From the NCBI RefSeq assembly GCF_015057185.1, contig NZ_SVEV01000014.1, positions 1-64,000 of the forward strand: DNA of 64,000 bases, read 5' to 3'. A model generated the notes under the pieces. That model searched no databases and was not told the DNA's origin. It was given only the letters and a program-made list of their open reading frames with translations. The number at the start of each line of letters is the position of its first letter. Position 1 is the first letter of the stretch. Origin of the DNA: Pseudobutyrivibrio sp. Its GTDB lineage: Bacteria > Bacillota > Clostridia > Lachnospirales > Lachnospiraceae. This document shows positions 1-64,000 of the stretch, piece after piece. Both the position numbers and the translations under genes were made by a program.

Positions 1-11
1 TATCTTTTGAT

Positions 12-42
12 CAAATCCGCCCCATGGAAGGGGCGGAATTTG
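12..42 (-). other. GC-rich hairpin downstream of DGR variable repeat 1
   Basis: On the minus strand, a few bases after the tail-fibre stop codon, a 7-bp GC stem (17-23 with 30-36) with a 6-nt loop is extended by a 5-bp AT stem (12-16 with 38-42) past a one-base bulge. There is no T-run, so it does not look like an intrinsic terminator. An equivalent hairpin sits at the same distance after the second variable repeat (24927-24944). In studied DGRs such as Bordetella phage BPP-1, a GC-rich hairpin or cruciform just downstream of the variable repeat helps target retrohoming; I infer the same role here. Confidence 0.7.
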
Positions 43-45
43 AGC

Positions 46-1530
46 TTACGCAATGAAGGCAAGCGGGCGAACGCCGAAGGCAGCCGAAGCACCGCTGTAG
101 CGCGAGTTGCCGCTGCGGTCCACGTGGCACGCGGGAGCAGAGGACGCGACATTCTTGGTCCAAGTATGTCTAGCGTATTGAGTGTTAGCAATATCACCAA
201 GGAAGTCCTGATAACTCATGCCCGCCTTAAAGATTGCAAGCTGTTCTTTTTGAACTCCTGCATCATAACCACTAGACTCAAATCCATCTCCTCCAGTAAG
301 ATTCTGAATAGAAGGGAGCGTGCATTTCTTTATTGCTGAATTATCGCTTGAATCATACCATGTCCAACTACTTGAAGCTCCTGCCCATGCGCTGTAGCCT
401 TTGCATGAAGCGGATGTGTTAATTGCGTTTGTTTCCAAATTGTAGAAGCTCAATACCTTAATTCCATGATCTACGAAATCAGCCTTGAGCCAGTTAGTGT
501 ATACCTTAGGCAATACTGTGTTTCTGATGTAAGAGCTATGATAAGCTCCTGTAGTATCATTTGCACCTACACCCGTTCTGCTTCCTGATGTAGCTTGCCA
601 TGGTGCGCAGCCTTGTACTGTGTTAATAGTTGTGTCTCCGGTCCATAATTGGCCTGCCCACAGAAGTTCAGATACTCCTATTAACTGTTGTGGCATTATT
701 GCTAAGTGATGTGTGCTTTCAGCGTAATCTGTTTGGCCAAACCCGCTAGTTCTATTGCCATACCAGTAATCCAAATCAACTATCCACCACTTAGTGCCTG
801 TAGTCTTTCCAATAATATAGTTTCCAGGATTTACGTCTGAGAAATCACCTGCTGCGATTTTTGTTCTTAGTTCTGAGTCTGCTGCATAAATCTCGTCAGA
901 GATATTTTTAATCACAATAAGTCCATTTTTTTCTGCTGCTGTCTTTCCTAAGATAGCTTTTTTGTACACCAATCTGAGGATTGCCTTAATTGTGCCATCC
1001 TCAATATCGCTAATATCTGTGTCTCCTAAATCAGTCTCTATGGTGTCAATTCTATCCAATACATCCTCGAACATCTCGATTGTTGGTGTTGCGGCTGGGT
1101 TTGTTGAAATGACTACAGAGCTTGAATTTGAAACCTTAACATCAAATGTGTAACTATAGCCCGTTGGTGTCTCGCCGCTAACATATGCTGGCATCCAGTC
1201 AGGATGTTCATCCGCAATACTTACAGCGTATAAAATTTGATTTCCATCTCCATCTTCAGCAATGAGGCCTATCGCATTGATATAATATGCCTCTTGTACA
1301 CTTGTGTTATCCACTCTAGTAAACACCTTAACTGTTTTACTATCTGTGATGGATGTTCCAGACACTAAGGTTGTTTGTTCCACATCTTCCAATGATTCAA
1401 GCGTTGCCAAATCACCAATTGTATATGTGTGTGATGATGTCTGAAGGTTAGTGAAAGTAGCTGTCGTTTCATTAGCTATCAGTCTGGTCATCAAATCTTG
1501 ACCAGCGTTTGTAATTACTAAGTCTTGCAT
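46..1530 (-). CDS. Phage tail fibre with C-terminal DGR-variable domain
   Basis: 494 aa, last gene of the tail module and directly downstream of the gpI-like baseplate gene, the usual position of a receptor-binding tail fibre. Residues 1-150 resemble the N-terminal domain of phage tail-collar/fibre proteins (opening MQDLVITNAGQDLM). Residues about 150-230 are helical and linker-like. The rest, rich in Trp, Tyr, Gly and Ser, ends in a DUF6273-like module closing with FGVRPLAF. Residues 460-489 form the variable repeat described separately, so the receptor-contacting tip is probably rewritten by a diversity-generating retroelement. It starts at ATG 1530, preceded by GGAGGATAAC. The fibre role is inferred from position and N-terminus; the variable tip is seen by comparison with the gene at 24954-25505. 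Confidence 0.88.
   Translation of the reverse strand: MQDLVITNAGQDLMTRLIANETTATFTNLQTSSHTYTIGDLATLESLEDVEQTTLVSGTSITDSKTVKVFTRVDNTSVQEAYYINAIGLIAEDGDGNQILYAVSIADEHPDWMPAYVSGETPTGYSYTFDVKVSNSSSVVISTNPAATPTIEMFEDVLDRIDTIETDLGDTDISDIEDGTIKAILRLVYKKAILGKTAAEKNGLIVIKNISDEIYAADSELRTKIAAGDFSDVNPGNYIIGKTTGTKWWIVDLDYWYGNRTSGFGQTDYAESTHHLAIMPQQLIGVSELLWAGQLWTGDTTINTVQGCAPWQATSGSRTGVGANDTTGAYHSSYIRNTVLPKVYTNWLKADFVDHGIKVLSFYNLETNAINTSASCKGYSAWAGASSSWTWYDSSDNSAIKKCTLPSIQNLTGGDGFESSGYDAGVQKEQLAIFKAGMSYQDFLGDIANTQYARHTWTKNVASSAPACHVDRSGNSRYSGASAAFGVRPLAFIA
64..153 (-). repeat. DGR variable repeat 1 (VR1) in the tail fibre
   Basis: Encodes fibre residues 460-489. Against VR2 (24975-25064) 75 of 90 bases match with no gap. 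The 15 differences all lie at first or second codon positions, affecting residues 460, 466, 469, 470, 472, 473, 475, 477, 478, 480 and 483; no third position differs. Nine of these eleven codons end in C or T in both copies. That is the pattern expected when AAC/AAT or GAT codons of a template repeat are altered at adenines. Neither copy has A at all differing sites, so neither can be the template. Patchy similarity continues 3' of the repeat to the hairpin with a one-base indel. Confidence 0.85.
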
Positions 1531-1541
1531 TGTTATCCTCC

Positions 1542-2183
1542 TTAAGCTGTTGTTATTTGAATATGCTTGCTTCTTGTAACACCGCCTGCATATTTAATTT
1601 CTGCTTCTAATTCATAATTAGATGTATCAATAGTTCTTAAATGAATGTGTTTTCCTTTGACCATTCCAGCACCATACTTAACTTGGCCATCGAGGTTCCT
1701 TGCTACCTCTACCTCATCCATTACTGATCTTGCTGCTTTTACCTTCTTTATTACATTCGTAAATACGGTATTTGCATCTTCAGTTAGGACATCATAGATA
1801 ATAGGTTTGAAGTGATATGGTTCTCCGCTGTATTCGTACCAAGGCTTAAACTCTGCCTTCGTAAATACGATATCAAGAAGCTGGCCAATTGCTTTTTGTG
1901 TGCCAGCATATCGTTGCATAGCCAATGATGTTTGCAATAATTTAAGCTTCATATCATCGTCGTATTCTGAGCGATAATATGGAGCTTTTATACATAGAGC
2001 TATGTAATCGTAATACTTAGGGTCTACATTTTCTAAATCTGACCAAACCGTAAGTTGATTGGCCAAAGCGTGAAACTTTTTCATCTGCTTATCCAACGCA
2101 TACCCGAAACATTCAGATTCAATATCCTGAATATTAGGAGGTAATGATAAAAAAGTACTTCCTAAATCATCAAAGTTGTACAT
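1542..2183 (-). CDS. Phage tail protein I (P2 gpI-like baseplate protein)
   Basis: 213 aa. The N-terminal part (YDYIALCIKAPYYRSEYDDDMKLKLLQTSLAMQRYAGTQ broken around residues 65-105) matches the P2 gpI family, which sits at the baseplate edge and joins tail fibres to gpJ. It lies between gpJ and the tail fibre exactly as in P2-like phages. I chose ATG 2183 because AGGAGG lies 6-7 nt upstream; an earlier in-frame ATG at 2216 lies inside the gpJ coding end and lacks a ribosome site. The C-terminal 60 residues repeat a pattern (YGAGMVKGKHIHLRT, YAGGVTRSKHIQITT), a short internal duplication that may form the fibre-binding end. Confidence 0.85.
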   Translation of the reverse strand: MYNFDDLGSTFLSLPPNIQDIESECFGYALDKQMKKFHALANQLTVWSDLENVDPKYYDYIALCIKAPYYRSEYDDDMKLKLLQTSLAMQRYAGTQKAIGQLLDIVFTKAEFKPWYEYSGEPYHFKPIIYDVLTEDANTVFTNVIKKVKAARSVMDEVEVARNLDGQVKYGAGMVKGKHIHLRTIDTSNYELEAEIKYAGGVTRSKHIQITTA

Positions 2184-2193
2184 TCTATACCTC

Positions 2194-3351
2194 CTACTCT
2201 TTATCGTATCCGCCAAATGTCAGTGAGATATTTGAGCAGATAGCTACTTCATCCTCTTCTACTGCTATGTACTCTGGAGTTGTAATAACAATTCTCGAAC
2301 CGCCCGCAGCGTTTACATAGGATCTCAAAATATCAGGATTAATTGCGCGGCCAATCTTACTCTTTGTGTACTCAGCAAATTCATCTGCTGAATCCTCGAT
2401 GGCTTCTTTTATACCATCAGCTATTTCTTTCTTATCTTCTGGCAAATAGTATGTAGCCTCTATTTGGTAATCAACAGCTGTTGGGGCTTTCATTTCCACC
2501 TTGTCTGTATCAGGTGTCTTTTGTAGTTCCATAATGAAGTTATACACGTCTTCAAGATAAGCTGTTGTTGGTAGCGTTCCGTTCTGTAATAAGATATATA
2601 TCTGAACTACAGCCTCATCGCTCGTGATTATCTTTGCGTCAACAATATTGCTGCTATACGCCTTTGCAAATTCCTCATATGCACCTATAGGTCCAGCTGA
2701 TGAGTATATGTCTGAGAAATTGAATATCAACTCTCTAAGTTCTTGGTCGGTATATTCATCGTGGCCACCTGCGCTCTCAGTTGTATTTTCAACACTAGCA
2801 ACTAAGTTTACTGGGTCAGTAATAATATTTAATTGACCTTCGATATATCCGTTGCCTTTGGTTCCCTCTTCGGTGCAGGTTGCGGCTGTATCTCCATACA
2901 GAGAGCCTGCTGGGATTACCAAATCTTCATCTGTTGCAAAATAAATATGGTCTCCACATGTTGCTCTTGTTCCTGCAGGTACTGTTATATCCACCTGCTG
3001 CACTGCTGCAAGAGTAAACCTAAGTGTTACAGTAGCAGCTTCTAGGCCACTTTCTGTGTATCCAAAATTAGCAGCCCAATTCTTAAGGAATGAACCATAC
3101 ATGTACTGAATAAAGTTCAGCTTATGTCGTTCATTCATTATGGCTGCTAATTGATATATCTTGCCCGCTGTTGTAGCAATCATTAACCTTCTTGAGTCGG
3201 CTGGATATAAGGTTAATTCCTCGCCCGTGAGTTCCTTATACCTTGCCTCGTAGTCGGCTATCATTTCATTTGTTATCGACTCTATTGTTATTCCCTCATC
3301 ATCCAAAAGATTGATTTCAGGCAAATTATCTAGTGCACTAATATTAGACAT
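2194..3351 (-). CDS. Baseplate J-like protein
   Basis: 385 aa, the usual length for the gpJ/Baseplate_J family that forms the outer wedge of contractile-tail baseplates. Typical elements are the N-terminal segment ending in the ELTLYPADSRRLMIATTAGKIY region and the central TDPVNLVASVENTTESAGG(H)DEYTDQELR motif (about residues 195-225). ATG 3351 is preferred; the longer reading frame begins at TTG 3357 with no better ribosome site. The start overlaps the end of the gp25-like gene by 8 nt, suggesting translational coupling in the baseplate operon. Confidence 0.9.
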   Translation of the reverse strand: MSNISALDNLPEINLLDDEGITIESITNEMIADYEARYKELTGEELTLYPADSRRLMIATTAGKIYQLAAIMNERHKLNFIQYMYGSFLKNWAANFGYTESGLEAATVTLRFTLAAVQQVDITVPAGTRATCGDHIYFATDEDLVIPAGSLYGDTAATCTEEGTKGNGYIEGQLNIITDPVNLVASVENTTESAGGHDEYTDQELRELIFNFSDIYSSAGPIGAYEEFAKAYSSNIVDAKIITSDEAVVQIYILLQNGTLPTTAYLEDVYNFIMELQKTPDTDKVEMKAPTAVDYQIEATYYLPEDKKEIADGIKEAIEDSADEFAEYTKSKIGRAINPDILRSYVNAAGGSRIVITTPEYIAVEEDEVAICSNISLTFGGYDKE

Positions 3352-3631
3352 TTCCAATCACCACCTTTGCGTTATTATCGTCTGTAAACTTAACCTCAGA
3401 TACTTTCACTCTGTCTTCCCATATTCCACACTGGGTGATAACCTCGGTGGCGTATTGGTTCTTTGCTACGTCAGAATCCGTTTCCGGCGGATATTTTTTT
3501 ATTCCCATAGACCTCATGTAAGGAGCTGTGCCGTAAGGGGTGCTCGCGATGGTACTGATGCTATTTTCTATAGCATCAATTTCTGTCTCTGTCATTGTTC
3601 TTTTTCTATCTTCTGAATACTCTAATGTCAC
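3344..3631 (-). CDS. GPW/gp25-family baseplate wedge protein
   Basis: 95 aa. The motif STPYGTAPYMRSMGI (about residues 30-45) is the hallmark of the T4 gp25 / P2 gpW lysozyme-like baseplate wedge family, which connects the sheath to the baseplate. Length is typical (90-130 aa). It sits between the U-LysM gene and gpJ as in other myoviruses, and its end overlaps the gpJ start. Confidence 0.88.
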   Translation of the reverse strand: MTLEYSEDRKRTMTETEIDAIENSISTIASTPYGTAPYMRSMGIKKYPPETDSDVAKNQYATEVITQCGIWEDRVKVSEVKFTDDNNAKVVIGNV

Positions 3632-3642
3632 TGGCTACCTCC

Positions 3643-4284
3643 TTACTTTGGTATTGTTAGTACTTGCCCAGGATATATGAGATTTGGATTCTTAATTATG
3701 CTTTTATTGGCGTTATATATCTTGGTGTACTGACTACCTTTTCCATAATACTTCTTTGCAATATTCCATAAGCAGTCGCCTTTAACAACGGTGTAAGTAT
3801 CACTGGTTGTTGCCTTTGGAGTTTGCGTCTCTCCTATAGTGGTTGCTGGTGGTATTGTATCTATTGCTGCCACCTGATTAGCATACTCTTTTAGAGTTAC
3901 CTGGAATCCAATTGCAATTGGTCTTCCATCGGTATGAAGAATCTTGTATGTCTCTGTTAAATTTGTTATCACAAACGGATTGTCACCTACTTGTTTGCCA
4001 CCCAAAACAAAGTTCTCGGCTGTGCCTCCCGATTTCTGCTGATAGAGCTGGCCTTCTACCTCGAGTGGTTTAACTCCAAAGTTTGCATTTGCTTCTATGG
4101 ACATGGTTAATTCATCTAATCCATCTGCATTAAATTCCAAATACGACTTCTCGCCGTTTCTCTCATGCTCTGCAAATGAAGCTGTAGAGCTCCTTGATAA
4201 ATCATGGAATGAGAGTATCTGATTCCTATTTGAAACAGATTTACAATAAAAATTGATATCCCCTAAGCTTCCTACATTTGACAT
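3643..4284 (-). CDS. gpU-like tail protein fused to a LysM domain
   Basis: 213 aa. Residues 1-135 look like the P2 gpU / Mu gp43-like tail protein group (ITNLTETYKILHTDGRPIAIGFQVTLKEY near 105-135). A Thr/Pro-rich linker (140-160) leads to a clear LysM domain at 163-213 (YTVVKGDCLWNIAKKYYG...NPNLIYPGQVLTIP). LysM binds peptidoglycan or acts as a hub module in tails. In P2, gpU and the LysM-like gpX are separate; this phage has a LysM fused here and also a separate gpX at 5688-5909. Confidence 0.82.
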   Translation of the reverse strand: MSNVGSLGDINFYCKSVSNRNQILSFHDLSRSSTASFAEHERNGEKSYLEFNADGLDELTMSIEANANFGVKPLEVEGQLYQQKSGGTAENFVLGGKQVGDNPFVITNLTETYKILHTDGRPIAIGFQVTLKEYANQVAAIDTIPPATTIGETQTPKATTSDTYTVVKGDCLWNIAKKYYGKGSQYTKIYNANKSIIKNPNLIYPGQVLTIPK

Positions 4285-4288
4285 CTAA

Positions 4289-4663
4289 TCACCCCTGCGT
4301 AAGTGTTTTATAAACAAGTTCATCCACAATCATCTTTTTGGCCGTAAATTCCATTTCTTTAGATGTTGGTGTGTACTTCATCATTGTTCCATCACTAAAC
4401 TCTTTTACAAATATCTCTGGTCCCGTTTCTGAAGGTGCGTTCCCGTCCAAAAAGATTTTTCCAAGAATTACGCCTTTTCCTATTTGACCATTAATCTCTT
4501 CAAATAACGCTGCTACTGTATCACCAGCGCTTGGCATCTCGTAAAACATCGATAAAAATGGCACTGAATTAATCACCGCATTTTCCTTATCAGGCAATGT
4601 GACATTCGCTGTACCTGAGGCATAATTGATGGATGATATCTTTGCATAAAATAAAGTTGCCAT
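4289..4663 (-). CDS. Small baseplate assembly protein (gpV-like spike or hub)
   Basis: 124 aa. The N-terminal half is an OB-fold-like segment (AKISSINYASGTANVTLPDKE...VPFLSMFYEMPSAGDTVAALFEE), typical of phage baseplate gpV / gp45 proteins that form the membrane-piercing spike hub. It is shorter than P2 gpV (about 210 aa), so the tip may be reduced. It lies between gpD and gpU as expected. The family assignment rests on the N-terminal pattern and on order. Confidence 0.72.
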   Translation of the reverse strand: MATLFYAKISSINYASGTANVTLPDKENAVINSVPFLSMFYEMPSAGDTVAALFEEINGQIGKGVILGKIFLDGNAPSETGPEIFVKEFSDGTMMKYTPTSKEMEFTAKKMIVDELVYKTLTQG

Positions 4664-4671
4664 GATACCTC

Positions 4672-5688
4672 CTAAAAATCTGTAACAGTAATATGAGCTG
4701 TAATTGAAACGGTATATTTGCCGCTTGATTTAGAATGCGTCACGGAATCTATGAAATACTTTCCATCAAGCTTTCCAAATCCTTTTAGATTAAAGCAATC
4801 CGCAGCCATATACTTAGCGCTTCCCATCATCTTCAAGGTGACGGTTTGACTGTTTCGAATATTCTCTCTAAGAGCTGCTTTTGCCTTCTTTTCAGCGTCA
4901 CTGTACGACTCTGCTTTTGTGGTCAAAAACAGTTGTCGATTACCTTCTTTGCCAGGTATCGTATACTCATAGGTTAAGGTGTCTCCCTTTTTGCCATTGG
5001 TATATTGCACCTTTACGCTGTCATATACTGTTGTTATTTGCCTATTGATTTTGTATGAACCGCTTCCGCCAAATATTGAATGATCTATATCATATCTAGC
5101 TTCCTTTTGCTCATACACTGTCTGGTCATACACGACTATCTTTTGGTTATATAGCTTTATAGCTAGTCCATAGTCGCTGCAAAGTGAATATGCAAATGCT
5201 AAGTCTGTCTTTCCTGTCTGATTTACAGAATCAACACTTATATCCTCTGCATCAAAAACAAGCGATATCCCTGCGCTTGCAGCAATATCGCTCATGATAG
5301 TTTTAACTGTGGTTTTTTCCCAGCTCTTATTCTTTTGTTTAACGTTAAAATTGCAATCGGTTGGAGTGGATATACCTGATAGGGCCAGCTTTTCAGGAAA
5401 ACCATCATAGCTTAATGAATCAACCATGAAGGTTCCACAAAACAGTTTTCCTGCCTTGTAATCAGCCGCCCATTCTGATAGTTGAATCCATGCTTTAAAC
5501 ACATCCTTATCCGATGGAAAATAACCATTCATCCACTTCTGACCTATATTGCTCAGATTAAGTGTTACAGTATCAGCTGAACCTGTGGCGTTATCTTTCC
5601 ATGTGAAGGAATTGCAATCATCTGCGATAATATCTGTTGCTTCCACGCCGTTGTACTCAATTAGGAGTTTAGACTTCATTGTATCCAT
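4672..5688 (-). CDS. Phage late control gene D protein (gpD, tail hub)
   Basis: 338 aa, normal for the phage protein D / YqbQ-XkdQ family, a structural homologue of T4 gp27 that forms the baseplate hub around the spike. Typical elements are DTVTLNLSNIGQKWMNGYFPSDKD near residue 40, KTTVKTIMSDIAASAGISLVF near 125 and TVYDSVKVQY near 220. Its start overlaps the stop of the gpX gene upstream. 'Late control' is only the historical family name; a structural role is meant. Confidence 0.87.
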   Translation of the reverse strand: MDTMKSKLLIEYNGVEATDIIADDCNSFTWKDNATGSADTVTLNLSNIGQKWMNGYFPSDKDVFKAWIQLSEWAADYKAGKLFCGTFMVDSLSYDGFPEKLALSGISTPTDCNFNVKQKNKSWEKTTVKTIMSDIAASAGISLVFDAEDISVDSVNQTGKTDLAFAYSLCSDYGLAIKLYNQKIVVYDQTVYEQKEARYDIDHSIFGGSGSYKINRQITTVYDSVKVQYTNGKKGDTLTYEYTIPGKEGNRQLFLTTKAESYSDAEKKAKAALRENIRNSQTVTLKMMGSAKYMAADCFNLKGFGKLDGKYFIDSVTHSKSSGKYTVSITAHITVTDF

Positions 5689-5909
5689 TATTCGCTATCC
5701 CTCCATGGAGCAATATCATCTGATGTAGACTCCTCTGAAACCTCTGGACACCACACTTTTGTACCTGCAGAAAAAATATAGATTGATAATAGTTCTCTAT
5801 TCTCTTCTGCATTCAACAAAACCTCGACCTTAGTCTCATCTTTATATACAATCCATGCGATATAATCCCACATGTCGCCTTGTTTTGTCTCGTAATAATA
5901 GCCGCCCAT
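5688..5909 (-). CDS. Tail protein X (P2 gpX-like)
   Basis: 73 aa. YYYETKQGDMWDYIAWIVYKDET and the later SIYIFSAGTKVWCPEV match the LysM-like gpX family, small baseplate proteins in contractile-tail phages and type VI-related systems. It sits between tape measure and gpD with a one-base overlap onto gpD, the standard P2-like order. Confidence 0.85.
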   Translation of the reverse strand: MGGYYYETKQGDMWDYIAWIVYKDETKVEVLLNAEENRELLSIYIFSAGTKVWCPEVSEESTSDDIAPWRDSE

Positions 5910-5917
5910 ATTGCCTC

Positions 5918-8900
5918 CTAGCCAAATGCTACTCTATTATCTTCTCGTTGAATTTCGGTAAGCATTTCTCTTAAATCTTCAAGTGTAAGAGATAAAGCAG
6001 ATGATATATCCTCTCTAGATGCATTGCCCTGAACCGTAATAACTGGATTGAAAGATACGGTAAAATTGCTACCGCCCTGTCCCGAGCTGCCACCGCTTAA
6101 TCTAGCAAGGCTGTCGGTTACTCTATTTGAATTAACACCTAATAGTTGGCCTGCCTGCTGCCATAAGCTATAAGCTCTGCTTGAACCATCAAGCGGAATA
6201 ACAGCTTCTGGTCCCTCTTCCGCTAACCATGAAATTTGAGTATCATTTACAATTCCTCCATTTGCATGACCTGGAATACTAACTCCTGCATCTATCAACT
6301 GCTGCATCGCATCTAATTGAGATGAGCCTGAAGAATTATTATAATAATCCAATAAGTTTTGGCGTGTTTCATTAACATCGGCGACAAGTTGTGCATTAAT
6401 TGAAATGGTTGCATCAATAGCACCATTTTCCAATCCTTCTTGTATTCTCTGCCTTACTAAACTTGTAGTTTCATCTAACAGCTCCATGTTTTCAGGGGTT
6501 GTCATAGCGTTAGTTATCTCTTCTGGAATATATGCGTAAGCTCCTTCAGCCGCTGCCATTAATTGAGCATATTCATCATTATCCTGCAAGCTCAATCCTA
6601 ATAATGAATATATAGCAGTTTGGTCGCCTGCAGCTGCACCTATTGAGTATATACTTTCGATTGCATCTTGATATTCTTGTGGTACATCTACTCCTAGTTC
6701 TTCCAGCTTTTTCTCCGTCTCAAGCAGTTGTTCTAGTGTTGGCTGCAATCCCTCGTACAGCTCTTCTATATCATTTGTCTTACTACCTAAAACATCCTTC
6801 GCCGCATCTTCAGCGTACAGATAAGCATTATCCAATGCGCGTGTAAAATCGCTTGGATCAACATAGCTTTGTTCCGCTATAGACTCCATGCTGCTGCTCA
6901 AACTTGCATTGACAGCGTCTATCGCACTTTGAATATCATCATCCGCGTATGCGCTCATAATGCCTTGTATTTGGGCATTAGCTGCTTTCAACTCAGCCTC
7001 GCCTACATTTTGCCTGTAACCTTCTTTTAATGAATTAATGGCTTCCTCATAGCCTTCTGCCATTGTGCCATCATCATTTGTGTAAGCTGCTGTTATTGCT
7101 GCGTAATTATCTACATAATTTTGTTCTGCAGCCTCTTTGATTGATTCAAGGTTCTCGCCTAGTTCGTCTTGCATGGCTGCAAAACTTTCAGGCGTTAGAT
7201 TGCTCCAATCATATTCAACGTCAAGTAGTGATACTTGAGCGTCAAATCTACCTTGAGCTATTCTTGCTTGAACCTCAGCAATCTTAGCTTGGAGTTCTGT
7301 TATATTATCAATTTCCGATGGATCTAATACACCGTCACTGAATGCCTCATTAACCGCTTCGGCCAACTGGGTTCCAAGGCTAGCCATCTCTTCTTGATTA
7401 AGTCTATAGAACTCATCAACCTTAGATATAATATCAGCAGAGTTTTCAGTGTCTGATAGTCCGGCACTTAGGCTTACTGTTACGGCATATCTTTCCTGCT
7501 CGATATAATCGTTTGCATTCTTGACATAATCATCAATTGTTGCTTGATAGTCTTCCTCGTCCTCTTCTGTGAGTTCGATTCCAACTTTAACCATCCAATT
7601 ATATTTATCTATTTCAGCAAGGGCATCCGCCATATCTTCTGCGAAACTATCTGCATCAGCAAACTCTTCTAGTGCTGTTTTCATGCCCTGAATAGCTCCA
7701 GTATTTGTGATAGCTTCAGCTACTCTTTCAATTTCATCCATTGAAAGAGCTATATCACCGAAATGCTCCGCTAGACTTGCTTCTGTTGCTTCTCGTTCAG
7801 CGTCTTCGAGAGCTCCTACTATAGCTGTTAAGCTTACAAGAGCCAAACCTCCTGCTGCAACTGCTGCATTTAATGGATCAACTAAAAGCTTTGCTAGCTT
7901 AATGCCTGTTACAGCGCCTTTGATTAACAGTACTCCTGTTGCTACGCCTTTAAGGGCTCCTATTAATGCTCCTCTGTTTTTAATAATCCATGAGCCAGTT
8001 GCTACTCCATCTTCCCAAAGCTGTTCGATTCCATCTCCCATGTCTTCAAGAAGTTCAGCAAACTCTAATTCATGAGCCTCAGCAAATGCTACAATGGAGT
8101 CAGTCGCGTTTGGAAGTTCGTCTGATAACCAGAATAGTGTCTCTTTTGCGCTATCAGAGAAAACGTCTGTTACTCTGATTTGCATATCTTCTTTAGCTGA
8201 ACGTAATCTAGCTTCTGCCATTTCAAGAGTGTCTGTAGCTATTCCATACATTCTCTCTAAAGCCCCAGAACTGTTTTCTACGTCAGCTTCTAATTCATCC
8301 CATGCAACGCTTGCTTTTCCAGCATCATCTATAGTTTCTTTGACAGAATCTAGTAAATATGAGAATTGTGAATACCTACGAGTACCCGCAATCTTTGCAA
8401 GGCTCTGAGCCTTTTCTTCATCAGTCATACCTTCCATGGCTTCATTGATATTAATCAATGTCTGCTCGAAGCCTACAAAAGCCCCCTGTGAATCCCAGAG
8501 ACTTACGCCTATTCTGTCTAATTCGCCAATAGCAGTTGAGTTACCTGCTATTCGAACGAATATTGAATTTAAAGCTGTACCAGCCTCTTCGGCTTTCAAA
8601 CCGTTGTTAGCCAGAATATCAAGTGATGTAATTGTATCGTCGAGTGATACACCTAATACTCTTGAAGCACCACCGGCCTTAACCAAGCCTTCCATTAACT
8701 GTTCAGCTGTTGTATTCGCATTATTATTTGTGGCGATTAACTTATCCAAATATGTATCTAGATCTGTTACCTCAAGACCTAATGCATTCATTGAATCTGT
8801 CACTAAATCGCTTGTTGTTTGTAATTCTTTTTGAGTTGCTGCCGCTAAGTGAAGAATAGGATTTAACGCCTGCAAAGACTCCTCTACTTCCCATCCTGCA

Positions 8901-9256
8901 AGTGACATATACTCAAATGCTGATGCTGATTCTTCTGCCGTATATACGGTAGCTCTTCCAGCATCTAGAGCAGCCTCTCTCATGTCCTCATACTGTCTTG
9001 CGTTTGCGCCTGAGATTGACTGGACTGTAGCCATTTCTTGCTCAAATCCTTTATAGGTTTCTGTAGCATCTGCAATGGCTCTTGCACTGGCATAGGCTGC
9101 CGTCGTTGCGCCAGCAGCCATGCCTAGCATTATTCTATTTGCTACTTTATTTAATCCCTCTAAATCTCTTTCAGCTTGACCTAGTTTGCTTTTCCAACTA
9201 GTCGAGGTAGTCGCCCCCAACTTCACCATTAACTCATATGTAGTTTTGTTGGCCAT
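5918..9256 (-). CDS. Tail tape measure protein (TP901 family)
   Basis: 1112 aa, the largest prophage gene. Residues about 60-350 match the TP901 tape-measure core (FEQEMATVQSISGANARQYEDMREAA, YTAEESASAFEYMSLAGW, GTALNSIFVRIAGN). Hydrophobic stretches around 430-490 probably insert in the host membrane during DNA ejection. The middle is Ala/Glu-rich helix. The C-terminal WLAEEGPEAVIPLD motif near 1010 is characteristic of Firmicutes tape measures. The length would fit a tail of roughly 150 nm by the general 0.15 nm per residue rule, which is an inference. Confidence 0.93.
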   Translation of the reverse strand: MANKTTYELMVKLGATTSTSWKSKLGQAERDLEGLNKVANRIMLGMAAGATTAAYASARAIADATETYKGFEQEMATVQSISGANARQYEDMREAALDAGRATVYTAEESASAFEYMSLAGWEVEESLQALNPILHLAAATQKELQTTSDLVTDSMNALGLEVTDLDTYLDKLIATNNNANTTAEQLMEGLVKAGGASRVLGVSLDDTITSLDILANNGLKAEEAGTALNSIFVRIAGNSTAIGELDRIGVSLWDSQGAFVGFEQTLININEAMEGMTDEEKAQSLAKIAGTRRYSQFSYLLDSVKETIDDAGKASVAWDELEADVENSSGALERMYGIATDTLEMAEARLRSAKEDMQIRVTDVFSDSAKETLFWLSDELPNATDSIVAFAEAHELEFAELLEDMGDGIEQLWEDGVATGSWIIKNRGALIGALKGVATGVLLIKGAVTGIKLAKLLVDPLNAAVAAGGLALVSLTAIVGALEDAEREATEASLAEHFGDIALSMDEIERVAEAITNTGAIQGMKTALEEFADADSFAEDMADALAEIDKYNWMVKVGIELTEEDEEDYQATIDDYVKNANDYIEQERYAVTVSLSAGLSDTENSADIISKVDEFYRLNQEEMASLGTQLAEAVNEAFSDGVLDPSEIDNITELQAKIAEVQARIAQGRFDAQVSLLDVEYDWSNLTPESFAAMQDELGENLESIKEAAEQNYVDNYAAITAAYTNDDGTMAEGYEEAINSLKEGYRQNVGEAELKAANAQIQGIMSAYADDDIQSAIDAVNASLSSSMESIAEQSYVDPSDFTRALDNAYLYAEDAAKDVLGSKTNDIEELYEGLQPTLEQLLETEKKLEELGVDVPQEYQDAIESIYSIGAAAGDQTAIYSLLGLSLQDNDEYAQLMAAAEGAYAYIPEEITNAMTTPENMELLDETTSLVRQRIQEGLENGAIDATISINAQLVADVNETRQNLLDYYNNSSGSSQLDAMQQLIDAGVSIPGHANGGIVNDTQISWLAEEGPEAVIPLDGSSRAYSLWQQAGQLLGVNSNRVTDSLARLSGGSSGQGGSNFTVSFNPVITVQGNASREDISSALSLTLEDLREMLTEIQREDNRVAFG

Positions 9257-9268
9257 TGCTTACCTCCT

Positions 9269-9484
9269 CTAATCTTTTTGTCTCTCTTGGTCTACTTCAC
9301 ATATGCTCTCTGCTAGTTCTAAAAGAGAATCAATAGGCATTTTCATTAAATACTCGATTGAACTGTTTAATCTCATTGAGATTTTTATCGCAAGTTTTTT
9401 CATATCTTGGGCCAGATTGTCACTGGCTCCTAGAATAAAAAATGAACTGTGATTCTTGCCGTAATCGCGTACATATCTTTCCAC
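9269..9484 (-). CDS. Frameshift extension of the tail assembly chaperone (gpE'-like)
   Basis: Open frame overlapping the end of the upstream chaperone gene in the -1 frame; its apparent start has no ribosome site. It is best read as the second part of a -1 frameshift fusion of about 191 aa made at the slippery site 9436-9442. The added 55 residues (ILGASDNLAQDMKKLAIKISMRLN and beyond) are helical. In P2 (E and E+E') and lambda (G and GT) such a fusion chaperones the tape measure, whose gene follows here after 12 nt. Confidence 0.8.
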   Translation of the reverse strand: MERYVRDYGKNHSSFFILGASDNLAQDMKKLAIKISMRLNSSIEYLMKMPIDSLLELAESICEVDQERQKD

Positions 9485-9843
9485 TTCAAACCATTGAAAA
9501 ATTCAATTGGAAGATTTGTGACTCTCATCGCGATATGCTTTGTATAAGTGATATCCTTATACTTGTTTGCTGGGTGATAGTTTAATTTATTCATCACCCT
9601 GTCGATGTACTCAGCATCTAGAGTAGTTAAATCCTCTAGTCCGCTTAGGTCTACTTCCTTGATTTTCTTTCCGTCTAAATCGTATTCCTTTGATAGCTCT
9701 ACGATATATGGAAGCTTGCTGTTGAGACTTGTTGACTCGCTTTCTAAAACTTCCTTAGACGCCTCTGTAGCTGTTGCATCAGCTGCCGCCTCAACACCTG
9801 CTACCTCTTCAATTTCTGTATTATTCATTACCTCTTTACTCAT
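9430..9843 (-). CDS. Tail assembly chaperone (P2 gpE-like)
   Basis: 137 aa between tail tube and tape measure, the invariant position of the chaperone. The acidic Ala-rich N-terminus (residues 1-40) is followed by a small globular part (YIVELSKEYDLDGKKIKEVDLSGLEDLTTLDAEYIDR) typical of the phage tail assembly / DUF2765-like group. It ends FLF-stop right after the T-TTT-TTA slippery heptamer. It starts at ATG 9843, preceded by AAGGAGG. An intrinsic terminator just upstream (9867-9893) separates it from the highly expressed tube and sheath genes. Confidence 0.82.
   Translation of the reverse strand: MSKEVMNNTEIEEVAGVEAAADATATEASKEVLESESTSLNSKLPYIVELSKEYDLDGKKIKEVDLSGLEDLTTLDAEYIDRVMNKLNYHPANKYKDITYTKHIAMRVTNLPIEFFNGLKWKDMYAITARITVHFLF
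9436..9442 (-). promoter_or_regulatory. Programmed -1 ribosomal frameshift site T_TTT_TTA
   Basis: In the chaperone frame the codons are CAT TTT TTA TTC TAG. A -1 slip on T_TTT_TTA re-pairs as TTT TTT, avoids the stop at 9430-9432 and continues into the frame ending at 9269. The heptamer fits the X_XXY_YYZ rule and lies where P2- and lambda-like phages carry this switch. I did not identify a clear downstream pseudoknot by eye. Confidence 0.8.
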
Positions 9844-9866
9844 GTGTTTTTCCTCCTTAAGAAAAA

Positions 9867-9893
9867 GAGCACTGAGGATTAACCCCAGTGCTC
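9867..9893 (-). terminator. Intrinsic terminator after the tail tube gene
   Basis: Inverted repeat with arms GAGCACTG (9867-9874) and CAGTGCTC (9886-9893), followed on the minus strand by TTTTT. It lies between the tube gene and the chaperone and would lower expression of downstream tail genes relative to the abundant sheath and tube. Confidence 0.75.
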
Positions 9894-9900
9894 AATGATT

Positions 9901-10428
9901 TTAGATGTAATCTAAAATATCCTTTGTCATGTCCTCGCCGCCGATAATAGCTTTACCATTGAACTTGTCAATTTCTGTAACCACTTCACCGTCGATTTCC
10001 TCTTTGTAGTATGTGACTTCTTTAGTGATGCTAGGCTTGCCGTAGCCAGCCTTTTTCATTACACCAAAGTCAATACTCTTTGTCATTCCTCGAACTGTTA
10101 CAGTTCTATTCTTGAATGACTTTGTGTTGTCCTCTGGATTAATAAACTCCTGAGCACTTCTGAAAATCAAAGGTGTGTTGTCCTTAGCTGCTATATCAAG
10201 CGAGCTCTTTGCAATATTAGAGAATGTGATAGTGATATCCATACTCTGATACTGGCCAACCGCCGGTGAATCAACCTCACCAGCCATACCAGCAAGGTTG
10301 ATTGTCTCTGACATGCTATTGAGCTTAACAAGCGTTGTCTCATCAGTAACACCAATAAGCTTGTTAGCTGCTGAAGCTGTGCCAGTATAGACGTTGTAAT
10401 TATTAACTTTATCAGGAATTAAGTTCAT
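9901..10428 (-). CDS. Major tail tube protein (FII-like)
   Basis: 175 aa, the typical length of the P2 FII family that polymerises into the inner tail tube. It begins IPDKVNNYNVYTG and contains the AGMAGEVDSPAVGQYQSMDITITF segment (45-70) diagnostic of the family. It lies 3 nt downstream of the sheath gene and is followed by a terminator, as expected for two proteins needed in stoichiometric excess. Confidence 0.93.
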   Translation of the reverse strand: MNLIPDKVNNYNVYTGTASAANKLIGVTDETTLVKLNSMSETINLAGMAGEVDSPAVGQYQSMDITITFSNIAKSSLDIAAKDNTPLIFRSAQEFINPEDNTKSFKNRTVTVRGMTKSIDFGVMKKAGYGKPSITKEVTYYKEEIDGEVVTEIDKFNGKAIIGGEDMTKDILDYI

Positions 10429-10431
10429 CTA

Positions 10432-11883
10432 TTATTCACCTCCCTCAAATGCTTCCTCAAGGATTTTTGAATCCCATGTGAAGTCATTTTCAATGTACTC
10501 CATAGGAGTCCAGTCTGCATATCTTGTATGGAACTTATAATGTCCCTCAAGGATCTCAGACAATGGATTCTCACTCTTATCGAATACAACACTAGCACCT
10601 GCTAAGTAATCAGGCACTAAAGCGTTAAGGTCTGCATTGTAATTGCTTACAATTGAATCGATAAGCTTTGTGCTTCCATCTTCTCCAACCTCTGACAGAT
10701 ACTCTGTCTTGAAGCGGTTTTCAAGATAATTTGACATCATAACGCTCTTAATGAAGCGGTTATTTGGCTCAGTCTTATCTGGATAAGCTGCTGTGTTATT
10801 GCCCCAGCACTTCCAACCACCTAAGTAAGCGAATGATAATACACCAAACGCATTAAGGTAATTGTTAACCTGCTTCTTTGTGAGATGAAGTTCTGTTCCT
10901 CCATCAAGAACTACTCCGTCAATAGGAACTTTCTTGTTGTCTGGAGAAGTTGGAACATCATTGTTGTTTGCTACTGTATACTGAAGCATTGCTGCTACAG
11001 CTGCTGACGCGTAAATCTCATAGCCAGCCATTAAAACCTTTGGCCAGCATAGAACTACCCAGCGTGAGAAGCATCCTAGTGTGTTCTTTGCTGTTTCTAC
11101 AGCCTGCACGGTTCTTGTAGTTGTAGATTCAATATCTACTACAGCAACTGCATGTGTGAGATCACCTACAAGTTCTGCCTTAGCTTCAAGTGCTGCTGCA
11201 ACCGATGGTAATCTTGAATACTTAGGAGCTAAGATAATGTCAGGAATAACCTCAAAGCGGCTATACACCTCATCTACAAGCTCAATACCTGTTCTAACGC
11301 CAGCGGCAGAAATGCCACCGATAATATCATCCGCTGTTACGCCTGCTGGGTTGAGCTTGCTATATGCAATAGTAAGAGCTGTCGCAGAAGCAAACTTTCC
11401 ATCTGTAGTAATCGCGATAACTGGGTGTCCGTCAGAATCAAATGCTGCTACATAATCAGTATCAGCAACGCCTGTCTCCTCATTTACTGATACGACAAGT
11501 GTATCAAGTAATACACCCTCAGCATTAATGGTTGTTGAACCATTTGTGAGAGGGTAAGAAGTACCCGCTACAGCTGTTTTATGCGCTGCCTTTGAAGGAT
11601 CAAGTACGTTAATAACTACCATTGGTGCTACGCCAATCTTCTCAAACGATGCAAGCACTGCTTGATTGATTGTGTAGTTCTCGTAGTCTGTATTGTAACC
11701 TACTGCCTCTTTTACCTCGCTCTTGTTGCTTACAAGAAAAGGTACATTAACCGCACTACTTGGATCATCTACAAGGTTGATTGGAGCTGTACCAATTACA
11801 ACCTGTACTCTTGCAGCTTCTAGAGCCTCGATAGAAATATCGGAATCCCTAGTAGTGTCAATTCCATGTTTATAATCTGCCAT
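10432..11883 (-). CDS. Tail sheath protein (FI-like)
   Basis: 483 aa contractile sheath. It begins with the family opening HGIDTTRDSD...AARVQVVIGTAPINL and contains GCFSRWVVLCWPKV and the C-terminal SYLENRFKTEYL-like helix region (about 390-410). An internal Ig-like insertion around residues 110-175 (Thr/Ser/Ala-rich) is common in Firmicutes sheaths. With FII it shows the phage is a myovirus. Confidence 0.94.
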   Translation of the reverse strand: MADYKHGIDTTRDSDISIEALEAARVQVVIGTAPINLVDDPSSAVNVPFLVSNKSEVKEAVGYNTDYENYTINQAVLASFEKIGVAPMVVINVLDPSKAAHKTAVAGTSYPLTNGSTTINAEGVLLDTLVVSVNEETGVADTDYVAAFDSDGHPVIAITTDGKFASATALTIAYSKLNPAGVTADDIIGGISAAGVRTGIELVDEVYSRFEVIPDIILAPKYSRLPSVAAALEAKAELVGDLTHAVAVVDIESTTTRTVQAVETAKNTLGCFSRWVVLCWPKVLMAGYEIYASAAVAAMLQYTVANNNDVPTSPDNKKVPIDGVVLDGGTELHLTKKQVNNYLNAFGVLSFAYLGGWKCWGNNTAAYPDKTEPNNRFIKSVMMSNYLENRFKTEYLSEVGEDGSTKLIDSIVSNYNADLNALVPDYLAGASVVFDKSENPLSEILEGHYKFHTRYADWTPMEYIENDFTWDSKILEEAFEGGE

Positions 11884-12109
11884 GGTCTACCTCCTGTTTT
11901 AATATTTTTCTAAAGGTTAAATTTAATAAGGAGCCTTCTGTATGAAGTTCCTTTTTCTTTGCTACAATATCTTCCATATCTACGAATAGATGCTTTGCCA
12001 AGGGGTTTCGTTGACAAGCTTTCTCTATTACGTCTTCAGGATTATATGAAAAAATTTGGTTGTGCCTTACGACACCTTTTAATTCTGGACCTAAATACAT
12101 GATTCTCAT
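11870..12109 (-). CDS. Small hypothetical tail-module protein
   Basis: 79 aa, not recognised. It sits between a tail-completion-like gene and the sheath, overlapping the upstream stop through GTATGA and the sheath start by 14 nt, so it is probably translated by coupling. The sequence is basic at the C-terminus with a central PEDVIEKACQRNPLAKHLFVDMEDIV segment. A conserved small protein before the sheath is common in P2-like Clostridia phages; a neck or completion role is only inferred from place. Confidence 0.6.
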   Translation of the reverse strand: MRIMYLGPELKGVVRHNQIFSYNPEDVIEKACQRNPLAKHLFVDMEDIVAKKKELHTEGSLLNLTFRKILKQEVDHGRL

Positions 12110-12576
12110 ACTAATTGGTCAATCCCTTCTTGATGTGCTGCCGGAATCTTCCAGCGTGTTATGTAGTCACATTCATAATAGTTTGGATAACATTCTTGAT
12201 TAAAACGTTTATGGCGTTGTTTTTGCATTTCATATCTATTATCAAGTATCCTTAAACTCCAAAAATGGAGGTCTAATTGATTCATTAAGTTGGCCAATAT
12301 AAGGTTCCCTTGATGTTGTTCCTCGTAGAGCTTTATACTTAATAGAATATGAACATTGACTATCCAATTTCCGTCTTCGTCTGTATCCTCATCATCAAGC
12401 ATGACTATTACATAATCTTCTTGGTCATCATCAGCAAAATCATCCTTGTAAGGTTTTTCCTGAGTGTATATGTTATAGTCCTTCCAAACTTCATCATTTA
12501 ATTTTTTCAGACTTTGGTCTTGGGTTAATTTCTCAATTTCCTTGACAATAGCCTTCTGTAAATCTAGATCTGTCAT
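12106..12576 (-). CDS. Putative tail completion or neck protein
   Basis: 156 aa. An acidic central stretch (DDFADDDQEDYVIVMLDDEDTDEDGNW) is followed by a beta-rich segment (NVHILLSIKLYEEQHQGNLILANLMNQL). Position after the gpZ-like gene and before the sheath, and the alpha/beta pattern, fit tail terminator or completion proteins. I do not recognise a specific family. It overlaps the gpZ gene by 4 nt. Confidence 0.65.
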   Translation of the reverse strand: MTDLDLQKAIVKEIEKLTQDQSLKKLNDEVWKDYNIYTQEKPYKDDFADDDQEDYVIVMLDDEDTDEDGNWIVNVHILLSIKLYEEQHQGNLILANLMNQLDLHFWSLRILDNRYEMQKQRHKRFNQECYPNYYECDYITRWKIPAAHQEGIDQLV

Positions 12577-13184
12577 GTGGTGATTCCTTTCAAAACGTTA
12601 TCTATTTCGTGAACTAGACGCTTTGAGAACATGCTGTAAGCATCACGATTAAACCTTGCTAATACCTCTTCGTTTTTAATGACCTGCGGTAAAGAAGGAG
12701 CTGCTACACCTCGTATAGGTGCCTTAGAATCGTTTGTTTCTCGTTGGAACAATGCAATAACTTTTGATTTAACTGCCTTTTGAACAAATGGTCTAGGCCT
12801 TCCATCAAGTGGTGTTGGCCTATGCTTATTCATTACCTTTGCTTTTACAAACTCAGGGTCTGGATTAGCAGGGTCTGTTGATTGCACTATATAGCGCGGT
12901 GACATCGTATTTGATTTTCCAAAGTGATAAAGATTTTGGTGTGTATCCTTATAGGTCAATGTAAACGCAGGGTTGCTTGCTGATGCTTTTGTATCCTTAA
13001 GAATCTTAGAAACATCTTTTGCTCGTACGTTATAAATCTTAGCTGTTTCTTGCTTAATAGCCTTCTTACCAGTGTTCATAGAACGATTAGCAGCTCTGGC
13101 AATAACAGCACCTGACCTATTTGAAAGTGCGCCTAATCTCTTTTTTACTTCCTCTTCATTCACGTATATAGTTACGTTTATCAC
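12573..13184 (-). CDS. Prophage minor tail protein Z (lambda gpZ-like)
   Basis: 203 aa. The N-terminal ARAANRSMNTGKKAIKQETAKIYNVRAKDVSKIL (residues 29-62) is the core of the GPZ family, which connects tail and head in lambda and many Firmicutes prophages. DGRPRPFVQKAVKSK near 128 is the second conserved block. It lies between a head-tail joining protein and the neck gene. Confidence 0.85.
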   Translation of the reverse strand: MINVTIYVNEEEVKKRLGALSNRSGAVIARAANRSMNTGKKAIKQETAKIYNVRAKDVSKILKDTKASASNPAFTLTYKDTHQNLYHFGKSNTMSPRYIVQSTDPANPDPEFVKAKVMNKHRPTPLDGRPRPFVQKAVKSKVIALFQRETNDSKAPIRGVAAPSLPQVIKNEEVLARFNRDAYSMFSKRLVHEIDNVLKGITT

Positions 13185-13196
13185 TTCAAATCACCT

Positions 13197-13544
13197 CTAT
13201 ACTGCGTGGATTTCAAGCACCAACCTACATACTCCCTGTGTTGTCGTAACCTGCTGAACGAAATACTTAACACCGTCCAATGTAATCATTGAGTTAGGTG
13301 TAACCTTTGCTCTCAAATCACTTTTTCTAACAAATAGCAGGGGTTGTACTTTATTAATTGCTGTCTCTTTAGGATTTAATGTAGCTTTCATCAATCCGTA
13401 GGACATCTTTCCATTTACGATCTCAGTAGTTGTAAATACAGCTACGCACTTTTTACCGTCAATGGTGTGCTCGTCTGCAAAATCATCTAAATCGAAGAAT
13501 GCATTATCTAGGTCATCTTCAAAACATTCCCTAAAATTATTCAT
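13197..13544 (-). CDS. Head-tail joining protein (lambda gpFII-like)
   Basis: 115 aa. It begins with a helical acidic segment (NNFRECFEDDLDNAFFDLDDFADEHTIDGKKCVAVF) followed by a beta barrel-like part ending VCRLVLEIHAV. This 'ATP-binding sugar transporter-like'/gpFII fold group closes the head in lambda-type morphogenesis. Order (capsid, small gene, this gene, gpZ) supports the call; sequence evidence alone is moderate. Confidence 0.68.
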   Translation of the reverse strand: MNNFRECFEDDLDNAFFDLDDFADEHTIDGKKCVAVFTTTEIVNGKMSYGLMKATLNPKETAINKVQPLLFVRKSDLRAKVTPNSMITLDGVKYFVQQVTTTQGVCRLVLEIHAV

Positions 13545-13719
13545 CTGATTTTTCCTCTTTTTTTGAAGCCTTGCTTGACTTCTCTGTCTTTGCTGGAACC
13601 TCAGAAATTAATCCTGCGTTCTTCATCCACTCCTCATCAATAGAGGACAGGCCGCTTACGACCTGTCCTTCTGTGTAAGTAGTGTTGCCAGCAATAATAA
13701 TAGTGTTGGCTTTAAACAT
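13537..13719 (-). CDS. Small head-module protein
   Basis: 60 aa, not assigned to a family. The N-terminus (ANTIIIAGNTTYTEGQVVSGLSSIDEEWMKNAGLI) followed by a Lys/Ser/Glu-rich tail resembles the small proteins often found between capsid and connector genes in Firmicutes prophages. It overlaps the next gene by 8 nt. A head-completion role (like lambda FI) would be inference from order. Confidence 0.6.
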   Translation of the reverse strand: MFKANTIIIAGNTTYTEGQVVSGLSSIDEEWMKNAGLISEVPAKTEKSSKASKKEEKSDE

Positions 13720-13734
13720 TTATTTTTACCTCCA

Positions 13735-15018
13735 TTAATCCTCATAAGTATCATTCTGATACTGGATTACAGCTTCCTGGAGCTCTACAAGCTTAAGCTC
13801 TGTTGTAAGGCCACTTAAGCCGATTGACTCAGCATAAGCAATTACAGCTGCCTTAGTTGTCATTGCTTTAATTTCAGCCTCTGTCTTTAATGTTACACCG
13901 TCAGTTGGTCCTTCGTCAGTGTCTACGCTGTTATCAGCGATATCCTGAGAAGCTGCTGGTGTATCAAGGATATTAGCAACAAGCCATCCATCGATATCGA
14001 TTGGATAAGGTACAGGACGCGAGAACATCTGAACTTCGATAATGTTCTCCTTCTCATCAGATACGATTCTTGGAACAATCTTTTCTGCGTAAGAGGCAAA
14101 GCTACCACCCTTGATAAATGTTACCTGTGAATACACTGTTGTACCCATGCCAGGATGTAAGAGTGCAATAGTGCCCTTTGGTAAGAATGGTGCTGTTGTA
14201 CCATCTAAATCCTCAAACTCCTCATCATATGTGAACATAGTGAAGAGTACACCATTAACATTGAGTGTGCCATTACATGCAACACCATCTGGGAGTTCCT
14301 TCTGATCAATTACGCCAGTGTTAACACTGAGCTTATTGTAGTAGTTCAAGAAATCCTGATCTGTCATAAGGTCCATTGATACATCGCCTGTCATAACGAT
14401 ATCTGTTGCGCGGATGCCTCTCTTCTTGAGAATAGTTGACATCTTGTAGATTTCCTGAAGCTTTTCAGCTGCTGTCATTGAAGACCAAGCCTTAGTGAAC
14501 TGATACTTATTCTTGAACTCATTCTCATAGAATCTAAGCACCTTCATCTGATACTTGAGACCGTTTGCAGCATCCTCAGCAGTTGCAAAGTGCTTCATTT
14601 CAATCTGACCTGTTGTGATGACATCGGCACACATAAGCTCATGTCTGCGTAAAATAGCTTTACGCATTTCATCCATATGCTCAGCTTCAATCTCATTTTC
14701 GCGGTCAGCAGGTGTTCTCTCTGAATCAGGCTTCTCTCCAAAAGCCTTCTGCTCTAGCTCTGCTGCAGTAATAGGCATCTTTGGAGCAATAAAAGGTGCC
14801 TTGATTCTCTCAGCACGATAGCCCTCGCTTTCCATCACAATACCACCAGCCATTGGAATAACAAATGGTGCAATCTTCTTGTTTCCCTTCTTTGTTTCAA
14901 TAAGGGCTTCCTCTGAATAGAAAACCTTTCCATCAGGAAAATAGCGATCCTTAAAGAACTGCGAAACAGGGTACATTTTCTTGACTGCACTGATCAATAC
15001 TCTTGTCTCGTTTACCAT
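13735..15018 (-). CDS. Major capsid protein (lambda gpE-like)
   Basis: 427 aa. It matches the lambda-E capsid family: N-terminal FFKDRYFPDGKVFYSEEALIETKKGNKKIAPFVIPMAGGIVMESEGYRAERIKAPFIAPKMPIT (broken over residues 20-85) and the VPRIVSDEKENIIEVQMFSRPVPYPIDIDGWLVANIL block near 320-355. Homologues average about 340 aa; the extra C-terminal 70 residues are Thr/Asp/Glu-rich then helical and may be an accessory domain. The gene follows the decoration protein directly. Confidence 0.92.
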   Translation of the reverse strand: MVNETRVLISAVKKMYPVSQFFKDRYFPDGKVFYSEEALIETKKGNKKIAPFVIPMAGGIVMESEGYRAERIKAPFIAPKMPITAAELEQKAFGEKPDSERTPADRENEIEAEHMDEMRKAILRRHELMCADVITTGQIEMKHFATAEDAANGLKYQMKVLRFYENEFKNKYQFTKAWSSMTAAEKLQEIYKMSTILKKRGIRATDIVMTGDVSMDLMTDQDFLNYYNKLSVNTGVIDQKELPDGVACNGTLNVNGVLFTMFTYDEEFEDLDGTTAPFLPKGTIALLHPGMGTTVYSQVTFIKGGSFASYAEKIVPRIVSDEKENIIEVQMFSRPVPYPIDIDGWLVANILDTPAASQDIADNSVDTDEGPTDGVTLKTEAEIKAMTTKAAVIAYAESIGLSGLTTELKLVELQEAVIQYQNDTYED

Positions 15019-15031
15019 CTTTGATATCCTC

Positions 15032-15385
15032 CTACTTTAAATAGATTCCCTTGCAACGCAATACATCGATATGCGCTGTAGTAATTTTAGGTGAAGCAAT
15101 TACCTCACTCTGTCTGAACGAACCGCTTGTATACACAGTAGCGACAATGCTTGTGTCGTCCTCTGCATAACTTGTAGGCTCTGCTACAATTGCGCTTGGT
15201 TCTCCATTTTTATCATGAATTGTGTAAACACCGTCTGCAGCATCGAGCAACTGGCCTCTTTCAATATCTCCAGCTGTTGTACCTGGAAGAGTAACCTCTA
15301 CATTAGCTACATCGACAGGGTGCTTTGAATCATAGATAAGTCTGTCTTTCTTGATTTCATACGCCGTCTTATTAAGCTCTGTCAT
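15032..15385 (-). CDS. Head decoration protein (lambda gpD-like)
   Basis: 117 aa beta-rich protein with ANVEVTLPGTTAGDIERGQLLDAADGVYTIHDK and a later SIVATVYTSGSFRQSEV block, typical of the HDPD family that trimerises on the mature capsid. It is placed between the protease/scaffold gene and the capsid gene, as D is between C/Nu3 and E in lambda. Confidence 0.88.
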   Translation of the reverse strand: MTELNKTAYEIKKDRLIYDSKHPVDVANVEVTLPGTTAGDIERGQLLDAADGVYTIHDKNGEPSAIVAEPTSYAEDDTSIVATVYTSGSFRQSEVIASPKITTAHIDVLRCKGIYLK

Positions 15386-15386
15386 C

Positions 15387-15767
15387 TTAGTTTTCTCCTT
15401 TCAAACTATTTACATGTCCTGCGAGTTCATCTGACTCGTCAGTCTGCTGCTCGCCAACGTATGGCTCGCCCATTCCAACTTCGTCAACTCCTGACTCCTT
15501 AGAATCCTCTCTTGCTGCTGCCATATATGCAGTAGCTAACTTTTCACCCTCTACCATTGCCTGATATGCAAGCGTAGGGCCATCAAGTGGATTCTCACCG
15601 TACTTGGCATCATTGAGTGCTTCTGCAGTAACTGTAGCCGCAATCTTGTCAAGTGACTGAATACGGTCTCTTTCTGCTTTAGCTCCTTCTGCTTTAGCCT
15701 CTGCTTTCATAGCATCAACTTCTGCTAATGCTTCTGGATTCTCTGCCAAAAATTCCTGTAGTGTCAT
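15387..15767 (-). CDS. Nested in-frame scaffold protein (Nu3-like), internal start
   Basis: An internal ATG at 15767 within the protease gene is preceded by AAGGAGGA about 10 nt upstream, one of the best ribosome sites in the head module. It would make a 126-aa Ala/Glu-rich helical protein (MTLQEFLAENPEALAEVDAMKAEAKAEGAKAERDRI) identical to the C-terminal third of the protease. In lambda the scaffold Nu3 is made the same way inside gene C. This is inferred from the ribosome site and composition. Confidence 0.72.
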   Translation of the reverse strand: MTLQEFLAENPEALAEVDAMKAEAKAEGAKAERDRIQSLDKIAATVTAEALNDAKYGENPLDGPTLAYQAMVEGEKLATAYMAAAREDSKESGVDEVGMGEPYVGEQQTDESDELAGHVNSLKGEN

Positions 15768-16505
15768 TTGTACTTTTCCTCCTTCTATAGATTTATCAGA
15801 ATCGGCCACTACGCCGTTTTTCTGCTCTCCAATTTGCACCGGTGCAATTTCCATATTTTCAACCGGCTTGTCAAGCTGCGAAAGCATCTGTCTTAATGCT
15901 ATCGCTTTATCCTCAGGGATAATTTGAACATCCGCAGCAACAATCTTTGTTGCTAATGCTTCTGGCTCAACCTTTTGATTTGGATCTCCGAAGATATACC
16001 CATCGACAAATCCATTTTCAATTGCTGTCTGTGGGCTCATGTAACTATCTTTGTCCATAAGAGCTTGTATCTCTTCTCTACTCTTACCAGTCTTTCTAAC
16101 GTAAGCATTAATAATACCTGCGTTAAACTCTTTAAGAGCGTCAGCTTCCATCTCCATGTCTCTGTAGTCACCTGAAGCTTGAGACTGAGCATTATGAATC
16201 ATAAAGATTCCTGTATCAGAAATAAGCGCCTCGTCTGATGCACATACGAGCAATGTTGCTGCCGACATAGCGCTAATTACATGGGCTGTAACCCTGCCCT
16301 CGTATTCTTTAATTGCTGTGTACATTTCATAGCCGTATACGCACACACCACCAGGTGAATTAATTTCAATGACTACATCATCGCCTGCTGCATCTGCTAA
16401 GCCCTCTTTAATCAAGTTTGGATAAGCTGCATCCATACCAAAATAGTTGTATATCCAACCGACATCATTTGATACGATTGGGCCTTTAATCTCAATTTTC
16501 TTCAT
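15387..16505 (-). CDS. Head maturation protease, ClpP-like, with scaffold domain
   Basis: 372 aa. Residues 1-175 form a ClpP-like (S14) serine protease: VVIEINSPGG near 44-53, probable nucleophile Ser81 in VISAMSAATLL, His104 in FMIHNAQ, then SYMSPQTAIENGFVDGYIFG. A linker at 180-245 leads to the helical scaffold region also made from an internal start. The protease cleaves scaffold and itself during prohead maturation. A TTGCACCGGTGCAA palindrome (15834-15847) lies in the linker-coding part. The start overlaps the portal end by 14 nt. Confidence 0.9.
   Translation of the reverse strand: MKKIEIKGPIVSNDVGWIYNYFGMDAAYPNLIKEGLADAAGDDVVIEINSPGGVCVYGYEMYTAIKEYEGRVTAHVISAMSAATLLVCASDEALISDTGIFMIHNAQSQASGDYRDMEMEADALKEFNAGIINAYVRKTGKSREEIQALMDKDSYMSPQTAIENGFVDGYIFGDPNQKVEPEALATKIVAADVQIIPEDKAIALRQMLSQLDKPVENMEIAPVQIGEQKNGVVADSDKSIEGGKVQMTLQEFLAENPEALAEVDAMKAEAKAEGAKAERDRIQSLDKIAATVTAEALNDAKYGENPLDGPTLAYQAMVEGEKLATAYMAAAREDSKESGVDEVGMGEPYVGEQQTDESDELAGHVNSLKGEN
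15834..15847. promoter_or_regulatory. Copy 1 of the prophage palindrome TTGCACCGGTGCAA
   Basis: Perfect 14-bp palindrome inside the protease gene, about 67 bp upstream of the internal scaffold start. Exact copies occur at 23636, 33126 and 36798, and a one-mismatch copy at 28772; I found none in the 25 kb of host DNA. The role is unknown; an operator or other protein-binding site is possible. Confidence 0.5.
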
Positions 16506-18129
16506 CTGTAACCTCCTCCATAAGTGGTCTATTAGCCTGCGCTAATTTTTCGTTTTCTATCTCAAGAGTTCTTACATTATCTTCATAATCAGAACCATTC
16601 ATTGCAGCGCATTCATCTTCATGTGTGGATAGGCCATGGGCTATACGTTTAATTGCAGCCTCAGCTTCTTGAGATGGATTTAATACACCTTGTGCCGGAC
16701 CAGTCCAAGTCGCATTGGTGTACGCCTTTTTGATTAATGGGTCTGTGAAAAATCCTGGGGCTTTTATGCGCCCAAGGCTTACGGCTTCCGCAAACCATAT
16801 TTCATACACTTGTTGACAAAAATCATCAACAAACCACTTACGGCGCATTGAAAAAGCTTTCCATGTCTCGTTTAATGCACCTTTTGAAGCACTAAAGTTA
16901 TTACTGAACTTTTTCATCAATACTTCTGGTGATATCTCAAGAGCTGCACCTATCATCATCGCAAAAGCTGATACAAAAGAATCATAGTTCTGTGATGGGT
17001 GTTTAGACTCTACCGCCTCAACTTTTTCCCCTGACTTTAGGAAATTGATTGTTCCTGAACCTAATCTAATCTCATCTTCCTTATCAGGTGCCATTGTGAG
17101 AAAATCGTCGTCATCATCCACACCGCCGAAGCCATCAATATCATTGCCTGTTTCCGTGCTGACAAATAAGGCAAACATTGAATTAATGACTGCAGCCATT
17201 ATCTCTGCTTCTGTGTAACGTGTCAGCTGCTTGATTGATTGAATGACAGGTGCTAAAAATGGTACTCCTCTGTATTGTTCTGCTATTTCTGCATTGAACA
17301 CATGAAGAATGTTAGGGTTGCCTGTTTTCTTTCCTCTTTTTTCAATTCGTTTCCACTTTGGAGATTTCCTCGAAAATTCTCCAGGAAACTCTGAGCAGAT
17401 GTGATAAGCAACTACTTTTCCATTCTTATCGATTTCAACACCATTCATAATGGTATTGCCATTCTTTTCAATCTTGTCGAACCCATCATATTCACCTGTA
17501 TTATTACCAGGTGTTGAGATTCTATCGGCCGATACTAACCTAAGTCTCAATGAATAAGGCATGTAGGTTGTAGCTTCTCCATATTGGATTAGAGCAAACT
17601 CTTCACCGTTTTTTAGCCAATCGCTAAATGCTATTTGCTGTAAAGCATAAAAATTATTAAGATCGCATACGTCGCATAGAGTAGATGCTGCCCATACTGC
17701 AAACTCTTTCTTGATTTGCGACTGTAACTTAGTAGCATCTTCTCTAGACATGCCTAAAAATTCATAATCAATCTTTGGTTTAGGTTTTAAACCCATACCG
17801 ATAACATTGGTCCTAGTTGAATTAATAGCTGCTGTAGCTATCGGAGCATTCATTGCTAGGTCTCTTGTTCTTTCCCTTAATAATTTCCTATTCTCTTCAA
17901 TATCACTCTTTGGAGATAAACTCTCTGAGTGATACTGTTCAGCCCATGTAGCTCCTCTTGATGCGCCACCATGGCTATATCCTGAATTTACAAATCGCTC
18001 AACTGCGTCTCTTTGAGCATTTAACATCGCGGTATTAGCTCTAGTCTTAGCTAATTGGTTTTCAGCTTTTGCAAGCTCAAGACTTTTCTTTGTGTTCCTG
18101 AGCTGGAACATATCCGATAAATAACCCAT
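16492..18129 (-). CDS. Phage portal protein (lambda gpB-like)
   Basis: 545 aa portal vertex subunit through which DNA is packaged. Family blocks visible are LAMNAPIATAAINSTRTNVIGMGLKPKP near 70-95, FSDWLKNGEEFALIQYG near 150, ILHVFNAEIAEQYRGVPFLAPVIQSIKQLTRYTEAEIMAAVINSMFALFV near 255-305 and FSNNFSASKGALNETWKAF near 400. ATG 18129 is chosen because AAAGGAGG lies 4 nt upstream; the frame is open further but without a ribosome site. It lies between gpW and the protease as in lambda. Confidence 0.93.
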   Translation of the reverse strand: MGYLSDMFQLRNTKKSLELAKAENQLAKTRANTAMLNAQRDAVERFVNSGYSHGGASRGATWAEQYHSESLSPKSDIEENRKLLRERTRDLAMNAPIATAAINSTRTNVIGMGLKPKPKIDYEFLGMSREDATKLQSQIKKEFAVWAASTLCDVCDLNNFYALQQIAFSDWLKNGEEFALIQYGEATTYMPYSLRLRLVSADRISTPGNNTGEYDGFDKIEKNGNTIMNGVEIDKNGKVVAYHICSEFPGEFSRKSPKWKRIEKRGKKTGNPNILHVFNAEIAEQYRGVPFLAPVIQSIKQLTRYTEAEIMAAVINSMFALFVSTETGNDIDGFGGVDDDDDFLTMAPDKEDEIRLGSGTINFLKSGEKVEAVESKHPSQNYDSFVSAFAMMIGAALEISPEVLMKKFSNNFSASKGALNETWKAFSMRRKWFVDDFCQQVYEIWFAEAVSLGRIKAPGFFTDPLIKKAYTNATWTGPAQGVLNPSQEAEAAIKRIAHGLSTHEDECAAMNGSDYEDNVRTLEIENEKLAQANRPLMEEVTDEEN

Positions 18130-18139
18130 GTTTCCTCCT

Positions 18140-18382
18140 TTAGAGTGGAACTGCTCTGGCGACTCTTCTCTTGGATGTACCACGAGTCTCATAAGCGTCT
18201 ATTGCCTGCTCATACTCATGAATTTCCTCAGTGATTTCACTAAGGCTCGCACGATTCATTTGGGTTGCGCCAATCGTATAAGATTGACCACCTACTAGAA
18301 TCTTATGTCTAGCCTTTTTCAAATCTTCTAGTGTAGCTACTGCATCATCATATTGAGTTTTATTTCTAATGATTACTGCCAT
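18140..18382 (-). CDS. Head-tail connector gpW-like protein
   Basis: 80 aa. ARHKILVGGQSYTIGATQMNRASLSEITEEIHEYEQAIDAYE matches the lambda gpW / phage head-tail joining family, which plugs the portal and makes the tail attachment site. It lies between terminase and portal exactly as in lambda (A, W, B). Confidence 0.83.
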   Translation of the reverse strand: MAVIIRNKTQYDDAVATLEDLKKARHKILVGGQSYTIGATQMNRASLSEITEEIHEYEQAIDAYETRGTSKRRVARAVPL

Positions 18383-18384
18383 TT

Positions 18385-20271
18385 TTACCTCTCAATTCCT
18401 TCAATCGACCTTCTAACAGTTCTCTGTCGCTTACTCTTTTTCATGTAATTGACACCAGCTCTTATCTTAGATTCGAGCTTATCCCATTCAGGTCTCAAGA
18501 TTTCTACAACTGCATAGTTATAATTAAATAAATCAAGCGGCTCGTTTCGTGCGCCGCTCTTCTTTACCCATACCTTTTTAATCATTCCGTTGACCTTTTT
18601 GTTTATCTGATGCTCACATGTTAGGCCTTTGAAGTATTCTGAATCATACCCTCTGCCTTCTCCTACTGGAAAATGACAATATCCAGGGCCCGTTTCTTCC
18701 AGCGATAGTCTGTTCATAATATCTTCTTTGCCGGAATCGACACCGATAATATGAATTAAGGTTCTATCAACGACTACTTTCTTTCCGCCTCGTTCTTCTG
18801 TGATATCAACTACGGTCTTTTTGTATATCAAAGGTATATCAGGCTTGCCTGCATAGCCCTTAATTCCATAGCATTTTTTGCCTTTAGATTTCATGTGTTT
18901 AATCCACTTGTAGGTTTTATTCGTAAAGTGGCCACCTGTATCTATTGCGATTCCTGCTACGTTTAACTCTGTGCCATCCTCGAAATGAAGTGGCTGTGCT
19001 AAATAGGCTTCGAGCTGATTCCATGGTTCGTCAGTAATTAATTCTCCGTAGATTTCAGTTTTGTAGATTCCCCATGACTCGTAATTACGAGTCCAGCCTC
19101 TTATTTCTACTTCAAATCGATTATCTTGAACATCCACTGCCGCTGTAAGAAGTAGTACTCCTTCTGGTATTTCTGCTTCGTAGACTTCAGCTCTACTCTC
19201 TAATGAGTCTTCATCAACAGAATCCTCAACATATGCTGTTTCCTCCCACACTTCTCCGAGCACGGTGTTAATAAATACTTTCATATCCTCAGGATCATGG
19301 AAGCGTTTTAACTTATCATCAGCATCTTTGAAGTTTTCTATAATCTCTTTCCAGTCAACAAATGGACTAGCAAGCTCGTTGAGCCTAAATGATCTGGCTC
19401 TCTTTCTCTCTGGGTGTTTAGCAATCCATTTATGATTACTATCTTTCCACTGTCGCTCCGTAGATATGCATCCGCACTCACGACATACCATTGAGACCGT
19501 GTCAAACTTTATCCTTTTGAAGTCATATGGTTGAAATGCTCCACACTCAGGGCATTGGGTGCACCATTCTTCCATGCTGCCTTTGTTATATGCATCCTCA
19601 ATCTTGCTTCGTCCCGCTATTGTAGGTGTAGAAGTCTTTATATGTTTTTTATTCCAATAGGATGTTGCTCTTTTTTCAGCAAGCTTTATTGGATTACCTT
19701 CTGAGCCTGCTGACTCAGGAAAGCGGTCTGTTTCATCCATCCATATTATTCTTCTAGGATCAGAAGCAAGTGAACTTGGTGAATTGGCTCCACCAATTGC
19801 TATACTTCCACCAGGGTAGCTTTTAAGTAAAATTGTATTGTTTGAATTTTTGGCCTTTGGGTCTGCAACCTTGCAAGCCAGCGATGGGATATCTGCTATC
19901 ATCTGAGATAGTCTTGTCTTTGAAAACTTCTCAGCAATTTGGATAGTAGGCATTACCAACATCTGTGTAGCTGGCTCGTAATCAATAAAGTATCCTATAC
20001 CACACATAATGATTGTTGTCTTACCAACCTGCGCCGAGCTCATTACACTTACATCAACAACCTCAGGGTCTGTAATTGCGTCCATGATTTCTTTCTGATA
20101 CGGAATCGTATCAGTTGAATAACGTCCAGCCTCATTGGAGCCTTCAGGAAGAACCATGTAATTATCAGCCCATTGGCTTAATGTCATGCTATCTTTAGGT
20201 TTTAACGTGTTGGCCAATTTGCTCATTAACTGGAGTGTATGCCAACTTACTTCTTTATTCGCCACTATCAT
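18385..20271 (-). CDS. Terminase large subunit (lambda gpA-like)
   Basis: About 628 aa. The ATPase domain has an adapted Walker A (SAQVGKTTIIMCGIGYF, residues about 85-100) and Walker B IIWMDETDRFP near 180. A Cys-rich stretch (CTQCPECGAFQPYDF...CRECGC, about 240-275) is typical of GpA. The C-terminal nuclease begins with LLTAAVDVQDNRFEVEIRGW near 390. It packages concatemeric DNA into proheads and, as a gpA family member, implies cos-type cutting. The start is uncertain (TTG 20274, ATG 20271 or GTG 20265). It overlaps the small subunit. Confidence 0.93.
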   Translation of the reverse strand: MIVANKEVSWHTLQLMSKLANTLKPKDSMTLSQWADNYMVLPEGSNEAGRYSTDTIPYQKEIMDAITDPEVVDVSVMSSAQVGKTTIIMCGIGYFIDYEPATQMLVMPTIQIAEKFSKTRLSQMIADIPSLACKVADPKAKNSNNTILLKSYPGGSIAIGGANSPSSLASDPRRIIWMDETDRFPESAGSEGNPIKLAEKRATSYWNKKHIKTSTPTIAGRSKIEDAYNKGSMEEWCTQCPECGAFQPYDFKRIKFDTVSMVCRECGCISTERQWKDSNHKWIAKHPERKRARSFRLNELASPFVDWKEIIENFKDADDKLKRFHDPEDMKVFINTVLGEVWEETAYVEDSVDEDSLESRAEVYEAEIPEGVLLLTAAVDVQDNRFEVEIRGWTRNYESWGIYKTEIYGELITDEPWNQLEAYLAQPLHFEDGTELNVAGIAIDTGGHFTNKTYKWIKHMKSKGKKCYGIKGYAGKPDIPLIYKKTVVDITEERGGKKVVVDRTLIHIIGVDSGKEDIMNRLSLEETGPGYCHFPVGEGRGYDSEYFKGLTCEHQINKKVNGMIKKVWVKKSGARNEPLDLFNYNYAVVEILRPEWDKLESKIRAGVNYMKKSKRQRTVRRSIEGIER

Positions 20272-20833
20272 CAACTCCTAACGAACTAAGAGCCTCATTG
20301 GATATCTCAATGTGTTCGTCAGAATAGAAATCCGCTGGATTGTAACTAGCAAGTTCAACTAGGGCATTATCTATCTCCAGCTTCAAAATCTTTTGTATTT
20401 CTGTCCTACTTTTCCCTTCTAGCTTTTTTGCCAACTTGGAAGGGAGGGCGGTCATCTTTGATTTAAACTTTTCAAACATGTCCGTCATTACCGCTTCGAC
20501 ATCCTCGGCTTTATGTACTTGTCCTTTGATTAATTGTAATTTGATTTCTGTTATCTGCCTCTTGAGGTGTTCGTGCATAGCCTTTTCCTCGTCAAGGTCT
20601 AGTGATTCTCCGTCGTCATCGGTTTTCTGAGTACTCTTTCCAGCGTTTGCTAATTTGAGAGCTGTGATATACCCCTTTGCCGATTCCCAGAACAAATATC
20701 TGCCCTTCGAATCACGTTTTATGATGCCCTTTTCGGCAAGGTCTCGAATAGTCCTATCTTTCACTCCTAGCAAGGCTTCGAGCGTTTTTGAACTAACTAT
20801 AATTTCCTCTAAATTTTGGGTCTCTTTTTTCAT
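20255..20833 (-). CDS. Terminase small subunit (Nu1-like)
   Basis: 192 aa. It begins with a winged-helix Nu1-type DNA-binding domain (SSKTLEALLGVKDRTIRDLAEKGIIKRDSKGRYLF, residues 13-48) and ends in a helical oligomerisation region. It recognises the packaging site and recruits gpA. ATG 20833 follows GGTGG at 5 nt; the extra upstream open frame to 20911 has no ribosome site and reads through GC-rich sequence that may be the cos region. Its end overlaps the large subunit start. Confidence 0.87.
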   Translation of the reverse strand: MKKETQNLEEIIVSSKTLEALLGVKDRTIRDLAEKGIIKRDSKGRYLFWESAKGYITALKLANAGKSTQKTDDDGESLDLDEEKAMHEHLKRQITEIKLQLIKGQVHKAEDVEAVMTDMFEKFKSKMTALPSKLAKKLEGKSRTEIQKILKLEIDNALVELASYNPADFYSDEHIEISNEALSSLGVDDSGE

Positions 20834-21036
20834 GTCGTCCACCCTGATAATCGGCAATGCCCTAAAAAATTGATTATTATCTAGACAATTATTGGGCTCG
20901 CCGACCCGCAAAGCCTTTTGTCGGGCCCGAAAGAACCTACTTTCGGCACCTTTGAGGCTTGCGTTCCTTCTATTTAATGCAAAATAAATCTTCTAGGCTG
21001 ATGAGCTGCTCAAAAAGCAGTTAATAAAGCCCACAA

Positions 21037-21082
21037 AAAAGAGTGCTCAAGCCTCTTGATCCTGAAGCTTGAGCACTCTTTT
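21037..21082. terminator. Strong bidirectional hairpin terminator
   Basis: Perfect 16-bp arms AAAAGAGTGCTCAAGC (21037-21052) and the complementary GCTTGAGCACTCTTTT (21067-21082), with A-run and T-run at the two ends, so it can terminate in either direction. It lies in the gap between the head operon and the rightward island. Confidence 0.85.
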
Positions 21083-21256
21083 ATTTCTTACTATTCAATT
21101 GCTATACTGAACCAGCTTATTAATCACTAGAAAGTATTTTTACTCTATTAATTATCCCTGGACCATACATCCAGGACATCCGCCCATGATGCCTGGATAT
21201 ATGCCCGCAACATTATTGTAAAGGGAGTAAGAAATGCGCAAACAGCAAAATAAAAG

Positions 21257-21274
21257 CGGCGGAACTTTCCGCCG
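21257..21274. terminator. GC-rich hairpin with T-rich flanks
   Basis: Arms CGGCGG (21257-21262) and CCGCCG (21269-21274), extendable by AA/TT, are followed by TTATCGTTTTGTCTTT on the plus strand and by CTTTTATTTT on the minus strand. It is probably a second insulating terminator beside the one at 21037. Confidence 0.6.
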
Positions 21275-21533
21275 TTATCGTTTTGTCTTTATTGCTTAAT
21301 ATCATTATAGCACCGTTCAAGCGAACAAAACGAACACTTTTAATATATACATTTCTTTTTCTATGGCTTTGTGAATTGCTTTTGATTATCTTCTCACTTT
21401 TTATTATTCATTCTCTTTTTTGGGATTGCTTGCAAACTTTTTTCAAAAAATTTTTCAACTAATTTTTCTTAGTATTTACAAGGCTTTGGGGCGCTTCCCA
21501 AAAATCTTTCTAAAACTTTTTTGAAATTTTTGC

Positions 21534-21563
21534 TTGACATTGCAGACCAGTGGGCTGTATTAT
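21534..21563 (+). promoter_or_regulatory. Sigma-70 promoter of the rightward island
   Basis: TTGACA (21534-21539), an 18-nt spacer and TATTAT (21558-21563) on the plus strand, downstream of two terminators and upstream of three rightward genes. An independent promoter of this kind is typical of prophage moron genes expressed in the lysogen. Confidence 0.65.
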
Positions 21564-21653
21564 TGAGTCACAGCAAGGCAATCAAGCCAAGCTGATTCAA
21601 ATAGAAAGCAGGTGATAGCAATTAATAAGGAACTAGAAAAGAGGGTAAAGCTT

Positions 21654-21797
21654 ATGACAAAAGCCAACTTGGAATTTACCGAAAGAGTTTTAAAACTCAT
21701 TGAAGAGTGGGAACGTGACGGACTCCCACAAGAGCAGATAATCAAATACTTAAACATCTTAGAAGGACAAAAAGAAAAGCCAACCACTAAGGGCTGA
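21654..21797 (+). CDS. Small helical protein of the rightward island
   Basis: 47 aa from ATG 21654 (GAGG 9 nt upstream); a GTG at 21612 would give 61 aa but is too close to its only purine-rich sequence. The product (ANLEFTERVLKLIEEWERDGLPQEQIIKYLNILEGQ) is an amphipathic two-helix peptide of unknown function. It is the first gene after the island promoter. Confidence 0.55.
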   Translation: MTKANLEFTERVLKLIEEWERDGLPQEQIIKYLNILEGQKEKPTTKG

Positions 21798-21819
21798 CTC
21801 TTCACTACAATCTTATAGG

Positions 21820-21848
21820 TTCGGGGCGGCTACCTGCTCCGCCTCGAA
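21820..21848 (+). terminator. Hairpin between island genes
   Basis: Ten-pair stem TTCGGGGCGG (21820-21829) with CCGCCTCGAA (21839-21848), one G-T pair, 9-nt loop, lying between the 47-aa gene and the J-domain gene. The following sequence is only weakly T-rich, so it may act as an attenuator or mRNA-processing structure rather than a full terminator. Confidence 0.4.
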
Positions 21849-21905
21849 TCTAAATTCATTATAGCAGGGGATAGCGAATAATTCAATTAGTAGGAGGTAT
21901 TTATT

Positions 21906-23522
21906 ATGAGTAAATTTTTTAAGAATATCCAGAGCTTAGAGCAGTTAAAGAACAACTATAGAGATTTATTAAAGGCTAATCATCCAGACAACGGCGGAGA
22001 CCTTGAAACAATGCAAGATATTAATTGTGAGTACGACGCACTTTTTACTATCTGGAAAAACAAAGAAGCTTCTACACTTACAGAGGAGCAGAAAAAGGAA
22101 ACTGCAGCATCTTCAAGAAAGCATTTCTATACACAGTTTGGTTGGGCTGGTAGCCGTTACGATGGAAACCTTACACTTAAAGAAATTGCTAAGATAGTTA
22201 GAAACTATGTAAAAGAGCAGTATCCAACATGTAAATTTTCTGTAAGAACCAAATACGCTTCAATGTGTCAGGAGCTTATAGTTGATTTAAAAGAGTTTCC
22301 TTCTCAGATGTTCAAGACTGGCGAAGATCTCAAAAATGAAGGCATAGATTACAATTGTGATTCTGTTCGTCAATGTATGCGCCGCATGGAAGCCAACGAC
22401 CTTTGGTCTTTAACTTGCTGGGATGATGATGATTTTGTAAAGGCATATGATAAAGCCCTCGAAGTTAATGCTGAATTCTACGGAATCATGACAGATTATT
22501 TTAAGAGCGTTGTTGATGATGTTAACACATTTGTAAACTCTTACAACTACGACGATAGCGACAGTATGACAGACTACTTTGATGTTAATTTCTACTTCTT
22601 TGGATGTGGTGTCAATGGTTGTAAATATGTACCAAAGACTGCAAGGATCAAGAACCATGAAAATAATGTGACACCTTCAGAGCCTTCCGAAAATGTTGAA
22701 GATGTAAACTATACAATCGAAAAATCAGAGCACACAAAGACAGGCGAAACAATTTACTTAGTAAAACCAGTTGAACGCATGGATCATGATACATTCAACA
22801 GCGAGCGACAGCGAATGAAGGAGAACGGAGGATATTACAGCAAGTTTACACATAGCTTCGTATTCAAAGAATATCCTAGCTTTTTAGATGCTGAGCCTGA
22901 GCAGATTGAATCCGTTGAGCCTGAAACATGTGAAGCAGCTGAAAGCACCGCCGAAGGTGCCCAGGATGAAACAGAAGTTTTAGAAATATCTGAGCCAGTG
23001 GCAGAGCCTGAGAAAGAGACGGCAGAGCATACCGCAGAGCCTGAACAGGGGCAGCAGGAAAATGTTTTAGATAGCTTTTTCAGAAGATACGGCAGCCCTT
23101 CAGAATTTGCAGAGCACACTTTGCATCTATACGCACACAGGGCCAGCGGCCTACATACTGAGGCGGACATATTACGAGAAATAAAGCGAGCTGATGACTT
23201 TATGAAAGATTTGCAGCACTACATGGAATGCCTTAAAGCGCATCAGGCGGAACTTGTAAAGCAATACAACTTTATAGCTACCAGCCCAACAAAAAACAAA
23301 ATCAGGCTTGAGCGCAAGAAAAACAGCTGGACCAACAAAGTAATGTATAGCATCATTTACTTTACTGTTAACTTGAATGATTTTTCAGAGACCGAGAGCG
23401 GCCGCGAATCATTCGAGGGCAAGGAACGCAAGAAGGCGCTGGATCGCTTTGCGGAGCTTGAAGCCTCTCACCCTGATTATATCTTGGAAAAGGATATAGA
23501 AAAAGCGCGCTGGGAGCGTTGA
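21906..23522 (+). CDS. J-domain and LPD29-like polyvalent-type protein
   Basis: 538 aa, start supported by AGGAGG. Residues 8-50 are J-domain-like with an HPD motif (LKNNYRDLLKANHPDNGGDLETMQDINCEYDAL), the DnaK-contacting signature. Residues about 75-205 resemble the LPD29 domain of phage and mobile-element polyvalent proteins (YPTCKFSVRTKYASMCQELIVDLKEF). Residues about 330-390 are a Glu/Pro/Ala-rich low-complexity spacer. The C-terminal 150 residues are basic and helical. LPD-type domains occur in proteins delivered with phage or conjugative DNA, often counter-defence; that role is inference. Rightward and promoter-linked, it stands apart from the leftward phage operons. Confidence 0.65.
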   Translation: MSKFFKNIQSLEQLKNNYRDLLKANHPDNGGDLETMQDINCEYDALFTIWKNKEASTLTEEQKKETAASSRKHFYTQFGWAGSRYDGNLTLKEIAKIVRNYVKEQYPTCKFSVRTKYASMCQELIVDLKEFPSQMFKTGEDLKNEGIDYNCDSVRQCMRRMEANDLWSLTCWDDDDFVKAYDKALEVNAEFYGIMTDYFKSVVDDVNTFVNSYNYDDSDSMTDYFDVNFYFFGCGVNGCKYVPKTARIKNHENNVTPSEPSENVEDVNYTIEKSEHTKTGETIYLVKPVERMDHDTFNSERQRMKENGGYYSKFTHSFVFKEYPSFLDAEPEQIESVEPETCEAAESTAEGAQDETEVLEISEPVAEPEKETAEHTAEPEQGQQENVLDSFFRRYGSPSEFAEHTLHLYAHRASGLHTEADILREIKRADDFMKDLQHYMECLKAHQAELVKQYNFIATSPTKNKIRLERKKNSWTNKVMYSIIYFTVNLNDFSETESGRESFEGKERKKALDRFAELEASHPDYILEKDIEKARWER

Positions 23523-23545
23523 GGATATGTTATTATTTAACTATC

Positions 23546-23631
23546 CTGCTGCAATTGCTCAGCTTCAAAAAATGTTTTTAGATGCTGCTGCAATTGCCAG
23601 CCTTTAAAAATGTTTTAGATACTGCTGCAAT
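23546..23631 (+). repeat. Degenerate tandem repeats, unit about 38 bp
   Basis: Two full units begin CTGCTGCAATTG at 23546 and 23585 and both run through AAAAATGTTTT-AGAT. A partial third unit (CTGCTGCAATG) starts at 23622 and runs into the TTGCACCGGTGCAA palindrome. The array occupies the gap before the small HTH gene and may be a regulator-binding or iteron-like array. It could also be decayed duplicated coding sequence. Confidence 0.55.
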
Positions 23632-23635
23632 GTTT

Positions 23636-23649
23636 TTGCACCGGTGCAA
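23636..23649. promoter_or_regulatory. Copy 2 of the prophage palindrome TTGCACCGGTGCAA
   Basis: Exact copy, 50 bp upstream of the start of the small HTH gene at 23699 and at the end of the tandem repeats. This position would suit autoregulation by that HTH protein, which is an inference. Confidence 0.55.
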
Positions 23650-23698
23650 TTTTATGTTTTGCTGTCCTACCGGCTACACGGGGAGAAATGAGGAAATT

Positions 23699-23887
23699 AT
23701 GACCATTAAAGAAATGCGCCAGCTCTTAGGACTAAGCCAGGTTAAGTTTGGCCAAAAGTATAATATCCCTGTTCGCACTGTTCAGCACTGGGAAGATGGC
23801 GACAGAAAATGTCCAGATTATGTTTTATTGCTTCTTGAAAGATGTGTTTTAGAGGATGCCGAAAATGAGCGAACAGAGAGCCGTTAA
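23699..23887 (+). CDS. Small HTH (XRE-like) DNA-binding protein
   Basis: 62 aa. TIKEMRQLLGLSQVKFGQKYNIPVRTVQHWEDGDRKCPDYVLLLLERCV is a compact helix-turn-helix of the type found in phage and toxin-antitoxin regulators (recognition helix around VRTVQHWE). ATG 23699 is chosen over an upstream start at 23582 because the upstream part is repeat sequence and GAGAAATGAGG precedes this ATG. It is the last gene of the rightward island and is followed by a strong terminator. Confidence 0.75.
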   Translation: MTIKEMRQLLGLSQVKFGQKYNIPVRTVQHWEDGDRKCPDYVLLLLERCVLEDAENERTESR

Positions 23888-23902
23888 TGCTCTCTGTTTT
23901 TT
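23873..23902 (+). terminator. Intrinsic terminator of the rightward island
   Basis: ACAGAGAGC (23873-23881) pairs with GCTCTCTGT (23889-23897), followed by TTTTT. It overlaps the stop codon region of the HTH gene. Confidence 0.85.
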
Positions 23903-23989
23903 ATGTCCTCTCAGCCCTGATGTTTATTAAATGCGAGCTTGCTTTAATTGACAATGCTTTTATTTATGTCTTTTAAAAGTATGTCACAT

Positions 23990-24217
23990 TTAATATTTAT
24001 GCAGGCTGCGCTTTACTTTTTTCCACCATCTAATTAAGTTTTCTATCGCTTTTAGTATTGGCTCAATGATTTTATCTACCAGCTCGTGCATATATTGTTT
24101 AGCTAGATATGACTCAAATCCGACTGAGTCCCTATAGTATATGTACTCCAGTGGGTCAATACTTTCCATGCGTAACTCTTCTCTAATATACTTTTCGAAG
24201 TACTCTTCTTCACTCAT
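23990..24217 (-). CDS. Small hypothetical early-region protein
   Basis: 75 aa, not recognised. The acidic N-terminus (MSEEEYFEKYIREELRMESIDPLEYIYYRDSVGF) is followed by a helix and a basic Trp-rich end (KAIENLIRWWKKVKRSLHKY) that could touch membrane or nucleic acid. GAGGGTG precedes the start. It overlaps the sigma-like regulator gene by 8 nt, so the two are probably co-translated. Confidence 0.55.
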   Translation of the reverse strand: MSEEEYFEKYIREELRMESIDPLEYIYYRDSVGFESYLAKQYMHELVDKIIEPILKAIENLIRWWKKVKRSLHKY

Positions 24218-24656
24218 CTTTCACCCTCTCTAGAAACCTTGTTATCTCCATGCGCACAGCGTCAGCTGTGTTACCTGGTCCTAAGCTCTTGGCCACCTCT
24301 GACCATTCTTTATTGTCCACGTAACGAAGTCTCATGATTAGGCGCTTTCTGCTGTCCTCGATAGTGTCAATGTATACCTCTACTTCATCCAATGCTATGT
24401 CTAGCTTTTGTTTTAGATTCTCAAGTCTGAACTGTCTTTTTAAAAGCAATGTCTTTTTTTCTTGGTATTCCGGATAAGGGAAGCCCTCGATTTTAAAATG
24501 TTGTGTTCCACCCATTCCGCCGTTAACACTATCTTGCACTAGATACTTGTTGTCAAACTTCTCTAGCTCTTTTAGATTATGCTGTATACGTCTTTCGGTA
24601 TCCTCATATTCTCTTTTGATGTCGTCGTATTGTTCTAGTATGCTCTTTCTCATCAT
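24210..24656 (-). CDS. Sigma-70 region 4-like late transcription regulator (ArpU/DUF1492 type)
   Basis: 148 aa. The N-terminal two-thirds are coiled-coil helices. The C-terminal IEDSRKRLIMRLRYVDNKEWSEVAKSLGPGNTADAVRMEITRFLERV (about 98-145) resembles the sigma-70 region 4 HTH of the phage ArpU/RinA/DUF1492 group, activators of late (packaging and structural) transcription. It lies at the downstream end of the leftward early operon, where such regulators usually sit. The terminase operon in the same direction follows after the rightward island. Confidence 0.72.
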   Translation of the reverse strand: MMRKSILEQYDDIKREYEDTERRIQHNLKELEKFDNKYLVQDSVNGGMGGTQHFKIEGFPYPEYQEKKTLLLKRQFRLENLKQKLDIALDEVEVYIDTIEDSRKRLIMRLRYVDNKEWSEVAKSLGPGNTADAVRMEITRFLERVKDE

Positions 24657-24687
24657 TCCCCCTATCCTGCTGCAGCGCGCAGCAAAA

Positions 24688-24843
24688 CTATTGGTTTATA
24701 TGTTTTTTCAAGTCCTCTAATATTTCTTTGTAGGCTTCCACCTTTCCGTTAGCTACGCCGTTAAAGAATCCCGTCTCTCTGCCTGTTACCTCCTTCTGGG
24801 CTTCTTCTAGCTTCTTTGAATACTTCTCATACAAATCTTTCAT
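24688..24843 (-). CDS. Small helical protein downstream of the second variable gene
   Basis: 51 aa from ATG 24843, preceded by AAAGGAGG at 6 nt. The sequence KDLYEKYSKKLEEAQKEVTGRETGFFNGVANGKVEAYKEILEDLKKHI is a helical hairpin of unknown function. A longer reading of the frame would run through the second DGR variable repeat in another frame and is rejected. In DGRs a small helical accessory protein (Avd) often lies next to the variable gene. This one is much shorter than Avd (about 120 aa), so I do not call it Avd. Confidence 0.6.
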   Translation of the reverse strand: MKDLYEKYSKKLEEAQKEVTGRETGFFNGVANGKVEAYKEILEDLKKHINQ

Positions 24844-24926
24844 AACTGCCCTCCTTTCTGCGGAGGCGCTAACCTCCGCGTACTTGTGGTATAAATGGTA
24901 TAAAAACATGAACACTTTGTTATTGT

Positions 24927-24944
24927 CGCCCCACACGGGGGGCG
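24927..24944 (-). other. GC-rich hairpin downstream of DGR variable repeat 2
   Basis: Six-bp stem CGCCCC (24927-24932) with GGGGCG (24939-24944), 6-nt loop, directly downstream of the stop codon of the second variable gene. The arm sequence, loop length and distance from the repeat match the hairpin at 12-42, and the flank AATTCCGCCCC is shared. Conservation of both repeat and hairpin in two otherwise unrelated genes supports a role as retrohoming target. Confidence 0.7.
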
Positions 24945-24953
24945 GAATTACTG

Positions 24954-25505
24954 CTAACGCATTAAGAGGCAAGCCGGGCGAACGCCGAAGGCATGCGAAG
25001 CAGCGCTGGAGTGCGAGTGGCCGTAGGAGTCCAGGCGGCACGCGTAAGCAGAGGACGCGACATCAGCAAGCCACCACCAATCACTATATTTTCCGTTGTA
25101 ACCTTCTTGAGCTATGCGCTTGTGATGGTTCTTGAACATGTCTAGCATGTTTTCACCATCGAATACCTCTGCCTTTGTTAAAAGTCTCAGGTAATCTCCG
25201 TTTGAATCTTGTTTGATTGTTTCCTTGAACCAATCTGGAAGAGTCTTGTAAACCACCTCATTTAGATACTGTCTGATGTCACTGTTCAAGTAGCCTCCTG
25301 CTGTAGTTCCATCCTCATTCCAGGCAATGTCTTCGCCTAGCGTATGAGTCCACACAACTAGGATGCAATCATCTTCTACGGTTGCCACTTCTACCTCGTG
25401 AGTGTTTCCATCAATATCCTGAAATGCGAATCTATCACCCTGCTGCAATTCGCTCATGTTATTAACTGACTGTTCTATAGTTCTTGTAATCTTTAATGCT
25501 TCCAT
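24954..25505 (-). CDS. Second DGR-type variable protein (DUF6273-like domain)
   Basis: 183 aa, ATG with AGGAGG. The whole protein looks like a DUF6273-type C-type-lectin-like domain: GDRFAFQDIDGNTHEVEVATVEDDCILVVW (21-50), GGYLNSDIRQYLNEVVYKTLPDWFKETI (70-97), YLRLLTKAEVFDG, then SDWWWLADVASSAYACRLD and the closing FGVRPACLL. Residues 148-177 are the variable repeat shared with the tail fibre. It has no signal peptide, membrane segment or tail-attachment domain and lies in the early region between an HD enzyme and a late regulator. It is therefore unlikely to be a virion fibre; what it binds is unknown. Confidence 0.8.
   Translation of the reverse strand: MEALKITRTIEQSVNNMSELQQGDRFAFQDIDGNTHEVEVATVEDDCILVVWTHTLGEDIAWNEDGTTAGGYLNSDIRQYLNEVVYKTLPDWFKETIKQDSNGDYLRLLTKAEVFDGENMLDMFKNHHKRIAQEGYNGKYSDWWWLADVASSAYACRLDSYGHSHSSAASHAFGVRPACLLMR
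24975..25064 (-). repeat. DGR variable repeat 2 (VR2)
   Basis: Encodes residues 148-177 of the second variable protein. It aligns without gaps to VR1 (64-153): 15 of 90 bases differ, all at codon positions 1 or 2, changing residues 148, 154, 157, 158, 160, 161, 163, 165, 166, 168 and 171 and leaving every third position identical. Similarity stops at once 5' of the repeat and continues 3' to the hairpin. This is the signature of two target repeats fed by one template. Confidence 0.85.
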
Positions 25506-25513
25506 ATTCCCTC

Positions 25514-26140
25514 CTATATGTTCTTAATCTGACTTGCTATTATGTTAGCGGTCTGTGTGTACAATACGTTTGGATACTGCTGCACCGCCCGCGTAACAAA
25601 TGGCCATTCCTTTTGGTCTGTATACGCTCCCATGTGGTAACGAATGCACATCATTTCCTCTTTTGTTAACCATTCTATTAGGTCAAGGGCTATGATGAGT
25701 GATAGGCTGCCGTGACCATCTAATAGTCTTTCACCAATATATTCGATCTCGTAACCTGTTTCCTTAGGCTTTATTTTGTAGCTTTGAGTCTTGCACAAAT
25801 CATGTAATAGGCCGACGACCAATGGAGAATCTTCTTTTTGCCATCTAAGGCCTAACTTATTTGTGAAATTAACAAGCTGCTCTGTGACTTCTTTGGAATG
25901 TTTATAAAGTCCTCCGGGGATGTTACCATGATGTGATTTTGCTGCCGGTGCTGTGAAATAATCACAATCAACTAATAGCTCAATCATGTTCTTGAGTCGT
26001 TCTGATTTATCGCTGTAGCATTCTATGAAATCATCTATGTTTCTTTGTTCTACCTCTTCCATGAGAGTTTCAAATGTTTTAGGCGGCCTAAGATTTTCAG
26101 CGTACTTATTAAACATTTCTAATGTTTCTTCTGTTGTCAC
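25514..26140 (-). CDS. HD-domain phosphohydrolase
   Basis: About 208 aa from GTG 26140 (AAGGGGTG 8 nt upstream; GTG 26149 is possible). Metal-binding HD features are GGLYKHSKEVTEQLV, LVVGLLHDLCKTQSY and DGHGSLSLIIALDLI, the H...HD...H/D pattern of the HD superfamily. Phage-encoded members often act on nucleotides (dNTP or cyclic-nucleotide hydrolysis); the substrate here cannot be told. It overlaps the MazG-like gene upstream, suggesting nucleotide-pool roles for both. Confidence 0.78.
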   Translation of the reverse strand: MTTEETLEMFNKYAENLRPPKTFETLMEEVEQRNIDDFIECYSDKSERLKNMIELLVDCDYFTAPAAKSHHGNIPGGLYKHSKEVTEQLVNFTNKLGLRWQKEDSPLVVGLLHDLCKTQSYKIKPKETGYEIEYIGERLLDGHGSLSLIIALDLIEWLTKEEMMCIRYHMGAYTDQKEWPFVTRAVQQYPNVLYTQTANIIASQIKNI

Positions 26141-26465
26141 AGAACTCACCCCTTTCGAACATCTGACCTTTACGTGCTACTGCTGCTACCTGGATACTTT
26201 CAATCGCAAGCTTTAATGCTTTTTGTTTGATGAAATGGAACTGGTCTGCAACGTTACTCTCTACTGCATTACTCTTTGTGTTTGCCCAAATGCTTTCAAG
26301 CATCTCCTCGATGTTTTCGAGTTCTTCTTTGGCCTCCTCTATTTCCTCTTTAAGGACTGCGTAGCTTTCATGTCTTGAGTGGTTGTTGCCAAAGCGTTTA
26401 ACAGCCTGCTCATATTCCTTATCTATCAATGCTTCTATCTCAATATCTTTAATTGCGCTTGCCAT
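26109..26465 (-). CDS. MazG-like helical protein (putative NTP pyrophosphohydrolase)
   Basis: 118 aa, all helical. HESYAVLKEEIEEAKEELENIEEML carries the ExxE acidic helix pattern, and the C-terminal half (LAIESIQVAAVARKG) resembles the second helix of MazG / all-alpha NTP-PPases, which remove non-canonical or excess NTPs. A clear ExxD second motif is not obvious, so function is tentative. It overlaps the HD gene by about 30 nt. Confidence 0.6.
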   Translation of the reverse strand: MASAIKDIEIEALIDKEYEQAVKRFGNNHSRHESYAVLKEEIEEAKEELENIEEMLESIWANTKSNAVESNVADQFHFIKQKALKLAIESIQVAAVARKGQMFERGEFCDNRRNIRNV

Positions 26466-26477
26466 TTCTTTTCCCCC

Positions 26478-27563
26478 TTACCTTGTCTTTTCCATGTAGT
26501 TCTCTATTTCTTCTGCAAGGTCCTTCTGTCCTGCTGCATCAAGCTCGCATTTTGCTCTATCTAGGAGCTCTCTTTGACGCTTATGTGATACATATGCCTT
26601 ATATCTTGCGGCTCGCTTTTTATTTACAAAGAATATTGCTCTCTCGCTGCCTACAACCTCCCCGTACCTCATAGATACCTTTCTGACCTGCAATTCGGGG
26701 ATACCTAACTTTCTAAGCATCTGAGCAAGGTTATCAGCTGTTAACATTCTGCACATGTTATCCACAATCTCTTCATCACCGATGTAATTCGATAATTTTT
26801 CATGTACGCCATCTATTACGACTTCTAGCTGCTCGGAATCGAACAAGTCTATTAGGTACATCTTTAAGATGTCCTCTAGCTGCTCTTTTCTTTGCTCAAT
26901 TGTGTATCTGATGTCTGTTAACAAGAACTCGGTCATTACTGTTGGGAATGTTTCCTTTGGATTGCTTGCGTAGTACATCACAGACTCTCTATCAGCTGAT
27001 CTATCTTTAAATGCTGGGTATACCATGCCGATTGAAGGTTTAGCCATTACCCAATCGCGCTCTCTTAGACCAATTAGATTATCTTTGCACTCTATACCTG
27101 GCTCAGAGAGTTTTACAGGACATACTGCGCATACGATGTAGTGATAGGTTTCTTCTGATTCATCAATGGCCTCCCCTGCCGCATTTACCTTTACTACGTC
27201 GTAATTATCTTCTACTAGGATGATTAGGTATCTTCCTAGTGTGTCATAATGTGGGATAAGCCCTTCATAGAAGCTTTTAACTGACATATCATCTTCTAGA
27301 CCTGCATTCCAAAGATTGTAGATTGATGTACCCTCATAGGTGTCTTCTAAGTCAAGCATCTTCTCTTCAGGCTTTCCCGAAAATATCTGTTTAACTACTG
27401 CTGCATACTTGAACTGTTCTTCCTCTGGCATTGCCAGAAATGACTTGTTAAACTCCGTCAATATCTCGCCCTCACTCACGTATGCTGCTCGGATACGTGA
27501 AAAAGAAACAATATTATCCTTTACATTAGCTTTTAACTCGTTTAGACATTTTGCACTTAACAT
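26478..27563 (-). CDS. DUF4317 family protein
   Basis: 361 aa. FSRIRAAYVSEGEILTEFNKSFLAMPEEEQFKYAAVVKQIFSGKPEEKMLDLE (residues 20-72, quoted in part) and the YHYIVCAVCPVKLSEPGI / IGMVYPAFKDRSADRESVMYY blocks fit DUF4317, a family of unknown function mostly found in Clostridia chromosomes. Finding it inside the early operon of a prophage is unusual. The C-terminal 50 residues are charged and helical. No catalytic motif is evident. Confidence 0.72.
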   Translation of the reverse strand: MLSAKCLNELKANVKDNIVSFSRIRAAYVSEGEILTEFNKSFLAMPEEEQFKYAAVVKQIFSGKPEEKMLDLEDTYEGTSIYNLWNAGLEDDMSVKSFYEGLIPHYDTLGRYLIILVEDNYDVVKVNAAGEAIDESEETYHYIVCAVCPVKLSEPGIECKDNLIGLRERDWVMAKPSIGMVYPAFKDRSADRESVMYYASNPKETFPTVMTEFLLTDIRYTIEQRKEQLEDILKMYLIDLFDSEQLEVVIDGVHEKLSNYIGDEEIVDNMCRMLTADNLAQMLRKLGIPELQVRKVSMRYGEVVGSERAIFFVNKKRAARYKAYVSHKRQRELLDRAKCELDAAGQKDLAEEIENYMEKTR

Positions 27564-27575
27564 AACCTCTCTCCT

Positions 27576-27914
27576 TTACCATTTTGAATAAACTAAATCC
27601 TCTTCGTTCCAGTTCCTGTAATTACTCCTTAGGTAATCAGCAAATATCTTTAGCATTTCCTCTCGATTACCCTTATTTCCGTTATCGAGCATCATGTGAT
27701 GCCATTTGCAGCCTATGGCACCGTTTTTAGCGATGCCTAGGCCACCTTTTGACCTTGGAATGTAGTGCATTGTCTCAAAGATGCTTAAATCTAGTGGCAG
27801 TGCACCCTCCATCATGTAGTTTTGCTTACAAAAGATGCATCCTGAGTCTCTTGAATATATTTCCTCTCTTTCCTTTTGTGAAAACTCGCAAGCTCTTGTG
27901 CGTTTGCTGGCCAT
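27576..27914 (-). CDS. HNH endonuclease domain protein
   Basis: 112 aa from ATG 27914 (GGGAGG upstream). REEIYSRDSGCIFCKQNY, ETMHYIPRSKGGLGIAKNGAIGCKWHHMMLDNG and the C-x2-C pair form an HNH/McrA-type beta-beta-alpha metal fold. Phage HNH proteins act as nicking or packaging-associated endonucleases; this one is far from the terminase, so a homing or recombination role is equally possible. The gene start lies inside the end of the DUF4406-like gene. Confidence 0.75.
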   Translation of the reverse strand: MASKRTRACEFSQKEREEIYSRDSGCIFCKQNYMMEGALPLDLSIFETMHYIPRSKGGLGIAKNGAIGCKWHHMMLDNGNKGNREEMLKIFADYLRSNYRNWNEEDLVYSKW

Positions 27915-28221
27915 GACAAGTACCTCCCTCAAATGTTAGTGATATTCCGTTTTCTACTGCGTACTTGAGCACTAGCTTGCAGCCTTTTGACTTTTCCCAG
28001 CCTCTTGTCATGTATACAGCGTCGCAGGTATCCATGAGGGCGTATGAGACATGCATATATTGCTCATGTGTTGTTGTATCTGGCATCTTGCCATTAATCT
28101 TTGCTGGGTTTACAGGTTCATAGCCTGCTAATTTCAACATCTTTTCTGCTAGATTAAAACGTCTGTTATAATCCGTGGTTCCTGTGATAGGACCACTAAT
28201 ATAAATTCTCCCTTTGCTCAT
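27826..28221 (-). CDS. DUF4406 / nucleoside 2-deoxyribosyltransferase-like protein
   Basis: 131 aa from ATG 28221 with AGGAGG; the frame extends upstream without a ribosome site. KGRIYISGPITGTTDYNRRFNLAEKML and the later HVSYALMDTCDAVYMTRGWEKSKGCKLVLKYAVENGISLTFEG are the conserved blocks of DUF4406, related to nucleoside deoxyribosyltransferases. It may salvage or modify nucleotides. The last 30 residues read through the start of the HNH gene in another frame (88-nt overlap), an unusually long overlap, so the C-terminus may be a recent extension. Confidence 0.75.
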   Translation of the reverse strand: MSKGRIYISGPITGTTDYNRRFNLAEKMLKLAGYEPVNPAKINGKMPDTTTHEQYMHVSYALMDTCDAVYMTRGWEKSKGCKLVLKYAVENGISLTFEGGTCHGQQTHKSLRVFTKGKRGNIFKRLRMHLL

Positions 28222-28297
28222 AGCCCCTCCTAATTTGTTTTTGTTATCCAAATGAGAACCAGTAAACCTATCACTATCCATCCCTGCAGCTCTGTCA

Positions 28298-29614
28298 TTA
28301 CTCATCCTCCTCTTTATCCGGTAAGGTTAGCTCATAGTCATATAGTGCTCTTGCTAAATTCTGTAGATACTGGCCAACCAAATAGCCCGAATTGCTCTGC
28401 AGCTCCCTAATCTTTGTACTTGTAATATCAGGCTTGCATACCTCGTTTCTAATACCATCAATAAGGCTTAATACATCTTCTCTAGCCCTCTCTACTTCAT
28501 CAGGGAATTCATCCTGCTGCACTGCGTCGCTTTCTTGGTTAGTGTTATCAAGATCATCGTCTTTGTTATCAACTTCTTGGATTTTGTTCTCAAATTCTTG
28601 TGATTCGTTTTCATTTTCTTGGATTTCGTTCGCAACTCCTTCTGCTTCATAATCCTCTGGCAATATTTCAGGGCAACTCTCTGCAAAATCCATTTGACCT
28701 GGTACCTGTGGCTCAGGTTCTTCCTCTGGTTCTGCTTTAACTACCCTCGTTTCCTTCTTAGGCTTCGATTCTTGCACCGGCGCAACTGGATACTTTTTCT
28801 CGTAACGCTTTTCCCATTTTTCTTCAGGAGTTTTGTCAAATGGTAGTTCCGAAGCTACACCTGCATATGTCCATGCTGCTGCAACATCGTTCCAATCATA
28901 GGTTTCTTTTTCTCCTGTTCGAGAATTAATAATAGATACCTTTTCTTCCGAACAAGCAAGCATCATTCGACCTTTTCCTGTTACTCTGACTGAATATATT
29001 CTGGTGTCAGAAGGGACCATAATAATTGGCAGCTGCCTTACGAGTTCTTCTACCTTATCCACCCACGCTATAGCTGCTATCTTGATGTACAGCTCTGGGG
29101 AAGTCTCTCCCAATGCTAAGATGGTCTCATATAAGAGCTTTGAGCGTTCATCCACGTCCTCCAGGTTGTAAGCCAATGGATTTGCGCCCTCGCAGAGTCT
29201 TTCGATATCAGAAGTCTCTTTTTCGGCGTCAAATTCATTCTTTAACTCTGTGATTTCTGCTTTAGTCATCTCAGGAGTCAATTCTTCATTCATTGATTCA
29301 GGGAGCTGTAACATAACAGTTAGCTTTGCGTATCCGTATCCCTGATATTTACTATCTAGCTTGTCGCTATAACCGCCCTCTGCAAATTTATCGTTGATTG
29401 CGATAAATCTGCTGACATAAGTTGAATTTAGGCTATATTCTGCTTCTGCAAATTCTGCAACTGTTTTATAGCCGCTCTCTTCGAGTACATTTGTGTCCCT
29501 GGCCACCTTTAACAGGTATCCAAGCCTTACAAAACTTTCTGCTGTCTCCTTAACTACTCTGTCGCACTCCTGCTTAAATTCTTGGTACGTTTTTTGGTAA
29601 ATAATTTCTTCCAT
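28298..29614 (-). CDS. Large early-region protein with ParB-like/DUF3102-like N-terminal helices
   Basis: 438 aa, family not certain. Residues 10-110 (ETAESFVRLGYLLKVARDTNVLEESGYKTVAEFAEAEYSLNSTYVSRFIAINDKF) look like the HTH-containing helical region seen in many Clostridia phage and plasmid proteins. Residues about 115-260 are mixed. Residues 275-370 are a low-complexity Glu/Gln/Asn/Pro stretch with imprecise repeats (FENKIQEVDNK, DLDNTNQES). The C-terminus (REDVLSLIDGIRNEVCKPD...GQYLQNLARALYDYEL) is helical. A DNA-binding or partition-type role is possible but unproven. It contains the one-mismatch copy of the palindrome at 28772-28785. Confidence 0.6.
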   Translation of the reverse strand: MEEIIYQKTYQEFKQECDRVVKETAESFVRLGYLLKVARDTNVLEESGYKTVAEFAEAEYSLNSTYVSRFIAINDKFAEGGYSDKLDSKYQGYGYAKLTVMLQLPESMNEELTPEMTKAEITELKNEFDAEKETSDIERLCEGANPLAYNLEDVDERSKLLYETILALGETSPELYIKIAAIAWVDKVEELVRQLPIIMVPSDTRIYSVRVTGKGRMMLACSEEKVSIINSRTGEKETYDWNDVAAAWTYAGVASELPFDKTPEEKWEKRYEKKYPVAPVQESKPKKETRVVKAEPEEEPEPQVPGQMDFAESCPEILPEDYEAEGVANEIQENENESQEFENKIQEVDNKDDDLDNTNQESDAVQQDEFPDEVERAREDVLSLIDGIRNEVCKPDITSTKIRELQSNSGYLVGQYLQNLARALYDYELTLPDKEEDE

Positions 29615-29622
29615 ACTCCCTC

Positions 29623-31833
29623 CTACATTGCTTTCATAAAGTCTGCTTCTAATACATCAGCTAAGAGCTGACCGGCTAGTGCTCCATGCCATACTTTCTT
29701 TTGGTCTTTTCTAAGCTGTTTATAGTTCTCTACTCTTAAGTGATCTGCTACGACTCCCAACTCTTTTTCTTCAGGAGTTAGCTTCTTTAAGAAATACTTT
29801 TGCCATTTTTTGAGGAACGGTATAGCCTTTTTGAAATCCTCATTTTGCTTGTCTCCTGTTGTTCTCTTTTGTCTGATGTTTCCACCTGGCTCAACCTCAA
29901 GTGTGTACCATGGGATATCAGGACATTTGCTGTGCCTCAAGAAAAATAAATAGCTTTCGTCTCTTTCGATTCTGTCGTAGTAATAATCTGAGGTATGAAC
30001 ACAGTGGCTAAGTACTATTCCCTCTGTCACAATATCCTTGATGCTTTCAGGGACTGTTATTACATAGTCGCCTGCTGCAAACTCGAACTTTTTAAGCTTT
30101 GGTAATTGCTTATCTACCTTTGGCCACTTTTTCTCTAAGTCTTTGACCATTTTATCTATGCCCTGCTGAGACCTATAAACTACTAACTTATCGTGGGCTA
30201 GCTTCAAATCCTTTGGCTTATATATTTGCTCCAAATCAATGTTCATCTTCATTTTTTCAGCCATATTCAAATAATCAGCCCAGGTTCTTATGGTGTCTTC
30301 CATGCTGCTACATGAAAGATTGCACTGTTTGATTAAATAATTAGCTGTTTTGATAAAAGTCATTTGACTAGGAACAAAATTCAATTGTGATGGCTCGATT
30401 TCCTCTGCATCTAATCGCTGTATAAGCTCATCTGGCCAAATAGTGTTTTCCTGCTTCTCTCTTTGCAGCCATTCAAGAGCTGACCAGCCGCCTTGCATAT
30501 TTTTAAGGCGATGTAGTCTTGATTTATCAATCCTTAGATTTTTGCTTAACTCTGAGGCTTCAAAATCGATAACAGTGTCCTCTGCCTTTAGCCTTGTGTA
30601 TCGATAATGTTCCAGAATATCTTTGTCTAATTTAAACATTCCGACTTTGGCCAATCTTTCAATTATTGGATATTGCCTTTCAATGTTTAAGTACTTAGCC
30701 AAATCACAAGGCAACTCTTTCCATAGAGGAAATGCGCTTTGCTTAAGCCAGCTCTTTTTCAAGAGACTTTTTATATTTGATGGGTAGAGCCTGGTTGCAC
30801 TGTAGTAGGCATAATCAAAATAGTTATACTTCTGCTTTACCCATCGCATATATTTGTTTTTGTATGAATCCCAGTTGTAGACTCTAATAGTTTCGTCTTC
30901 AAACATTAGTATTCGTTGCCATTCGTAGAGGTGTGTTCTAGGATTCATATAGTCACAATAATTTATGCTGTATGAATATTTACGTACGACTATTCCATCC
31001 TCTACAGGCTGTGCCAGCTGAGCATTTCCGCTTGTTGTAAGTGTTCTTATTTTTCCTAACGATTTGAAAGTTCCTTTCGTTTTACATCTAGGACATTTAC
31101 AAGGCTTTCCGTGTTTTGGATTCACAATTGGAACCATCTTTTCGCACCTTGTGCAATAACCTTCTTTCTGACCATTCTTTGAGTACTCATAGATTATGAA
31201 ATAGTTATTGAGGCAGTTCTTTTTGAGCCATTTTTCAAAATTCTTTGGTGTCTCAGGAATTAGGCTCATATCTTCATCCCAAGGTGTTGTCTCTCGTCGT
31301 TCCCTTGCCTCTATATCAGCTTCCCTAATCTTGTTTTGCCAATTCATAAGGCAATCAATTGGCTTTTTAGGTTGTGTATACCAATCAGTAAGCCCTTTGA
31401 GTGTCTTAGTGGCATCGGCATTGATAAAAACTTTATAGGTGTGGTTATAACAGCCATCTCTTTCGAATCCTTCGTAGTAACCTCTGTTTTCGTTTACTAG
31501 ATTCCTAAAAAAGCTATTTGACCATCTTAGTTCCTTGTAGTTTTCATCAAGGATTCTATTGATCCATTCATCACCGTCTGGATTTAGGAATATTTCAAAC
31601 TTTGGTGTGGTGATTCCTTTTCTGAGCCAACTATTTAAGAAAACGGCTATCTTGATATATGGTCCTAAGCACTGGACGCGCAAGAATATTGAATACACAG
31701 GCAGCATCTTTGTGTTTGGTTTTGATTTGCCGTACCAATAACGCTGTGGCTTTTCTACTTCCAAATAGGCTTTCTGTACCATCTCTTTTGTGGCTTCAAG
31801 CCTTCGGAGAGCTCTAAGAATATCTTTTTTCAT
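29623..31833 (-). CDS. PcfJ-like protein
   Basis: 736 aa from ATG 31833 (AAAGGAGG upstream). A zinc-ribbon (CTRCEKMVPIVNPKHGKPCKCPRCKTKG) near residues 225-252 and the C-terminal PcfJ core (IVTEGIVLSHCVHTSDYYYDRIERDESYLFFLRHSK...WYTLEVEPGGNIRQKRTTGDKQNE) identify the family. PcfJ was named in the conjugative plasmid pCF10 and is common in phages and integrative elements of Firmicutes; its biochemical function is not known. It lies at the centre of the early operon beside the DUF7666-like gene. Confidence 0.82.
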   Translation of the reverse strand: MKKDILRALRRLEATKEMVQKAYLEVEKPQRYWYGKSKPNTKMLPVYSIFLRVQCLGPYIKIAVFLNSWLRKGITTPKFEIFLNPDGDEWINRILDENYKELRWSNSFFRNLVNENRGYYEGFERDGCYNHTYKVFINADATKTLKGLTDWYTQPKKPIDCLMNWQNKIREADIEARERRETTPWDEDMSLIPETPKNFEKWLKKNCLNNYFIIYEYSKNGQKEGYCTRCEKMVPIVNPKHGKPCKCPRCKTKGTFKSLGKIRTLTTSGNAQLAQPVEDGIVVRKYSYSINYCDYMNPRTHLYEWQRILMFEDETIRVYNWDSYKNKYMRWVKQKYNYFDYAYYSATRLYPSNIKSLLKKSWLKQSAFPLWKELPCDLAKYLNIERQYPIIERLAKVGMFKLDKDILEHYRYTRLKAEDTVIDFEASELSKNLRIDKSRLHRLKNMQGGWSALEWLQREKQENTIWPDELIQRLDAEEIEPSQLNFVPSQMTFIKTANYLIKQCNLSCSSMEDTIRTWADYLNMAEKMKMNIDLEQIYKPKDLKLAHDKLVVYRSQQGIDKMVKDLEKKWPKVDKQLPKLKKFEFAAGDYVITVPESIKDIVTEGIVLSHCVHTSDYYYDRIERDESYLFFLRHSKCPDIPWYTLEVEPGGNIRQKRTTGDKQNEDFKKAIPFLKKWQKYFLKKLTPEEKELGVVADHLRVENYKQLRKDQKKVWHGALAGQLLADVLEADFMKAM

Positions 31834-31834
31834 C

Positions 31835-32374
31835 CTAGGCCTCCTTTCCGAGTACGTTGTAAAAGGTATCTGGCTGGATATCTTTTCCATCTACTAAAAA
31901 GATGCCTATATCTGTTACATAACCAGCTCTGTCTTCTTGGACCAGACAGATAATACTGCCTGCTGCACCGCTCGCCTTTGGGTGCCTTCCACGTGCTATT
32001 ACATATCCATCCCTTGCTATTCCTTTATCCTTCTTTATTCGCTGGTTATACTCGCGCTTAGGGTGGTCTTGCATCCATTTACATTCGAGTGCCACTAGCT
32101 GCTGCAAACTGATTTCTTTTAGGATTGTGATATCTGTACAAGCCAATCGTCCGGTACCGTCCTCGTGTACATCTCCCTTTATGTCCACGACACAATAACG
32201 TGCAGTATTTCCGCTATACCAGTCCAGTACCTCTATTGGCTCTTCTACTACATGAAATCCTGCTGCAACGCACTGAGCTTTATCCTCTGTATATCGCTTT
32301 CCGACCTCATACTGAAATGTTCCAGTTCCCATGGTGCAAGCGAGGTCTTTGTTGAAACCTTTATAGCAAATCAT
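31835..32374 (-). CDS. DUF7666-like protein
   Basis: 179 aa. YKGFNKDLACTMGTGTFQYEVGKRYTEDKAQCVAAGFHVVEEPIEVLDWY (quoted in part) is the recurring beginning of a phage protein family with 'YKGF...F.FEVGK.Y...G.HAC..P..V..YY'. Residues 140-175 (KASGAAGSIICLVQEDRAGYVTDIG) form a beta-rich end. Function unknown. It lies immediately upstream of the PcfJ-like gene with a 1-nt gap, so they are translationally linked. Confidence 0.65.
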   Translation of the reverse strand: MICYKGFNKDLACTMGTGTFQYEVGKRYTEDKAQCVAAGFHVVEEPIEVLDWYSGNTARYCVVDIKGDVHEDGTGRLACTDITILKEISLQQLVALECKWMQDHPKREYNQRIKKDKGIARDGYVIARGRHPKASGAAGSIICLVQEDRAGYVTDIGIFLVDGKDIQPDTFYNVLGKEA

Positions 32375-32384
32375 GGTGGCCCTC

Positions 32385-32876
32385 CTATCCTAGATAGTAC
32401 TGCTCCATGAGTTTGTATCTTGTGGCTTTGCTTGGAACTCCAATAGAAAACTCATGACCGTGCAGCATCTTCTCAATCTCTGGGACTTTCTTTACAATCT
32501 CCTTTGCAACAACGGCTCTGTTCTTATAGCCATCGTCTGCAAGAGCTGCAATATAACCAGCAACATCTTTCTTCATTACTGCCGCACAATAATCTCTATT
32601 GATTGTGCATTCAGCTTTGATTTCATCTACCCAGTCAATAAGGACTCCACCTAGATTTAGATAGTTTGATTCAACATCAAGCCTTCCAACTGCTGCACTA
32701 ATTGGTGTTGCTAACTCATCAACATAATCATCTGCATAGTCTTGTGCGTCTTCTGGATCAATTCCGTTTTCCTTTGCGAGCTCTTTAAGAGCCTTAATAT
32801 CCGTCTTAAGCTCTGCAGCTTTCTTATTAAGCTCCTCAACGCTCCTAAAATCTCCATACTTGTTGTTTAATTTCAT
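32385..32876 (-). CDS. Hypothetical early-region protein
   Basis: 163 aa, not recognised. A coiled-coil N-terminus (SVEELNKKAAELKTDIKALKELAKENGIDPEDAQDYADDYVDEL) is followed by a mixed region with DYCAAVMKKDVAGYIAALADDGYKNRAVVAKEIVKKVPEIEKMLHGHEFSIGVPSKATRYKLMEQYY. PcfK-like proteins often lie next to PcfJ and have a similar helical make-up, but I see no convincing match. Confidence 0.55.
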   Translation of the reverse strand: MKLNNKYGDFRSVEELNKKAAELKTDIKALKELAKENGIDPEDAQDYADDYVDELATPISAAVGRLDVESNYLNLGGVLIDWVDEIKAECTINRDYCAAVMKKDVAGYIAALADDGYKNRAVVAKEIVKKVPEIEKMLHGHEFSIGVPSKATRYKLMEQYYLG

Positions 32877-32893
32877 TTCTTACCTCCTGTTTG

Positions 32894-33115
32894 TTAACCT
32901 TTATTTATTAGTGTCTCAAGATACTTCGTAGCCTTTTGATAGCAAATTATTTCATCATCCTCTTCGATGACATATGGGCGTGGGCTATCGTCTGTATGAA
33001 GTAATATTTTGCAATCGTTCATTGTCTTCTTGCAGTGATGCAATAAATCGGGCTTTACTTTCTTAGCTTTCCTAAGCACTCTAAAGTACTCATTGATTAC
33101 CTCTTCTCTCTCCAT
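32894..33115 (-). CDS. Small hypothetical protein
   Basis: 73 aa from ATG 33115, preceded by AAGGAG; this ribosome site directly abuts the TTGCACCGGTGCAA palindrome at 33126-33139. The product is helical (MEREEVINEYFRVLRKAKKVKPDLLHHCKKTMNDCKILLH) with an acidic end. Unknown function. A longer start at 33139 falls within the palindrome and lacks a ribosome site. Confidence 0.55.
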   Translation of the reverse strand: MEREEVINEYFRVLRKAKKVKPDLLHHCKKTMNDCKILLHTDDSPRPYVIEEDDEIICYQKATKYLETLINKG

Positions 33116-33563
33116 CTGAATCTCCTTGCACCGGTGCAATTTTGCCTTTTTCTCTGATAGCTCTTTTTAGTCTTTCTTTGCCTTTGTAAGACTCATTTAG
33201 TTTGACCATCATCTTTCGACCTTTTAGAATTTCAGCTACCTGTTTCCAGTCATCAGCATATTGAACAGGCTCACCGTTTGACTTTCTCCACGAGTTGCTC
33301 TCCCATTTAATAAAATTCGTGGAAATCAGATTAAAATACATATAATCGCTTGATGTGTGTATTAAAATAGCGTCGCATTTAATATTTATGCGGGTTAGCG
33401 CGCTCTTCAAACACAGAATCTGAGAATGCTTATCAGTGACCTGCTTCACACTTCCTAAAATAGTCTTCTCAAAATTGCCTGAGCGGATAATATAGCCTAC
33501 ATATCCATCTTTTGGCTTTGCTACAGAAGTGATTCCCGACTCAATACATATCTCTACCATCAT
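33090..33563 (-). CDS. RNase H-like fold protein
   Basis: 157 aa. The layout is that of an RNase HI-like domain: GYVGYIIRSGNFEKTILGSVKQVTDKHSQILCLKSALTRIN (strands and first helix), CDAILIHTSSDYMYFNLI (where RNase HI has TDSxYV), then WESNSWRKSNGEPVQYADDWKQVAEIL (RNase HI: W...W......pv.n.dLw..l). The usual acidic catalytic residues are only partly present (the TDS position reads TSSD), so activity is uncertain. Next to the HUH replication gene, a role in replication is plausible. Confidence 0.65.
   Translation of the reverse strand: MMVEICIESGITSVAKPKDGYVGYIIRSGNFEKTILGSVKQVTDKHSQILCLKSALTRINIKCDAILIHTSSDYMYFNLISTNFIKWESNSWRKSNGEPVQYADDWKQVAEILKGRKMMVKLNESYKGKERLKRAIREKGKIAPVQGDSDGERRGNQ
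33126..33139. promoter_or_regulatory. Copy 3 of the prophage palindrome TTGCACCGGTGCAA
   Basis: Exact copy that overlaps the ribosome binding site of the 73-aa gene (start 33115) within the end of the RNase H-like gene. A protein or RNA structure here could block translation of the downstream gene, which is inference. Confidence 0.5.
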
Positions 33564-34342
33564 GGAAGCTCACCTCCGTCCGCTCGTATCTCGATGTATT
33601 TGCAATAACTTAGGCCAGTGAAAGGATTTTCACCAAATACCAATGAGTTTTTATCAATCACAAACCCTTTATGCGGTGTTGGTCCATTCTCTATGATTCT
33701 TCTCACTGTTCTTCGGGCGTATTTCTTTCTAACTGGAACAGGTCTCACTAGGTTCTTACTTGTGGATATGCTTGTCATTTCCTTCAATGGCAAGCCCTGT
33801 TCTTCAGCTTTCTTCTTTTGGCCATCTGTCAATTGCTTCGTGACATAATCAGCTATCTTATGAGCATCCTCAGAAGCTCCGTTGAATATTTCAAAGTGGG
33901 CGCGTCCAACCTTCCAATATCCTGATATGATTTCTTCTGTAGACGGATCACCTCGTAGTCTATTGATAAGCATGTGAACATGTACTCCACCATTTCTGCC
34001 TATCTCTATTCGTTTTATCCACTTAAAATCTGTGTCACGCTTCTTATAGTGCTTTCTGACATTGTCAGTTAAATTCTTTATATCCTTCTTTACCTGACTC
34101 ATTGTTAGTCTTGTTCCTCCTGGGTATGTGAATGTCACCCACAGGTCTCCTTTTTTAAAGTTGGCTTTGATTGTTCGCCTATATTTAATCTCCCTATTCC
34201 GCTGGTTCTGTTTTTGGATTACCTCAGGGGTTACATTCTTCCTTTTGTTTCTTGTCTCTCCCTTTGCTCCATATCTGCCAGCGAATTTAATATCAACTTC
34301 AATCGAGTCAGTAAAGGTGTATGTGTCTTTTATATATGCCAT
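33560..34342 (-). CDS. HUH-type rolling-circle replication initiator-like protein
   Basis: 260 aa. Motif II is present as GGVHVHMLI (H-V-H, residues about 118-126). Motif III is ADYVTKQL with tyrosine and lysine (about 166-173). Motif I region is WVTFTYPGG (about 68-76). This is the layout of HUH endonucleases (rolling-circle Rep of plasmids, Microviridae and filamentous phages), which nick one strand at an origin through the tyrosine. It is the only recognisable replication initiator in the early region. The N-terminus is strongly basic. It overlaps the RNase H-like gene by 4 nt. Confidence 0.75.
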   Translation of the reverse strand: MAYIKDTYTFTDSIEVDIKFAGRYGAKGETRNKRKNVTPEVIQKQNQRNREIKYRRTIKANFKKGDLWVTFTYPGGTRLTMSQVKKDIKNLTDNVRKHYKKRDTDFKWIKRIEIGRNGGVHVHMLINRLRGDPSTEEIISGYWKVGRAHFEIFNGASEDAHKIADYVTKQLTDGQKKKAEEQGLPLKEMTSISTSKNLVRPVPVRKKYARRTVRRIIENGPTPHKGFVIDKNSLVFGENPFTGLSYCKYIEIRADGGELP

Positions 34343-34406
34343 GGTTAACCTCTAACTTTAATATTCTTATCGAGCTTTCAAAGCCCGTCTCAGGGCTTGA
34401 TTTTGC

Positions 34407-34510
34407 TTGCTTTCTGAGGCATTTCATGGTATACTTTTCTTAGTTAAAAGAGTTTTGTGTATGCCACAAAATACCTTGACCAGTAACCCAATTACTGGTC
34501 TTTCTTTTTG
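34407..34510 (+). ncRNA. Candidate small RNA with its own promoter and terminator
   Basis: Plus strand, between the HUH gene and the SleB-like gene, both leftward. Promoter: TTGCTT (34407-34412), 17 nt, TATACT with extended TGG (34430-34435). From about 34442 the transcript would be roughly 70 nt with a first hairpin TTTTGTG/CACAAAA (34453-34459 with 34465-34471). A terminator hairpin GACCAGTAA/TTACTGGTC (34478-34486 with 34492-34500) is followed by TTTCTTTTT. No ORF of useful length lies inside. Function unknown; it could act on the early operon or on superinfecting phage. Confidence 0.55.
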
Positions 34511-34581
34511 CTATTTCTTACGACTGAAATTGTTGCCGAACTGGCAAATGATACTTCTCCCAATTTCATTGTTCATTCTCC

Positions 34582-35196
34582 CTATTTATAAAATGTTGTG
34601 TCTTTGTATTCGAACAGAAATGTTAGATTGGCTGAGTGCCAGGTTTGTTCTTCTGATGTGACCTCGAAGAATAGAGCTCCGTTCGAACCGTCCCAGTAGT
34701 TAAGGACCATTTCTAATGCTTGAAGGCATTCTTCATCAGGTACCGCCGAGTCATAATGACCATCCTGAATCGGGGTGAATTGACCTTCCTCAAAAATGAC
34801 CTCTTCAATTGTGTTTGGAAAATCTTCTGATAGGACTCTGTTGTGAACTACATTCATCACAAGAGCTTTCCCTACTACTCCTTGATTTCCCGCTTCGGCT
34901 TGCGCCAATTTCATCAACATTATTGATTCTTCATCGGTGTAGTCTAACCTTGCTGCATCCTCTATCTCCTCCGCTGTTACTGGAATAGAGGTATTTGCTT
35001 CTGTATAGGTCAGCCCCCCCGATTGCATTTTGCTTACTGCTTCTACAACACCCGCCGTGCTGCTGCAGTTCTTTGCAGCTCTCATCTCTGCTAACTGTCT
35101 ATCTAACCGCCGATTAGTCAGTTCACTGAGTGGCCACCCTACAAGTAACCCTGCTGCAACTGCCATCACTGACAGCCTCAATATTCTTTTTTTCAT
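34582..35196 (-). CDS. SleB-like cell wall hydrolase
   Basis: 204 aa. A signal peptide or anchor (residues 5-25, ILRLSVMAVAAGLLVGWPL) is followed by a linker and the Hydrolase_2 domain from about 80: SIMLMKLAQAEAGNQGVVGKALVMNVVHNRVLSEDFPNTIEEVIFEEGQFTPIQDG is the family core with the catalytic glutamate in AQAEA. SleB-type enzymes are lytic transglycosylases acting on peptidoglycan. At the start of the leftward early operon rather than in a lysis cassette, it may alter the lysogen's wall. Start supported by GGGGAAGG. Confidence 0.82.
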   Translation of the reverse strand: MKKRILRLSVMAVAAGLLVGWPLSELTNRRLDRQLAEMRAAKNCSSTAGVVEAVSKMQSGGLTYTEANTSIPVTAEEIEDAARLDYTDEESIMLMKLAQAEAGNQGVVGKALVMNVVHNRVLSEDFPNTIEEVIFEEGQFTPIQDGHYDSAVPDEECLQALEMVLNYWDGSNGALFFEVTSEEQTWHSANLTFLFEYKDTTFYK

Positions 35197-35302
35197 CGTC
35201 CTTCCCCTTTTTCGTTATTTTTAACGTGTCAATCTGCACGTTGTTTTGATGAGCCCATAGTCTTATTAGGCTCTCTAGCATCTTTGCGCCTTTATCCTCC
35301 AT
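35123..35302 (-). CDS. Small protein overlapping the SleB-like gene
   Basis: 59 aa from ATG 35302, preceded by AAAGGAG at 6 nt. The first 35 residues (EDKGAKMLESLIRLWAHQNNVQIDTLKITKKGKD) are outside the next gene; the last 24 overlap the SleB-like start in another frame. The ribosome site is good and the product is charged and helical. Its function is unknown; it may serve mainly to couple translation into the hydrolase gene. Confidence 0.5.
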   Translation of the reverse strand: MEDKGAKMLESLIRLWAHQNNVQIDTLKITKKGKDDEKKNIEAVSDGSCSRVTCRVATQ

Positions 35303-35374
35303 GGGCGTCTCCTTTCTGCTATACTCTCCTTATCAGATGTTGCAGATCTGAAATAAAATAAGGAGGAATAGGTT

Positions 35375-35632
35375 ATGCGAAACAAAATAATTGTCAATGC
35401 TTTTTCTGTGGCTAGGTTGGCCAGCGAAATGGCTAAATCTGGTCACAGATATGTGCAGGTATCTATTTTTGATTCTGAAAACGATAACCCTGCATTGTTG
35501 GCTATGGTTCCTTTTACCCCTGGTGATGATGGTGTCGTTTTGAACTATGAGCCAATTGAAGCAGTTCCTAATGAAGCTAAAATCATTGAATCTGATATTT
35601 GGGCTTTGCACATCGATGAGGAACTACTTTAA
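35375..35632 (+). CDS. Small rightward hypothetical protein
   Basis: 85 aa, with AAGGAGGAATAGGTT before the ATG, so almost certainly translated. It has alpha/beta composition (KIIVNAFSVARLASEMAKSGHRYVQVSIFDSENDNPALLAMVPF). Unknown function. It is the only rightward gene within the leftward early region and converges with the 66-aa gene at 35624-35824, overlapping it by 9 nt. Such isolated genes beside the switch are often superinfection-exclusion or anti-defence factors, but nothing in the sequence proves it. Confidence 0.6.
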   Translation: MRNKIIVNAFSVARLASEMAKSGHRYVQVSIFDSENDNPALLAMVPFTPGDDGVVLNYEPIEAVPNEAKIIESDIWALHIDEELL

Positions 35633-35824
35633 GTTGAAACTTTCAAAAAAATGAAGATGTGGCTTGTTGTCATGTCTTCTTTTTTTGTTTATTTTTCCTA
35701 TTGCCTTAGTGATTTCATTTCTAAGCTCATATTGTTCTTTTTCATCTAGACCTGTAGAGCTAACTTGAATAACCACATATCCTTTTTGTTGTTCTTCGTT
35801 GAATGATGTTACGATGTAGTCCAT
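35624..35824 (-). CDS. Small hypothetical protein next to the switch
   Basis: 66 aa, GAGG ribosome site. DYIVTSFNEEQQKGYVVIQVSSTGLDEKEQYELRNEITKAIGKINKKRRHDNKPHLHFF is a small alpha/beta protein, unrecognised. First gene downstream (leftward) of the Cro-like gene and directly behind three consecutive palindromes, so its expression is probably under repressor control. Confidence 0.55.
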   Translation of the reverse strand: MDYIVTSFNEEQQKGYVVIQVSSTGLDEKEQYELRNEITKAIGKINKKRRHDNKPHLHFFESFNLK

Positions 35825-35849
35825 GCTTTCCTCCCTTCTCCAGTGTTTA

Positions 35850-35919
35850 ATTAGATACTGTCAAGTATCTAATTCTTAGTGATAACCGTAGGGTATCACT
35901 AAGTAATCTAATTGATTAC
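35850..35919. promoter_or_regulatory. Cluster of three palindromic operator-like sites
   Basis: Within 70 bp are three inverted repeats. The first is ATTAGATACT-4nt-AGTATCTAAT (35850-35873). The second is CTTAGTGATA-9nt-TATCACTAAG (35875-35903). The third is GTAATC-TAATT-GATTAC (35903-35919), which overlaps the Cro-like stop codon. The third matches the operators at 36168 and 36194; the other two have different half-sites. They fill the whole gap between the Cro-like gene and the next leftward gene. Confidence 0.7.
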
Positions 35920-36137
35920 CCTTGGGTAAAAAATAAAGAACCTACGGTAACTCCAAAGAAATTGGCTATTGCAACCTTCATCTTATCGTTAGGCATTCTT
36001 ATGCCAGTCTCATACTGAGATATAGCCATCTTGGTGCAGCCTAATGCTGCTGCAATCTCTTCTTGTGAGCGATTTCCGCGTAATTCTTTGATTGACTTTC
36101 CGACCTCATCAGTCGAGCGTAATGTTGCTTGCATCAT
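35916..36137 (-). CDS. XRE-family regulator, Cro-like
   Basis: 73 aa from ATG 36137 (AGAAGGAG upstream). EVGKSIKELRGNRSQEEIAAALGCTKMAISQYETGIRMPNDKMKVAIANFFGVTVGSLF is a complete XRE helix-turn-helix. Divergent from the larger repressor and first in the leftward early transcript, it takes the place of Cro. The shared GTAATC-N5-GATTAC operators support mutual control. Confidence 0.82.
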   Translation of the reverse strand: MMQATLRSTDEVGKSIKELRGNRSQEEIAAALGCTKMAISQYETGIRMPNDKMKVAIANFFGVTVGSLFFTQG

Positions 36138-36167
36138 TTTTCTCCTTCTTATTATTTTAAGTCTCAT

Positions 36168-36220
36168 GTAATCTAACTGATTACTTGTTTATAGTAATCG
36201 ACTAGATTATAATTGTCAAT
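36168..36220. promoter_or_regulatory. Genetic switch: divergent promoters and two operators
   Basis: Rightward promoter: TTGTTT (36185-36190), 17 nt, TATAAT (36208-36213), driving the repressor. Leftward promoter: TTGACA (plus-strand 36214-36219), 17 nt, TACTAT (36191-36196), driving the Cro-like gene. Operator GTAATC-N5-GATTAC at 36168-36184 covers the leftward start point. A one-mismatch operator at 36194-36210 lies between the -35 and -10 boxes of both promoters. A third copy is at 35903. Confidence 0.75.
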
Positions 36221-36266
36221 AGCAAAATAATCTTTTTGTTTACTTTTTTATCGGAGGAAATCAACG

Positions 36267-36632
36267 ATGGCTGAATTTAAAGAGCGCATCAAGGATTTGC
36301 GCTTGAAAAAAGGTTTTTCACAACAACGGCTTGCTGACTTACTCGAAGTGAATAAACAAACAATTTCTCAATATGAAAGGGGGGTGAGGTTCCCAACTAA
36401 AGAAAATTTAGAAGCTCTTTGCGATGCTTTTAATGTAACATCTGATTATCTGATTGGAAGAGAGGACGTTTCACCCGTGCTTCTTACGGGTGACGAGCTA
36501 GCTCTCATTGACATGATACGCAATACGGACTCGGCTATTTCCGTTCCGCTTGCTCGAAAGATTAGCTTACTTAACGAGGCTCAGCTCGAACAGTTAAGCG
36601 CAATGATTGATGTTATGTTTCAATCCAAATAA
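36267..36632 (+). CDS. XRE-family prophage repressor (CI-like)
   Basis: 121 aa, start with GGAGG. Residues 3-62 are an XRE HTH (RIKDLRLKKGFSQQRLADLLEVNKQTISQYERGVRFPTKENLEALCDAFNVTSDYLIGR). The C-terminal 55 residues (GDELALIDMIRNTDSAISVPLARKISLLNEAQLEQLSAMIDVMF) are helical and probably dimerise. There is no LexA-type peptidase domain, so induction is not by RecA-stimulated self-cleavage. It is expressed rightward from the switch. Confidence 0.85.
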   Translation: MAEFKERIKDLRLKKGFSQQRLADLLEVNKQTISQYERGVRFPTKENLEALCDAFNVTSDYLIGREDVSPVLLTGDELALIDMIRNTDSAISVPLARKISLLNEAQLEQLSAMIDVMFQSK

Positions 36633-36797
36633 ATTAAATATATTTTCCTTGGGGCATCTCTTCTAGCTCTTAGCAAGGATTTTGCCCTTTTATTTTTGTC
36701 ATATTCTGTATGACATAATATAGTGGAATTTTTGCCACTGCAAATTGAATAAGTTTTACTACATGGGCATCGCAATATTATATGTGCCCTTTAATTT

Positions 36798-36811
36798 TTG
36801 CACCGGTGCAA
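36798..36811. promoter_or_regulatory. Copy 4 of the prophage palindrome TTGCACCGGTGCAA
   Basis: Exact copy in non-coding DNA, just past the terminator of the candidate small RNA and 165 bp after the repressor gene. Confidence 0.55.
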
Positions 36812-36820
36812 TTAGGGCAA

Positions 36821-36942
36821 ACAAAAAAGCACCCCGCAGGGTGCTAAATTGTTCAACGGTAGTCGGCCGTTATATTTTAGAAGGAAATGTTTCCTCTAAC
36901 TTTAATCTGATTAAATTATACAGCAATCTTTTGTTTTGTCAA
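36821..36942 (-). ncRNA. Candidate small RNA with consensus promoter and terminator
   Basis: On the minus strand a near-perfect promoter reads TTGACA (plus positions 36937-36942), 16 nt, TATAAT (36915-36920). The transcript would start near 36908 and end at a strong terminator (AGCACCC with GGGTGCT-like arms about 36827-36844, then TTTTTTG), about 85 nt. It contains two further small hairpins: GGAAA-CA-TTTCC and AACGG-7nt-CCGTT. No ORF is present. Its place opposite the repressor transcript's downstream region suggests a lysogeny-linked regulatory or counter-transcript RNA. Confidence 0.65.
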
Positions 36943-37081
36943 CAAATAGCGCAGCAACCACTAGCTCCTTAGCGCCTCAGCTATCAGTTGCATGAGATTT
37001 GATTAATGCAGTTGACTAGGCTGCTTCATAGCTTCTACTATCTCTGTTAGCAGCTGCTGCACTTCTAAAGCCGATTAAAGA

Positions 37082-37183
37082 TTAATCTTCTTTCTTGCTG
37101 TCTCGCCAAACATCATATGCAAGTCTCATTACTGAGGCTGTTGTATTGATGACCTGGCAGATTAAAGTTAGCATCCTAAACAT
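37082..37183 (-). CDS. Possible 33-aa peptide upstream of the candidate small RNA
   Basis: ATG 37183 is preceded by AAGGGA at 6 nt. The product MFRMLTLICQVINTTASVMRLAYDVWRDSKKED (given here in full as two parts: hydrophobic residues 1-23, charged tail 24-33) has one hydrophobic helix and may be membrane-associated. Real translation is uncertain because of size. Confidence 0.35.
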   Translation of the reverse strand: MFRMLTLICQVINTTASVMRLAYDVWRDSKKED

Positions 37184-37260
37184 TTTTCTTCCCTTCTAAA
37201 CTCACGCAACCAGGCAATGCCTATTATATAGATTCGTACAATGCTATACAAGGAGATTTT

Positions 37261-38565
37261 ATGAAACGCGCTGCATTATATTTACGAGTTTCAACACAGG
37301 AACAAAAACAAAATGGTCTATCTGTTGATAGTCAATTATACGCTCTCAGGGAATATTGCAAGGAGCACAAGCTGCTAGAAGCAGGTGTGTATTCTGATGC
37401 TGGTATCTCTGGACATATTACTTATAAAAAACGTCCTGCTCTGCTGCAACTAATTCAAGACTGTCAGGATGGACTTATTGATATTATCATATTTACTAAG
37501 CTCGATAGATGGTTTAGATCAGTTAAAGATTACTATGCTGTTATGGAACAAATTGGTGATATACCTTGGAGAGCCATCTGGGAGGACTACACAACTGAGG
37601 ATTCAGCTGGTGTATTCAAGGTTAACATTATGCTCGCTATTGCCGAAGCAGAAGCCTCTCGAACCTCAGAGAGAATAAAAGCCGTTAATCAATATCGAAG
37701 GGAGCAGGGCTTCTATGTTGGTACAGCTCCTACAGGGTATAAGTTAGATAAAGGTCGACTTATTATTGATGAAGAACAACGACTTCCTGTGAAGACATTT
37801 TTTGAGACATATCTCTCAACTTTTGATATAAAAACTGCTTGTCAAGCTATGTGGAATGTAGGCGGTAATATAGCAAGGGATACAGCTAAACAAATGCTCC
37901 GGAATCCTGCTTATTGTGGGGATGCTTTCGGTGGTTACAAATGCGAGCCTTATATAACCAGGGAACAGTTTGAATTGCTTGAGTCAAAGATTAGGGTTGC
38001 CGGCAAGGCTCCAAAAAGACAGCGTCACACATACTACTTCACTCAAGGCATTTTTAAATGTGCTTGTTGTGGCTGCAATATGATTGGTTCAACAAGAAAC
38101 CTTCCTGTCAAGGATGGCAAAAAGGCTTATAAGTGGTACCGTTGTGTGAGTGCTAGAGATTGGAAGTGCGAAAACACTAAGTCGATTTCCGAGTTACGTG
38201 TAGAACAATTTCTTCTCTACAACATTGAGTCTCAAATTAAGGATTACAATCATCAGATGTCTTCTAGAGCTAAAGCCATTAAAGATGTAGACAAGCAAAG
38301 AGCTAGACTTAACATGAAATTACACCGTCTTGGTGAACGCTATGAAGATGGTGATTACACCAGGGAAGAATATGTTAAAAAAAGAGATGCTATTAAAGAT
38401 GAGCTATTAAAGCTCGGCTATGACAGACCAATAGAAAAAAAGGCTCTTCCGAATAACTGGCAAGAAATATATGAATCTCTCGATGCAGCTCATCGTAGAG
38501 CCTTCTGGTATCAAAACATTTCTGAAATTACATGGGATGGCCAAAACCTTGATTTTAGGTTTTAG
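37261..38565 (+). CDS. Large serine recombinase (prophage integrase)
   Basis: 434 aa. The N-terminal resolvase domain has ALYLRVSTQEQ with catalytic Ser11, then IIFTKLDRWFRSVKDYYAVME. The Recombinase domain spans about 150-230. A zinc ribbon (FKCACCGCNMIGSTRN...YRCVSARDWKCEN) lies near 260-305 and a coiled coil near 330-375. It integrates and, with a directionality factor, excises the prophage. AAGGAG precedes the ATG. Its end overlaps the 3' end of purD by 4 nt, placing the attachment junction there. Confidence 0.92.
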   Translation: MKRAALYLRVSTQEQKQNGLSVDSQLYALREYCKEHKLLEAGVYSDAGISGHITYKKRPALLQLIQDCQDGLIDIIIFTKLDRWFRSVKDYYAVMEQIGDIPWRAIWEDYTTEDSAGVFKVNIMLAIAEAEASRTSERIKAVNQYRREQGFYVGTAPTGYKLDKGRLIIDEEQRLPVKTFFETYLSTFDIKTACQAMWNVGGNIARDTAKQMLRNPAYCGDAFGGYKCEPYITREQFELLESKIRVAGKAPKRQRHTYYFTQGIFKCACCGCNMIGSTRNLPVKDGKKAYKWYRCVSARDWKCENTKSISELRVEQFLLYNIESQIKDYNHQMSSRAKAIKDVDKQRARLNMKLHRLGERYEDGDYTREEYVKKRDAIKDELLKLGYDRPIEKKALPNNWQEIYESLDAAHRRAFWYQNISEITWDGQNLDFRF

Positions 38566-38600
38566 CCGTTACATGTGTCTAAACCGAGTATAGCATTTGC
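38550..38600. other. Probable right attachment junction (attR) at the purD 3' end
   Basis: The integrase and purD converge and overlap by 4 bp, with phage genes on one side and an uninterrupted purine cluster on the other. Large serine integrases use sites next to their own gene, so the junction should be within or just beside the last codons of purD. The exact core cannot be set without the left end, which is outside the window. Confidence 0.5.
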
Positions 38601-39848
38601 AATATCATGGCGCATATATTTATTCTCAAAGCTAATCCACTCTGTAGCCTCATAAGCTTTTGCTCTAGCCTCAACTAAATCTTTGCCAAGAGCAGTTATT
38701 CCAAGGACACGTCCGCCGTTTGTCACAATCTCACCCTTGTCATTTTTAGCTGTTCCTGCATGGAAGCAATAGTAATCCTTATTATTAAACTTCTCGAAGC
38801 CTGTAATAGGAAATCCTTTTTGATATGATACTGGATATCCATCAGATGCAAGCACAACGCACACGCAAGCCTCATCTGAGAATTTCAAATCAATCTGGTC
38901 CAATGTACCATCGATACATGCATTGAATACGTCGATAATATCATTCTCTAATCTTGGCAATACTACCTGTGCCTCTGGATCACCAAATCTGGCATTGTAC
39001 TCAAGTACCTTAGGACCATCCTCTGTAAGCATAAGGCCGAAGAATATAACACCCTTGAAGTCTCTGCCTTCTGCCTTCATTGCATCAACAGTAGCCTGGA
39101 AGATATTCTTCTGGCAATACTCTTCGATTTCCTTTGTAAAGAATGGAGAAGGTGAGAAATTTCCCATACCACCTGTGTTAAGACCTGTATCTCCATCGCC
39201 GGCACGCTTGTGATCCTGAGCTGATGACATAATCTTTACAGTGTTGCCGTCAACAAATGAAAGAACAGAAACCTCACGACCTGTCATGAACTCTTCTATA
39301 ACCATAGTATTTCCAGCATCACCGAACTTCTTGTCCTGCATGATTTCTGCCACACCTGCAACAGCCTGCTCATGATTCTCACAAATGAGAACGCCCTTTC
39401 CAAGGGCAAGTCCATCAGCCTTTAATACGATTGGATACTTTGCTGTCTCAAGATACTTAAGAGCAGCCTCAGGGTCAGTAAAGTTCTCATATCCTGCTGT
39501 TGGAATATTATACTTTTTCATCAAATCCTTTGAAAATGCCTTTGAGCCCTCGATAATAGCAGCATTTTTTCTAGGACCGAAGCAGCGAAGTCCTGCCTCT
39601 TCAAATTTATCCACTACGCCGCCTACAAGTGGATCATCCATACCGATTACAGTAAGGTCAATTTCCTTTTCCTTTGCAAAAGCAACAAGCTTATCAAACT
39701 CCATAGCCTTGATATCTACGCACTCTGCAAGCTCCGCAATACCTGCATTTCCTGGTGCGCAGTAAATCTTATCAACCTGTGGGCTTCTAGACACCGCCAA
39801 GGCAATTGCATGCTCACGGCCACCACTACCTACAATTAAAACCTTCAT
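38562..39848 (-). CDS. purD: Phosphoribosylamine-glycine ligase
   Basis: 428 aa ATP-grasp enzyme joining glycine to phosphoribosylamine in step two of purine synthesis. Features: MKVLIVGSGGREHAIA (N-domain), PIVLKADGLALGKGVLIC (ATP-grasp), NTGGMGNFSPSPF and VLEYNARFGDPEAQVVLPRL (metal and ATP site), and the C-terminal GRVLGITALGKDL block. The length is normal. The final residues (AILGLDTCNG) meet the prophage junction, so the C-terminal tail may have been altered by integration. Last gene of the leftward pur cluster. Confidence 0.95.
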   Translation of the reverse strand: MKVLIVGSGGREHAIALAVSRSPQVDKIYCAPGNAGIAELAECVDIKAMEFDKLVAFAKEKEIDLTVIGMDDPLVGGVVDKFEEAGLRCFGPRKNAAIIEGSKAFSKDLMKKYNIPTAGYENFTDPEAALKYLETAKYPIVLKADGLALGKGVLICENHEQAVAGVAEIMQDKKFGDAGNTMVIEEFMTGREVSVLSFVDGNTVKIMSSAQDHKRAGDGDTGLNTGGMGNFSPSPFFTKEIEEYCQKNIFQATVDAMKAEGRDFKGVIFFGLMLTEDGPKVLEYNARFGDPEAQVVLPRLENDIIDVFNACIDGTLDQIDLKFSDEACVCVVLASDGYPVSYQKGFPITGFEKFNNKDYYCFHAGTAKNDKGEIVTNGGRVLGITALGKDLVEARAKAYEATEWISFENKYMRHDIANAILGLDTCNG

Positions 39849-39881
39849 AAACTATATCCTCCTCTAGTCCGCCTACCTTTC

Positions 39882-40012
39882 ATAGATTATATGTATTACC
39901 ATTCGCCACGCTTTCGCTCTTATTCGCTCATTACCCTACATAAGATGCTGCTAACGCACCATCTAAGTAGGGATGGCTCATCAAGGGCTCATCGATAAAA
40001 CATATAATCTAT
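39882..40012 (-). other. Large stem-loop spacer between purN and purD
   Basis: Perfect 13-bp inverted repeat ATAGATTATATGT (39882-39894) and ACATATAATCTAT (40000-40012) brackets the spacer. Inside, CCCTAC (39934-39939) pairs with GTAGGG (39967-39972) and AGATG with CATCT. No T-run follows, so it is not a plain terminator. The neighbouring purM-purN and purE-purM spacers share the architecture but not the sequence. Confidence 0.6.
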
Positions 40013-40034
40013 TCAGTTAGGCTCACTTAATAAT

Positions 40035-40661
40035 TTAGTTGTCTGAAATACTCACTTTACCATCCACTACACTAACTCGTCCCTGTGCTATTAAGTCGAT
40101 TGCCTGCGGCATGATAATCCACTCAGCCTGCTCCATGACACGACGCTGAAGCACTTCCGGTGTATCACCTTCTAGTACCTCAACCGCTTTTTGGAGAATG
40201 ATTGGGCCTGTATCAGTGCCTTCATCCACAAAGTGGCATGTTGCTCCAGTAACTTTTACACCACGAGCAAGAACTCCCTCATGAACCTTAAGTCCATAGT
40301 ATCCAGTACCGCAAAAACTTGGAATCAATGATGGATGAATATTAATAATCTTATATTCGTATTTACGAATCATCTCTGGTGGAATAACTACTAGAAATCC
40401 CGCAAGCACTACAAGATCTACATTATATGAATCTAGTTTCTCCAAAAATGCCTTGTTGAATTCTTCCCTAGAGGCAAAATCCTTAGGGCTCACGCAAACG
40501 CCCTCAATCCCTGCCTTGGCAGCACGCTCTAAAGCATATGCATTTTTATTATTAGAAATTACAACTGCAATCTCAGTATTATGAATTGTCCCATTATCAA
40601 TGGCATCTATTATTGCCTGGAGATTTGTACCACCGCCAGACACACAAACTGCAATTCTCAT
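40035..40661 (-). CDS. purN: Phosphoribosylglycinamide formyltransferase
   Basis: 208 aa, third step of purine synthesis using 10-formyl-THF. It begins IAVCVSGGGTNLQAIIDAI. The catalytic triad region reads KIINIHPSLIPSF (Asn and His) and CHFVDEGTDTGPIILQ (Asp). Length is standard. It lies between purM and purD; both flanking spacers are stem-loop elements. Confidence 0.95.
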   Translation of the reverse strand: MRIAVCVSGGGTNLQAIIDAIDNGTIHNTEIAVVISNNKNAYALERAAKAGIEGVCVSPKDFASREEFNKAFLEKLDSYNVDLVVLAGFLVVIPPEMIRKYEYKIINIHPSLIPSFCGTGYYGLKVHEGVLARGVKVTGATCHFVDEGTDTGPIILQKAVEVLEGDTPEVLQRRVMEQAEWIIMPQAIDLIAQGRVSVVDGKVSISDN

Positions 40662-40680
40662 TTATTCTCCTAGTTTACAA

Positions 40681-40770
40681 GTAGCTTCTTACACTCACAA
40701 TCCCTAAGTTTGCTTTCTTCGACTAACATGTCTCATCCAGCAAACCCGGAGATTGTTAGCTAGAAGCTAC
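40681..40770 (-). other. Large stem-loop spacer between purM and purN
   Basis: GTAGCTTCT (40681-40689) pairs with AGAAGCTAC (40762-40770). Inner arms include GTTTGCT with AGCAAAC. The fold occupies most of the spacer and has no terminator-type T-run. Confidence 0.55.
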
Positions 40771-40810
40771 ATTTATACTATTAAATATTAAAGTCACCTA
40801 TTTTAACAGA

Positions 40811-41836
40811 CTAAATTAAATCCACGCCCTTGTCGCCATCGATGATTTTACCTACTACGTATGGTGTGTCACCGGCTGAGCGCATAGCCTCCATTGTCTT
40901 GTCCACGTCTGCTGGATCTACAGCAACAATCATACCAAGTCCCATGTTATATGTGTTATACATCATCTGCTCAGAAACATTGCCCTTTTTAGCCATAAGC
41001 TTAAAAATTGCAGGAACCTCATAAGAATCCTTTTCAACTACAGCACGCTTACCCTCTGGAAGCATACGTGGGATATTCTCGTAGAAACCGCCACCTGTAA
41101 TATGTGAGCAAGCCTTTACGCGAACACCTGCATCCTTTACAGCCTTTAAAGCCTTAACGTAAATACGTGTTGGAGCGATAAGTGCCTCGCCAAGAGTGCA
41201 GCCCAACTCATCATAGTATGTATCAAGACTTTCCTTTGTCATTTCAAAAATCTTACGAACAAGAGAGAAACCATTTGAATGAACACCAGTTGAAGCCATA
41301 CCAATAAGAACGTCTCCGTCCTTTAGGTTCTCACCAGTGATAATATCCTTTTTATCAACAATACCTACAGCAAAACCAGCCAAGTCATACTCTTCCTCTG
41401 GCATAAGTCCTGGATGCTCTGCTGTCTCACCGCCTACAAGGGCACAACCTGACTGCTTACAGCCCTCTGCAACACCGCTAACGATTGTTGCAATCTTCTC
41501 TGGGATATTTTTACCGCAAGCGATATAGTCTAAGAAAAATAGTGGCTCTCCACCAGCGCAGGCAACGTCATTTACACACATAGCAACTGCATCGATACCG
41601 ATTGTGTCATGCTTGTCCATAAGGAATGCAAGCTTAACCTTTGTACCGCATCCATCTGTTCCAGACAAAAGTACTGGCTCATCCATATTCTTGATAGCAC
41701 TCAAATCGAATGCTCCTGAAAATCCGCCAAGGCCACCAAGCACCTCTGGTCTCATAGTGCCCTTCACAAACTTCTTCATGAGCTCCACTGACTCATATCC
41801 TGCCTCAATATCCACTCCTGAACTCTTGTAATCCAT
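40811..41836 (-). CDS. purM: Phosphoribosylformylglycinamidine cyclo-ligase
   Basis: 341 aa AIR synthetase. YKSSGVDIEAGYESVELMK at the start, DGCGTKVKLAFLMDKHDTIGIDAVAMCVNDV, GGETAEHPGLMPEEEYDLAGFAVGIV and ITGGGFYENIPRML are the diagnostic blocks. ATG 41836 is chosen (AAGGAGAG upstream); an earlier in-frame ATG lies 13 codons upstream without a ribosome site. Confidence 0.95.
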   Translation of the reverse strand: MDYKSSGVDIEAGYESVELMKKFVKGTMRPEVLGGLGGFSGAFDLSAIKNMDEPVLLSGTDGCGTKVKLAFLMDKHDTIGIDAVAMCVNDVACAGGEPLFFLDYIACGKNIPEKIATIVSGVAEGCKQSGCALVGGETAEHPGLMPEEEYDLAGFAVGIVDKKDIITGENLKDGDVLIGMASTGVHSNGFSLVRKIFEMTKESLDTYYDELGCTLGEALIAPTRIYVKALKAVKDAGVRVKACSHITGGGFYENIPRMLPEGKRAVVEKDSYEVPAIFKLMAKKGNVSEQMMYNTYNMGLGMIVAVDPADVDKTMEAMRSAGDTPYVVGKIIDGDKGVDLI

Positions 41837-41867
41837 GTTTCTCTCCTTTTTCTTACAATTATAGTCC

Positions 41868-42008
41868 GCTAACACATCCTAGTTTATCATGCTCCCGCAA
41901 GGCATCCCTCACACTCGTGCAAGGGAACCTTCCCGCCCGGTGTAGGCCCCTCCCTTGCACGGCGTGATACTTCCTTGCTCGCGCTTACCAAGTTAATATT
42001 GTGTTAGC
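41868..42008 (-). other. Large stem-loop spacer between purE and purM
   Basis: Outer arms GCTAACACA (41868-41876) and TGTGTTAGC (42000-42008); middle arms TATCATGC (41885-41892) and GCGTGATA (41962-41969); inner perfect 11-bp arms CGTGCAAGGGA (41916-41926) and TCCCTTGCACG (41951-41961). The three nested pairs make the most stable of the three pur spacers. Part of the purE terminator lies just to its right. Confidence 0.65.
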
Positions 42009-42027
42009 TCATTTATTATTAAAATAA

Positions 42028-42058
42028 AAGGAAACCCTTGATTTCCAAGAGTTTCCTT
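42028..42058 (-). terminator. Terminator downstream of purE
   Basis: AAGGAAAC (42028-42035) pairs with GTTTCCTT (42051-42058), extended by CTTG/CAAG, followed on the minus strand by TTATTTTAA. Together with the adjacent stem-loop spacer it may attenuate read-through from purE into purM. Confidence 0.7.
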
Positions 42059-42064
42059 GACTAT

Positions 42065-42571
42065 CTACGATAAGAAGGCACGATAGCCTTCGTTTTGTAA
42101 TTTAGAATCCTTAGACTCCACCTGTTCCTTCTGTTCCACGATAAAATCATGGAGAGCGCCTGCTAATTCAGAATCTGTCATAGCAAGCATTTTAACAGCG
42201 AGAATACCAGCGTTAGCGCCACCATTGATGGCAACGGTAGCTACAGGCACTCCTGTTGGCATCTGTACAATTGAATAAAGGGAATCAACACCACCAAGGT
42301 CGCTAGTTTTCATAGGGATACCAATAACTGGGCCCTCAAAAACAGCCGCACACATTCCTGGTAAATGTGCTGCCTTGCCTGCGCCTGCGATAATACACTT
42401 TACGCCGCGATCTTTTGCTGTCTTAGCGTACTCTACAAAAATATCTGGCTCTCTATGGGCTGAAATAATACGAACCTCATAGTCGATTCCAAATTGCTCT
42501 AAAACCTCAATAGCCTTGGCCATTACAGGCATATCACTATCGCTTCCCATTACTACACTTACAGTTGCCAT
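42065..42571 (-). CDS. purE: N5-carboxyaminoimidazole ribonucleotide mutase (class I PurE)
   Basis: 168 aa. VVMGSDSDMPVM, IISAHREPD and IIAGAGKAAHLPGMCA are the PurE signature motifs; the class I type works with PurK. ATG 42571 is selected because GGAGG lies 8 nt upstream; an in-frame ATG at 42586 overlaps the upstream stop codon. purK, purC, purF, purL and purH are not in the window. Confidence 0.95.
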   Translation of the reverse strand: MATVSVVMGSDSDMPVMAKAIEVLEQFGIDYEVRIISAHREPDIFVEYAKTAKDRGVKCIIAGAGKAAHLPGMCAAVFEGPVIGIPMKTSDLGGVDSLYSIVQMPTGVPVATVAINGGANAGILAVKMLAMTDSELAGALHDFIVEQKEQVESKDSKLQNEGYRAFLS

Positions 42572-42585
42572 TTCATTATCCTCCA

Positions 42586-44634
42586 TTACTCAAATACTTT
42601 ATTTAATTCCTCCGTACCTGGCACTACAAAGCGTCCCTGCACGATAATTGGCAATTCTCGTCCATCCGCTGTGTGGACTATGATGTCACCAAGTTCATAA
42701 TAAGGAATTGTTATATCGGTGTGGCAATTAAAATATGCCTTTGAAATATCTGTCTTACGAAGGAGTGAGCATGAGTTATCACGAGCAATGCACTCCTTTC
42801 CATCAGGATTGTACATTGGTACATCCTCTGAATGAGAATAGCATGTATCACCTACTGCAAAGTGTGGTCCAGTCTTTTCTGCAATGAGAATTGGAAGCTT
42901 ATCAGCAATTCCAAATTTCTGGCCCATAACAAATGCTCTTGTGTTTGTTCCAATAGCAAACTCTCCAATAGGAAGTGTCTCATGCTTGAAGAGAACATTG
43001 TCAAAAATATATTTCTTGTTTTCTTCTTCTGTATCAAAATTGCTACAGCTATAAGATGTGATTTTGCCATCCTCGAACTTCATCTCAAGGTTCTTATAGC
43101 AAAGCTCATTCAAGTAAACCTGTGTAACGTGAAGCACACCATTTGTGCCCTCAAGCTCAGGAGATGTAAATACCTCTCCAACAGGAATGTTTACATCAGC
43201 AACGCAGTTCTCAAAATTAGTCTGATTGCTAGGGTCATCTAAGTGATGAAGCTTTACTGTAATGTCAGTGTGATTATCGCCACGACCTGTTACGTGAACT
43301 GTCTCACCCTGATCAAGCACATCAATAATGTGCTGCTGAATATTTTTGTAAAGCTCATAATCCATTGTATTAACAGCAACAGTCTCATTGAAAATCTCAT
43401 TGAACTGGTCGCCAATTTCAGGAATAGGATAAGAAATAATAGTAAAGCTACGCTCCTCACCCTTAATGTACTGATTTGTAATCTGTCCATTCTGGCTCAT
43501 AAAATATACATTGAGCTCATTTTGCTTGTCAGTGTACTGAGCATTTGCAGGATAATTCACTGGTGCAAATGGCACCTCACCAAATGTCTCAATTACAGCT
43601 GGTCCTCCGTATACAGCAGCAAGTTCCTTGTGCTTTTCAAATGTGTTCTTAACCACTTCAAGCATTCTATCAGCAAGGCCTTTGTCCCATACATAAGCTC
43701 TGTCATCCTTGTGGTCATACTCGCACTGCTTGTTAGGTACGGTAGAGAAAAGGTTGCGTCCCTCTTTACCACCAAAACGAACTGTTGCAGCAAGTCCAGC
43801 CTGGTTGAACATTTTGATAGCTTCACGAGTCATAAGCTCGAAGCCGGCAGGAGCATTAACCCCAACAGTCTCCTTGATTGAAATATCCTTACCGCAAACC
43901 TCAAAGCCCTTGATGTAGCCTTCTACATAAGTGCGAGCCATAGCAGCCACCTCTTCTGCAGGCATGCTACGAAGATGTGCAGCCATTTTTAGCTCATTAT
44001 CACTAATATACATACCATATCTATAGAGGTATCTATCATCTGATAAATCAGCATTCATAATGATATCTGTGTAGAAATCATATTCTGGATCAACCATGGA
44101 AATAAGGGATTCTCCTAAGAAAATCTGACAATAATCATGGCGGAATGAGCTAAGTGAAGATTGGATGTCTTCCCTACGGAATTTGTCCTCTGACTCCATC
44201 TGGCATACACCATAGATTTCCATGAATAACTCACAATAAATAGTGAAAATATCAAGACGGCCAGCAAAAGCTGCACGGACCATATCTGTTAATTTGTAAA
44301 ATACAGCAGAAAGAATTCCGCCGATTTCCTGTCCTAAATGCTCTACTGCAAATGTAGGGCAAAGGAAGCTATTCTCATAAGTATCCTTGCTATAAATAGA
44401 AAAAATTCTATCATGATCAGCCTTGCATTCCTCCAGAGAACGATTGCTAATTTCTCCTGAGATTACCTTTTCAAGTACAGGCTGTACAGCCATGATAAAA
44501 TCAGCCACCTGATTGAAATAAGCCTGTAAGCTTTCTGGTAACTCTTTATCATCTTTGATTGTTGCAATGCGCTCTGTGACAAGCTCAAAGCGCTCTATTA
44601 TGTCATCAGTTTCCTGATAAAAGTTCTTGCTCAT
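42586..44634 (-). CDS. M29-family aminopeptidase with long N-terminal domain
   Basis: 682 aa. The C-terminal half matches thermophilic-type metalloaminopeptidases (family M29): VTGRGDNHTDITVKLHHL, CVADVNIPVGEVFTSPELEGTNGVLHV (metal-binding Glu), EFAIGTNTRAF, EKTGPHFAVGDTCYSH and FNCHTDITIPY (metal ligands His and Asp). The N-terminal 300 residues are an extra helical domain found in the Clostridia subgroup. It probably releases N-terminal residues from cytosolic peptides. Its stop abuts purE, so it may be co-transcribed with the pur genes; the link is positional. Confidence 0.85.
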   Translation of the reverse strand: MSKNFYQETDDIIERFELVTERIATIKDDKELPESLQAYFNQVADFIMAVQPVLEKVISGEISNRSLEECKADHDRIFSIYSKDTYENSFLCPTFAVEHLGQEIGGILSAVFYKLTDMVRAAFAGRLDIFTIYCELFMEIYGVCQMESEDKFRREDIQSSLSSFRHDYCQIFLGESLISMVDPEYDFYTDIIMNADLSDDRYLYRYGMYISDNELKMAAHLRSMPAEEVAAMARTYVEGYIKGFEVCGKDISIKETVGVNAPAGFELMTREAIKMFNQAGLAATVRFGGKEGRNLFSTVPNKQCEYDHKDDRAYVWDKGLADRMLEVVKNTFEKHKELAAVYGGPAVIETFGEVPFAPVNYPANAQYTDKQNELNVYFMSQNGQITNQYIKGEERSFTIISYPIPEIGDQFNEIFNETVAVNTMDYELYKNIQQHIIDVLDQGETVHVTGRGDNHTDITVKLHHLDDPSNQTNFENCVADVNIPVGEVFTSPELEGTNGVLHVTQVYLNELCYKNLEMKFEDGKITSYSCSNFDTEEENKKYIFDNVLFKHETLPIGEFAIGTNTRAFVMGQKFGIADKLPILIAEKTGPHFAVGDTCYSHSEDVPMYNPDGKECIARDNSCSLLRKTDISKAYFNCHTDITIPYYELGDIIVHTADGRELPIIVQGRFVVPGTEELNKVFE

Positions 44635-44642
44635 AATATCTC

Positions 44643-44975
44643 CTAATTAACCATTCCTAAAACAATTGTAGCTGTCCAAATAATCATTGCAAAGGTGCTG
44701 ATTCCTAGACAGATTAATCTATATTTAATTTCTGTTTTTGTCTTCATTTGACGAATATTGAATATAAAGGCTCCTAAAGCAATGCAAAAGCCCAATGTAC
44801 CTGTACCACCCAGCCACTTTGGTGTCTCGCCAGCAAGATATATAGAGCCTGCAATAAGACCGCCATATAACAATAATGAAAAAATAGACACTCCAGCAGC
44901 ATACATAGCTTCGATTGGTAAAGCCTTTAGCTGATTGCCGTTGGAATTACGTCTATGCTTGTATATCCTAGCCAT
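44643..44975 (-). CDS. DUF6142 family membrane protein
   Basis: 110 aa with three hydrophobic segments (about 26-48, 57-73 and 86-107) and a basic N-terminus (RIYKHRRNSNGNQLKALP). The pattern matches DUF6142, small membrane proteins of Lachnospiraceae with unknown function, often found beside pyrE. Its start overlaps the pyrE stop by 1 nt, so the two are in one operon. Confidence 0.75.
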   Translation of the reverse strand: MARIYKHRRNSNGNQLKALPIEAMYAAGVSIFSLLLYGGLIAGSIYLAGETPKWLGGTGTLGFCIALGAFIFNIRQMKTKTEIKYRLICLGISTFAMIIWTATIVLGMVN

Positions 44976-45661
44976 TATCTCACTCCATATTCCTGATAAT
45001 AAGCATCAATTTTCGACTTCATTTCGTCATCTATTACAACTCTGCCCTGGCACTCTCTGTTGTAAAGATGCTCTACAACCTCATCCATTGAAACAATGGC
45101 ACCAGTTTTGAAACCGTATGTTTCAGCGACTTCATCAAGAGCTGTTTTTGATTTATCACCAGAAAGTCCAACCTCCTGACGATTGAGGGAAACCATAAGA
45201 CCTACGATAGTAACATCTCCCTGTGCTCTAACGATTGGCACTGTCTCTTCCATACTCTTGCCAGATGTAGTAACATCCTCAATCATAACCACACGGTCAC
45301 CGTCCTGAATCTTGTATCCAAGAAGTGAGCCCATGTCAGCGCCATGATCCTTTGCTTCTTTACGATTGCTACAGTATTTAATTTCTTTGCCATAAAGCTT
45401 GTAAAATGCCTCAGCAGTAATAACCGCAAGAGGAATTCCCTTATATGCTGGTCCAAAAAGAACATCAAAGTCCTCCCCGTAAGCATCGTGAATTGCCTTT
45501 GCATAATACTCGCCAAGTCTCATTAACTGACTACCAGTAACGTAAGCTCCTGCATTCATAAAAAAAGGAGACTTCCGTCCACTCTTCAATGTAAAATCAC
45601 CGAATTTGAGGACATCAGACTCCACCATAAACTCTATAAATTCTGACTTGTATCTTTCCAT
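44975..45661 (-). CDS. pyrE: Orotate phosphoribosyltransferase
   Basis: 228 aa. The PRPP-binding loop is VVMIEDVTTSGKSMEETVPIV; N-terminal LKFGDFTLKSGRKSPFFMNAG and VLFGPAYKGIPLAVITAEAFY are the orotate-site blocks; KEIKYCSNRKEAKDHG carries the flexible-loop lysines. It makes OMP from orotate in pyrimidine synthesis. First gene of the leftward pyrE-DUF6142-M29-purE run and divergent from nth. Confidence 0.95.
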   Translation of the reverse strand: MERYKSEFIEFMVESDVLKFGDFTLKSGRKSPFFMNAGAYVTGSQLMRLGEYYAKAIHDAYGEDFDVLFGPAYKGIPLAVITAEAFYKLYGKEIKYCSNRKEAKDHGADMGSLLGYKIQDGDRVVMIEDVTTSGKSMEETVPIVRAQGDVTIVGLMVSLNRQEVGLSGDKSKTALDEVAETYGFKTGAIVSMDEVVEHLYNRECQGRVVIDDEMKSKIDAYYQEYGVR

Positions 45662-45788
45662 AAATTGTTTCTCCTAATTGTACAACCAGATTAATTCCCA
45701 AAACCTCTCCGATTGTACCATAGAAATAAAAGCTTTTCAATCCAAAAGAATACTTCTAATTCGTGAAATGGAATGTTATTATCTTAGC

Positions 45789-46421
45789 ATGAGAAAAAAA
45801 GAATTGGCATTAATTGTCATAGATAGGTTAAAAAAAGAATATCCCCTTAGTGATTGCACTTTGGATTATGATGACGCATGGAAGCTGCTTATTTCTGTGC
45901 GCCTTGCCGCTCAATGCACTGATGAGCGAGTAAATCAAATTGTACCATCATTATATGAAAAATATCCTACCATCAGCTCTATCGCAGATGCAGATGTTGC
46001 AGATATTGAGGCCATAGTGCGCCCTTGTGGTTTGGGCAAATCAAAGGCTAGGGATATTGTTGCATGCATGAAAATGCTCAGGGATGTATTTGACAATAAG
46101 GTTCCAGATACAATGGAAGAACTTCTTTCTCTCCCTGGTGTTGGCCGAAAATCAGCCAACCTCATACTTGGTGACGTCTATGGCAAGCCTGCTATAGTCA
46201 CAGATACACATGCTATCCGACTTTCAAATCGTATTGGTCTTGTTGACAATATAAAAGAGCCAACCAAAGTGGAAATGGCTCTTAGAAAAATAATTCCCCC
46301 AGAGGAGGGCAATGAACTATGCCATCGTCTAGTGGATCATGGCCGCGCTGTATGCACCGCAAGAACCACACCTCATTGCGAGATATGCTGTCTTGCTGAT
46401 ATATGCAAAAAGAATTATTGA
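45789..46421 (+). CDS. nth: Endonuclease III
   Basis: 210 aa DNA glycosylase/AP lyase for oxidised pyrimidines. The helix-hairpin-helix reads ELLSLPGVGRKSANLIL with the catalytic lysine; the catalytic Asp is in VTDTHAIRLSNRIGL. The C-terminal [4Fe-4S] cluster uses four Cys as C-x7-C-x2-C-x5-C, one residue longer than the usual first spacing. ATG 45789 is chosen to match family length; the frame opens earlier at 45678 but that part reads across the divergent promoter region. Confidence 0.93.
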   Translation: MRKKELALIVIDRLKKEYPLSDCTLDYDDAWKLLISVRLAAQCTDERVNQIVPSLYEKYPTISSIADADVADIEAIVRPCGLGKSKARDIVACMKMLRDVFDNKVPDTMEELLSLPGVGRKSANLILGDVYGKPAIVTDTHAIRLSNRIGLVDNIKEPTKVEMALRKIIPPEEGNELCHRLVDHGRAVCTARTTPHCEICCLADICKKNY

Positions 46422-46445
46422 TATTAATTAAATTTAGGAGACATT

Positions 46446-47048
46446 ATGATAAAAACAATTATTTTCGATATCGGTGGTGTTCTTATCGGATACAACTGGA
46501 AAGAATATCTAATGAATGAATTTGACAATAATGAGGCCCTGGTAGACAAACTCAGAGCCAATATTTTCGGAGAACACTGGATTGAAGTGGACAGAGGTGT
46601 TTGGACAGAGGAACAGCTTCTTGCAGACTTTACTAAAAATATTCCTGAGTTAAAAAATGAAGTATTAGAATTTTGGAACCAAATAGGAAATGCCCTATGG
46701 CAATTTGATTTTACAAAGGATTGGATAAAAGAGCTCAAATCTAGAGGCTACCAAGTCCTCTTCCTTTCAAACTGGTCATATCATCTCAAGGAGCAGGCTG
46801 CTAAACAGCTAGACTTCCTACCACTTATGGACGGTGGAATTTTCTCCTGTGATGTGAAATTGGTTAAACCAGACCATGCTATCTATGAAGAGATAATCAA
46901 AAAGTATAACCTTACTCCTAGCGAATGTGTATTCCTTGATGACAAAGAGGCTAATGTAGTAGCTGCTAGAGAGTGCGGACTCAACGCAGTTCAGGTCATA
47001 AATCACGAAATAGCTGTAGAAGGTTTAGAAAAGCTACTTGCACAATAG
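46446..47048 (+). CDS. HAD-superfamily hydrolase (subfamily IA, YihX-like)
   Basis: 200 aa. Motif I IIFDIGGVLIG (the second Asp of DxD is replaced by Gly, as in YihX-type enzymes), motif II LFLSNWSYHL, motif III lysine in DVKLVKPDHAIYEEII and motif IV VFLDDKEANVVAARECGL. Probably a sugar-phosphate or nucleotide phosphatase; the substrate is not evident. Follows nth by 24 nt; the stop codon lies within the terminator hairpin. Confidence 0.87.
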   Translation: MIKTIIFDIGGVLIGYNWKEYLMNEFDNNEALVDKLRANIFGEHWIEVDRGVWTEEQLLADFTKNIPELKNEVLEFWNQIGNALWQFDFTKDWIKELKSRGYQVLFLSNWSYHLKEQAAKQLDFLPLMDGGIFSCDVKLVKPDHAIYEEIIKKYNLTPSECVFLDDKEANVVAARECGLNAVQVINHEIAVEGLEKLLAQ

Positions 47049-47061
47049 CAAGTAGCTTTTC
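47028..47061 (+). terminator. Terminator at the end of the HAD gene
   Basis: Perfect 14-bp arms GAAAAGCTACTTGC (47028-47041) and GCAAGTAGCTTTTC (47048-47061), followed by ATTTTCT. The stop codon TAG is in the loop. It separates the rightward nth-HAD pair from the convergent MFS gene. Confidence 0.8.
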
Positions 47062-47088
47062 ATTTTCTACGGATTTCGGTTCTCTTAA

Positions 47089-48249
47089 CTAATTTTTTCT
47101 TAATGACTTATATGTCAACTCAAGCATTCCTATATTTAATAGAGCAAATATAAGCAAATATGCTGGCATGATTCCAATGCCTATTTGCTGCTGAATTATT
47201 CCAAATACTGTAGGCATAAATGTGCTGCCAACATATGCAGAGGCCATTTGAAGACCAATTGCCGCCGCACTATATCTCTTACCGAAATTTTCTGGAGCCA
47301 TATGCTGGATTGAAGGATAAACAGGACCCATTCCTGTTCCTATTATTACAAACCCAACAGCTGCAACTATATATCCAGCACTTGGAATAGCCACAAGCAA
47401 TATTCCAAATAACTCTACTATTATTCCAATTCTTATTAACAATCTGTCGCCAAGCTTATTTGAAATCAAACCAGATATAAATCTTCCTAGCATCAATCCT
47501 CCAAAGATTAATGAACCAAAGGACGCTATAAGCTGATCACTTAATCCTGCTCTTGTACCAGCAAAATAACTTGGTGTCCAAAGGAAGCAAGTACATTCTC
47601 CAGAGCAATAAGCAAAGAAAGCGATTAATGTAAGAATTACACCTGGTTGCTTTATAGTCTCACGAATCCCAGCGCTATCTGCAATTTCTTCATCCTGTTC
47701 TTCCTTGCCAATCTTCCAAAGAGGTAAAGAAAGAATGCAAACTAATAAGATTCCAATTTGAAGATATGCTGTCCAACGATATCCCTCGTTCCATCTAGCA
47801 TACTTGAGAGCTAGCGCCATAATTGATGGGCTAATCACAGCTCCCACACCATAAAAGCAATGCAAGAAGCTCATAACCGAACCCGAATAATTATTAGCAA
47901 CATAATGGTTTACTGAAGCATCTATTGCTCCTGCTCCAAGTCCATATGGTATCGCAAATACGAACAATAATGCATAATTCCACGAAAACGAAAATCCCAG
48001 TAATCCAAATACAGTAAGTAAAATAGATACTATTACAATCCATTTTGTATGAAACCTCTTAATAAATCTAGGACTAAGTAACGCCGAAATAATTGTCATA
48101 AAAGAAATTGTCATAGAAACGTAGCCTGCATATGAGGATGGCACATCAAATACCATCTGCATCTTTGGCCAGCCTGAGCCTAGCAATGAATCAGGCAATC
48201 CCAAACTAATAAAAATCAAATAAATTACCGCCAAAAGCAATGAACCCAT
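47089..48249 (-). CDS. MFS transporter
   Basis: 386 aa with about 12 hydrophobic segments. FGGLMLGRFISGLISNKLGDRLLIRIG is the major-facilitator loop motif (GxLxDRxGRR-like). ECTCFLWTPSYFAGTRAGLSDQLIASFGSLIFGGLMLGR (quoted in part) is typical of the FucP/YbjJ-like sugar or drug group in Clostridia. No substrate can be assigned. Downstream of the truncated TetR gene, which may once have regulated it. Confidence 0.87.
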   Translation of the reverse strand: MGSLLLAVIYLIFISLGLPDSLLGSGWPKMQMVFDVPSSYAGYVSMTISFMTIISALLSPRFIKRFHTKWIVIVSILLTVFGLLGFSFSWNYALLFVFAIPYGLGAGAIDASVNHYVANNYSGSVMSFLHCFYGVGAVISPSIMALALKYARWNEGYRWTAYLQIGILLVCILSLPLWKIGKEEQDEEIADSAGIRETIKQPGVILTLIAFFAYCSGECTCFLWTPSYFAGTRAGLSDQLIASFGSLIFGGLMLGRFISGLISNKLGDRLLIRIGIIVELFGILLVAIPSAGYIVAAVGFVIIGTGMGPVYPSIQHMAPENFGKRYSAAAIGLQMASAYVGSTFMPTVFGIIQQQIGIGIMPAYLLIFALLNIGMLELTYKSLRKN

Positions 48250-48349
48250 CTAGTAATAATCCTCCAATTTTAATTAATTAATCTATACTACCTCGCCAAT
48301 ATATCAATAATTAATGTTGGCTGCAATAGGTTAAGAGCCAAGTTGTATA

Positions 48350-48715
48350 TCATCGTTTATATGTATCTACCAAGCTATTAATCAGTATCTCTTCCTTGAT
48401 AGTATAATCACTTTTTGCCCAGTAAACGCAGCTATTAAACAGAGCTCCAGAGAATGCAATTAACTTATACTCATCCTCATTTGCCAACCATTTCTTCTTA
48501 ACATAATCCGTAATCATTTCTAAGAAAGTCAGACCATAGCCACACTTAATTATCCCGTCTAGTAATTCTCTATGCTCATATACATAATCAAAAAAATGCC
48601 CTAAATATTCCTTATCAAAGAATTCTCCATCAGGACTACTTATACCAATCGTTATGAGAAAGGTTGGCCTATGCAGCATCCTAATCTGTTTGTTTTGTGT
48701 CGGTAAACATATCAT
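48350..48715 (-). pseudogene. Truncated TetR-type regulator (C-terminal domain only)
   Basis: 121 aa frame. EYLGHFFDYVYEHRELLDGIIKCGYGLTFLEMITDYVKKKWLANEDEYKLIAFSGALFNSCVYWAKSDY resembles the ligand-binding C-terminal domain of TetR/AcrR proteins (YEHRELL and the F-x5-W helix). The N-terminal HTH of about 60 residues is missing; upstream there are only about 40 bp before glmS ends. It looks like the remnant of a gene that lost its DNA-binding end, possibly during a rearrangement at the glmS 3' side. Confidence 0.65.
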
Positions 48716-48755
48716 TTTTTGTCATAGAAGAATCCACGTATTTATCCCATTTATA

Positions 48756-50573
48756 TTATTCAACAGTTACTACTTTTGCCAAGTTTCTTGGCTTATCAAC
48801 ATCTAAACCTTTATCTGCAGATACAAAATATGAATAAATCTGCAAAGCTACAATCTCTGGAAATGCCATGTATACATCTTCCAAATCAGGCAAGCCTATT
48901 ACATGATACTCATCTGAAAAATCCTCTTTAAGCTCATTCTTTGCAAGTAGTACCACATTTGCCCCTCTAGCCTTGATTTCTTTTACATTTGATATTGCTT
49001 TAGAAATCAAATTAGTCTGAGTCACAGCAGCAATAACTGGTGTTCCCTCAGATATCAATGCAATTGGGCCATGCTTTAATTCGCCTGCTGCATATGCTTC
49101 TGAATGAATATATGAGATTTCTTTGAGCTTTAAAGCACCTTCCATTAACACCAAATAATCCAATCCACGACCTACCATAAATAAGTCAGGGCAAGTGATT
49201 ACTTCTTTTGACAATCTATGAATATCATCCTTTTTCTCAATAACTTTTGCCATGGCATTTGGAATTTGCTTTAAGTTCTTGATGGCAGACTCTAAATAAT
49301 CCTCTGAGATTTTTCCTTTCAGGAAACCAGCTTTAAGAGCAATCATATAGAACATCAAAAGCTGTGTAGTATATGCCTTTGTACTTGCAACTGCAATCTC
49401 TGGGCCTGCATCTGTATAAAGACTCATATCCGCAACTCTAGACATAGATGAACCACGCACATTTAAAATAGCAAGACATAATGCCCCTGCTTCTTTTGCT
49501 CTGTTCAATGCTTCTAATGTATCAATAGTCTCACCAGACTGGGATACGGCTATAAATAAAGTATTCTCATCCAAAACAGTATCAGAATAAATAAACTCTG
49601 ATGCCATTTCTACCTCAGCTGTAATACCGCACCATTTCTTGAAGAGTTGAGCTCCTACCATTCCTGCATGAAGCGCTGTTCCACAAGCTACAATGCAAAT
49701 TCGATTGTATTTTTTTAGTGCTTTATCTAGCTCTCCATTAAAGCCAAAATCAATATCGTTGTTTATAAGGTAATTGCTGAGAATTCTTCGAATGCAAGAA
49801 GGCTGTTCATCTATTTCTTTAGCCATGTAGAAAGGATATCCCTGTTTACCAGTTGAAGTTACATCCCAATCAACCTTTGTGAATTCCACTGGGACCTGAT
49901 TTCCATCAAAATCTTCTACTGTGTAAGCAGATGGTTCTAATGTCAAAATAACATTCTCATCTAAAACAAAATACTCTTTTGAATACTCATAAATAGCTGC
50001 TGGATCAGAAGCCAAAATAGCATGACCTTCACCGTGAGCAACAACGATTGGGTTTACATTTCTTACTGCAAAAATGGTATTTGGAATATCATCAAACATA
50101 ATTACAAGCGCAAATGTACCCTGGAGTTTTTTAACAGTTCTCTTGATAGCTTCCTTTGGATTTCCATCGTAAAACTTATTTAAAAGGGCAGCCACCACTT
50201 CTGTATCTGTCTCAGAAACAAGCTTGTCAGAAAGCTCATATTCCTCCTTCAAAAGGGCATAGTTTTCAATGATGCCATTATGAACTATTGTAACCTTTCC
50301 AGATTTATGAGGATGAGCGTTAACATCACTTACACCACCGTGAGTTGCCCATCTGGTATGACCAATACCGCAGCTAAAACTAGCGTCTGAGTTTGGAATA
50401 ATCTTTCTCAAATCACTAACTCTGCCCTGGCATTTATAAATCTGAGTGTCAGTCTCGTCCTCTTTTCGCACAGCGAGCCCTGCACTATCATATCCTCTGT
50501 ACTCTAGAAGCTCCAAACCATCTAGAATCTTTGCTAAAGCATCATTTCCAATAAAACCTATAATTCCACACAT
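48756..50573 (-). CDS. glmS: Glutamine-fructose-6-phosphate aminotransferase
   Basis: 605 aa. It begins MCGIIGFIGNDALAKILDGL; after removal of Met the Cys is the glutaminase nucleophile, so ATG 50573 is the true start (GAGGAA upstream), not the in-frame ATG ten codons earlier. The two SIS domains show AVSQSGETIDTLEAL and ASTKAYTTQLLMF, and it ends DKPRNLAKVVTVE. It makes glucosamine-6-phosphate for the cell wall. Control by the glmS ribozyme just upstream. Confidence 0.97.
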   Translation of the reverse strand: MCGIIGFIGNDALAKILDGLELLEYRGYDSAGLAVRKEDETDTQIYKCQGRVSDLRKIIPNSDASFSCGIGHTRWATHGGVSDVNAHPHKSGKVTIVHNGIIENYALLKEEYELSDKLVSETDTEVVAALLNKFYDGNPKEAIKRTVKKLQGTFALVIMFDDIPNTIFAVRNVNPIVVAHGEGHAILASDPAAIYEYSKEYFVLDENVILTLEPSAYTVEDFDGNQVPVEFTKVDWDVTSTGKQGYPFYMAKEIDEQPSCIRRILSNYLINNDIDFGFNGELDKALKKYNRICIVACGTALHAGMVGAQLFKKWCGITAEVEMASEFIYSDTVLDENTLFIAVSQSGETIDTLEALNRAKEAGALCLAILNVRGSSMSRVADMSLYTDAGPEIAVASTKAYTTQLLMFYMIALKAGFLKGKISEDYLESAIKNLKQIPNAMAKVIEKKDDIHRLSKEVITCPDLFMVGRGLDYLVLMEGALKLKEISYIHSEAYAAGELKHGPIALISEGTPVIAAVTQTNLISKAISNVKEIKARGANVVLLAKNELKEDFSDEYHVIGLPDLEDVYMAFPEIVALQIYSYFVSADKGLDVDKPRNLAKVVTVE

Positions 50574-50624
50574 ATTTAATTCCTCATTCTTTCTATTATT
50601 CACGACCTAAGTCGATAAAACTCT

Positions 50625-50767
50625 AAAATCACCTATCGCATTACCTCTGTTTTGCAGTTACCTGCATATTTAATAATGCGTTCGCACTAGGCTGTACGGG
50701 AGGGCACCCGCCGAATTTTCGATAATCCCTCCTCCTCGTTAACCAGTATCAAACTGGTGCATGGCGC
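50625..50767 (-). ncRNA. glmS ribozyme-riboswitch
   Basis: Minus strand, immediately upstream of glmS. Core elements are in order: AGCGCC at the cleavage site (cut between the A at 50768 and G at 50767), the variable P1 hairpin (ACCAGTTTGATACTGGT), AACGAGGAGGAGGGATTATCGA, AAATTCGGCGG and GTGCCCTCCCGT, which match the catalytic core of the glmS ribozyme. The following P3/P4 part extends toward the start codon. Glucosamine-6-phosphate is the cofactor for self-cleavage, which leads to mRNA decay. The 3' boundary is approximate. Confidence 0.95.
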
Positions 50768-50829
50768 TAAAACGAGGAATAAATACGTGGATTTCTTTCC
50801 TATTCAATTTTCAATCTACGACGATGTGT

Positions 50830-50858
50830 ATTCTAACGCACATGCTAACTTATGTCAA
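50830..50858 (-). promoter_or_regulatory. glmS promoter
   Basis: TTGACA (plus positions 50853-50858), 17-nt spacer, TAGAAT (50830-50835) on the minus strand. Transcription would start near 50823, giving a leader of about 55 nt before the ribozyme cleavage site. Confidence 0.8.
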
Positions 50859-50860
50859 AC

Positions 50861-50896
50861 AAAATCCCCCTCATACTGCATCAACAATATAAGGGG
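50861..50896 (-). terminator. Terminator of the methyltransferase gene
   Basis: On the minus strand CCCCTTAT pairs with ATGAGGGG across a 14-nt loop, followed by GATTTTGTTT. It ends the ABC transporter/methyltransferase transcript just before the glmS promoter. Confidence 0.7.
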
Positions 50897-50935
50897 AATA
50901 TAGCCTTTCTATGTGTATTTTTTATTAAAATTTTC

Positions 50936-51700
50936 CTACTTCGTTCCCATGAGAATTGCAGATCCAGAAAGCCCCATCCACTTTGATTCCCATTTACTCA
51001 TAAACATGCCGTTTGTAGTATCCACAAGCTTAACATCTTCGTAGCCCATGTCCTTTAATTTTTTTACAAAGCTTTCCATATCACCATATTTCCCCTTAGA
51101 CATAATATCGTGGATAGCAAATGTGCCACCTTTTTTTAACTTATTTAGAGTCTCAAGAAGAATCGCCTGTCTATCCTTGCTTGGAATATTGTGATAAACG
51201 TAATTGCTGGTTACTGCATCAAAAGTCTCATCTTCGAAATCCAACTTACATGCATCACCCTTGCGGAAAGATGTATTAGCAACGCCCTCAACAATTGAAT
51301 TGTTTTCACATAGTTGCTTACTAAACGAAGCATATTCCTTTCCCCATCGATCAACACCAATCATTTTTGCCTTCGGATTTTTCTTTGCACAGGCAATTGT
51401 AAGAGCCGCACTTCCGCAGCCTACATCTAGCCCAATTCCGCCATCAGGAATTTTCACATATGATGAAACTCCCTCAATAATCTGTTTTGACATCTGTCTT
51501 TTGCCATTATATGAGAATGCTCTATACATTAAAAACATCCATATAGCAGCGACTGCACTAAGGGCGGTTAACACCAATAAAATAATTCCAAATACTGATG
51601 AAATTCCAACTGCTGCTGTTATCACCCCTAGTACAACTGCTGTCAAAAATGCACTTAATACCATGCCCTTAGGCATCCAATTTTTGTAATCTACTTTCAT
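50936..51700 (-). CDS. Membrane-anchored class I SAM methyltransferase
   Basis: 254 aa from ATG 51700 (GGAG 7 nt upstream; a further ATG at 51712 is possible). Two N-terminal hydrophobic segments (about 12-36 and 40-62) anchor it in the membrane. Residues 95-215 are a Rossmann methyltransferase: GIGLDVGCGSAALTIACAK (SAM loop), MIGVDRWG, FDAVTSNYVYHNI, LKKGGTFAIHDIM. It lies downstream of a two-gene ABC exporter, suggesting a linked function (self-protection or modification of an exported compound), unproven. Confidence 0.85.
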   Translation of the reverse strand: MKVDYKNWMPKGMVLSAFLTAVVLGVITAAVGISSVFGIILLVLTALSAVAAIWMFLMYRAFSYNGKRQMSKQIIEGVSSYVKIPDGGIGLDVGCGSAALTIACAKKNPKAKMIGVDRWGKEYASFSKQLCENNSIVEGVANTSFRKGDACKLDFEDETFDAVTSNYVYHNIPSKDRQAILLETLNKLKKGGTFAIHDIMSKGKYGDMESFVKKLKDMGYEDVKLVDTTNGMFMSKWESKWMGLSGSAILMGTK

Positions 51701-51722
51701 AGCAATCTCCATTTTTCAATAA

Positions 51723-51797
51723 TTATTTTTTATCAACAAAAACAATCCAGTTAATCATAGTATCAAGAATAAATTTGTAAGTTCCTCGCTCAAACAT
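51723..51797 (-). CDS. Possible 24-aa hydrophobic peptide
   Basis: A short frame with GGGAG before the ATG in the gap between the ABC transporter and methyltransferase genes. The product (about MFERGTYKFILDTMINWIVF plus a charged end) could be a small membrane peptide. Weak evidence because of size. Confidence 0.3.
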   Translation of the reverse strand: MFERGTYKFILDTMINWIVFVDKK

Positions 51798-51820
51798 CTT
51801 CTAGTCTCCCTTTTTAATAA

Positions 51821-53560
51821 TTAAGCCATCTTCCAAGTATCAGATTCCATCTGCATATTTACCATGTGAGAATAGATTCCTTTAACTCCGTGAAGTTCAG
51901 CTGGTGCTCCTTGCTCTGCCACCACACCATCTTTAAGTACTACAATCTTGTGGGCACCATCAACGGTACGCATTCTATGTGCGATAACGAGAACTGTTTT
52001 ATCCTTAATCAAATCTGAAATTGCTTCTTGAATCAGTGATTCATTATCAACATCAAGAGATGCTGTAGCCTCATCCATAAGAATAATAGGGGCATCCTTA
52101 AGGAATGCTCTGGCAATGGAAATACGCTGACGTTCACCACCTGAAAGCTCAGAGCCATTTTCACCAATCATTGTGTTATAACCATCTGGAAGCTTCGAAA
52201 CAAATTCATCGCATCTAGCAAGCTTTGCTGCTGCAATTACTTCTTCGTCTGTAGCATCCTTTTTACCAATTCTAATATTCTCCATTACGGTGTTATTGAA
52301 CAACGTAACATCCTGGAAAACAATTGAATACATAGATAGCAAAGTTTCAGGGTCTATCTTGCTAATATCCATTCCACCAACTGTAACTTTTCCAGCATCA
52401 ATATCCCAGAATCTGGCAGCTAGTCGTGTTACTGTTGTTTTTCCACCACCTGAAGGGCCAATAAGTGCTGTAACCTCACCCTGCTTTGCCACAAAACTTA
52501 CTCCATTTAAAACCGCCTCGCCATCTTCGTAGGAGAATTTAACATCCTTAAATTCAATGTCATATCCATTATTTGTAAGACGCTCCTGGCCTGTCTGTTC
52601 TGGATGAGAAAGAATTTCATCCATTCTCTCGCACTGAGTATCTGTAGCAATAAGGGCTGCAAAATTCTGTAATGAAATCTGAAGCGGCTCGTACATTCTC
52701 GAAACTACAAGTAAATACATGAAAAACGTAATTACGTTAATCTCGCCTGCCACTAAAAGAGAAGAACCAACAACTGCCACTGTTCCGATACCAAGCTTTA
52801 AAATCATCTGAGCGCTTCCAACAAATGCTGCATTGGAAAACTCAGTTGCTATTGTATGATTTTCAACTGCTTTTATCTTTTTTGTTAGACCTACCATATA
52901 TTCTTCCTGCGCATTATAGGCCTTTAAATCTCTAACTGTTTCTAGGGCTTCTTGAATTCCATCAAGACAGGCCACCTTGTATTTGCTTCCTTTTCGATTC
53001 ATCTTGTGCATAAAAGGCTTAGAGCAAAATACAATGACAAAGGAAACAGGCAGTACCCACATGGCAGCAATCGCCATTCTCCAATCAAAGAAGAATAAAG
53101 AAATTACTACAATTGTTGTGGATATCATAGCTCCTACAAGTTCTGGAAGCCAATGAGAAGATGCAGTCTCAATCATTGCACAATCAGCCATAATTGTGTT
53201 GGTTAAGTCTGCAAGGTCCTTTTTCCCAAAGAAGGAAAGCGGTATCTTTCTCAGCTTCTCAGCGAGAGAGCGTCGTCTAACACCACTCTCAACATATGTT
53301 GAATAAAATGTTGCACTGTATTGGATATATTGAGTCAATGCAATTAATGCCAAGCAGATAAGTGACCCAACAATATAAAAGGTCATATTCTCTCTTAGGT
53401 CTTTCCCATCCAACAGCTCTGATGAAAATGTAAATAATACTCCAACTGGGAACATCATTGAAATATTTGAAATTGTACAAGCCCCGAAGGCTTTAATCAT
53501 ATCCTTAGCGCCTTTTTCAGAAAGGGCGTATTTGTGTTGTAATTTTTCTACTAAACTCAT
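51821..53560 (-). CDS. ABC transporter, permease-ATPase half (second subunit)
   Basis: 579 aa half-transporter: six TM segments in residues 20-310, then a nucleotide-binding domain with Walker A GPSGGGKTTVTRLA, signature LSGGERQRISIARAF, Walker B IILMDEATASLD and H-loop VIAHRMRTV. It overlaps the partner gene by 4 nt and forms a heterodimeric exporter with it. Both subunits resemble the YbtP/YbtQ-IrtA/IrtB-like group found widely in gut Firmicutes; substrate unknown. Confidence 0.9.
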   Translation of the reverse strand: MSLVEKLQHKYALSEKGAKDMIKAFGACTISNISMMFPVGVLFTFSSELLDGKDLRENMTFYIVGSLICLALIALTQYIQYSATFYSTYVESGVRRRSLAEKLRKIPLSFFGKKDLADLTNTIMADCAMIETASSHWLPELVGAMISTTIVVISLFFFDWRMAIAAMWVLPVSFVIVFCSKPFMHKMNRKGSKYKVACLDGIQEALETVRDLKAYNAQEEYMVGLTKKIKAVENHTIATEFSNAAFVGSAQMILKLGIGTVAVVGSSLLVAGEINVITFFMYLLVVSRMYEPLQISLQNFAALIATDTQCERMDEILSHPEQTGQERLTNNGYDIEFKDVKFSYEDGEAVLNGVSFVAKQGEVTALIGPSGGGKTTVTRLAARFWDIDAGKVTVGGMDISKIDPETLLSMYSIVFQDVTLFNNTVMENIRIGKKDATDEEVIAAAKLARCDEFVSKLPDGYNTMIGENGSELSGGERQRISIARAFLKDAPIILMDEATASLDVDNESLIQEAISDLIKDKTVLVIAHRMRTVDGAHKIVVLKDGVVAEQGAPAELHGVKGIYSHMVNMQMESDTWKMA

Positions 53561-55332
53561 GCTCCCTTACCTACCTTCCAATTAACCGATTTGTTATACT
53601 CAGACCACATATGGTTATAGACACCATTTGCTTTAATAAGCTCTTCATGTTTTCCTGACTCTATGATTTTTCCACCAGAGAGCACACAAATCCTGTCTGC
53701 ATCCACAACTGTTGACAGTCTATGAGCAATCATAATTACGGTCTTGTCCTTTGAAAGATTTGCAAATGCTTGCTGCACCTTTGCTTCATTATCAGGATCT
53801 GCAAATGCTGTAGCCTCATCCAAAATAAGAATAGGCGCATTCTTTAGAAATGCTCTGGCAATAGAAATACGCTGTGCTTCACCGCCAGAAACATATACAC
53901 CTTCAGTTCCAATAACTGTGTTTATTCCATTAGGGAATTTTTCGATAATATCCATGCACTGGGCATCCTTGAGAGCTTGTAGCACTTGCTCTTCTGTAGC
54001 ATTTGGATTTCCAAGTCTAACATTGTCTAATATTGACATTTTTAAAAGCTTGCTATCTTGGAATACATAGGAAACATTTCTCATAAGCTCAGCGCTGGCA
54101 ATATCTTTTACATCGACCCCACCGATTTTAATACTGCCAGATTTAACATCCCAAAATCTTGCTACTAGAGAAGCAAGAGTAGTCTTTCCTCCGCCTGAAG
54201 GCCCAACAAGAGCTACATGTTCTCCAGGATTAATGCTTAGACTAATTGAATCAACAGCATTTCCTTTAGAATCATCATAAGCAAAATCAACATTCTCAAT
54301 AACAACGCCTGCATCAACTGGCTTTTTAGGATTCGCTGCCTCCTTAAGTGGCTCGACACCAAGAATTTCATCCATGCGATAAAGAGCATCCATAACAATC
54401 ATTTGACTTTCCCCGGCGTATGCCACTTTCATCAGGGTTATAGTGAGAATTGGTGTGATAATTATGTAAAACAAAATATTAAATAAAAATTCATTTTCAA
54501 CACCAGACTTCGTAAATACGAAGCCACATACTACCAAGGCTGCAAATATGGCATTGCAAAGAGTTACGAATCCCACCATAGGAAACTGCATGTTGATTGT
54601 ATAGTTAATAACCCATTTCTCGTATCTATCAATTGCTTCTTTAAATCTTTTAAATGAAAAAACTGACTGTCCAAAGGTTTTAACAACAGGAACACCTCGT
54701 ACATATTCAACCGCTTCTGAGCTCATGTCCGCCAATGCATTCTGATACTCTGTCATGGCAGTTTGCATCTCTTTACCCATCATTTTTCCCATACAAAGAA
54801 ATGCAAAAAACGCAGGTACCATACTGATTAGTCCTATTCTCCAATCGAAATACAAAAGAAGTCCTATGATTCCAAGTGGCGTTACATAGCTTACTGCCTT
54901 GTCAGGTAAGCTGTGGGCAATAAATGTTTCTGTAGCTGCCGTAGAATCCGCAACCACTTTACGAATCTTTCCACTTCCCTCAGACTCGATATATCCCATA
55001 GGAAGCTTCATAATGTGCTCCATCATATGAATTCGCATATTGACCTGAACTCTAAATGCGGCCAAATGAGAACACATAAGAGCAGCTAGGTAGATAAACA
55101 TTGCAAGCAACGCCATAGCTACTGCATGCCATCCATATGAAGTAATATTTACTGCCTCTTCATAATTAGGTCTCACTTCAATAATTTCTTTAATGATGCA
55201 CCAAATATAATAAAATGGTGCAAGCGCAAGTAGCGCACTAATTCCAGCAAGTATCCATGATGCAACCATGAGATACTTGTGCTTCCCAGCGTAATTAAAA
55301 AGCTGAGGTATGACACTTTTCTTTTTTTCCAT
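53557..55332 (-). CDS. ABC transporter, permease-ATPase half (first subunit)
   Basis: 591 aa. Six TM segments over residues 15-325, Walker A GPSGGGKTTLASLV, signature VSGGEAQRISIARAF and Walker B LILDEATAFADPDNEAKV. The EATAFADPDNE sequence after Walker B is typical of the YbtP/IrtA-like subunits, linked to siderophore or peptide transport in other bacteria. First gene of an operon with the other half-transporter and the methyltransferase. Confidence 0.9.
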   Translation of the reverse strand: MEKKKSVIPQLFNYAGKHKYLMVASWILAGISALLALAPFYYIWCIIKEIIEVRPNYEEAVNITSYGWHAVAMALLAMFIYLAALMCSHLAAFRVQVNMRIHMMEHIMKLPMGYIESEGSGKIRKVVADSTAATETFIAHSLPDKAVSYVTPLGIIGLLLYFDWRIGLISMVPAFFAFLCMGKMMGKEMQTAMTEYQNALADMSSEAVEYVRGVPVVKTFGQSVFSFKRFKEAIDRYEKWVINYTINMQFPMVGFVTLCNAIFAALVVCGFVFTKSGVENEFLFNILFYIIITPILTITLMKVAYAGESQMIVMDALYRMDEILGVEPLKEAANPKKPVDAGVVIENVDFAYDDSKGNAVDSISLSINPGEHVALVGPSGGGKTTLASLVARFWDVKSGSIKIGGVDVKDIASAELMRNVSYVFQDSKLLKMSILDNVRLGNPNATEEQVLQALKDAQCMDIIEKFPNGINTVIGTEGVYVSGGEAQRISIARAFLKNAPILILDEATAFADPDNEAKVQQAFANLSKDKTVIMIAHRLSTVVDADRICVLSGGKIIESGKHEELIKANGVYNHMWSEYNKSVNWKVGKGA

Positions 55333-55370
55333 GGTATATTTCCCTCCTATCCACTTGCAGTTACATAATA

Positions 55371-55748
55371 CTACTTAGTATTAGTTATGTCTAACTCATT
55401 TTCAAAAAAAGTGTCAAGCGTAGCGCCTGACTCTAGGAATACTAATTTGCAAGCTGCCCATAAATCGAGCATGTATTTATTCTCATCATCTGGATTAAAC
55501 GTAGATGGACGTAATAAGTTGTCTTTTTTTTCTTTTCCAAATGCAGAAATAAACTCATCTGCAACATCCACACTAACTTCATAGCAGTCCTTACAAATGC
55601 TTGGCGCTATACAGCACAAAACATTTTCATCAGAATCTCCACGATTAAACCCTAAATTCATGGGTTCATATACACCCGTGCTAACACCACCAAGCCTTGT
55701 AGAAAATCCATGTTTAACATTCGCTTCTTTCAGTAAATCAAATGTCAA
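55371..55748 (-). pseudogene. pgeF/yfiH (polyphenol oxidase family) with internal deletion
   Basis: 125 aa against about 250 for the family. The N-terminal LLKEANVKHGFSTRLGGVSTGVYEPMNLGFNRGDSDENV is intact, then the sequence jumps to CIAPSICKDCYEVSVDVADEF, the family's C-terminal block. About 110 residues carrying the metal-binding His/Cys site are absent, so purine-nucleoside or oxidase activity is lost. It starts from TTG; the upstream part of the family frame (KNGVTYLTF) is offset from the nearest ATG, suggesting a frameshift as well. The deletion is in frame. Confidence 0.8.
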
Positions 55749-55848
55749 ATATGTTACACCATTTTTTCTTCTTTGTCTTTTTCTTCTGCTAAAACAATTT
55801 TTCTGACATTCATTAATTCAAGTCCTCTTTTTCTACTAGCTAATCTAT

Positions 55849-56112
55849 TTATTCGTAAACCTCAGGACATTCATACAGAACTTCTGGTGCGATATCCAAA
55901 CAATCATCCTCACCTGCCTCACCAATATCCCAGGCTAAGGTGTCGTTCATAATTTTACATTTATGCATAAATACAGATATGTCATTTAGTTTCTTAAATA
56001 AACCTTTTTCCATATTAGGTTTTACATCGTAACAAGTTATTTTCCCATCTGCAAAATAAACCCAAACTGTATAATTATCTCTTGGAACTACTTGTATTAT
56101 TTCATGTGTCAT
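55849..56112 (-). CDS. DUF2442 domain protein
   Basis: 87 aa. VVPRDNYTVWVYFADGKITCYDVKPNMEKGLFKKLNDISVFMHKCKIMNDTLAWDIG fits the DUF2442 family. It is paired with a DUF4160 gene 5 nt upstream, a common two-gene cassette in bacteria with toxin-antitoxin-like distribution. Activity has not been settled for the family as far as I know. Confidence 0.82.
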   Translation of the reverse strand: MTHEIIQVVPRDNYTVWVYFADGKITCYDVKPNMEKGLFKKLNDISVFMHKCKIMNDTLAWDIGEAGEDDCLDIAPEVLYECPEVYE

Positions 56113-56117
56113 AATTA

Positions 56118-56378
56118 TTACCTCAGTGGTTCTATCTTTTCTAGTTCTTCCATCATTTTAGCTAGTTCCCAATCTCTTATCAATTCTTCCCCATGAATAA
56201 TTGTCCATGCAAGAATCAACTTTATCTGTTGCGAAGGCATATGTCCTTCTAGTACCCTAGCTTTCTTTATATCCACCAAAACCTTATACTCTCCGTATCT
56301 TGCATGAAAATGTGGTGGATTATGATCCTCGTAGTACATTAAAATTTCAATTCCATAAAACCTTGATATTACCGGCAT
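56118..56378 (-). CDS. DUF4160 domain protein
   Basis: 86 aa. MPVISRFYGIEILMYYEDHNPPHFHARYGEYKVLVDI is the DUF4160 signature (NPPHFHA). ATG preceded by GGAGGAAATAAAG. Forms a pair with the DUF2442 gene. Confidence 0.85.
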   Translation of the reverse strand: MPVISRFYGIEILMYYEDHNPPHFHARYGEYKVLVDIKKARVLEGHMPSQQIKLILAWTIIHGEELIRDWELAKMMEELEKIEPLR

Positions 56379-56593
56379 TTCTTTATTTCCTCCATGTTTT
56401 TGTTTTACTAATCCTTTACTAATCTTACCAAAACATGGTGTCCATATTTATACCCGTCACATCAAACAAAAGTCAAAGAAGCTTTATAAAAATGTTAATT
56501 TGACTATGAATAGTAACGTCAAATAATAATTAATCATTTTCTAGCTGCAATCGTTATTATTTCGTCAACAGCATCAGACACCTCATAGTGCAG

Positions 56594-56740
56594 CTATTCC
56601 TCCGGATATTTTTCTATTGCTTCCATAAATCCTGTCTTTCCAATAATTGTCGAAGTTTCTTCTTCGCTAAATCCACGGCGTCTCATTTCAGCCAGAAGAT
56701 CATTAATATATGCTTGTTTCTTTTCCTTTGTGACTCCCAT
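56594..56740 (-). CDS. 48-aa hypothetical protein
   Basis: ATG 56740 with AGGAGG, so very likely translated. GVTKEKKQAYINDLLAEMRRRGFSEEETSTIIGKTGFMEAIEKYPEE is a small helical, charged protein. It resembles short antitoxin-type helices (VbhA-like length and composition), but no toxin partner is next to it. It precedes the DUF4160/DUF2442 pair by about 215 bp of AT-rich DNA with no gene. Confidence 0.65.
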   Translation of the reverse strand: MGVTKEKKQAYINDLLAEMRRRGFSEEETSTIIGKTGFMEAIEKYPEE

Positions 56741-56858
56741 CTCTACCTCCTGATACTATATTAATTACAATTATACCTTTTATTAAAAAAATAAACAGCA
56801 AGGGCTAGCATCATTATTTGTAAAAGGTTATTGCTAGCCTGCATTTTTCAAAAATACC

Positions 56859-57968
56859 TTATTCTTCTTTTTTCGACCCCTCCAACCATGGCAACAAAAA
56901 CTCTCCGTAGAGCATATCTAAAATTGCCACACCAGGGATTGCAAGCAAAATACCTACTATTCCAAACATTTTGCCACCTACAATGACACCAATTAAAACC
57001 CATAAGCCTGACACTCCAACAGAGTCCCCTACAAGCTTTGGCTTTAAAATGTATCCATCGATATTCTGTAATATTAATGTAAATATGATAAATACAAGAG
57101 CATACCATGGCTCCACTAAGAGCAATAGAAATGCACCAATGGCTCCACCAATGATTGGTCCAAATGTAGGAATAAGGTTGGTCACTGCAACTACCATTGA
57201 AACAAGCCCAATATAAGGAAGGCCAACTAGGCCCATAAATATTGCATTTACAACACCAATAATCAATGAATCTAAAATATTGAAAACTATATATCTGCTA
57301 AGAATGAAATCACTTCGCTTTAAAACGTATTTAACATCCTCATATTTTCCCTTGCATACAGCCTTCAGGAATCTAATGGCCCCTCCCTTTAGGTTGTCCT
57401 TTTCTGCCAGGAAATAGATGGATAAAAGGAATGCAATAAATATAGTTCCTACTGCTTTGCCAACCCCAGCAGTTGCCGACAATATAGTAGACATATTGTC
57501 ACTTAAAAAATTTGTGACTGTATTTAGCATATCAGTTGTGGATGCAGTCAAAAAGCTCAAATCTACCACTTCTGAGACGCCAAGAGCATCGATTGTCTTT
57601 TGAAGCCCCTTTGCGTAATCATCAAGATTGTTTGCAAATGTAGTTACACTAGAAATTAACTGAGGAACAACCGTAAATGCGAAATAAACCAGGAAAACTA
57701 TTACAGTTAAAAAGGCCAAAAGATTTCCTAAAACTGTTTTTGGCTTGTCCTTTTTCAGTTTTCCGAAAAGCTTGTCTCTATAAAACACAGCCAAAGGATT
57801 AATAATATACGCTATTACTGCCCCTAGGAATACCGTTGAGAAAAAACCTAAAAATGTACCTAAGCCGTCTACAACTTCACTTATTCTAATTAATAAAACG
57901 AAAAGTGCTACTCCTATGCAAATCGCCACCGCCAGCGAGTACCATGGTCTATCTCTAAATTTTTTCAT
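56859..57968 (-). CDS. AI-2E family transporter
   Basis: 369 aa with seven to eight hydrophobic segments. Family blocks are FLGAVIAYIINPLAVFYRDKLF near 50-70, FIAFLLSIYFLAEKD near 175-190, LVGLPYIGLVSMVVAVTNLIPTFGPIIGGAIGA near 240-275 and GVSGLWVLIGVIVGGKMFGIVGILLAIPGVAIL near 315-347. PerM/AI-2E-family proteins include Na+/H+ antiporters and putative autoinducer exporters; the function here is not known. Confidence 0.9.
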   Translation of the reverse strand: MKKFRDRPWYSLAVAICIGVALFVLLIRISEVVDGLGTFLGFFSTVFLGAVIAYIINPLAVFYRDKLFGKLKKDKPKTVLGNLLAFLTVIVFLVYFAFTVVPQLISSVTTFANNLDDYAKGLQKTIDALGVSEVVDLSFLTASTTDMLNTVTNFLSDNMSTILSATAGVGKAVGTIFIAFLLSIYFLAEKDNLKGGAIRFLKAVCKGKYEDVKYVLKRSDFILSRYIVFNILDSLIIGVVNAIFMGLVGLPYIGLVSMVVAVTNLIPTFGPIIGGAIGAFLLLLVEPWYALVFIIFTLILQNIDGYILKPKLVGDSVGVSGLWVLIGVIVGGKMFGIVGILLAIPGVAILDMLYGEFLLPWLEGSKKEE

Positions 57969-58005
57969 AATTACCTCCTGTCTTCTATGTCTTTAATATG
58001 ACAAA

Positions 58006-58029
58006 AAGACCCTGCAAAAGCAAGGTCTT
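58006..58029 (-). terminator. Terminator of the MacAB-type operon
   Basis: Minus strand AAGACC...GGTCTT arms with an extra TGC/GCA pairing, 4-nt loop, then TTTTTGT. It lies 22 nt after the permease stop. Confidence 0.75.
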
Positions 58030-58051
58030 AATTCTTAAAAAAGTATTAAAT

Positions 58052-59338
58052 TTACTCGTATCTAAGTGCATCGATAGGATTGAGTTTCGCAGCCTTATTA
58101 GCTGGATAGTATCCAAAGAATACACCTATTCCCATAGAGAATACTACCGCAACAACGATTGCAACAATAGATACAGAAGCTGAGTAGCCCATGTATGTGG
58201 CTGCAATTGATCCAAGTGTAACACCAAGGATTATTCCAATTAAACCACCCATGATACAAATAACCACTGACTCTGTTATGAACTGAAGTCTAATAGAACC
58301 GTTTGTAGCTCCAAGGGCTTTTCTAGTTCCGATTTCCTTTGTACGCTCTGTAATTGATACAAGCATGATGTTCATAACTCCAATACCACCAACAACAAGT
58401 GAAATACCAGCTATGATAGCAAGGGCTAACTCTATTGTTGTAATCATTGAAGTCATAGATTCAATCATACTAGACATACTTGTTACAGTAACTTCATAGT
58501 CATCGTTATTAGAATAATATTTTACATTGAAGTAATCTTCTACTGTCTCGGCAAATGCCTCTGAATCAGTATCAATTGTTGTTACAAGAGTGATGCTCTC
58601 ATATCCGTCATTTGTTGTATGAAGCTGATTTCTTGCAGTTTCATATGGAATATATAAATCAGTTGTAGTGTCCTCTGTAGAAGAGCTTGACCAGGTACTG
58701 CCATCATACTCATATACACCAACAATGTAATAAGTATAATATTTTCCATTGATGCTTATTTCTACAGCAGAACCAAGTGCTGCCGAGGTATCCCCATCAA
58801 ACATATTATTTACAAAGTAATCTGAAACAATACAAACCTTCTCAGCATCCTCATAATCCTGTTCAATAAAGGTTCTTCCTGCTAACAGATCTAAATCTGT
58901 ATACTCCATGTAGTCTTCATTGTAGCCAGTCACATTAACATATGCATACAAATCACCGTCAATTGCTGTACCTGAGCCTACAGATGATGATAACAATGTA
59001 TATTTAATATTATCCCCATATTCCTCCAAAAAAGACTCAACCATTTCATCTGTAAGGTAATCATCTGTATCCATTGAACGCCTGTTACCAGCACCAAAAT
59101 GCATACCAGATGCTGTTGTCTCCTCAGAGGTACTTTTTGCACTAACACCCACTGTAAGGTTGTTTGCTCCCATTTCCTGCATCTGTGTGTTGACCATAAC
59201 AGTAATGGAATTACCTACTGTCATAATAGCAATAACTGATGCGATACCAATTATAATACCAAGCATTGTCAAAAGGGATCGCATTATGTTGGATTTAAGG
59301 CCTGCCAACGCAAGGAGAACATTTTCCATTATTAGCAT
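58052..59338 (-). CDS. MacB-type ABC transporter permease
   Basis: 428 aa. N-terminal TM (residues 15-40, SLLTMLGIIIGIASVIAIMTVG), an extracellular MacB_PCD-like domain (40-280), then three C-terminal TMs (about 300-330, 345-375, 385-410) ending YYPANKAAKLNPIDALRYE, the FtsX/MacB signature. It couples to the ATPase encoded just upstream (7-nt overlap) and the membrane fusion-like adaptor. SD AAGGAGGAG supports ATG 59338. Confidence 0.9.
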   Translation of the reverse strand: MLIMENVLLALAGLKSNIMRSLLTMLGIIIGIASVIAIMTVGNSITVMVNTQMQEMGANNLTVGVSAKSTSEETTASGMHFGAGNRRSMDTDDYLTDEMVESFLEEYGDNIKYTLLSSSVGSGTAIDGDLYAYVNVTGYNEDYMEYTDLDLLAGRTFIEQDYEDAEKVCIVSDYFVNNMFDGDTSAALGSAVEISINGKYYTYYIVGVYEYDGSTWSSSSTEDTTTDLYIPYETARNQLHTTNDGYESITLVTTIDTDSEAFAETVEDYFNVKYYSNNDDYEVTVTSMSSMIESMTSMITTIELALAIIAGISLVVGGIGVMNIMLVSITERTKEIGTRKALGATNGSIRLQFITESVVICIMGGLIGIILGVTLGSIAATYMGYSASVSIVAIVVAVVFSMGIGVFFGYYPANKAAKLNPIDALRYE

Positions 59339-60099
59339 GCCATCTCCTCCTTATCCTGTGCCTTAACATTTATTTGCATTTCTTTTTTTAGCTCTGGCCA
59401 TTTTCCTTGAGCAACACCTTTAATATCACCATCTCGTAATGTGATAATTCTTTCAGTTTCAAGTGAAAGCTCTGGTGAGTGAGTGATAAGTACAATGGTT
59501 TTTCCCTGCTCTTCGTGTAGCTTGTGGAAAATATCCATGATAAGTCTACCTGTTGCAGAATCAAGGGCACCTGTTGGCTCATCCGCAAGTATTATTGCTG
59601 GATCATTTGCCATTGCTCTTGCAATAGCAACTCTTTGCTTCTGACCACCGGAAAGCTCATCTGGATTATGCATCATACGATGTGTCATCCCTACCTGCTC
59701 CAATAGCATCTTTGCACGCTCTGTTCGTTCTGCACGACCAACCCCAGCATACATCATAGGAAGCTCAACATTTTTTACTGCATTAGTTCTAGCAATAAGA
59801 TTGTAGGTCTGAAATACGAATCCAATTTTTTTATTTCTTAAAATAGATAACTCGTGATCCTTAGCCTTTTCTATGTCAATTCCATCTAGAGTATATTCAC
59901 CGCTGGTAGGGCGATCTAAGGCGCCAATTATATTCATTAATGTTGACTTACCCGATCCTGACTGACCAACGATGGATACGAATTCTCCTTCACGGACCGT
60001 AAAGTTTACGCCGTGAAGAACTTCAAATTCGTTTGGAGTGCCAATGAAAAAGCTTTTTCTTATGTCACGAAGATCTAGCATGATATCTCCTGCTGCCAT
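59332..60099 (-). CDS. MacB/LolD-type ABC ATPase
   Basis: 255 aa. Walker A GQSGSGKSTLMNI, Q-loop VFQTYNL, signature LSGGQKQRVAIARAM, Walker B IILADEPTGALDS, H-loop LITHSPEL. Typical of the MacB/SalX ATPase group. AGGAGG before ATG 60099. The last gene overlaps the permease start. Confidence 0.93.
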   Translation of the reverse strand: MAAGDIMLDLRDIRKSFFIGTPNEFEVLHGVNFTVREGEFVSIVGQSGSGKSTLMNIIGALDRPTSGEYTLDGIDIEKAKDHELSILRNKKIGFVFQTYNLIARTNAVKNVELPMMYAGVGRAERTERAKMLLEQVGMTHRMMHNPDELSGGQKQRVAIARAMANDPAIILADEPTGALDSATGRLIMDIFHKLHEEQGKTIVLITHSPELSLETERIITLRDGDIKGVAQGKWPELKKEMQINVKAQDKEEMAC

Positions 60100-60110
60100 A
60101 TTAACACCTC

Positions 60111-61649
60111 CTACATTCCACCTGGAGCTCCGCCACCTGGGCCACCTTGGCCGCCGCCCATGTCACCGCCTTGGCCACCGCCCATGTTCATCATCATTCC
60201 ATCCTCTGATGATTCTGAATCAGAGCTTGTTGTGCTTGAAGCTGTTGCCTTTACAAGCATTCCTTCATATAATTCATCACTGATAATCTGTACATAGTAA
60301 TCACTTTCAAGACCCAGTGTTACAGTTACCTTTGTTTCATTACCTGCATCATCAACAGCAGTTACATAGCTATTTCCATCACTGTCTGTCTGTACACAAT
60401 CATAAGCTACTGCATAAGCATCTGTTACTGACTCGAGAATTACTGATGCCTTTGCTGTCATACCAACACGAAGTCTATCATCTGTAGAATCAAGAGTGAT
60501 TTTTACTTCATAACTAGCTGTACTTGAGCTTGAGCTTGTGCTTGTTCCTGATGAACTAGATGAACTTGATGAGCTTGATGAGCTAGTAGTTGAATCTGAA
60601 GTAACAGCAACATAAGTAACTGTACCTGTAAACTCTTCATCATCTGTAGCATCAAATTTTACAACTGCTGATAATCCTTCTGTAATAGATGCAATATCAT
60701 ACTCATCAACTGTCGCCTCTACAACGAATGAATCTGTATTTGATATCGTAAATACGGTATTACCCTGTGTATAGTTGTTTCCTTCTTCTACATTAATAGC
60801 TGTAATATATCCTGAGAAAGGAGCCACAACCTGTGTTCCTGACTGGCTCTCTGTAACAGATTCATATTCTTCTGATTTTGTATATGTAGTATCATATTCC
60901 TGCTGCAATACAGCTAATTCATAATTGTACTGAGCTTCCTCAATTTTCTCCTGATACTCCTCTAATGAATCCTGTTTTTCTTCATATGTATCAATTGTAA
61001 CGCCATAAAGCTGATTACTTAATTCTGTCTGTGTTGTATATCTAGACTGGGCTGTTGTATCACTTGGGTTAGCTAAGTAGTCTTCATAAGCATCTACTAA
61101 GTTGTTATAATAGATTTCATTTTCATCTAACCATTCCTGAATATCAGCTATTTCCTCTTCGTATTCAGCAATTTCGTCCAAATAATCCTGAAGTGCTTTT
61201 TCGTTCTGAACATCTGTGATATTGTATTTAGCATTTAAAGCGGCAAGCTTCTCTGCATAATCATCTGAATCAAATTCAACAACTACTGTTCCTGCCTCAA
61301 CATAATCACCAACTTCATAATAAACAGCTGCTACTTCTGTACCAGTTGCTACTGTAGAAGTAACTGACTGAGATTGTCCTGCTTCAAGAGTACCAGTAAC
61401 ACTGACGGATGATTGTAAGTCCATAACCTCAACTGCAGTTGTAAGTGTTCCTGTTTCCTCTTTATCGCTTTTATTAGCCTTTGACAAAAACTTATTTCCT
61501 AAAATACCTCCTGCTGCAATAAGTAGCATCAGTATGATACATAACAATTTATGTCCCTTTACAAATTTGCCGAGGCCTTTGAAAAATCTTTTTATTTTTC
61601 CAGGCTTCTTGGTGTCTTTCTTTTTCTCCTTACTTGTCTCACTCGACAT
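60111..61649 (-). CDS. MacA-type adaptor protein (HlyD family)
   Basis: 512 aa from ATG 61649 (AGGAGG upstream; the frame opens earlier without a site). One TM near residues 35-56 (LLCIILMLLIAAGGIL). Lipoyl/barrel-sandwich halves are near 75-125 (VMDLQSSVSVTGTLEAGQSQSV, VGDYVEAGTVVVEFD) and near 275-310. A long helical hairpin spans about 125-265. A low-complexity Ser tract lies near 370-395. The Gly/Met-rich tail (GGGQGG repeats) is common in Gram-positive MacA-like proteins. With the ATPase and permease it forms a Gram-positive MacAB-like exporter for peptides or drugs. Confidence 0.9.
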   Translation of the reverse strand: MSSETSKEKKKDTKKPGKIKRFFKGLGKFVKGHKLLCIILMLLIAAGGILGNKFLSKANKSDKEETGTLTTAVEVMDLQSSVSVTGTLEAGQSQSVTSTVATGTEVAAVYYEVGDYVEAGTVVVEFDSDDYAEKLAALNAKYNITDVQNEKALQDYLDEIAEYEEEIADIQEWLDENEIYYNNLVDAYEDYLANPSDTTAQSRYTTQTELSNQLYGVTIDTYEEKQDSLEEYQEKIEEAQYNYELAVLQQEYDTTYTKSEEYESVTESQSGTQVVAPFSGYITAINVEEGNNYTQGNTVFTISNTDSFVVEATVDEYDIASITEGLSAVVKFDATDDEEFTGTVTYVAVTSDSTTSSSSSSSSSSSSGTSTSSSSSTASYEVKITLDSTDDRLRVGMTAKASVILESVTDAYAVAYDCVQTDSDGNSYVTAVDDAGNETKVTVTLGLESDYYVQIISDELYEGMLVKATASSTTSSDSESSEDGMMMNMGGGQGGDMGGGQGGPGGGAPGGM

Positions 61650-61857
61650 TGTGTATTCCTCCTGATATTTTTTACTAAAACTTTTGATCTGTTGTTTCAA
61701 AAACATGCTTTGACTTTTGCAAATATATACCCTAAAAAGCCCAATGTAAACGGAATACACCTTAAATTCAGAATTATTCAGATAGTCTTCACATTACCAA
61801 CTCCTATCGTTCATTTTTCTTGATTTTACAAGGGTTAGCAGAAACTTTTACATAAAA

Positions 61858-61886
61858 AAAGACATCCCTATAAAAGGAATGTCTTT
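61858..61886 (-). terminator. aspS terminator
   Basis: AAAGACAT (61858-61865) pairs with ATGTCTTT (61879-61886); the minus strand continues TTTTTTTATG. It lies 14 nt after the aspS stop. Confidence 0.8.
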
Positions 61887-61899
61887 GAATATTTATTGA

Positions 61900-63663
61900 T
61901 TAATCTTCTTTTGGCATAACAATTGCAATATGAACATCATCAAGCTGCTTCTGATCAACTGTTGCAGGAGCATCCATCATGATATCCTGTGCGTTCTTGT
62001 TCATTGGGAATGGAATAATCTCACGGATTGATTCCTCACCAGCGATAAGCATAATCATGCGGTCAACGCCTGGAGCGATACCGCCATGTGGTGGTGCACC
62101 ATAAGTAAATGCATTGTACATAGCTGGGAACTTAGCCTTTACATCATCCTCGCCAAGACCTACAAGCTTGAATGCCTCAATCATGATTTCTGGATCATGG
62201 TTACGGATAGCACCTGATGAAAGCTCAACACCATTACATACTAAGTCGTACTGGTAAGCTAAAATATCAAGTGGCTCCTGATTCTTGAGTGCCTCGATAC
62301 CACCCTGTGGCATTGAGAATGGATTATGACAGAACTCAAGCTCTCCTGACTCCTCTCCAATTTCGTACATTGGGAAATCAACAATCCAGCAGAACTCGTA
62401 TGTTTCCTTTTTCATGTGTCCCTCTGCTGCTGCACCAAGAAGCTTTCTAAATACACCAGCTGTCTTTTGAGTAACAAGAAGTGGACCTGCAGCAAGACCA
62501 ACGAAATCACCAGGCTTAAGACCAAGCTTATCGATAACTGCCTGCTTTCTCTCCTGAAGGAACTTAGCGATACCACCAACGATTTCGCCGTTCTCATCCA
62601 ACTTGAACCAGTATGTCTTCTGAGCTGTAGCAACCTCTACCTCAGCGATCATAGCATCAATCTGCTTACGTGTAGCAGAAAGGTTATCAACTACGATAGC
62701 CTTAACAACATTGCCCTCAAATGGACCGAATCCGCAATCAGCCATAACATCTGTAGCATCCTGAAGAACAAGATCAATACGAAGATCTGGCTTATCAGAA
62801 CCGTATTTGTCCATAGCCTCAAGATATGGAATACGTACAAATGGAGCTGTAGAAGCGCTCTTGTATACACCGTACTTAGCAAAGATAGGTGGAAGAACAT
62901 CCTCAACTACTGCAAATATGTCTTCCTGAGAAGCGAATGCCATCTCCATATCAAGCTGATAGAACTCTCCTGGAGAACGGTCAGCACGAGCATCCTCATC
63001 ACGGAAACAAGGTGCAATCTGGAAATATCTATCGAAACCAGATGCCATAAGAATCTGTTTGAACTGCTGTGGCGCCTGTGGAAGTGCATAGAACTTGCCA
63101 GGATGATTACGTGCTGGAACAAGGTAATCTCTAGCACCCTCAGGTGATGAGCATGTAAGAATTGGAGTAGTAATCTCCATGAAATCGTGAGCAATCATAG
63201 CGCTACGTAACTCTGCTACGATTTTGCTACGAAGAATAATCTTGCTCTTAACCTCTGGGTTACGAAGATCAAGATAACGATATTTAAGACGAGTATTCTC
63301 ATCTGCTTCCTTTGAACGATTAATCTCAAATGGGAGCTCATTGTGAGTACACTTGCCAAGAATTTCAATCTTTGAAGGAACTACTTCGATTTCTCCTGTA
63401 GGAAGCTCTGTGTTCTTTGAAGAACGCTCACGAACTGTACCTGTAACTGAAATAGTAGACTCCTTGTTAACAGAATCGATAACAGCCATCATCTCTTCTG
63501 TCTCAACAACTATCTGTGTAGTGCCATAAAAATCGCGAAGGATAAGGAAACCAAGATTTTTAGACACCTTTCTAATGTTTTCGAACCAACCAACTAATGT
63601 AACTTCTTTGCCAGCATCTGAAAGGCGAAGCTCATTACAGTTGTGTGTACGTGACTGAGTCAT
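61900..63663 (-). CDS. aspS: Aspartyl-tRNA synthetase
   Basis: 587 aa, bacterial-type length with GAD insertion domain (about 280-400). N-terminal OB anticodon-binding domain (VTLVGWFENIRKVSKNLGFLILRDFYG), class II motif 2 FQIAPCFRDEDARADRSPGEFYQLDMEM and motif 3 GIAPGVDRMIMLIAGEESIREIIPFPMN. The RSPGEFYQ sequence differs from the more usual RQPEFTQ but is seen in Clostridia. Followed by its own terminator. Confidence 0.96.
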   Translation of the reverse strand: MTQSRTHNCNELRLSDAGKEVTLVGWFENIRKVSKNLGFLILRDFYGTTQIVVETEEMMAVIDSVNKESTISVTGTVRERSSKNTELPTGEIEVVPSKIEILGKCTHNELPFEINRSKEADENTRLKYRYLDLRNPEVKSKIILRSKIVAELRSAMIAHDFMEITTPILTCSSPEGARDYLVPARNHPGKFYALPQAPQQFKQILMASGFDRYFQIAPCFRDEDARADRSPGEFYQLDMEMAFASQEDIFAVVEDVLPPIFAKYGVYKSASTAPFVRIPYLEAMDKYGSDKPDLRIDLVLQDATDVMADCGFGPFEGNVVKAIVVDNLSATRKQIDAMIAEVEVATAQKTYWFKLDENGEIVGGIAKFLQERKQAVIDKLGLKPGDFVGLAAGPLLVTQKTAGVFRKLLGAAAEGHMKKETYEFCWIVDFPMYEIGEESGELEFCHNPFSMPQGGIEALKNQEPLDILAYQYDLVCNGVELSSGAIRNHDPEIMIEAFKLVGLGEDDVKAKFPAMYNAFTYGAPPHGGIAPGVDRMIMLIAGEESIREIIPFPMNKNAQDIMMDAPATVDQKQLDDVHIAIVMPKED

Positions 63664-63692
63664 TTTATCTCTCCTCTTTCTAAATAAAACAT

Positions 63693-63718
63693 AGGGCTGT
63701 CAGTATTTTGACAGCCCT
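63693..63718 (-). terminator. Hairpin terminator before aspS
   Basis: AGGGCTGTCA (63693-63702) pairs with TGACAGCCCT (63709-63718). It ends the transcript of the Cys-rich gene at the window edge, upstream of aspS. Confidence 0.75.
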
Positions 63719-63734
63719 TTAATAATACACCAAT

Positions 63735-64000
63735 TTACATCGCAAGTCTAGATATCTTCTGGTTATTAATACGTCCCTTAGCTTTAAGGGCAACCTGAAG
63801 TAAATCCTGCAATTCATTTCTATCTATAACTATTTTTGAGTCATCGTCTAAGGTAACTACAATACGGGTCTCGCAGTTAGCACATTCACCCATGCAGTCT
63901 CCATCACAATCCTCGTCGTCGCAGTGAAGCTCGCAGCTACTACAATCAACCTGATACATATTTTTACGATTAATAACACCTATCTCCTCAAGTGTATTAA
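63735..64000 (-). CDS. C-terminal part of a Cys-rich protein, cut by the window edge
   Basis: The frame is open from 63735 to the right end of the window, and the residues before the first visible ATG (NTLEEIGVINRKNM) read as normal helix without a ribosome site near that ATG. So the gene probably starts beyond 64000. The visible part holds a cluster of eight Cys (CSSCELHCDDEDCDGDCMGECANC), likely a metal or Fe-S site, then a small alpha/beta segment (TRIVVTLDDDSKIVIDRNELQDLLQVAL). Family not recognised. Confidence 0.55.
   Translation of the reverse strand, partial: NTLEEIGVINRKNMYQVDCSSCELHCDDEDCDGDCMGECANCETRIVVTLDDDSKIVIDRNELQDLLQVALKAKGRINNQKISRLAM

What the first reader, a model, noticed from the sequence alone, without database searches (positions are those of the whole stretch)
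64..25064. Two DGR variable repeats 25 kb apart with only codon position 1/2 differences
Segments 64-153 and 24975-25064 align without gaps over 90 bases (30 codons). All 15 differences fall at codon positions 1 or 2 and none at position 3, changing 11 residues. Ordinary divergence would put most changes at third positions. Codons of the form NNC/NNT changing only in the first two bases are the signature of adenine-directed mutagenic retrohoming from AAC/AAT template codons. Neither copy has A at all differing sites, so both must be targets of a third, template, sequence. One phage DGR therefore appears to feed two genes.
Basis: partly seen in the sequence, partly recalled or inferred. Interest (0 to 1): 0.93.

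Follow-up and report, generated by a model that had tools for sequence, protein, structure and literature searches.

The report
One mutator feeds two phage proteins
A virus that likely lies dormant in a gut bacterium (likely Pseudobutyrivibrio) has two genes 25 kb apart, a tail fibre and a small protein encoded outside the tail gene block, whose ends both match one adenine-rich template that sits beside a reverse transcriptase on a virus contig identical wherever the two were compared, so a single mutation machine likely keeps rewriting both; such two-target machines are already known, but what the second protein does is not.

Summary
Observation confirmed. Window 64-153 and 24975-25064 align without gaps; 15 differences fall 7/8/0 on codon positions 1/2/3. 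The template is absent from this assembly, whose contig ends at window base 1; a reverse transcriptase, cut at its start, begins another contig, C47. A viral contig (L004) 100% identical to both contig ends spans the 1,006-base gap with an Avd-like ORF, the template and the RT start. VR1 has 15/15 and VR2 15/16 substitutions at template adenines (22 of 88 sites; p about 5e-12, 8e-11). A relative holds template, VR1 and distant VR2 on one contig. A database variant of target 2 differs at 10 residues, all inside the repeat. So this is a phage DGR with two targets, a known kind. My addition: 14 of 28 DGR records surveyed have a distal adenine-specific repeat (C or G controls 0 of 28), mostly in small DUF6273-type proteins lying near replication, recombination, regulator or methylase genes (11 of 15 cases), so a non-virion role is likely but unproven.

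The parts
46..1530 (-). Target gene 1: 494-aa tail fibre protein behind the baseplate genes; VR at its 3' end
   Evidence: PHROG tail-fibre family over residues 1-147; ORF
58..151 (-). Variable repeat 1 (VR1)
   Evidence: 15 of 15 substitutions against the template in 64-151 are at template A, plus two more at 58-63
16..37 (-). 8-bp GC-rich hairpin, 6-base loop, 26 bases past the end of the 90-base segment
24954..25505 (-). Target gene 2: 183-aa standalone DUF6273 protein; no hydrophobic signal or membrane stretch in a crude hydropathy scan
   Evidence: Pfam PF19789 48.3 bits; phrog_21980; hydropathy
24975..25062 (-). Variable repeat 2 (VR2)
   Evidence: 15 of 16 substitutions at template A, one at a template G (25034)
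24927..24944 (-). 6-bp GC hairpin, 6-base loop, 30 bases past VR2
24210..24656 (-). Neighbour of target 2: phage transcriptional regulator family (phrog_36)
25514..26149 (-). Neighbour of target 2: phosphohydrolase-like protein (phrog_5889, phrog_28876)
33560..34342 (-). Replication initiation protein, 8 kb upstream in the same run of minus-strand genes
   Evidence: phrog_3584
37261..38565 (+). Integrase (phrog_95; also matches DNA invertases, so likely serine type), likely marking this end of the prophage
2194..3357 (-). Baseplate J protein (tail module of the same prophage)
   Evidence: PF04865
5918..9256 (-). Tail tape measure protein
   Evidence: PF10145, PHROGs

Best explanation
This is a likely prophage diversity-generating retroelement in which one template, found beside one reverse transcriptase on a phage contig identical wherever compared, matches variable repeats in two genes 25 kb apart and is therefore likely copied with errors at its adenines into both. 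Shown by sequence: the two repeats, the template, the RT, the adenine pattern, hairpins behind both repeats and none comparable behind the template, and a database variant that differs in target 2 only inside the repeat. Inferred: that the RT reads the template RNA, that the mutated cDNA replaces VR1 and VR2 (mutagenic retrohoming, as described for phage BPP-1), and that C45 and C47 are neighbours in this strain. Target 1 is a tail fibre, so its rewriting would change what the phage binds. Target 2 is a small, probably soluble DUF6273 protein beside a regulator gene, outside the tail block; my best guess is that it works inside the cell as a hypervariable binder, for example against host defence or rival-phage proteins, rather than in the virion.
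For: VR pair 7/8/0 by codon position. RT in own genome at C47:1-930, the only RVT_1 hit; GxxxSQ and YxDD invariant in 8 aligned RTs; best PDB sequence match 8ub7, E 3.5e-6. L004 identical to window 1-8994 and to C47:1-2142, with the template and RT start in the 1,006 bases between. 15/15 and 15/16 substitutions at template A. Relative G030: template, VR1 and VR2 on one 50-kb contig, 14 and 13 A-site changes, 0 others in 60 bases, all three sharing a silent T-to-C. Database variant P0001: 10 differences in 183 residues, all in the repeat, 9 at A-codons, the tenth being the window's own change at 25034. Hairpins behind the VRs. Survey: distal A-specific repeat in 14 of 28 records, C- or G-specific in 0 of 28. 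Neighbourhoods of distal targets. Ten of 16 distal targets were scanned for membrane segments: highest 19-residue hydropathy 1.12, against 2.8 and 3.1 for two membrane-like control ORFs.
Against: The template is not in this genome's own assembly. VR2 has one substitution at a template G. Database relative P0002 has 4 of its 15 in-repeat differences outside A-codons and 7 differences elsewhere. The Avd-like ORF has no Pfam match. Hairpin loops are 5-6 bases, not the 4-base GRNA reported for other phage DGRs. The same-genus G007, with an RT 79% identical, shows no target-2 homologue besides its VR1 gene (genome 89% complete). In the survey control 4 of 28 records gave an adjacent G-specific copy, probably the VR read as template. 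On target 2's role: 4 of 14 aligned proteins match a Hoc-like head-decoration family (best E 3.2e-13; the window's own 0.0056), and in G047 the distal target lies right behind the terminase gene. P0001's own genome was not seen. No expression or activity data.
Confidence: 0.92

Rival explanations
1. Two-target DGR as above, but target 2 is a second virion part (a minor adhesin or capsid decoration) made from a gene outside the structural block.
For: DUF6273 domains also occur in Hoc-like and tail targets; 4 of 14 aligned proteins match phrog_10993 Hoc-like decoration, best E 3.2e-13; authors of PMC10743442 propose that the nd4/nd12 second targets bind the host (passages).
Against: In 11 of 15 cases it lies near replication, recombination, regulator or methylase genes; it is a short protein without an added Ig or tail domain in the alignment.
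Confidence: 0.25
2. VR2 is a relic: it was once homed from this template but is now fixed.
For: One non-adenine change in VR2; no activity data; no target-2 homologue found in G007.
Against: P0001 differs from the window protein only inside the repeat; in G030 a silent change in the template is shared by VR1 and VR2; hairpin kept with another stem sequence in G030.
Confidence: 0.07
3. No DGR: two paralogous gene ends under ordinary diversifying selection or gene conversion.
For: Both proteins end in a similar domain (phrog_21980 in both).
Against: A third non-coding adenine-rich copy beside an RT; substitutions at template A 15/15 and 15/16; no third-position changes.
Confidence: 0.01

Closest known systems
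Roseburia phage Shimadzu (LR596903)
   Same: Same order tail fibre - Avd - template - RT - lysis; one template, adjacent tail-fibre VR and a distal VR in orf43 beside Erf recombinase
   Different: RT 32% identical; target 2 27% identical over 73% of its length
Faecalibacterium phages Lelie and CP11 (PMC11792537)
   Same: A large and a small DGR target, both with DUF6273 (paper); a VR 16 kb from the template found here in Lelie
   Different: In Lelie the near VR lies downstream of the RT; the authors leave the targets' roles open
Quimbyvirus (PMC8008677)
   Same: [quoted passage not shown]
   Different: Quimbyviridae with Bacteroides hosts; RT split over overlapping ORFs; target on the opposite strand; not compared by sequence here
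Four gut prophage species with distal second VR (PMC12629997)
   Same: Distal VR near counter-defence genes (passages)
   Different: Not compared by sequence here
Phages nd4 and nd12, tentaclins (PMC10743442)
   Same: One template, two targets with DUF6273 (paper); distal VRs found here
   Different: Their target 1 is a tentaclin with Ig domains and a VR near the 5' end
Bordetella phage BPP-1 DGR
   Same: Mechanism taken as the model; hairpin past VR (PMC3240598, passages)
   Different: One target, mtd (recalled); 4-base GRNA loop

Membership tests
Diversity-generating retroelement | RT of the DGR type (GxxxSQ motif, recalled as the DGR hallmark; YxDD) | tested here: met
   Invariant G.GS..SQ and Y.DD in 8 aligned RTs; RVT_1 43.5 bits
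Diversity-generating retroelement | Non-coding template repeat beside the RT | tested here: met
   L004 about 9509-9602, between Avd-like ORF and RT; absent from the own assembly, which has a gap there
Diversity-generating retroelement | VR substitutions confined to template adenines | tested here: met
   VR1 15/15, VR2 15/16
Diversity-generating retroelement | Accessory protein Avd | tested here: inconclusive
   155-aa ORF, 27% over 73 aa, E 3e-8 to a protein annotated Avd in Shimadzu; no Pfam match
Diversity-generating retroelement | GC-rich inverted repeat just past VR | tested here: met
   8- and 6-bp stems at +26 and +30; template side has only a 5-bp stem at +67
Diversity-generating retroelement | 4-base GRNA loop of phage DGR hairpins (PMC3240598) | tested here: not met
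   Loops of 5-6 bases; a sub-feature, described in that paper for the phage DGRs it compared
[quoted passage not shown]
   [not shown]
Diversity-generating retroelement | Active mutagenic retrohoming | not testable with these tools
   Needs reads or an assay
Tentaclin (PMC10743442) | N-terminal C-lectin with VR, then Ig-like domains | tested here: not met
   Both targets here carry the VR at the C-terminus; no Ig domain in the Pfam scan

The most novel reading that the evidence does not exclude
The distal DUF6273 proteins form a shared family of DGR-rewritten intracellular phage proteins, made early in infection or in the lysogen, that bind and neutralise fast-changing host defence or rival-phage proteins: a second, inward-facing arm of hypermutation, beside the outward-facing tail fibre, fed by the same template.
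Probability: 0.35. Interest if true: 0.82.

Novelty: new member of a known kind. Interest (0 to 1): 0.5.

Why it matters
Why a phage mutates a second protein besides its receptor binder is called unclear in print (PMC10743442 abstract; PMC11792537 discussion passages). This locus and the survey show the second target as a recurrent small protein, mostly placed near replication, recombination, regulator or methylase genes, which turns the question into a direct test: is it in the virion, and what does it bind? If it works inside the cell, phages would use targeted hypermutation against host defences and not only for host range.

Tried and rejected
Template in the own assembly: not found with VR1 or the L004 template (besides the two VRs only 14-base matches at E 4.6). 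Third VR in this genome: none found in those two searches. Target-2 relatives in IMG/VR by pattern: none confirmed. Target 2 in 50,697 phage records by tblastn at E 0.01: one record, Shimadzu. C-type lectin fold: Foldseek in PDB gave no match at or below E 0.001 and the 9 rows of the VIA re-alignment name no lectin, which excludes nothing. Papers: no paper holds two of the terms Pseudobutyrivibrio, diversity-generating retroelement, Butyrivibrio phage; of 12 listings shown of 66 for second or distal targets and early genes I opened only PMC8008677. A first structure model from 11 sequences was weak (69.5) and replaced.

Bias to keep in mind: the 28 surveyed records are RT relatives chosen by me, 8 records behind the 21 viral loci, one genome contig (G013:C177), and 19 of the phage records found (77 matched, some of them duplicates); 14 of 28 is not a frequency among all DGRs. 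The window's own phage is not among the 28, as its template is not in its assembly. Three records were read short (Toutatis 50,000 of 54,725 bases; G013:C177 40,000 of 42,767; G047 40,000 of 40,388). Five records gave no adjacent VR at the strict threshold though a looser one showed a candidate. The Helicobacter prophage gave weak distal candidates (5-6 adenine changes) that fail the strict threshold. The variability profile over 911 pairs of target-2 relatives uses representatives clustered at 90% identity, which favours pairs that differ in the repeat; I do not lean on it.

Papers: PMC11792537 passages and section 30; PMC10743442, PMC8144416, PMC12629997, PMC8008677, PMC3240598 passages only; all others search listings only.

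Full report
What was checked. They differ at 15 of 90 sites, 7 at codon position 1, 8 at position 2, none at 3.

Where the template is. The window begins at base 1 of contig C45 of the genome G000, so the DNA to the left is missing. G000 has one RVT_1 hit, at the first bases of another contig, C47, in an ORF open at its 5' side. A viral contig, L004 (IMGVR_UViG_3300021318_000159), is 100% identical to window 1-8994 and to C47:1-2142, in the order tail fibre, gap, RT. Its 1,006 bases between the two hold a 155-aa ORF, an adenine-rich repeat between ORFs and the start of a 394-aa RT ORF. I infer that C45 and C47 are neighbours in this strain; the pieces were not joined.

Adenine pattern. In the 88-base tract the template has 22 A. 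VR1 departs from it at 15 sites, all A; VR2 at 16, of which 15 are A and one (window 25034) is G; chance probabilities 5e-12 and 8e-11. All template A lie at codon positions 1 or 2 (codons printed), which explains the missing third-position changes.

Independent copies. In G030 (the record of L005, IMGVR_UViG_2814123322_000002, 50,207 bases) the template, an adjacent VR1 and a VR2 about 19 kb away lie on one contig; 14 and 13 adenine changes, no other change in 60 bases, and a silent T-to-C that sets this template apart from L004's is present in both VRs. The protein database holds P0001, identical to target 2 at all 154 residues outside the 29-residue repeat and different at 10 inside it; 9 come from codons with a template A and the tenth is V, the template's residue, where the window has L. 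P0001's genome was not seen. A second relative, P0002, has 15 differences inside and 7 outside, four of the 15 not at A-codons, one of these again the window's L. Both VRs here are followed by GC-rich hairpins (8 bp at +26; 6 bp at +30); G030's VR2 hairpin has 8 bp with another stem sequence; behind the template there is only a 5-bp stem at +67. Such a hairpin is needed for efficient target recognition in BPP-1 (PMC3240598, passages), but the loops here are longer than the GRNA loops described there.

The RT and its partner. Eight aligned RTs keep G.GS..SQ and Y.DD; that GxxxSQ marks DGR RTs is recalled. The best PDB sequence match is 8ub7, named Reverse transcriptase; that this is the BPP-1 DGR enzyme is recalled, and one search did not confirm it. 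The 155-aa ORF resembles the protein annotated Avd in phage Shimadzu.

How general. A script that looks near the RT for a template and anywhere in the record for a 60-base copy with at least 9 mismatches on one base type and at most 3 others found a distal (over 5 kb) adenine-specific copy in 14 of 28 records and none in 28 for cytosine or guanine; adjacent copies were found in 23 of 28 for adenine, 0 for cytosine and 4 for guanine, the last probably the VR read as template (pairs shown). The 14 are G030, G042, G013:C177 (two distal copies), G047, G034, Shimadzu, Toutatis, Fontainebleau, Lelie, Brigit, nd4, nd12, MT835491 and Dulem virus 34. With the window that makes 15. A replication, recombination, regulator or methylase gene lies within about 2.5 kb of the distal gene in 11 of 15 (window; Shimadzu 40; Toutatis 41; Fontainebleau 42; Brigit 83; nd4 84; Dulem34 85; G042 and G013 100; G034 and MT835491 101); in the window that gene is a regulator, and the replication initiator is 8 kb off. 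G030's lies just upstream of the terminase large subunit, G047's directly behind it, and those of Lelie and nd12 among unannotated genes. Only a part of the neighbours was scanned in the unannotated records (20 proteins). Of 14 aligned proteins (the window's, four database relatives and nine distal targets) 13 match DUF6273 and 13 phrog_21980. Ten distal targets, of 16 counting the window's, were scanned for membrane segments and none showed one (controls).

Host. Same-genus G013:C177 has the length of JAGBJE010000038.1, Pseudobutyrivibrio sp., and G007 starts a contig with the same letters as SVES01000043.1, Pseudobutyrivibrio ruminis, at the same RT identity (79%), so the host is likely Pseudobutyrivibrio.

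What is known. [quoted passage not shown] Lelie and CP11 with large and small DUF6273 targets, with Shimadzu cited as a further case (PMC11792537); nd4 and nd12 (PMC10743442); four prophage species with a distal VR near counter-defence genes (PMC12629997). Roux et al. note that their survey would not detect remote targets (PMC8144416). So the finding is a new member of a known kind. What I did not see stated in the passages I read is that distal targets of many of these gut phages are one recurring small DUF6273 type, mostly placed near replication, recombination, regulator or methylase genes.

Reading. The two-target DGR is close to certain by sequence (0.92); its activity is inferred. For target 2, position, likely solubility and the lack of an added anchor domain favour a role inside the cell, at about even odds; a decoration or adhesin role remains possible.

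Noticed in passing
L004:8985-10080 against L006; L004:8985-10880 against L005: The DGR core (Avd-like ORF, template, RT start) is 97-100% identical between L004 and L006 and 93-100% between L004 and L005, while blocks outside are mostly 55-90% alike, as if the core moves between phages as a unit; this may also explain why contigs of G000 and G007 end at the same homologous bases.
   Followed up: partly
L024:4600-5000: L024 matches the window phage at 100% in blocks up to the last part of the tail-fibre gene and then switches to the L006 type including an identical VR1; recombinant or assembly chimaera.
   Followed up: no
L057:4084-5825: G013:C177 carries two neighbouring distal targets besides its adjacent one, three VRs from one template.
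   Followed up: partly
L066:14757-15356: In G047 the distal target lies directly behind the terminase large subunit gene and before an HNH endonuclease, unlike the others.
   Followed up: no
window 24927-24944; L007 behind 8906: Hairpin loops CCGTGT/CGTGT recur behind VR2 here, VR2 of G030 and VR1 of L007, differing from the GRNA loop of other phage DGRs.
   Followed up: no
window 21906-23522: 538-aa plus-strand protein with an LPD29 domain and a stretch matching a DNA methyltransferase PHROG.
   Followed up: no
[not shown]
   Followed up: no
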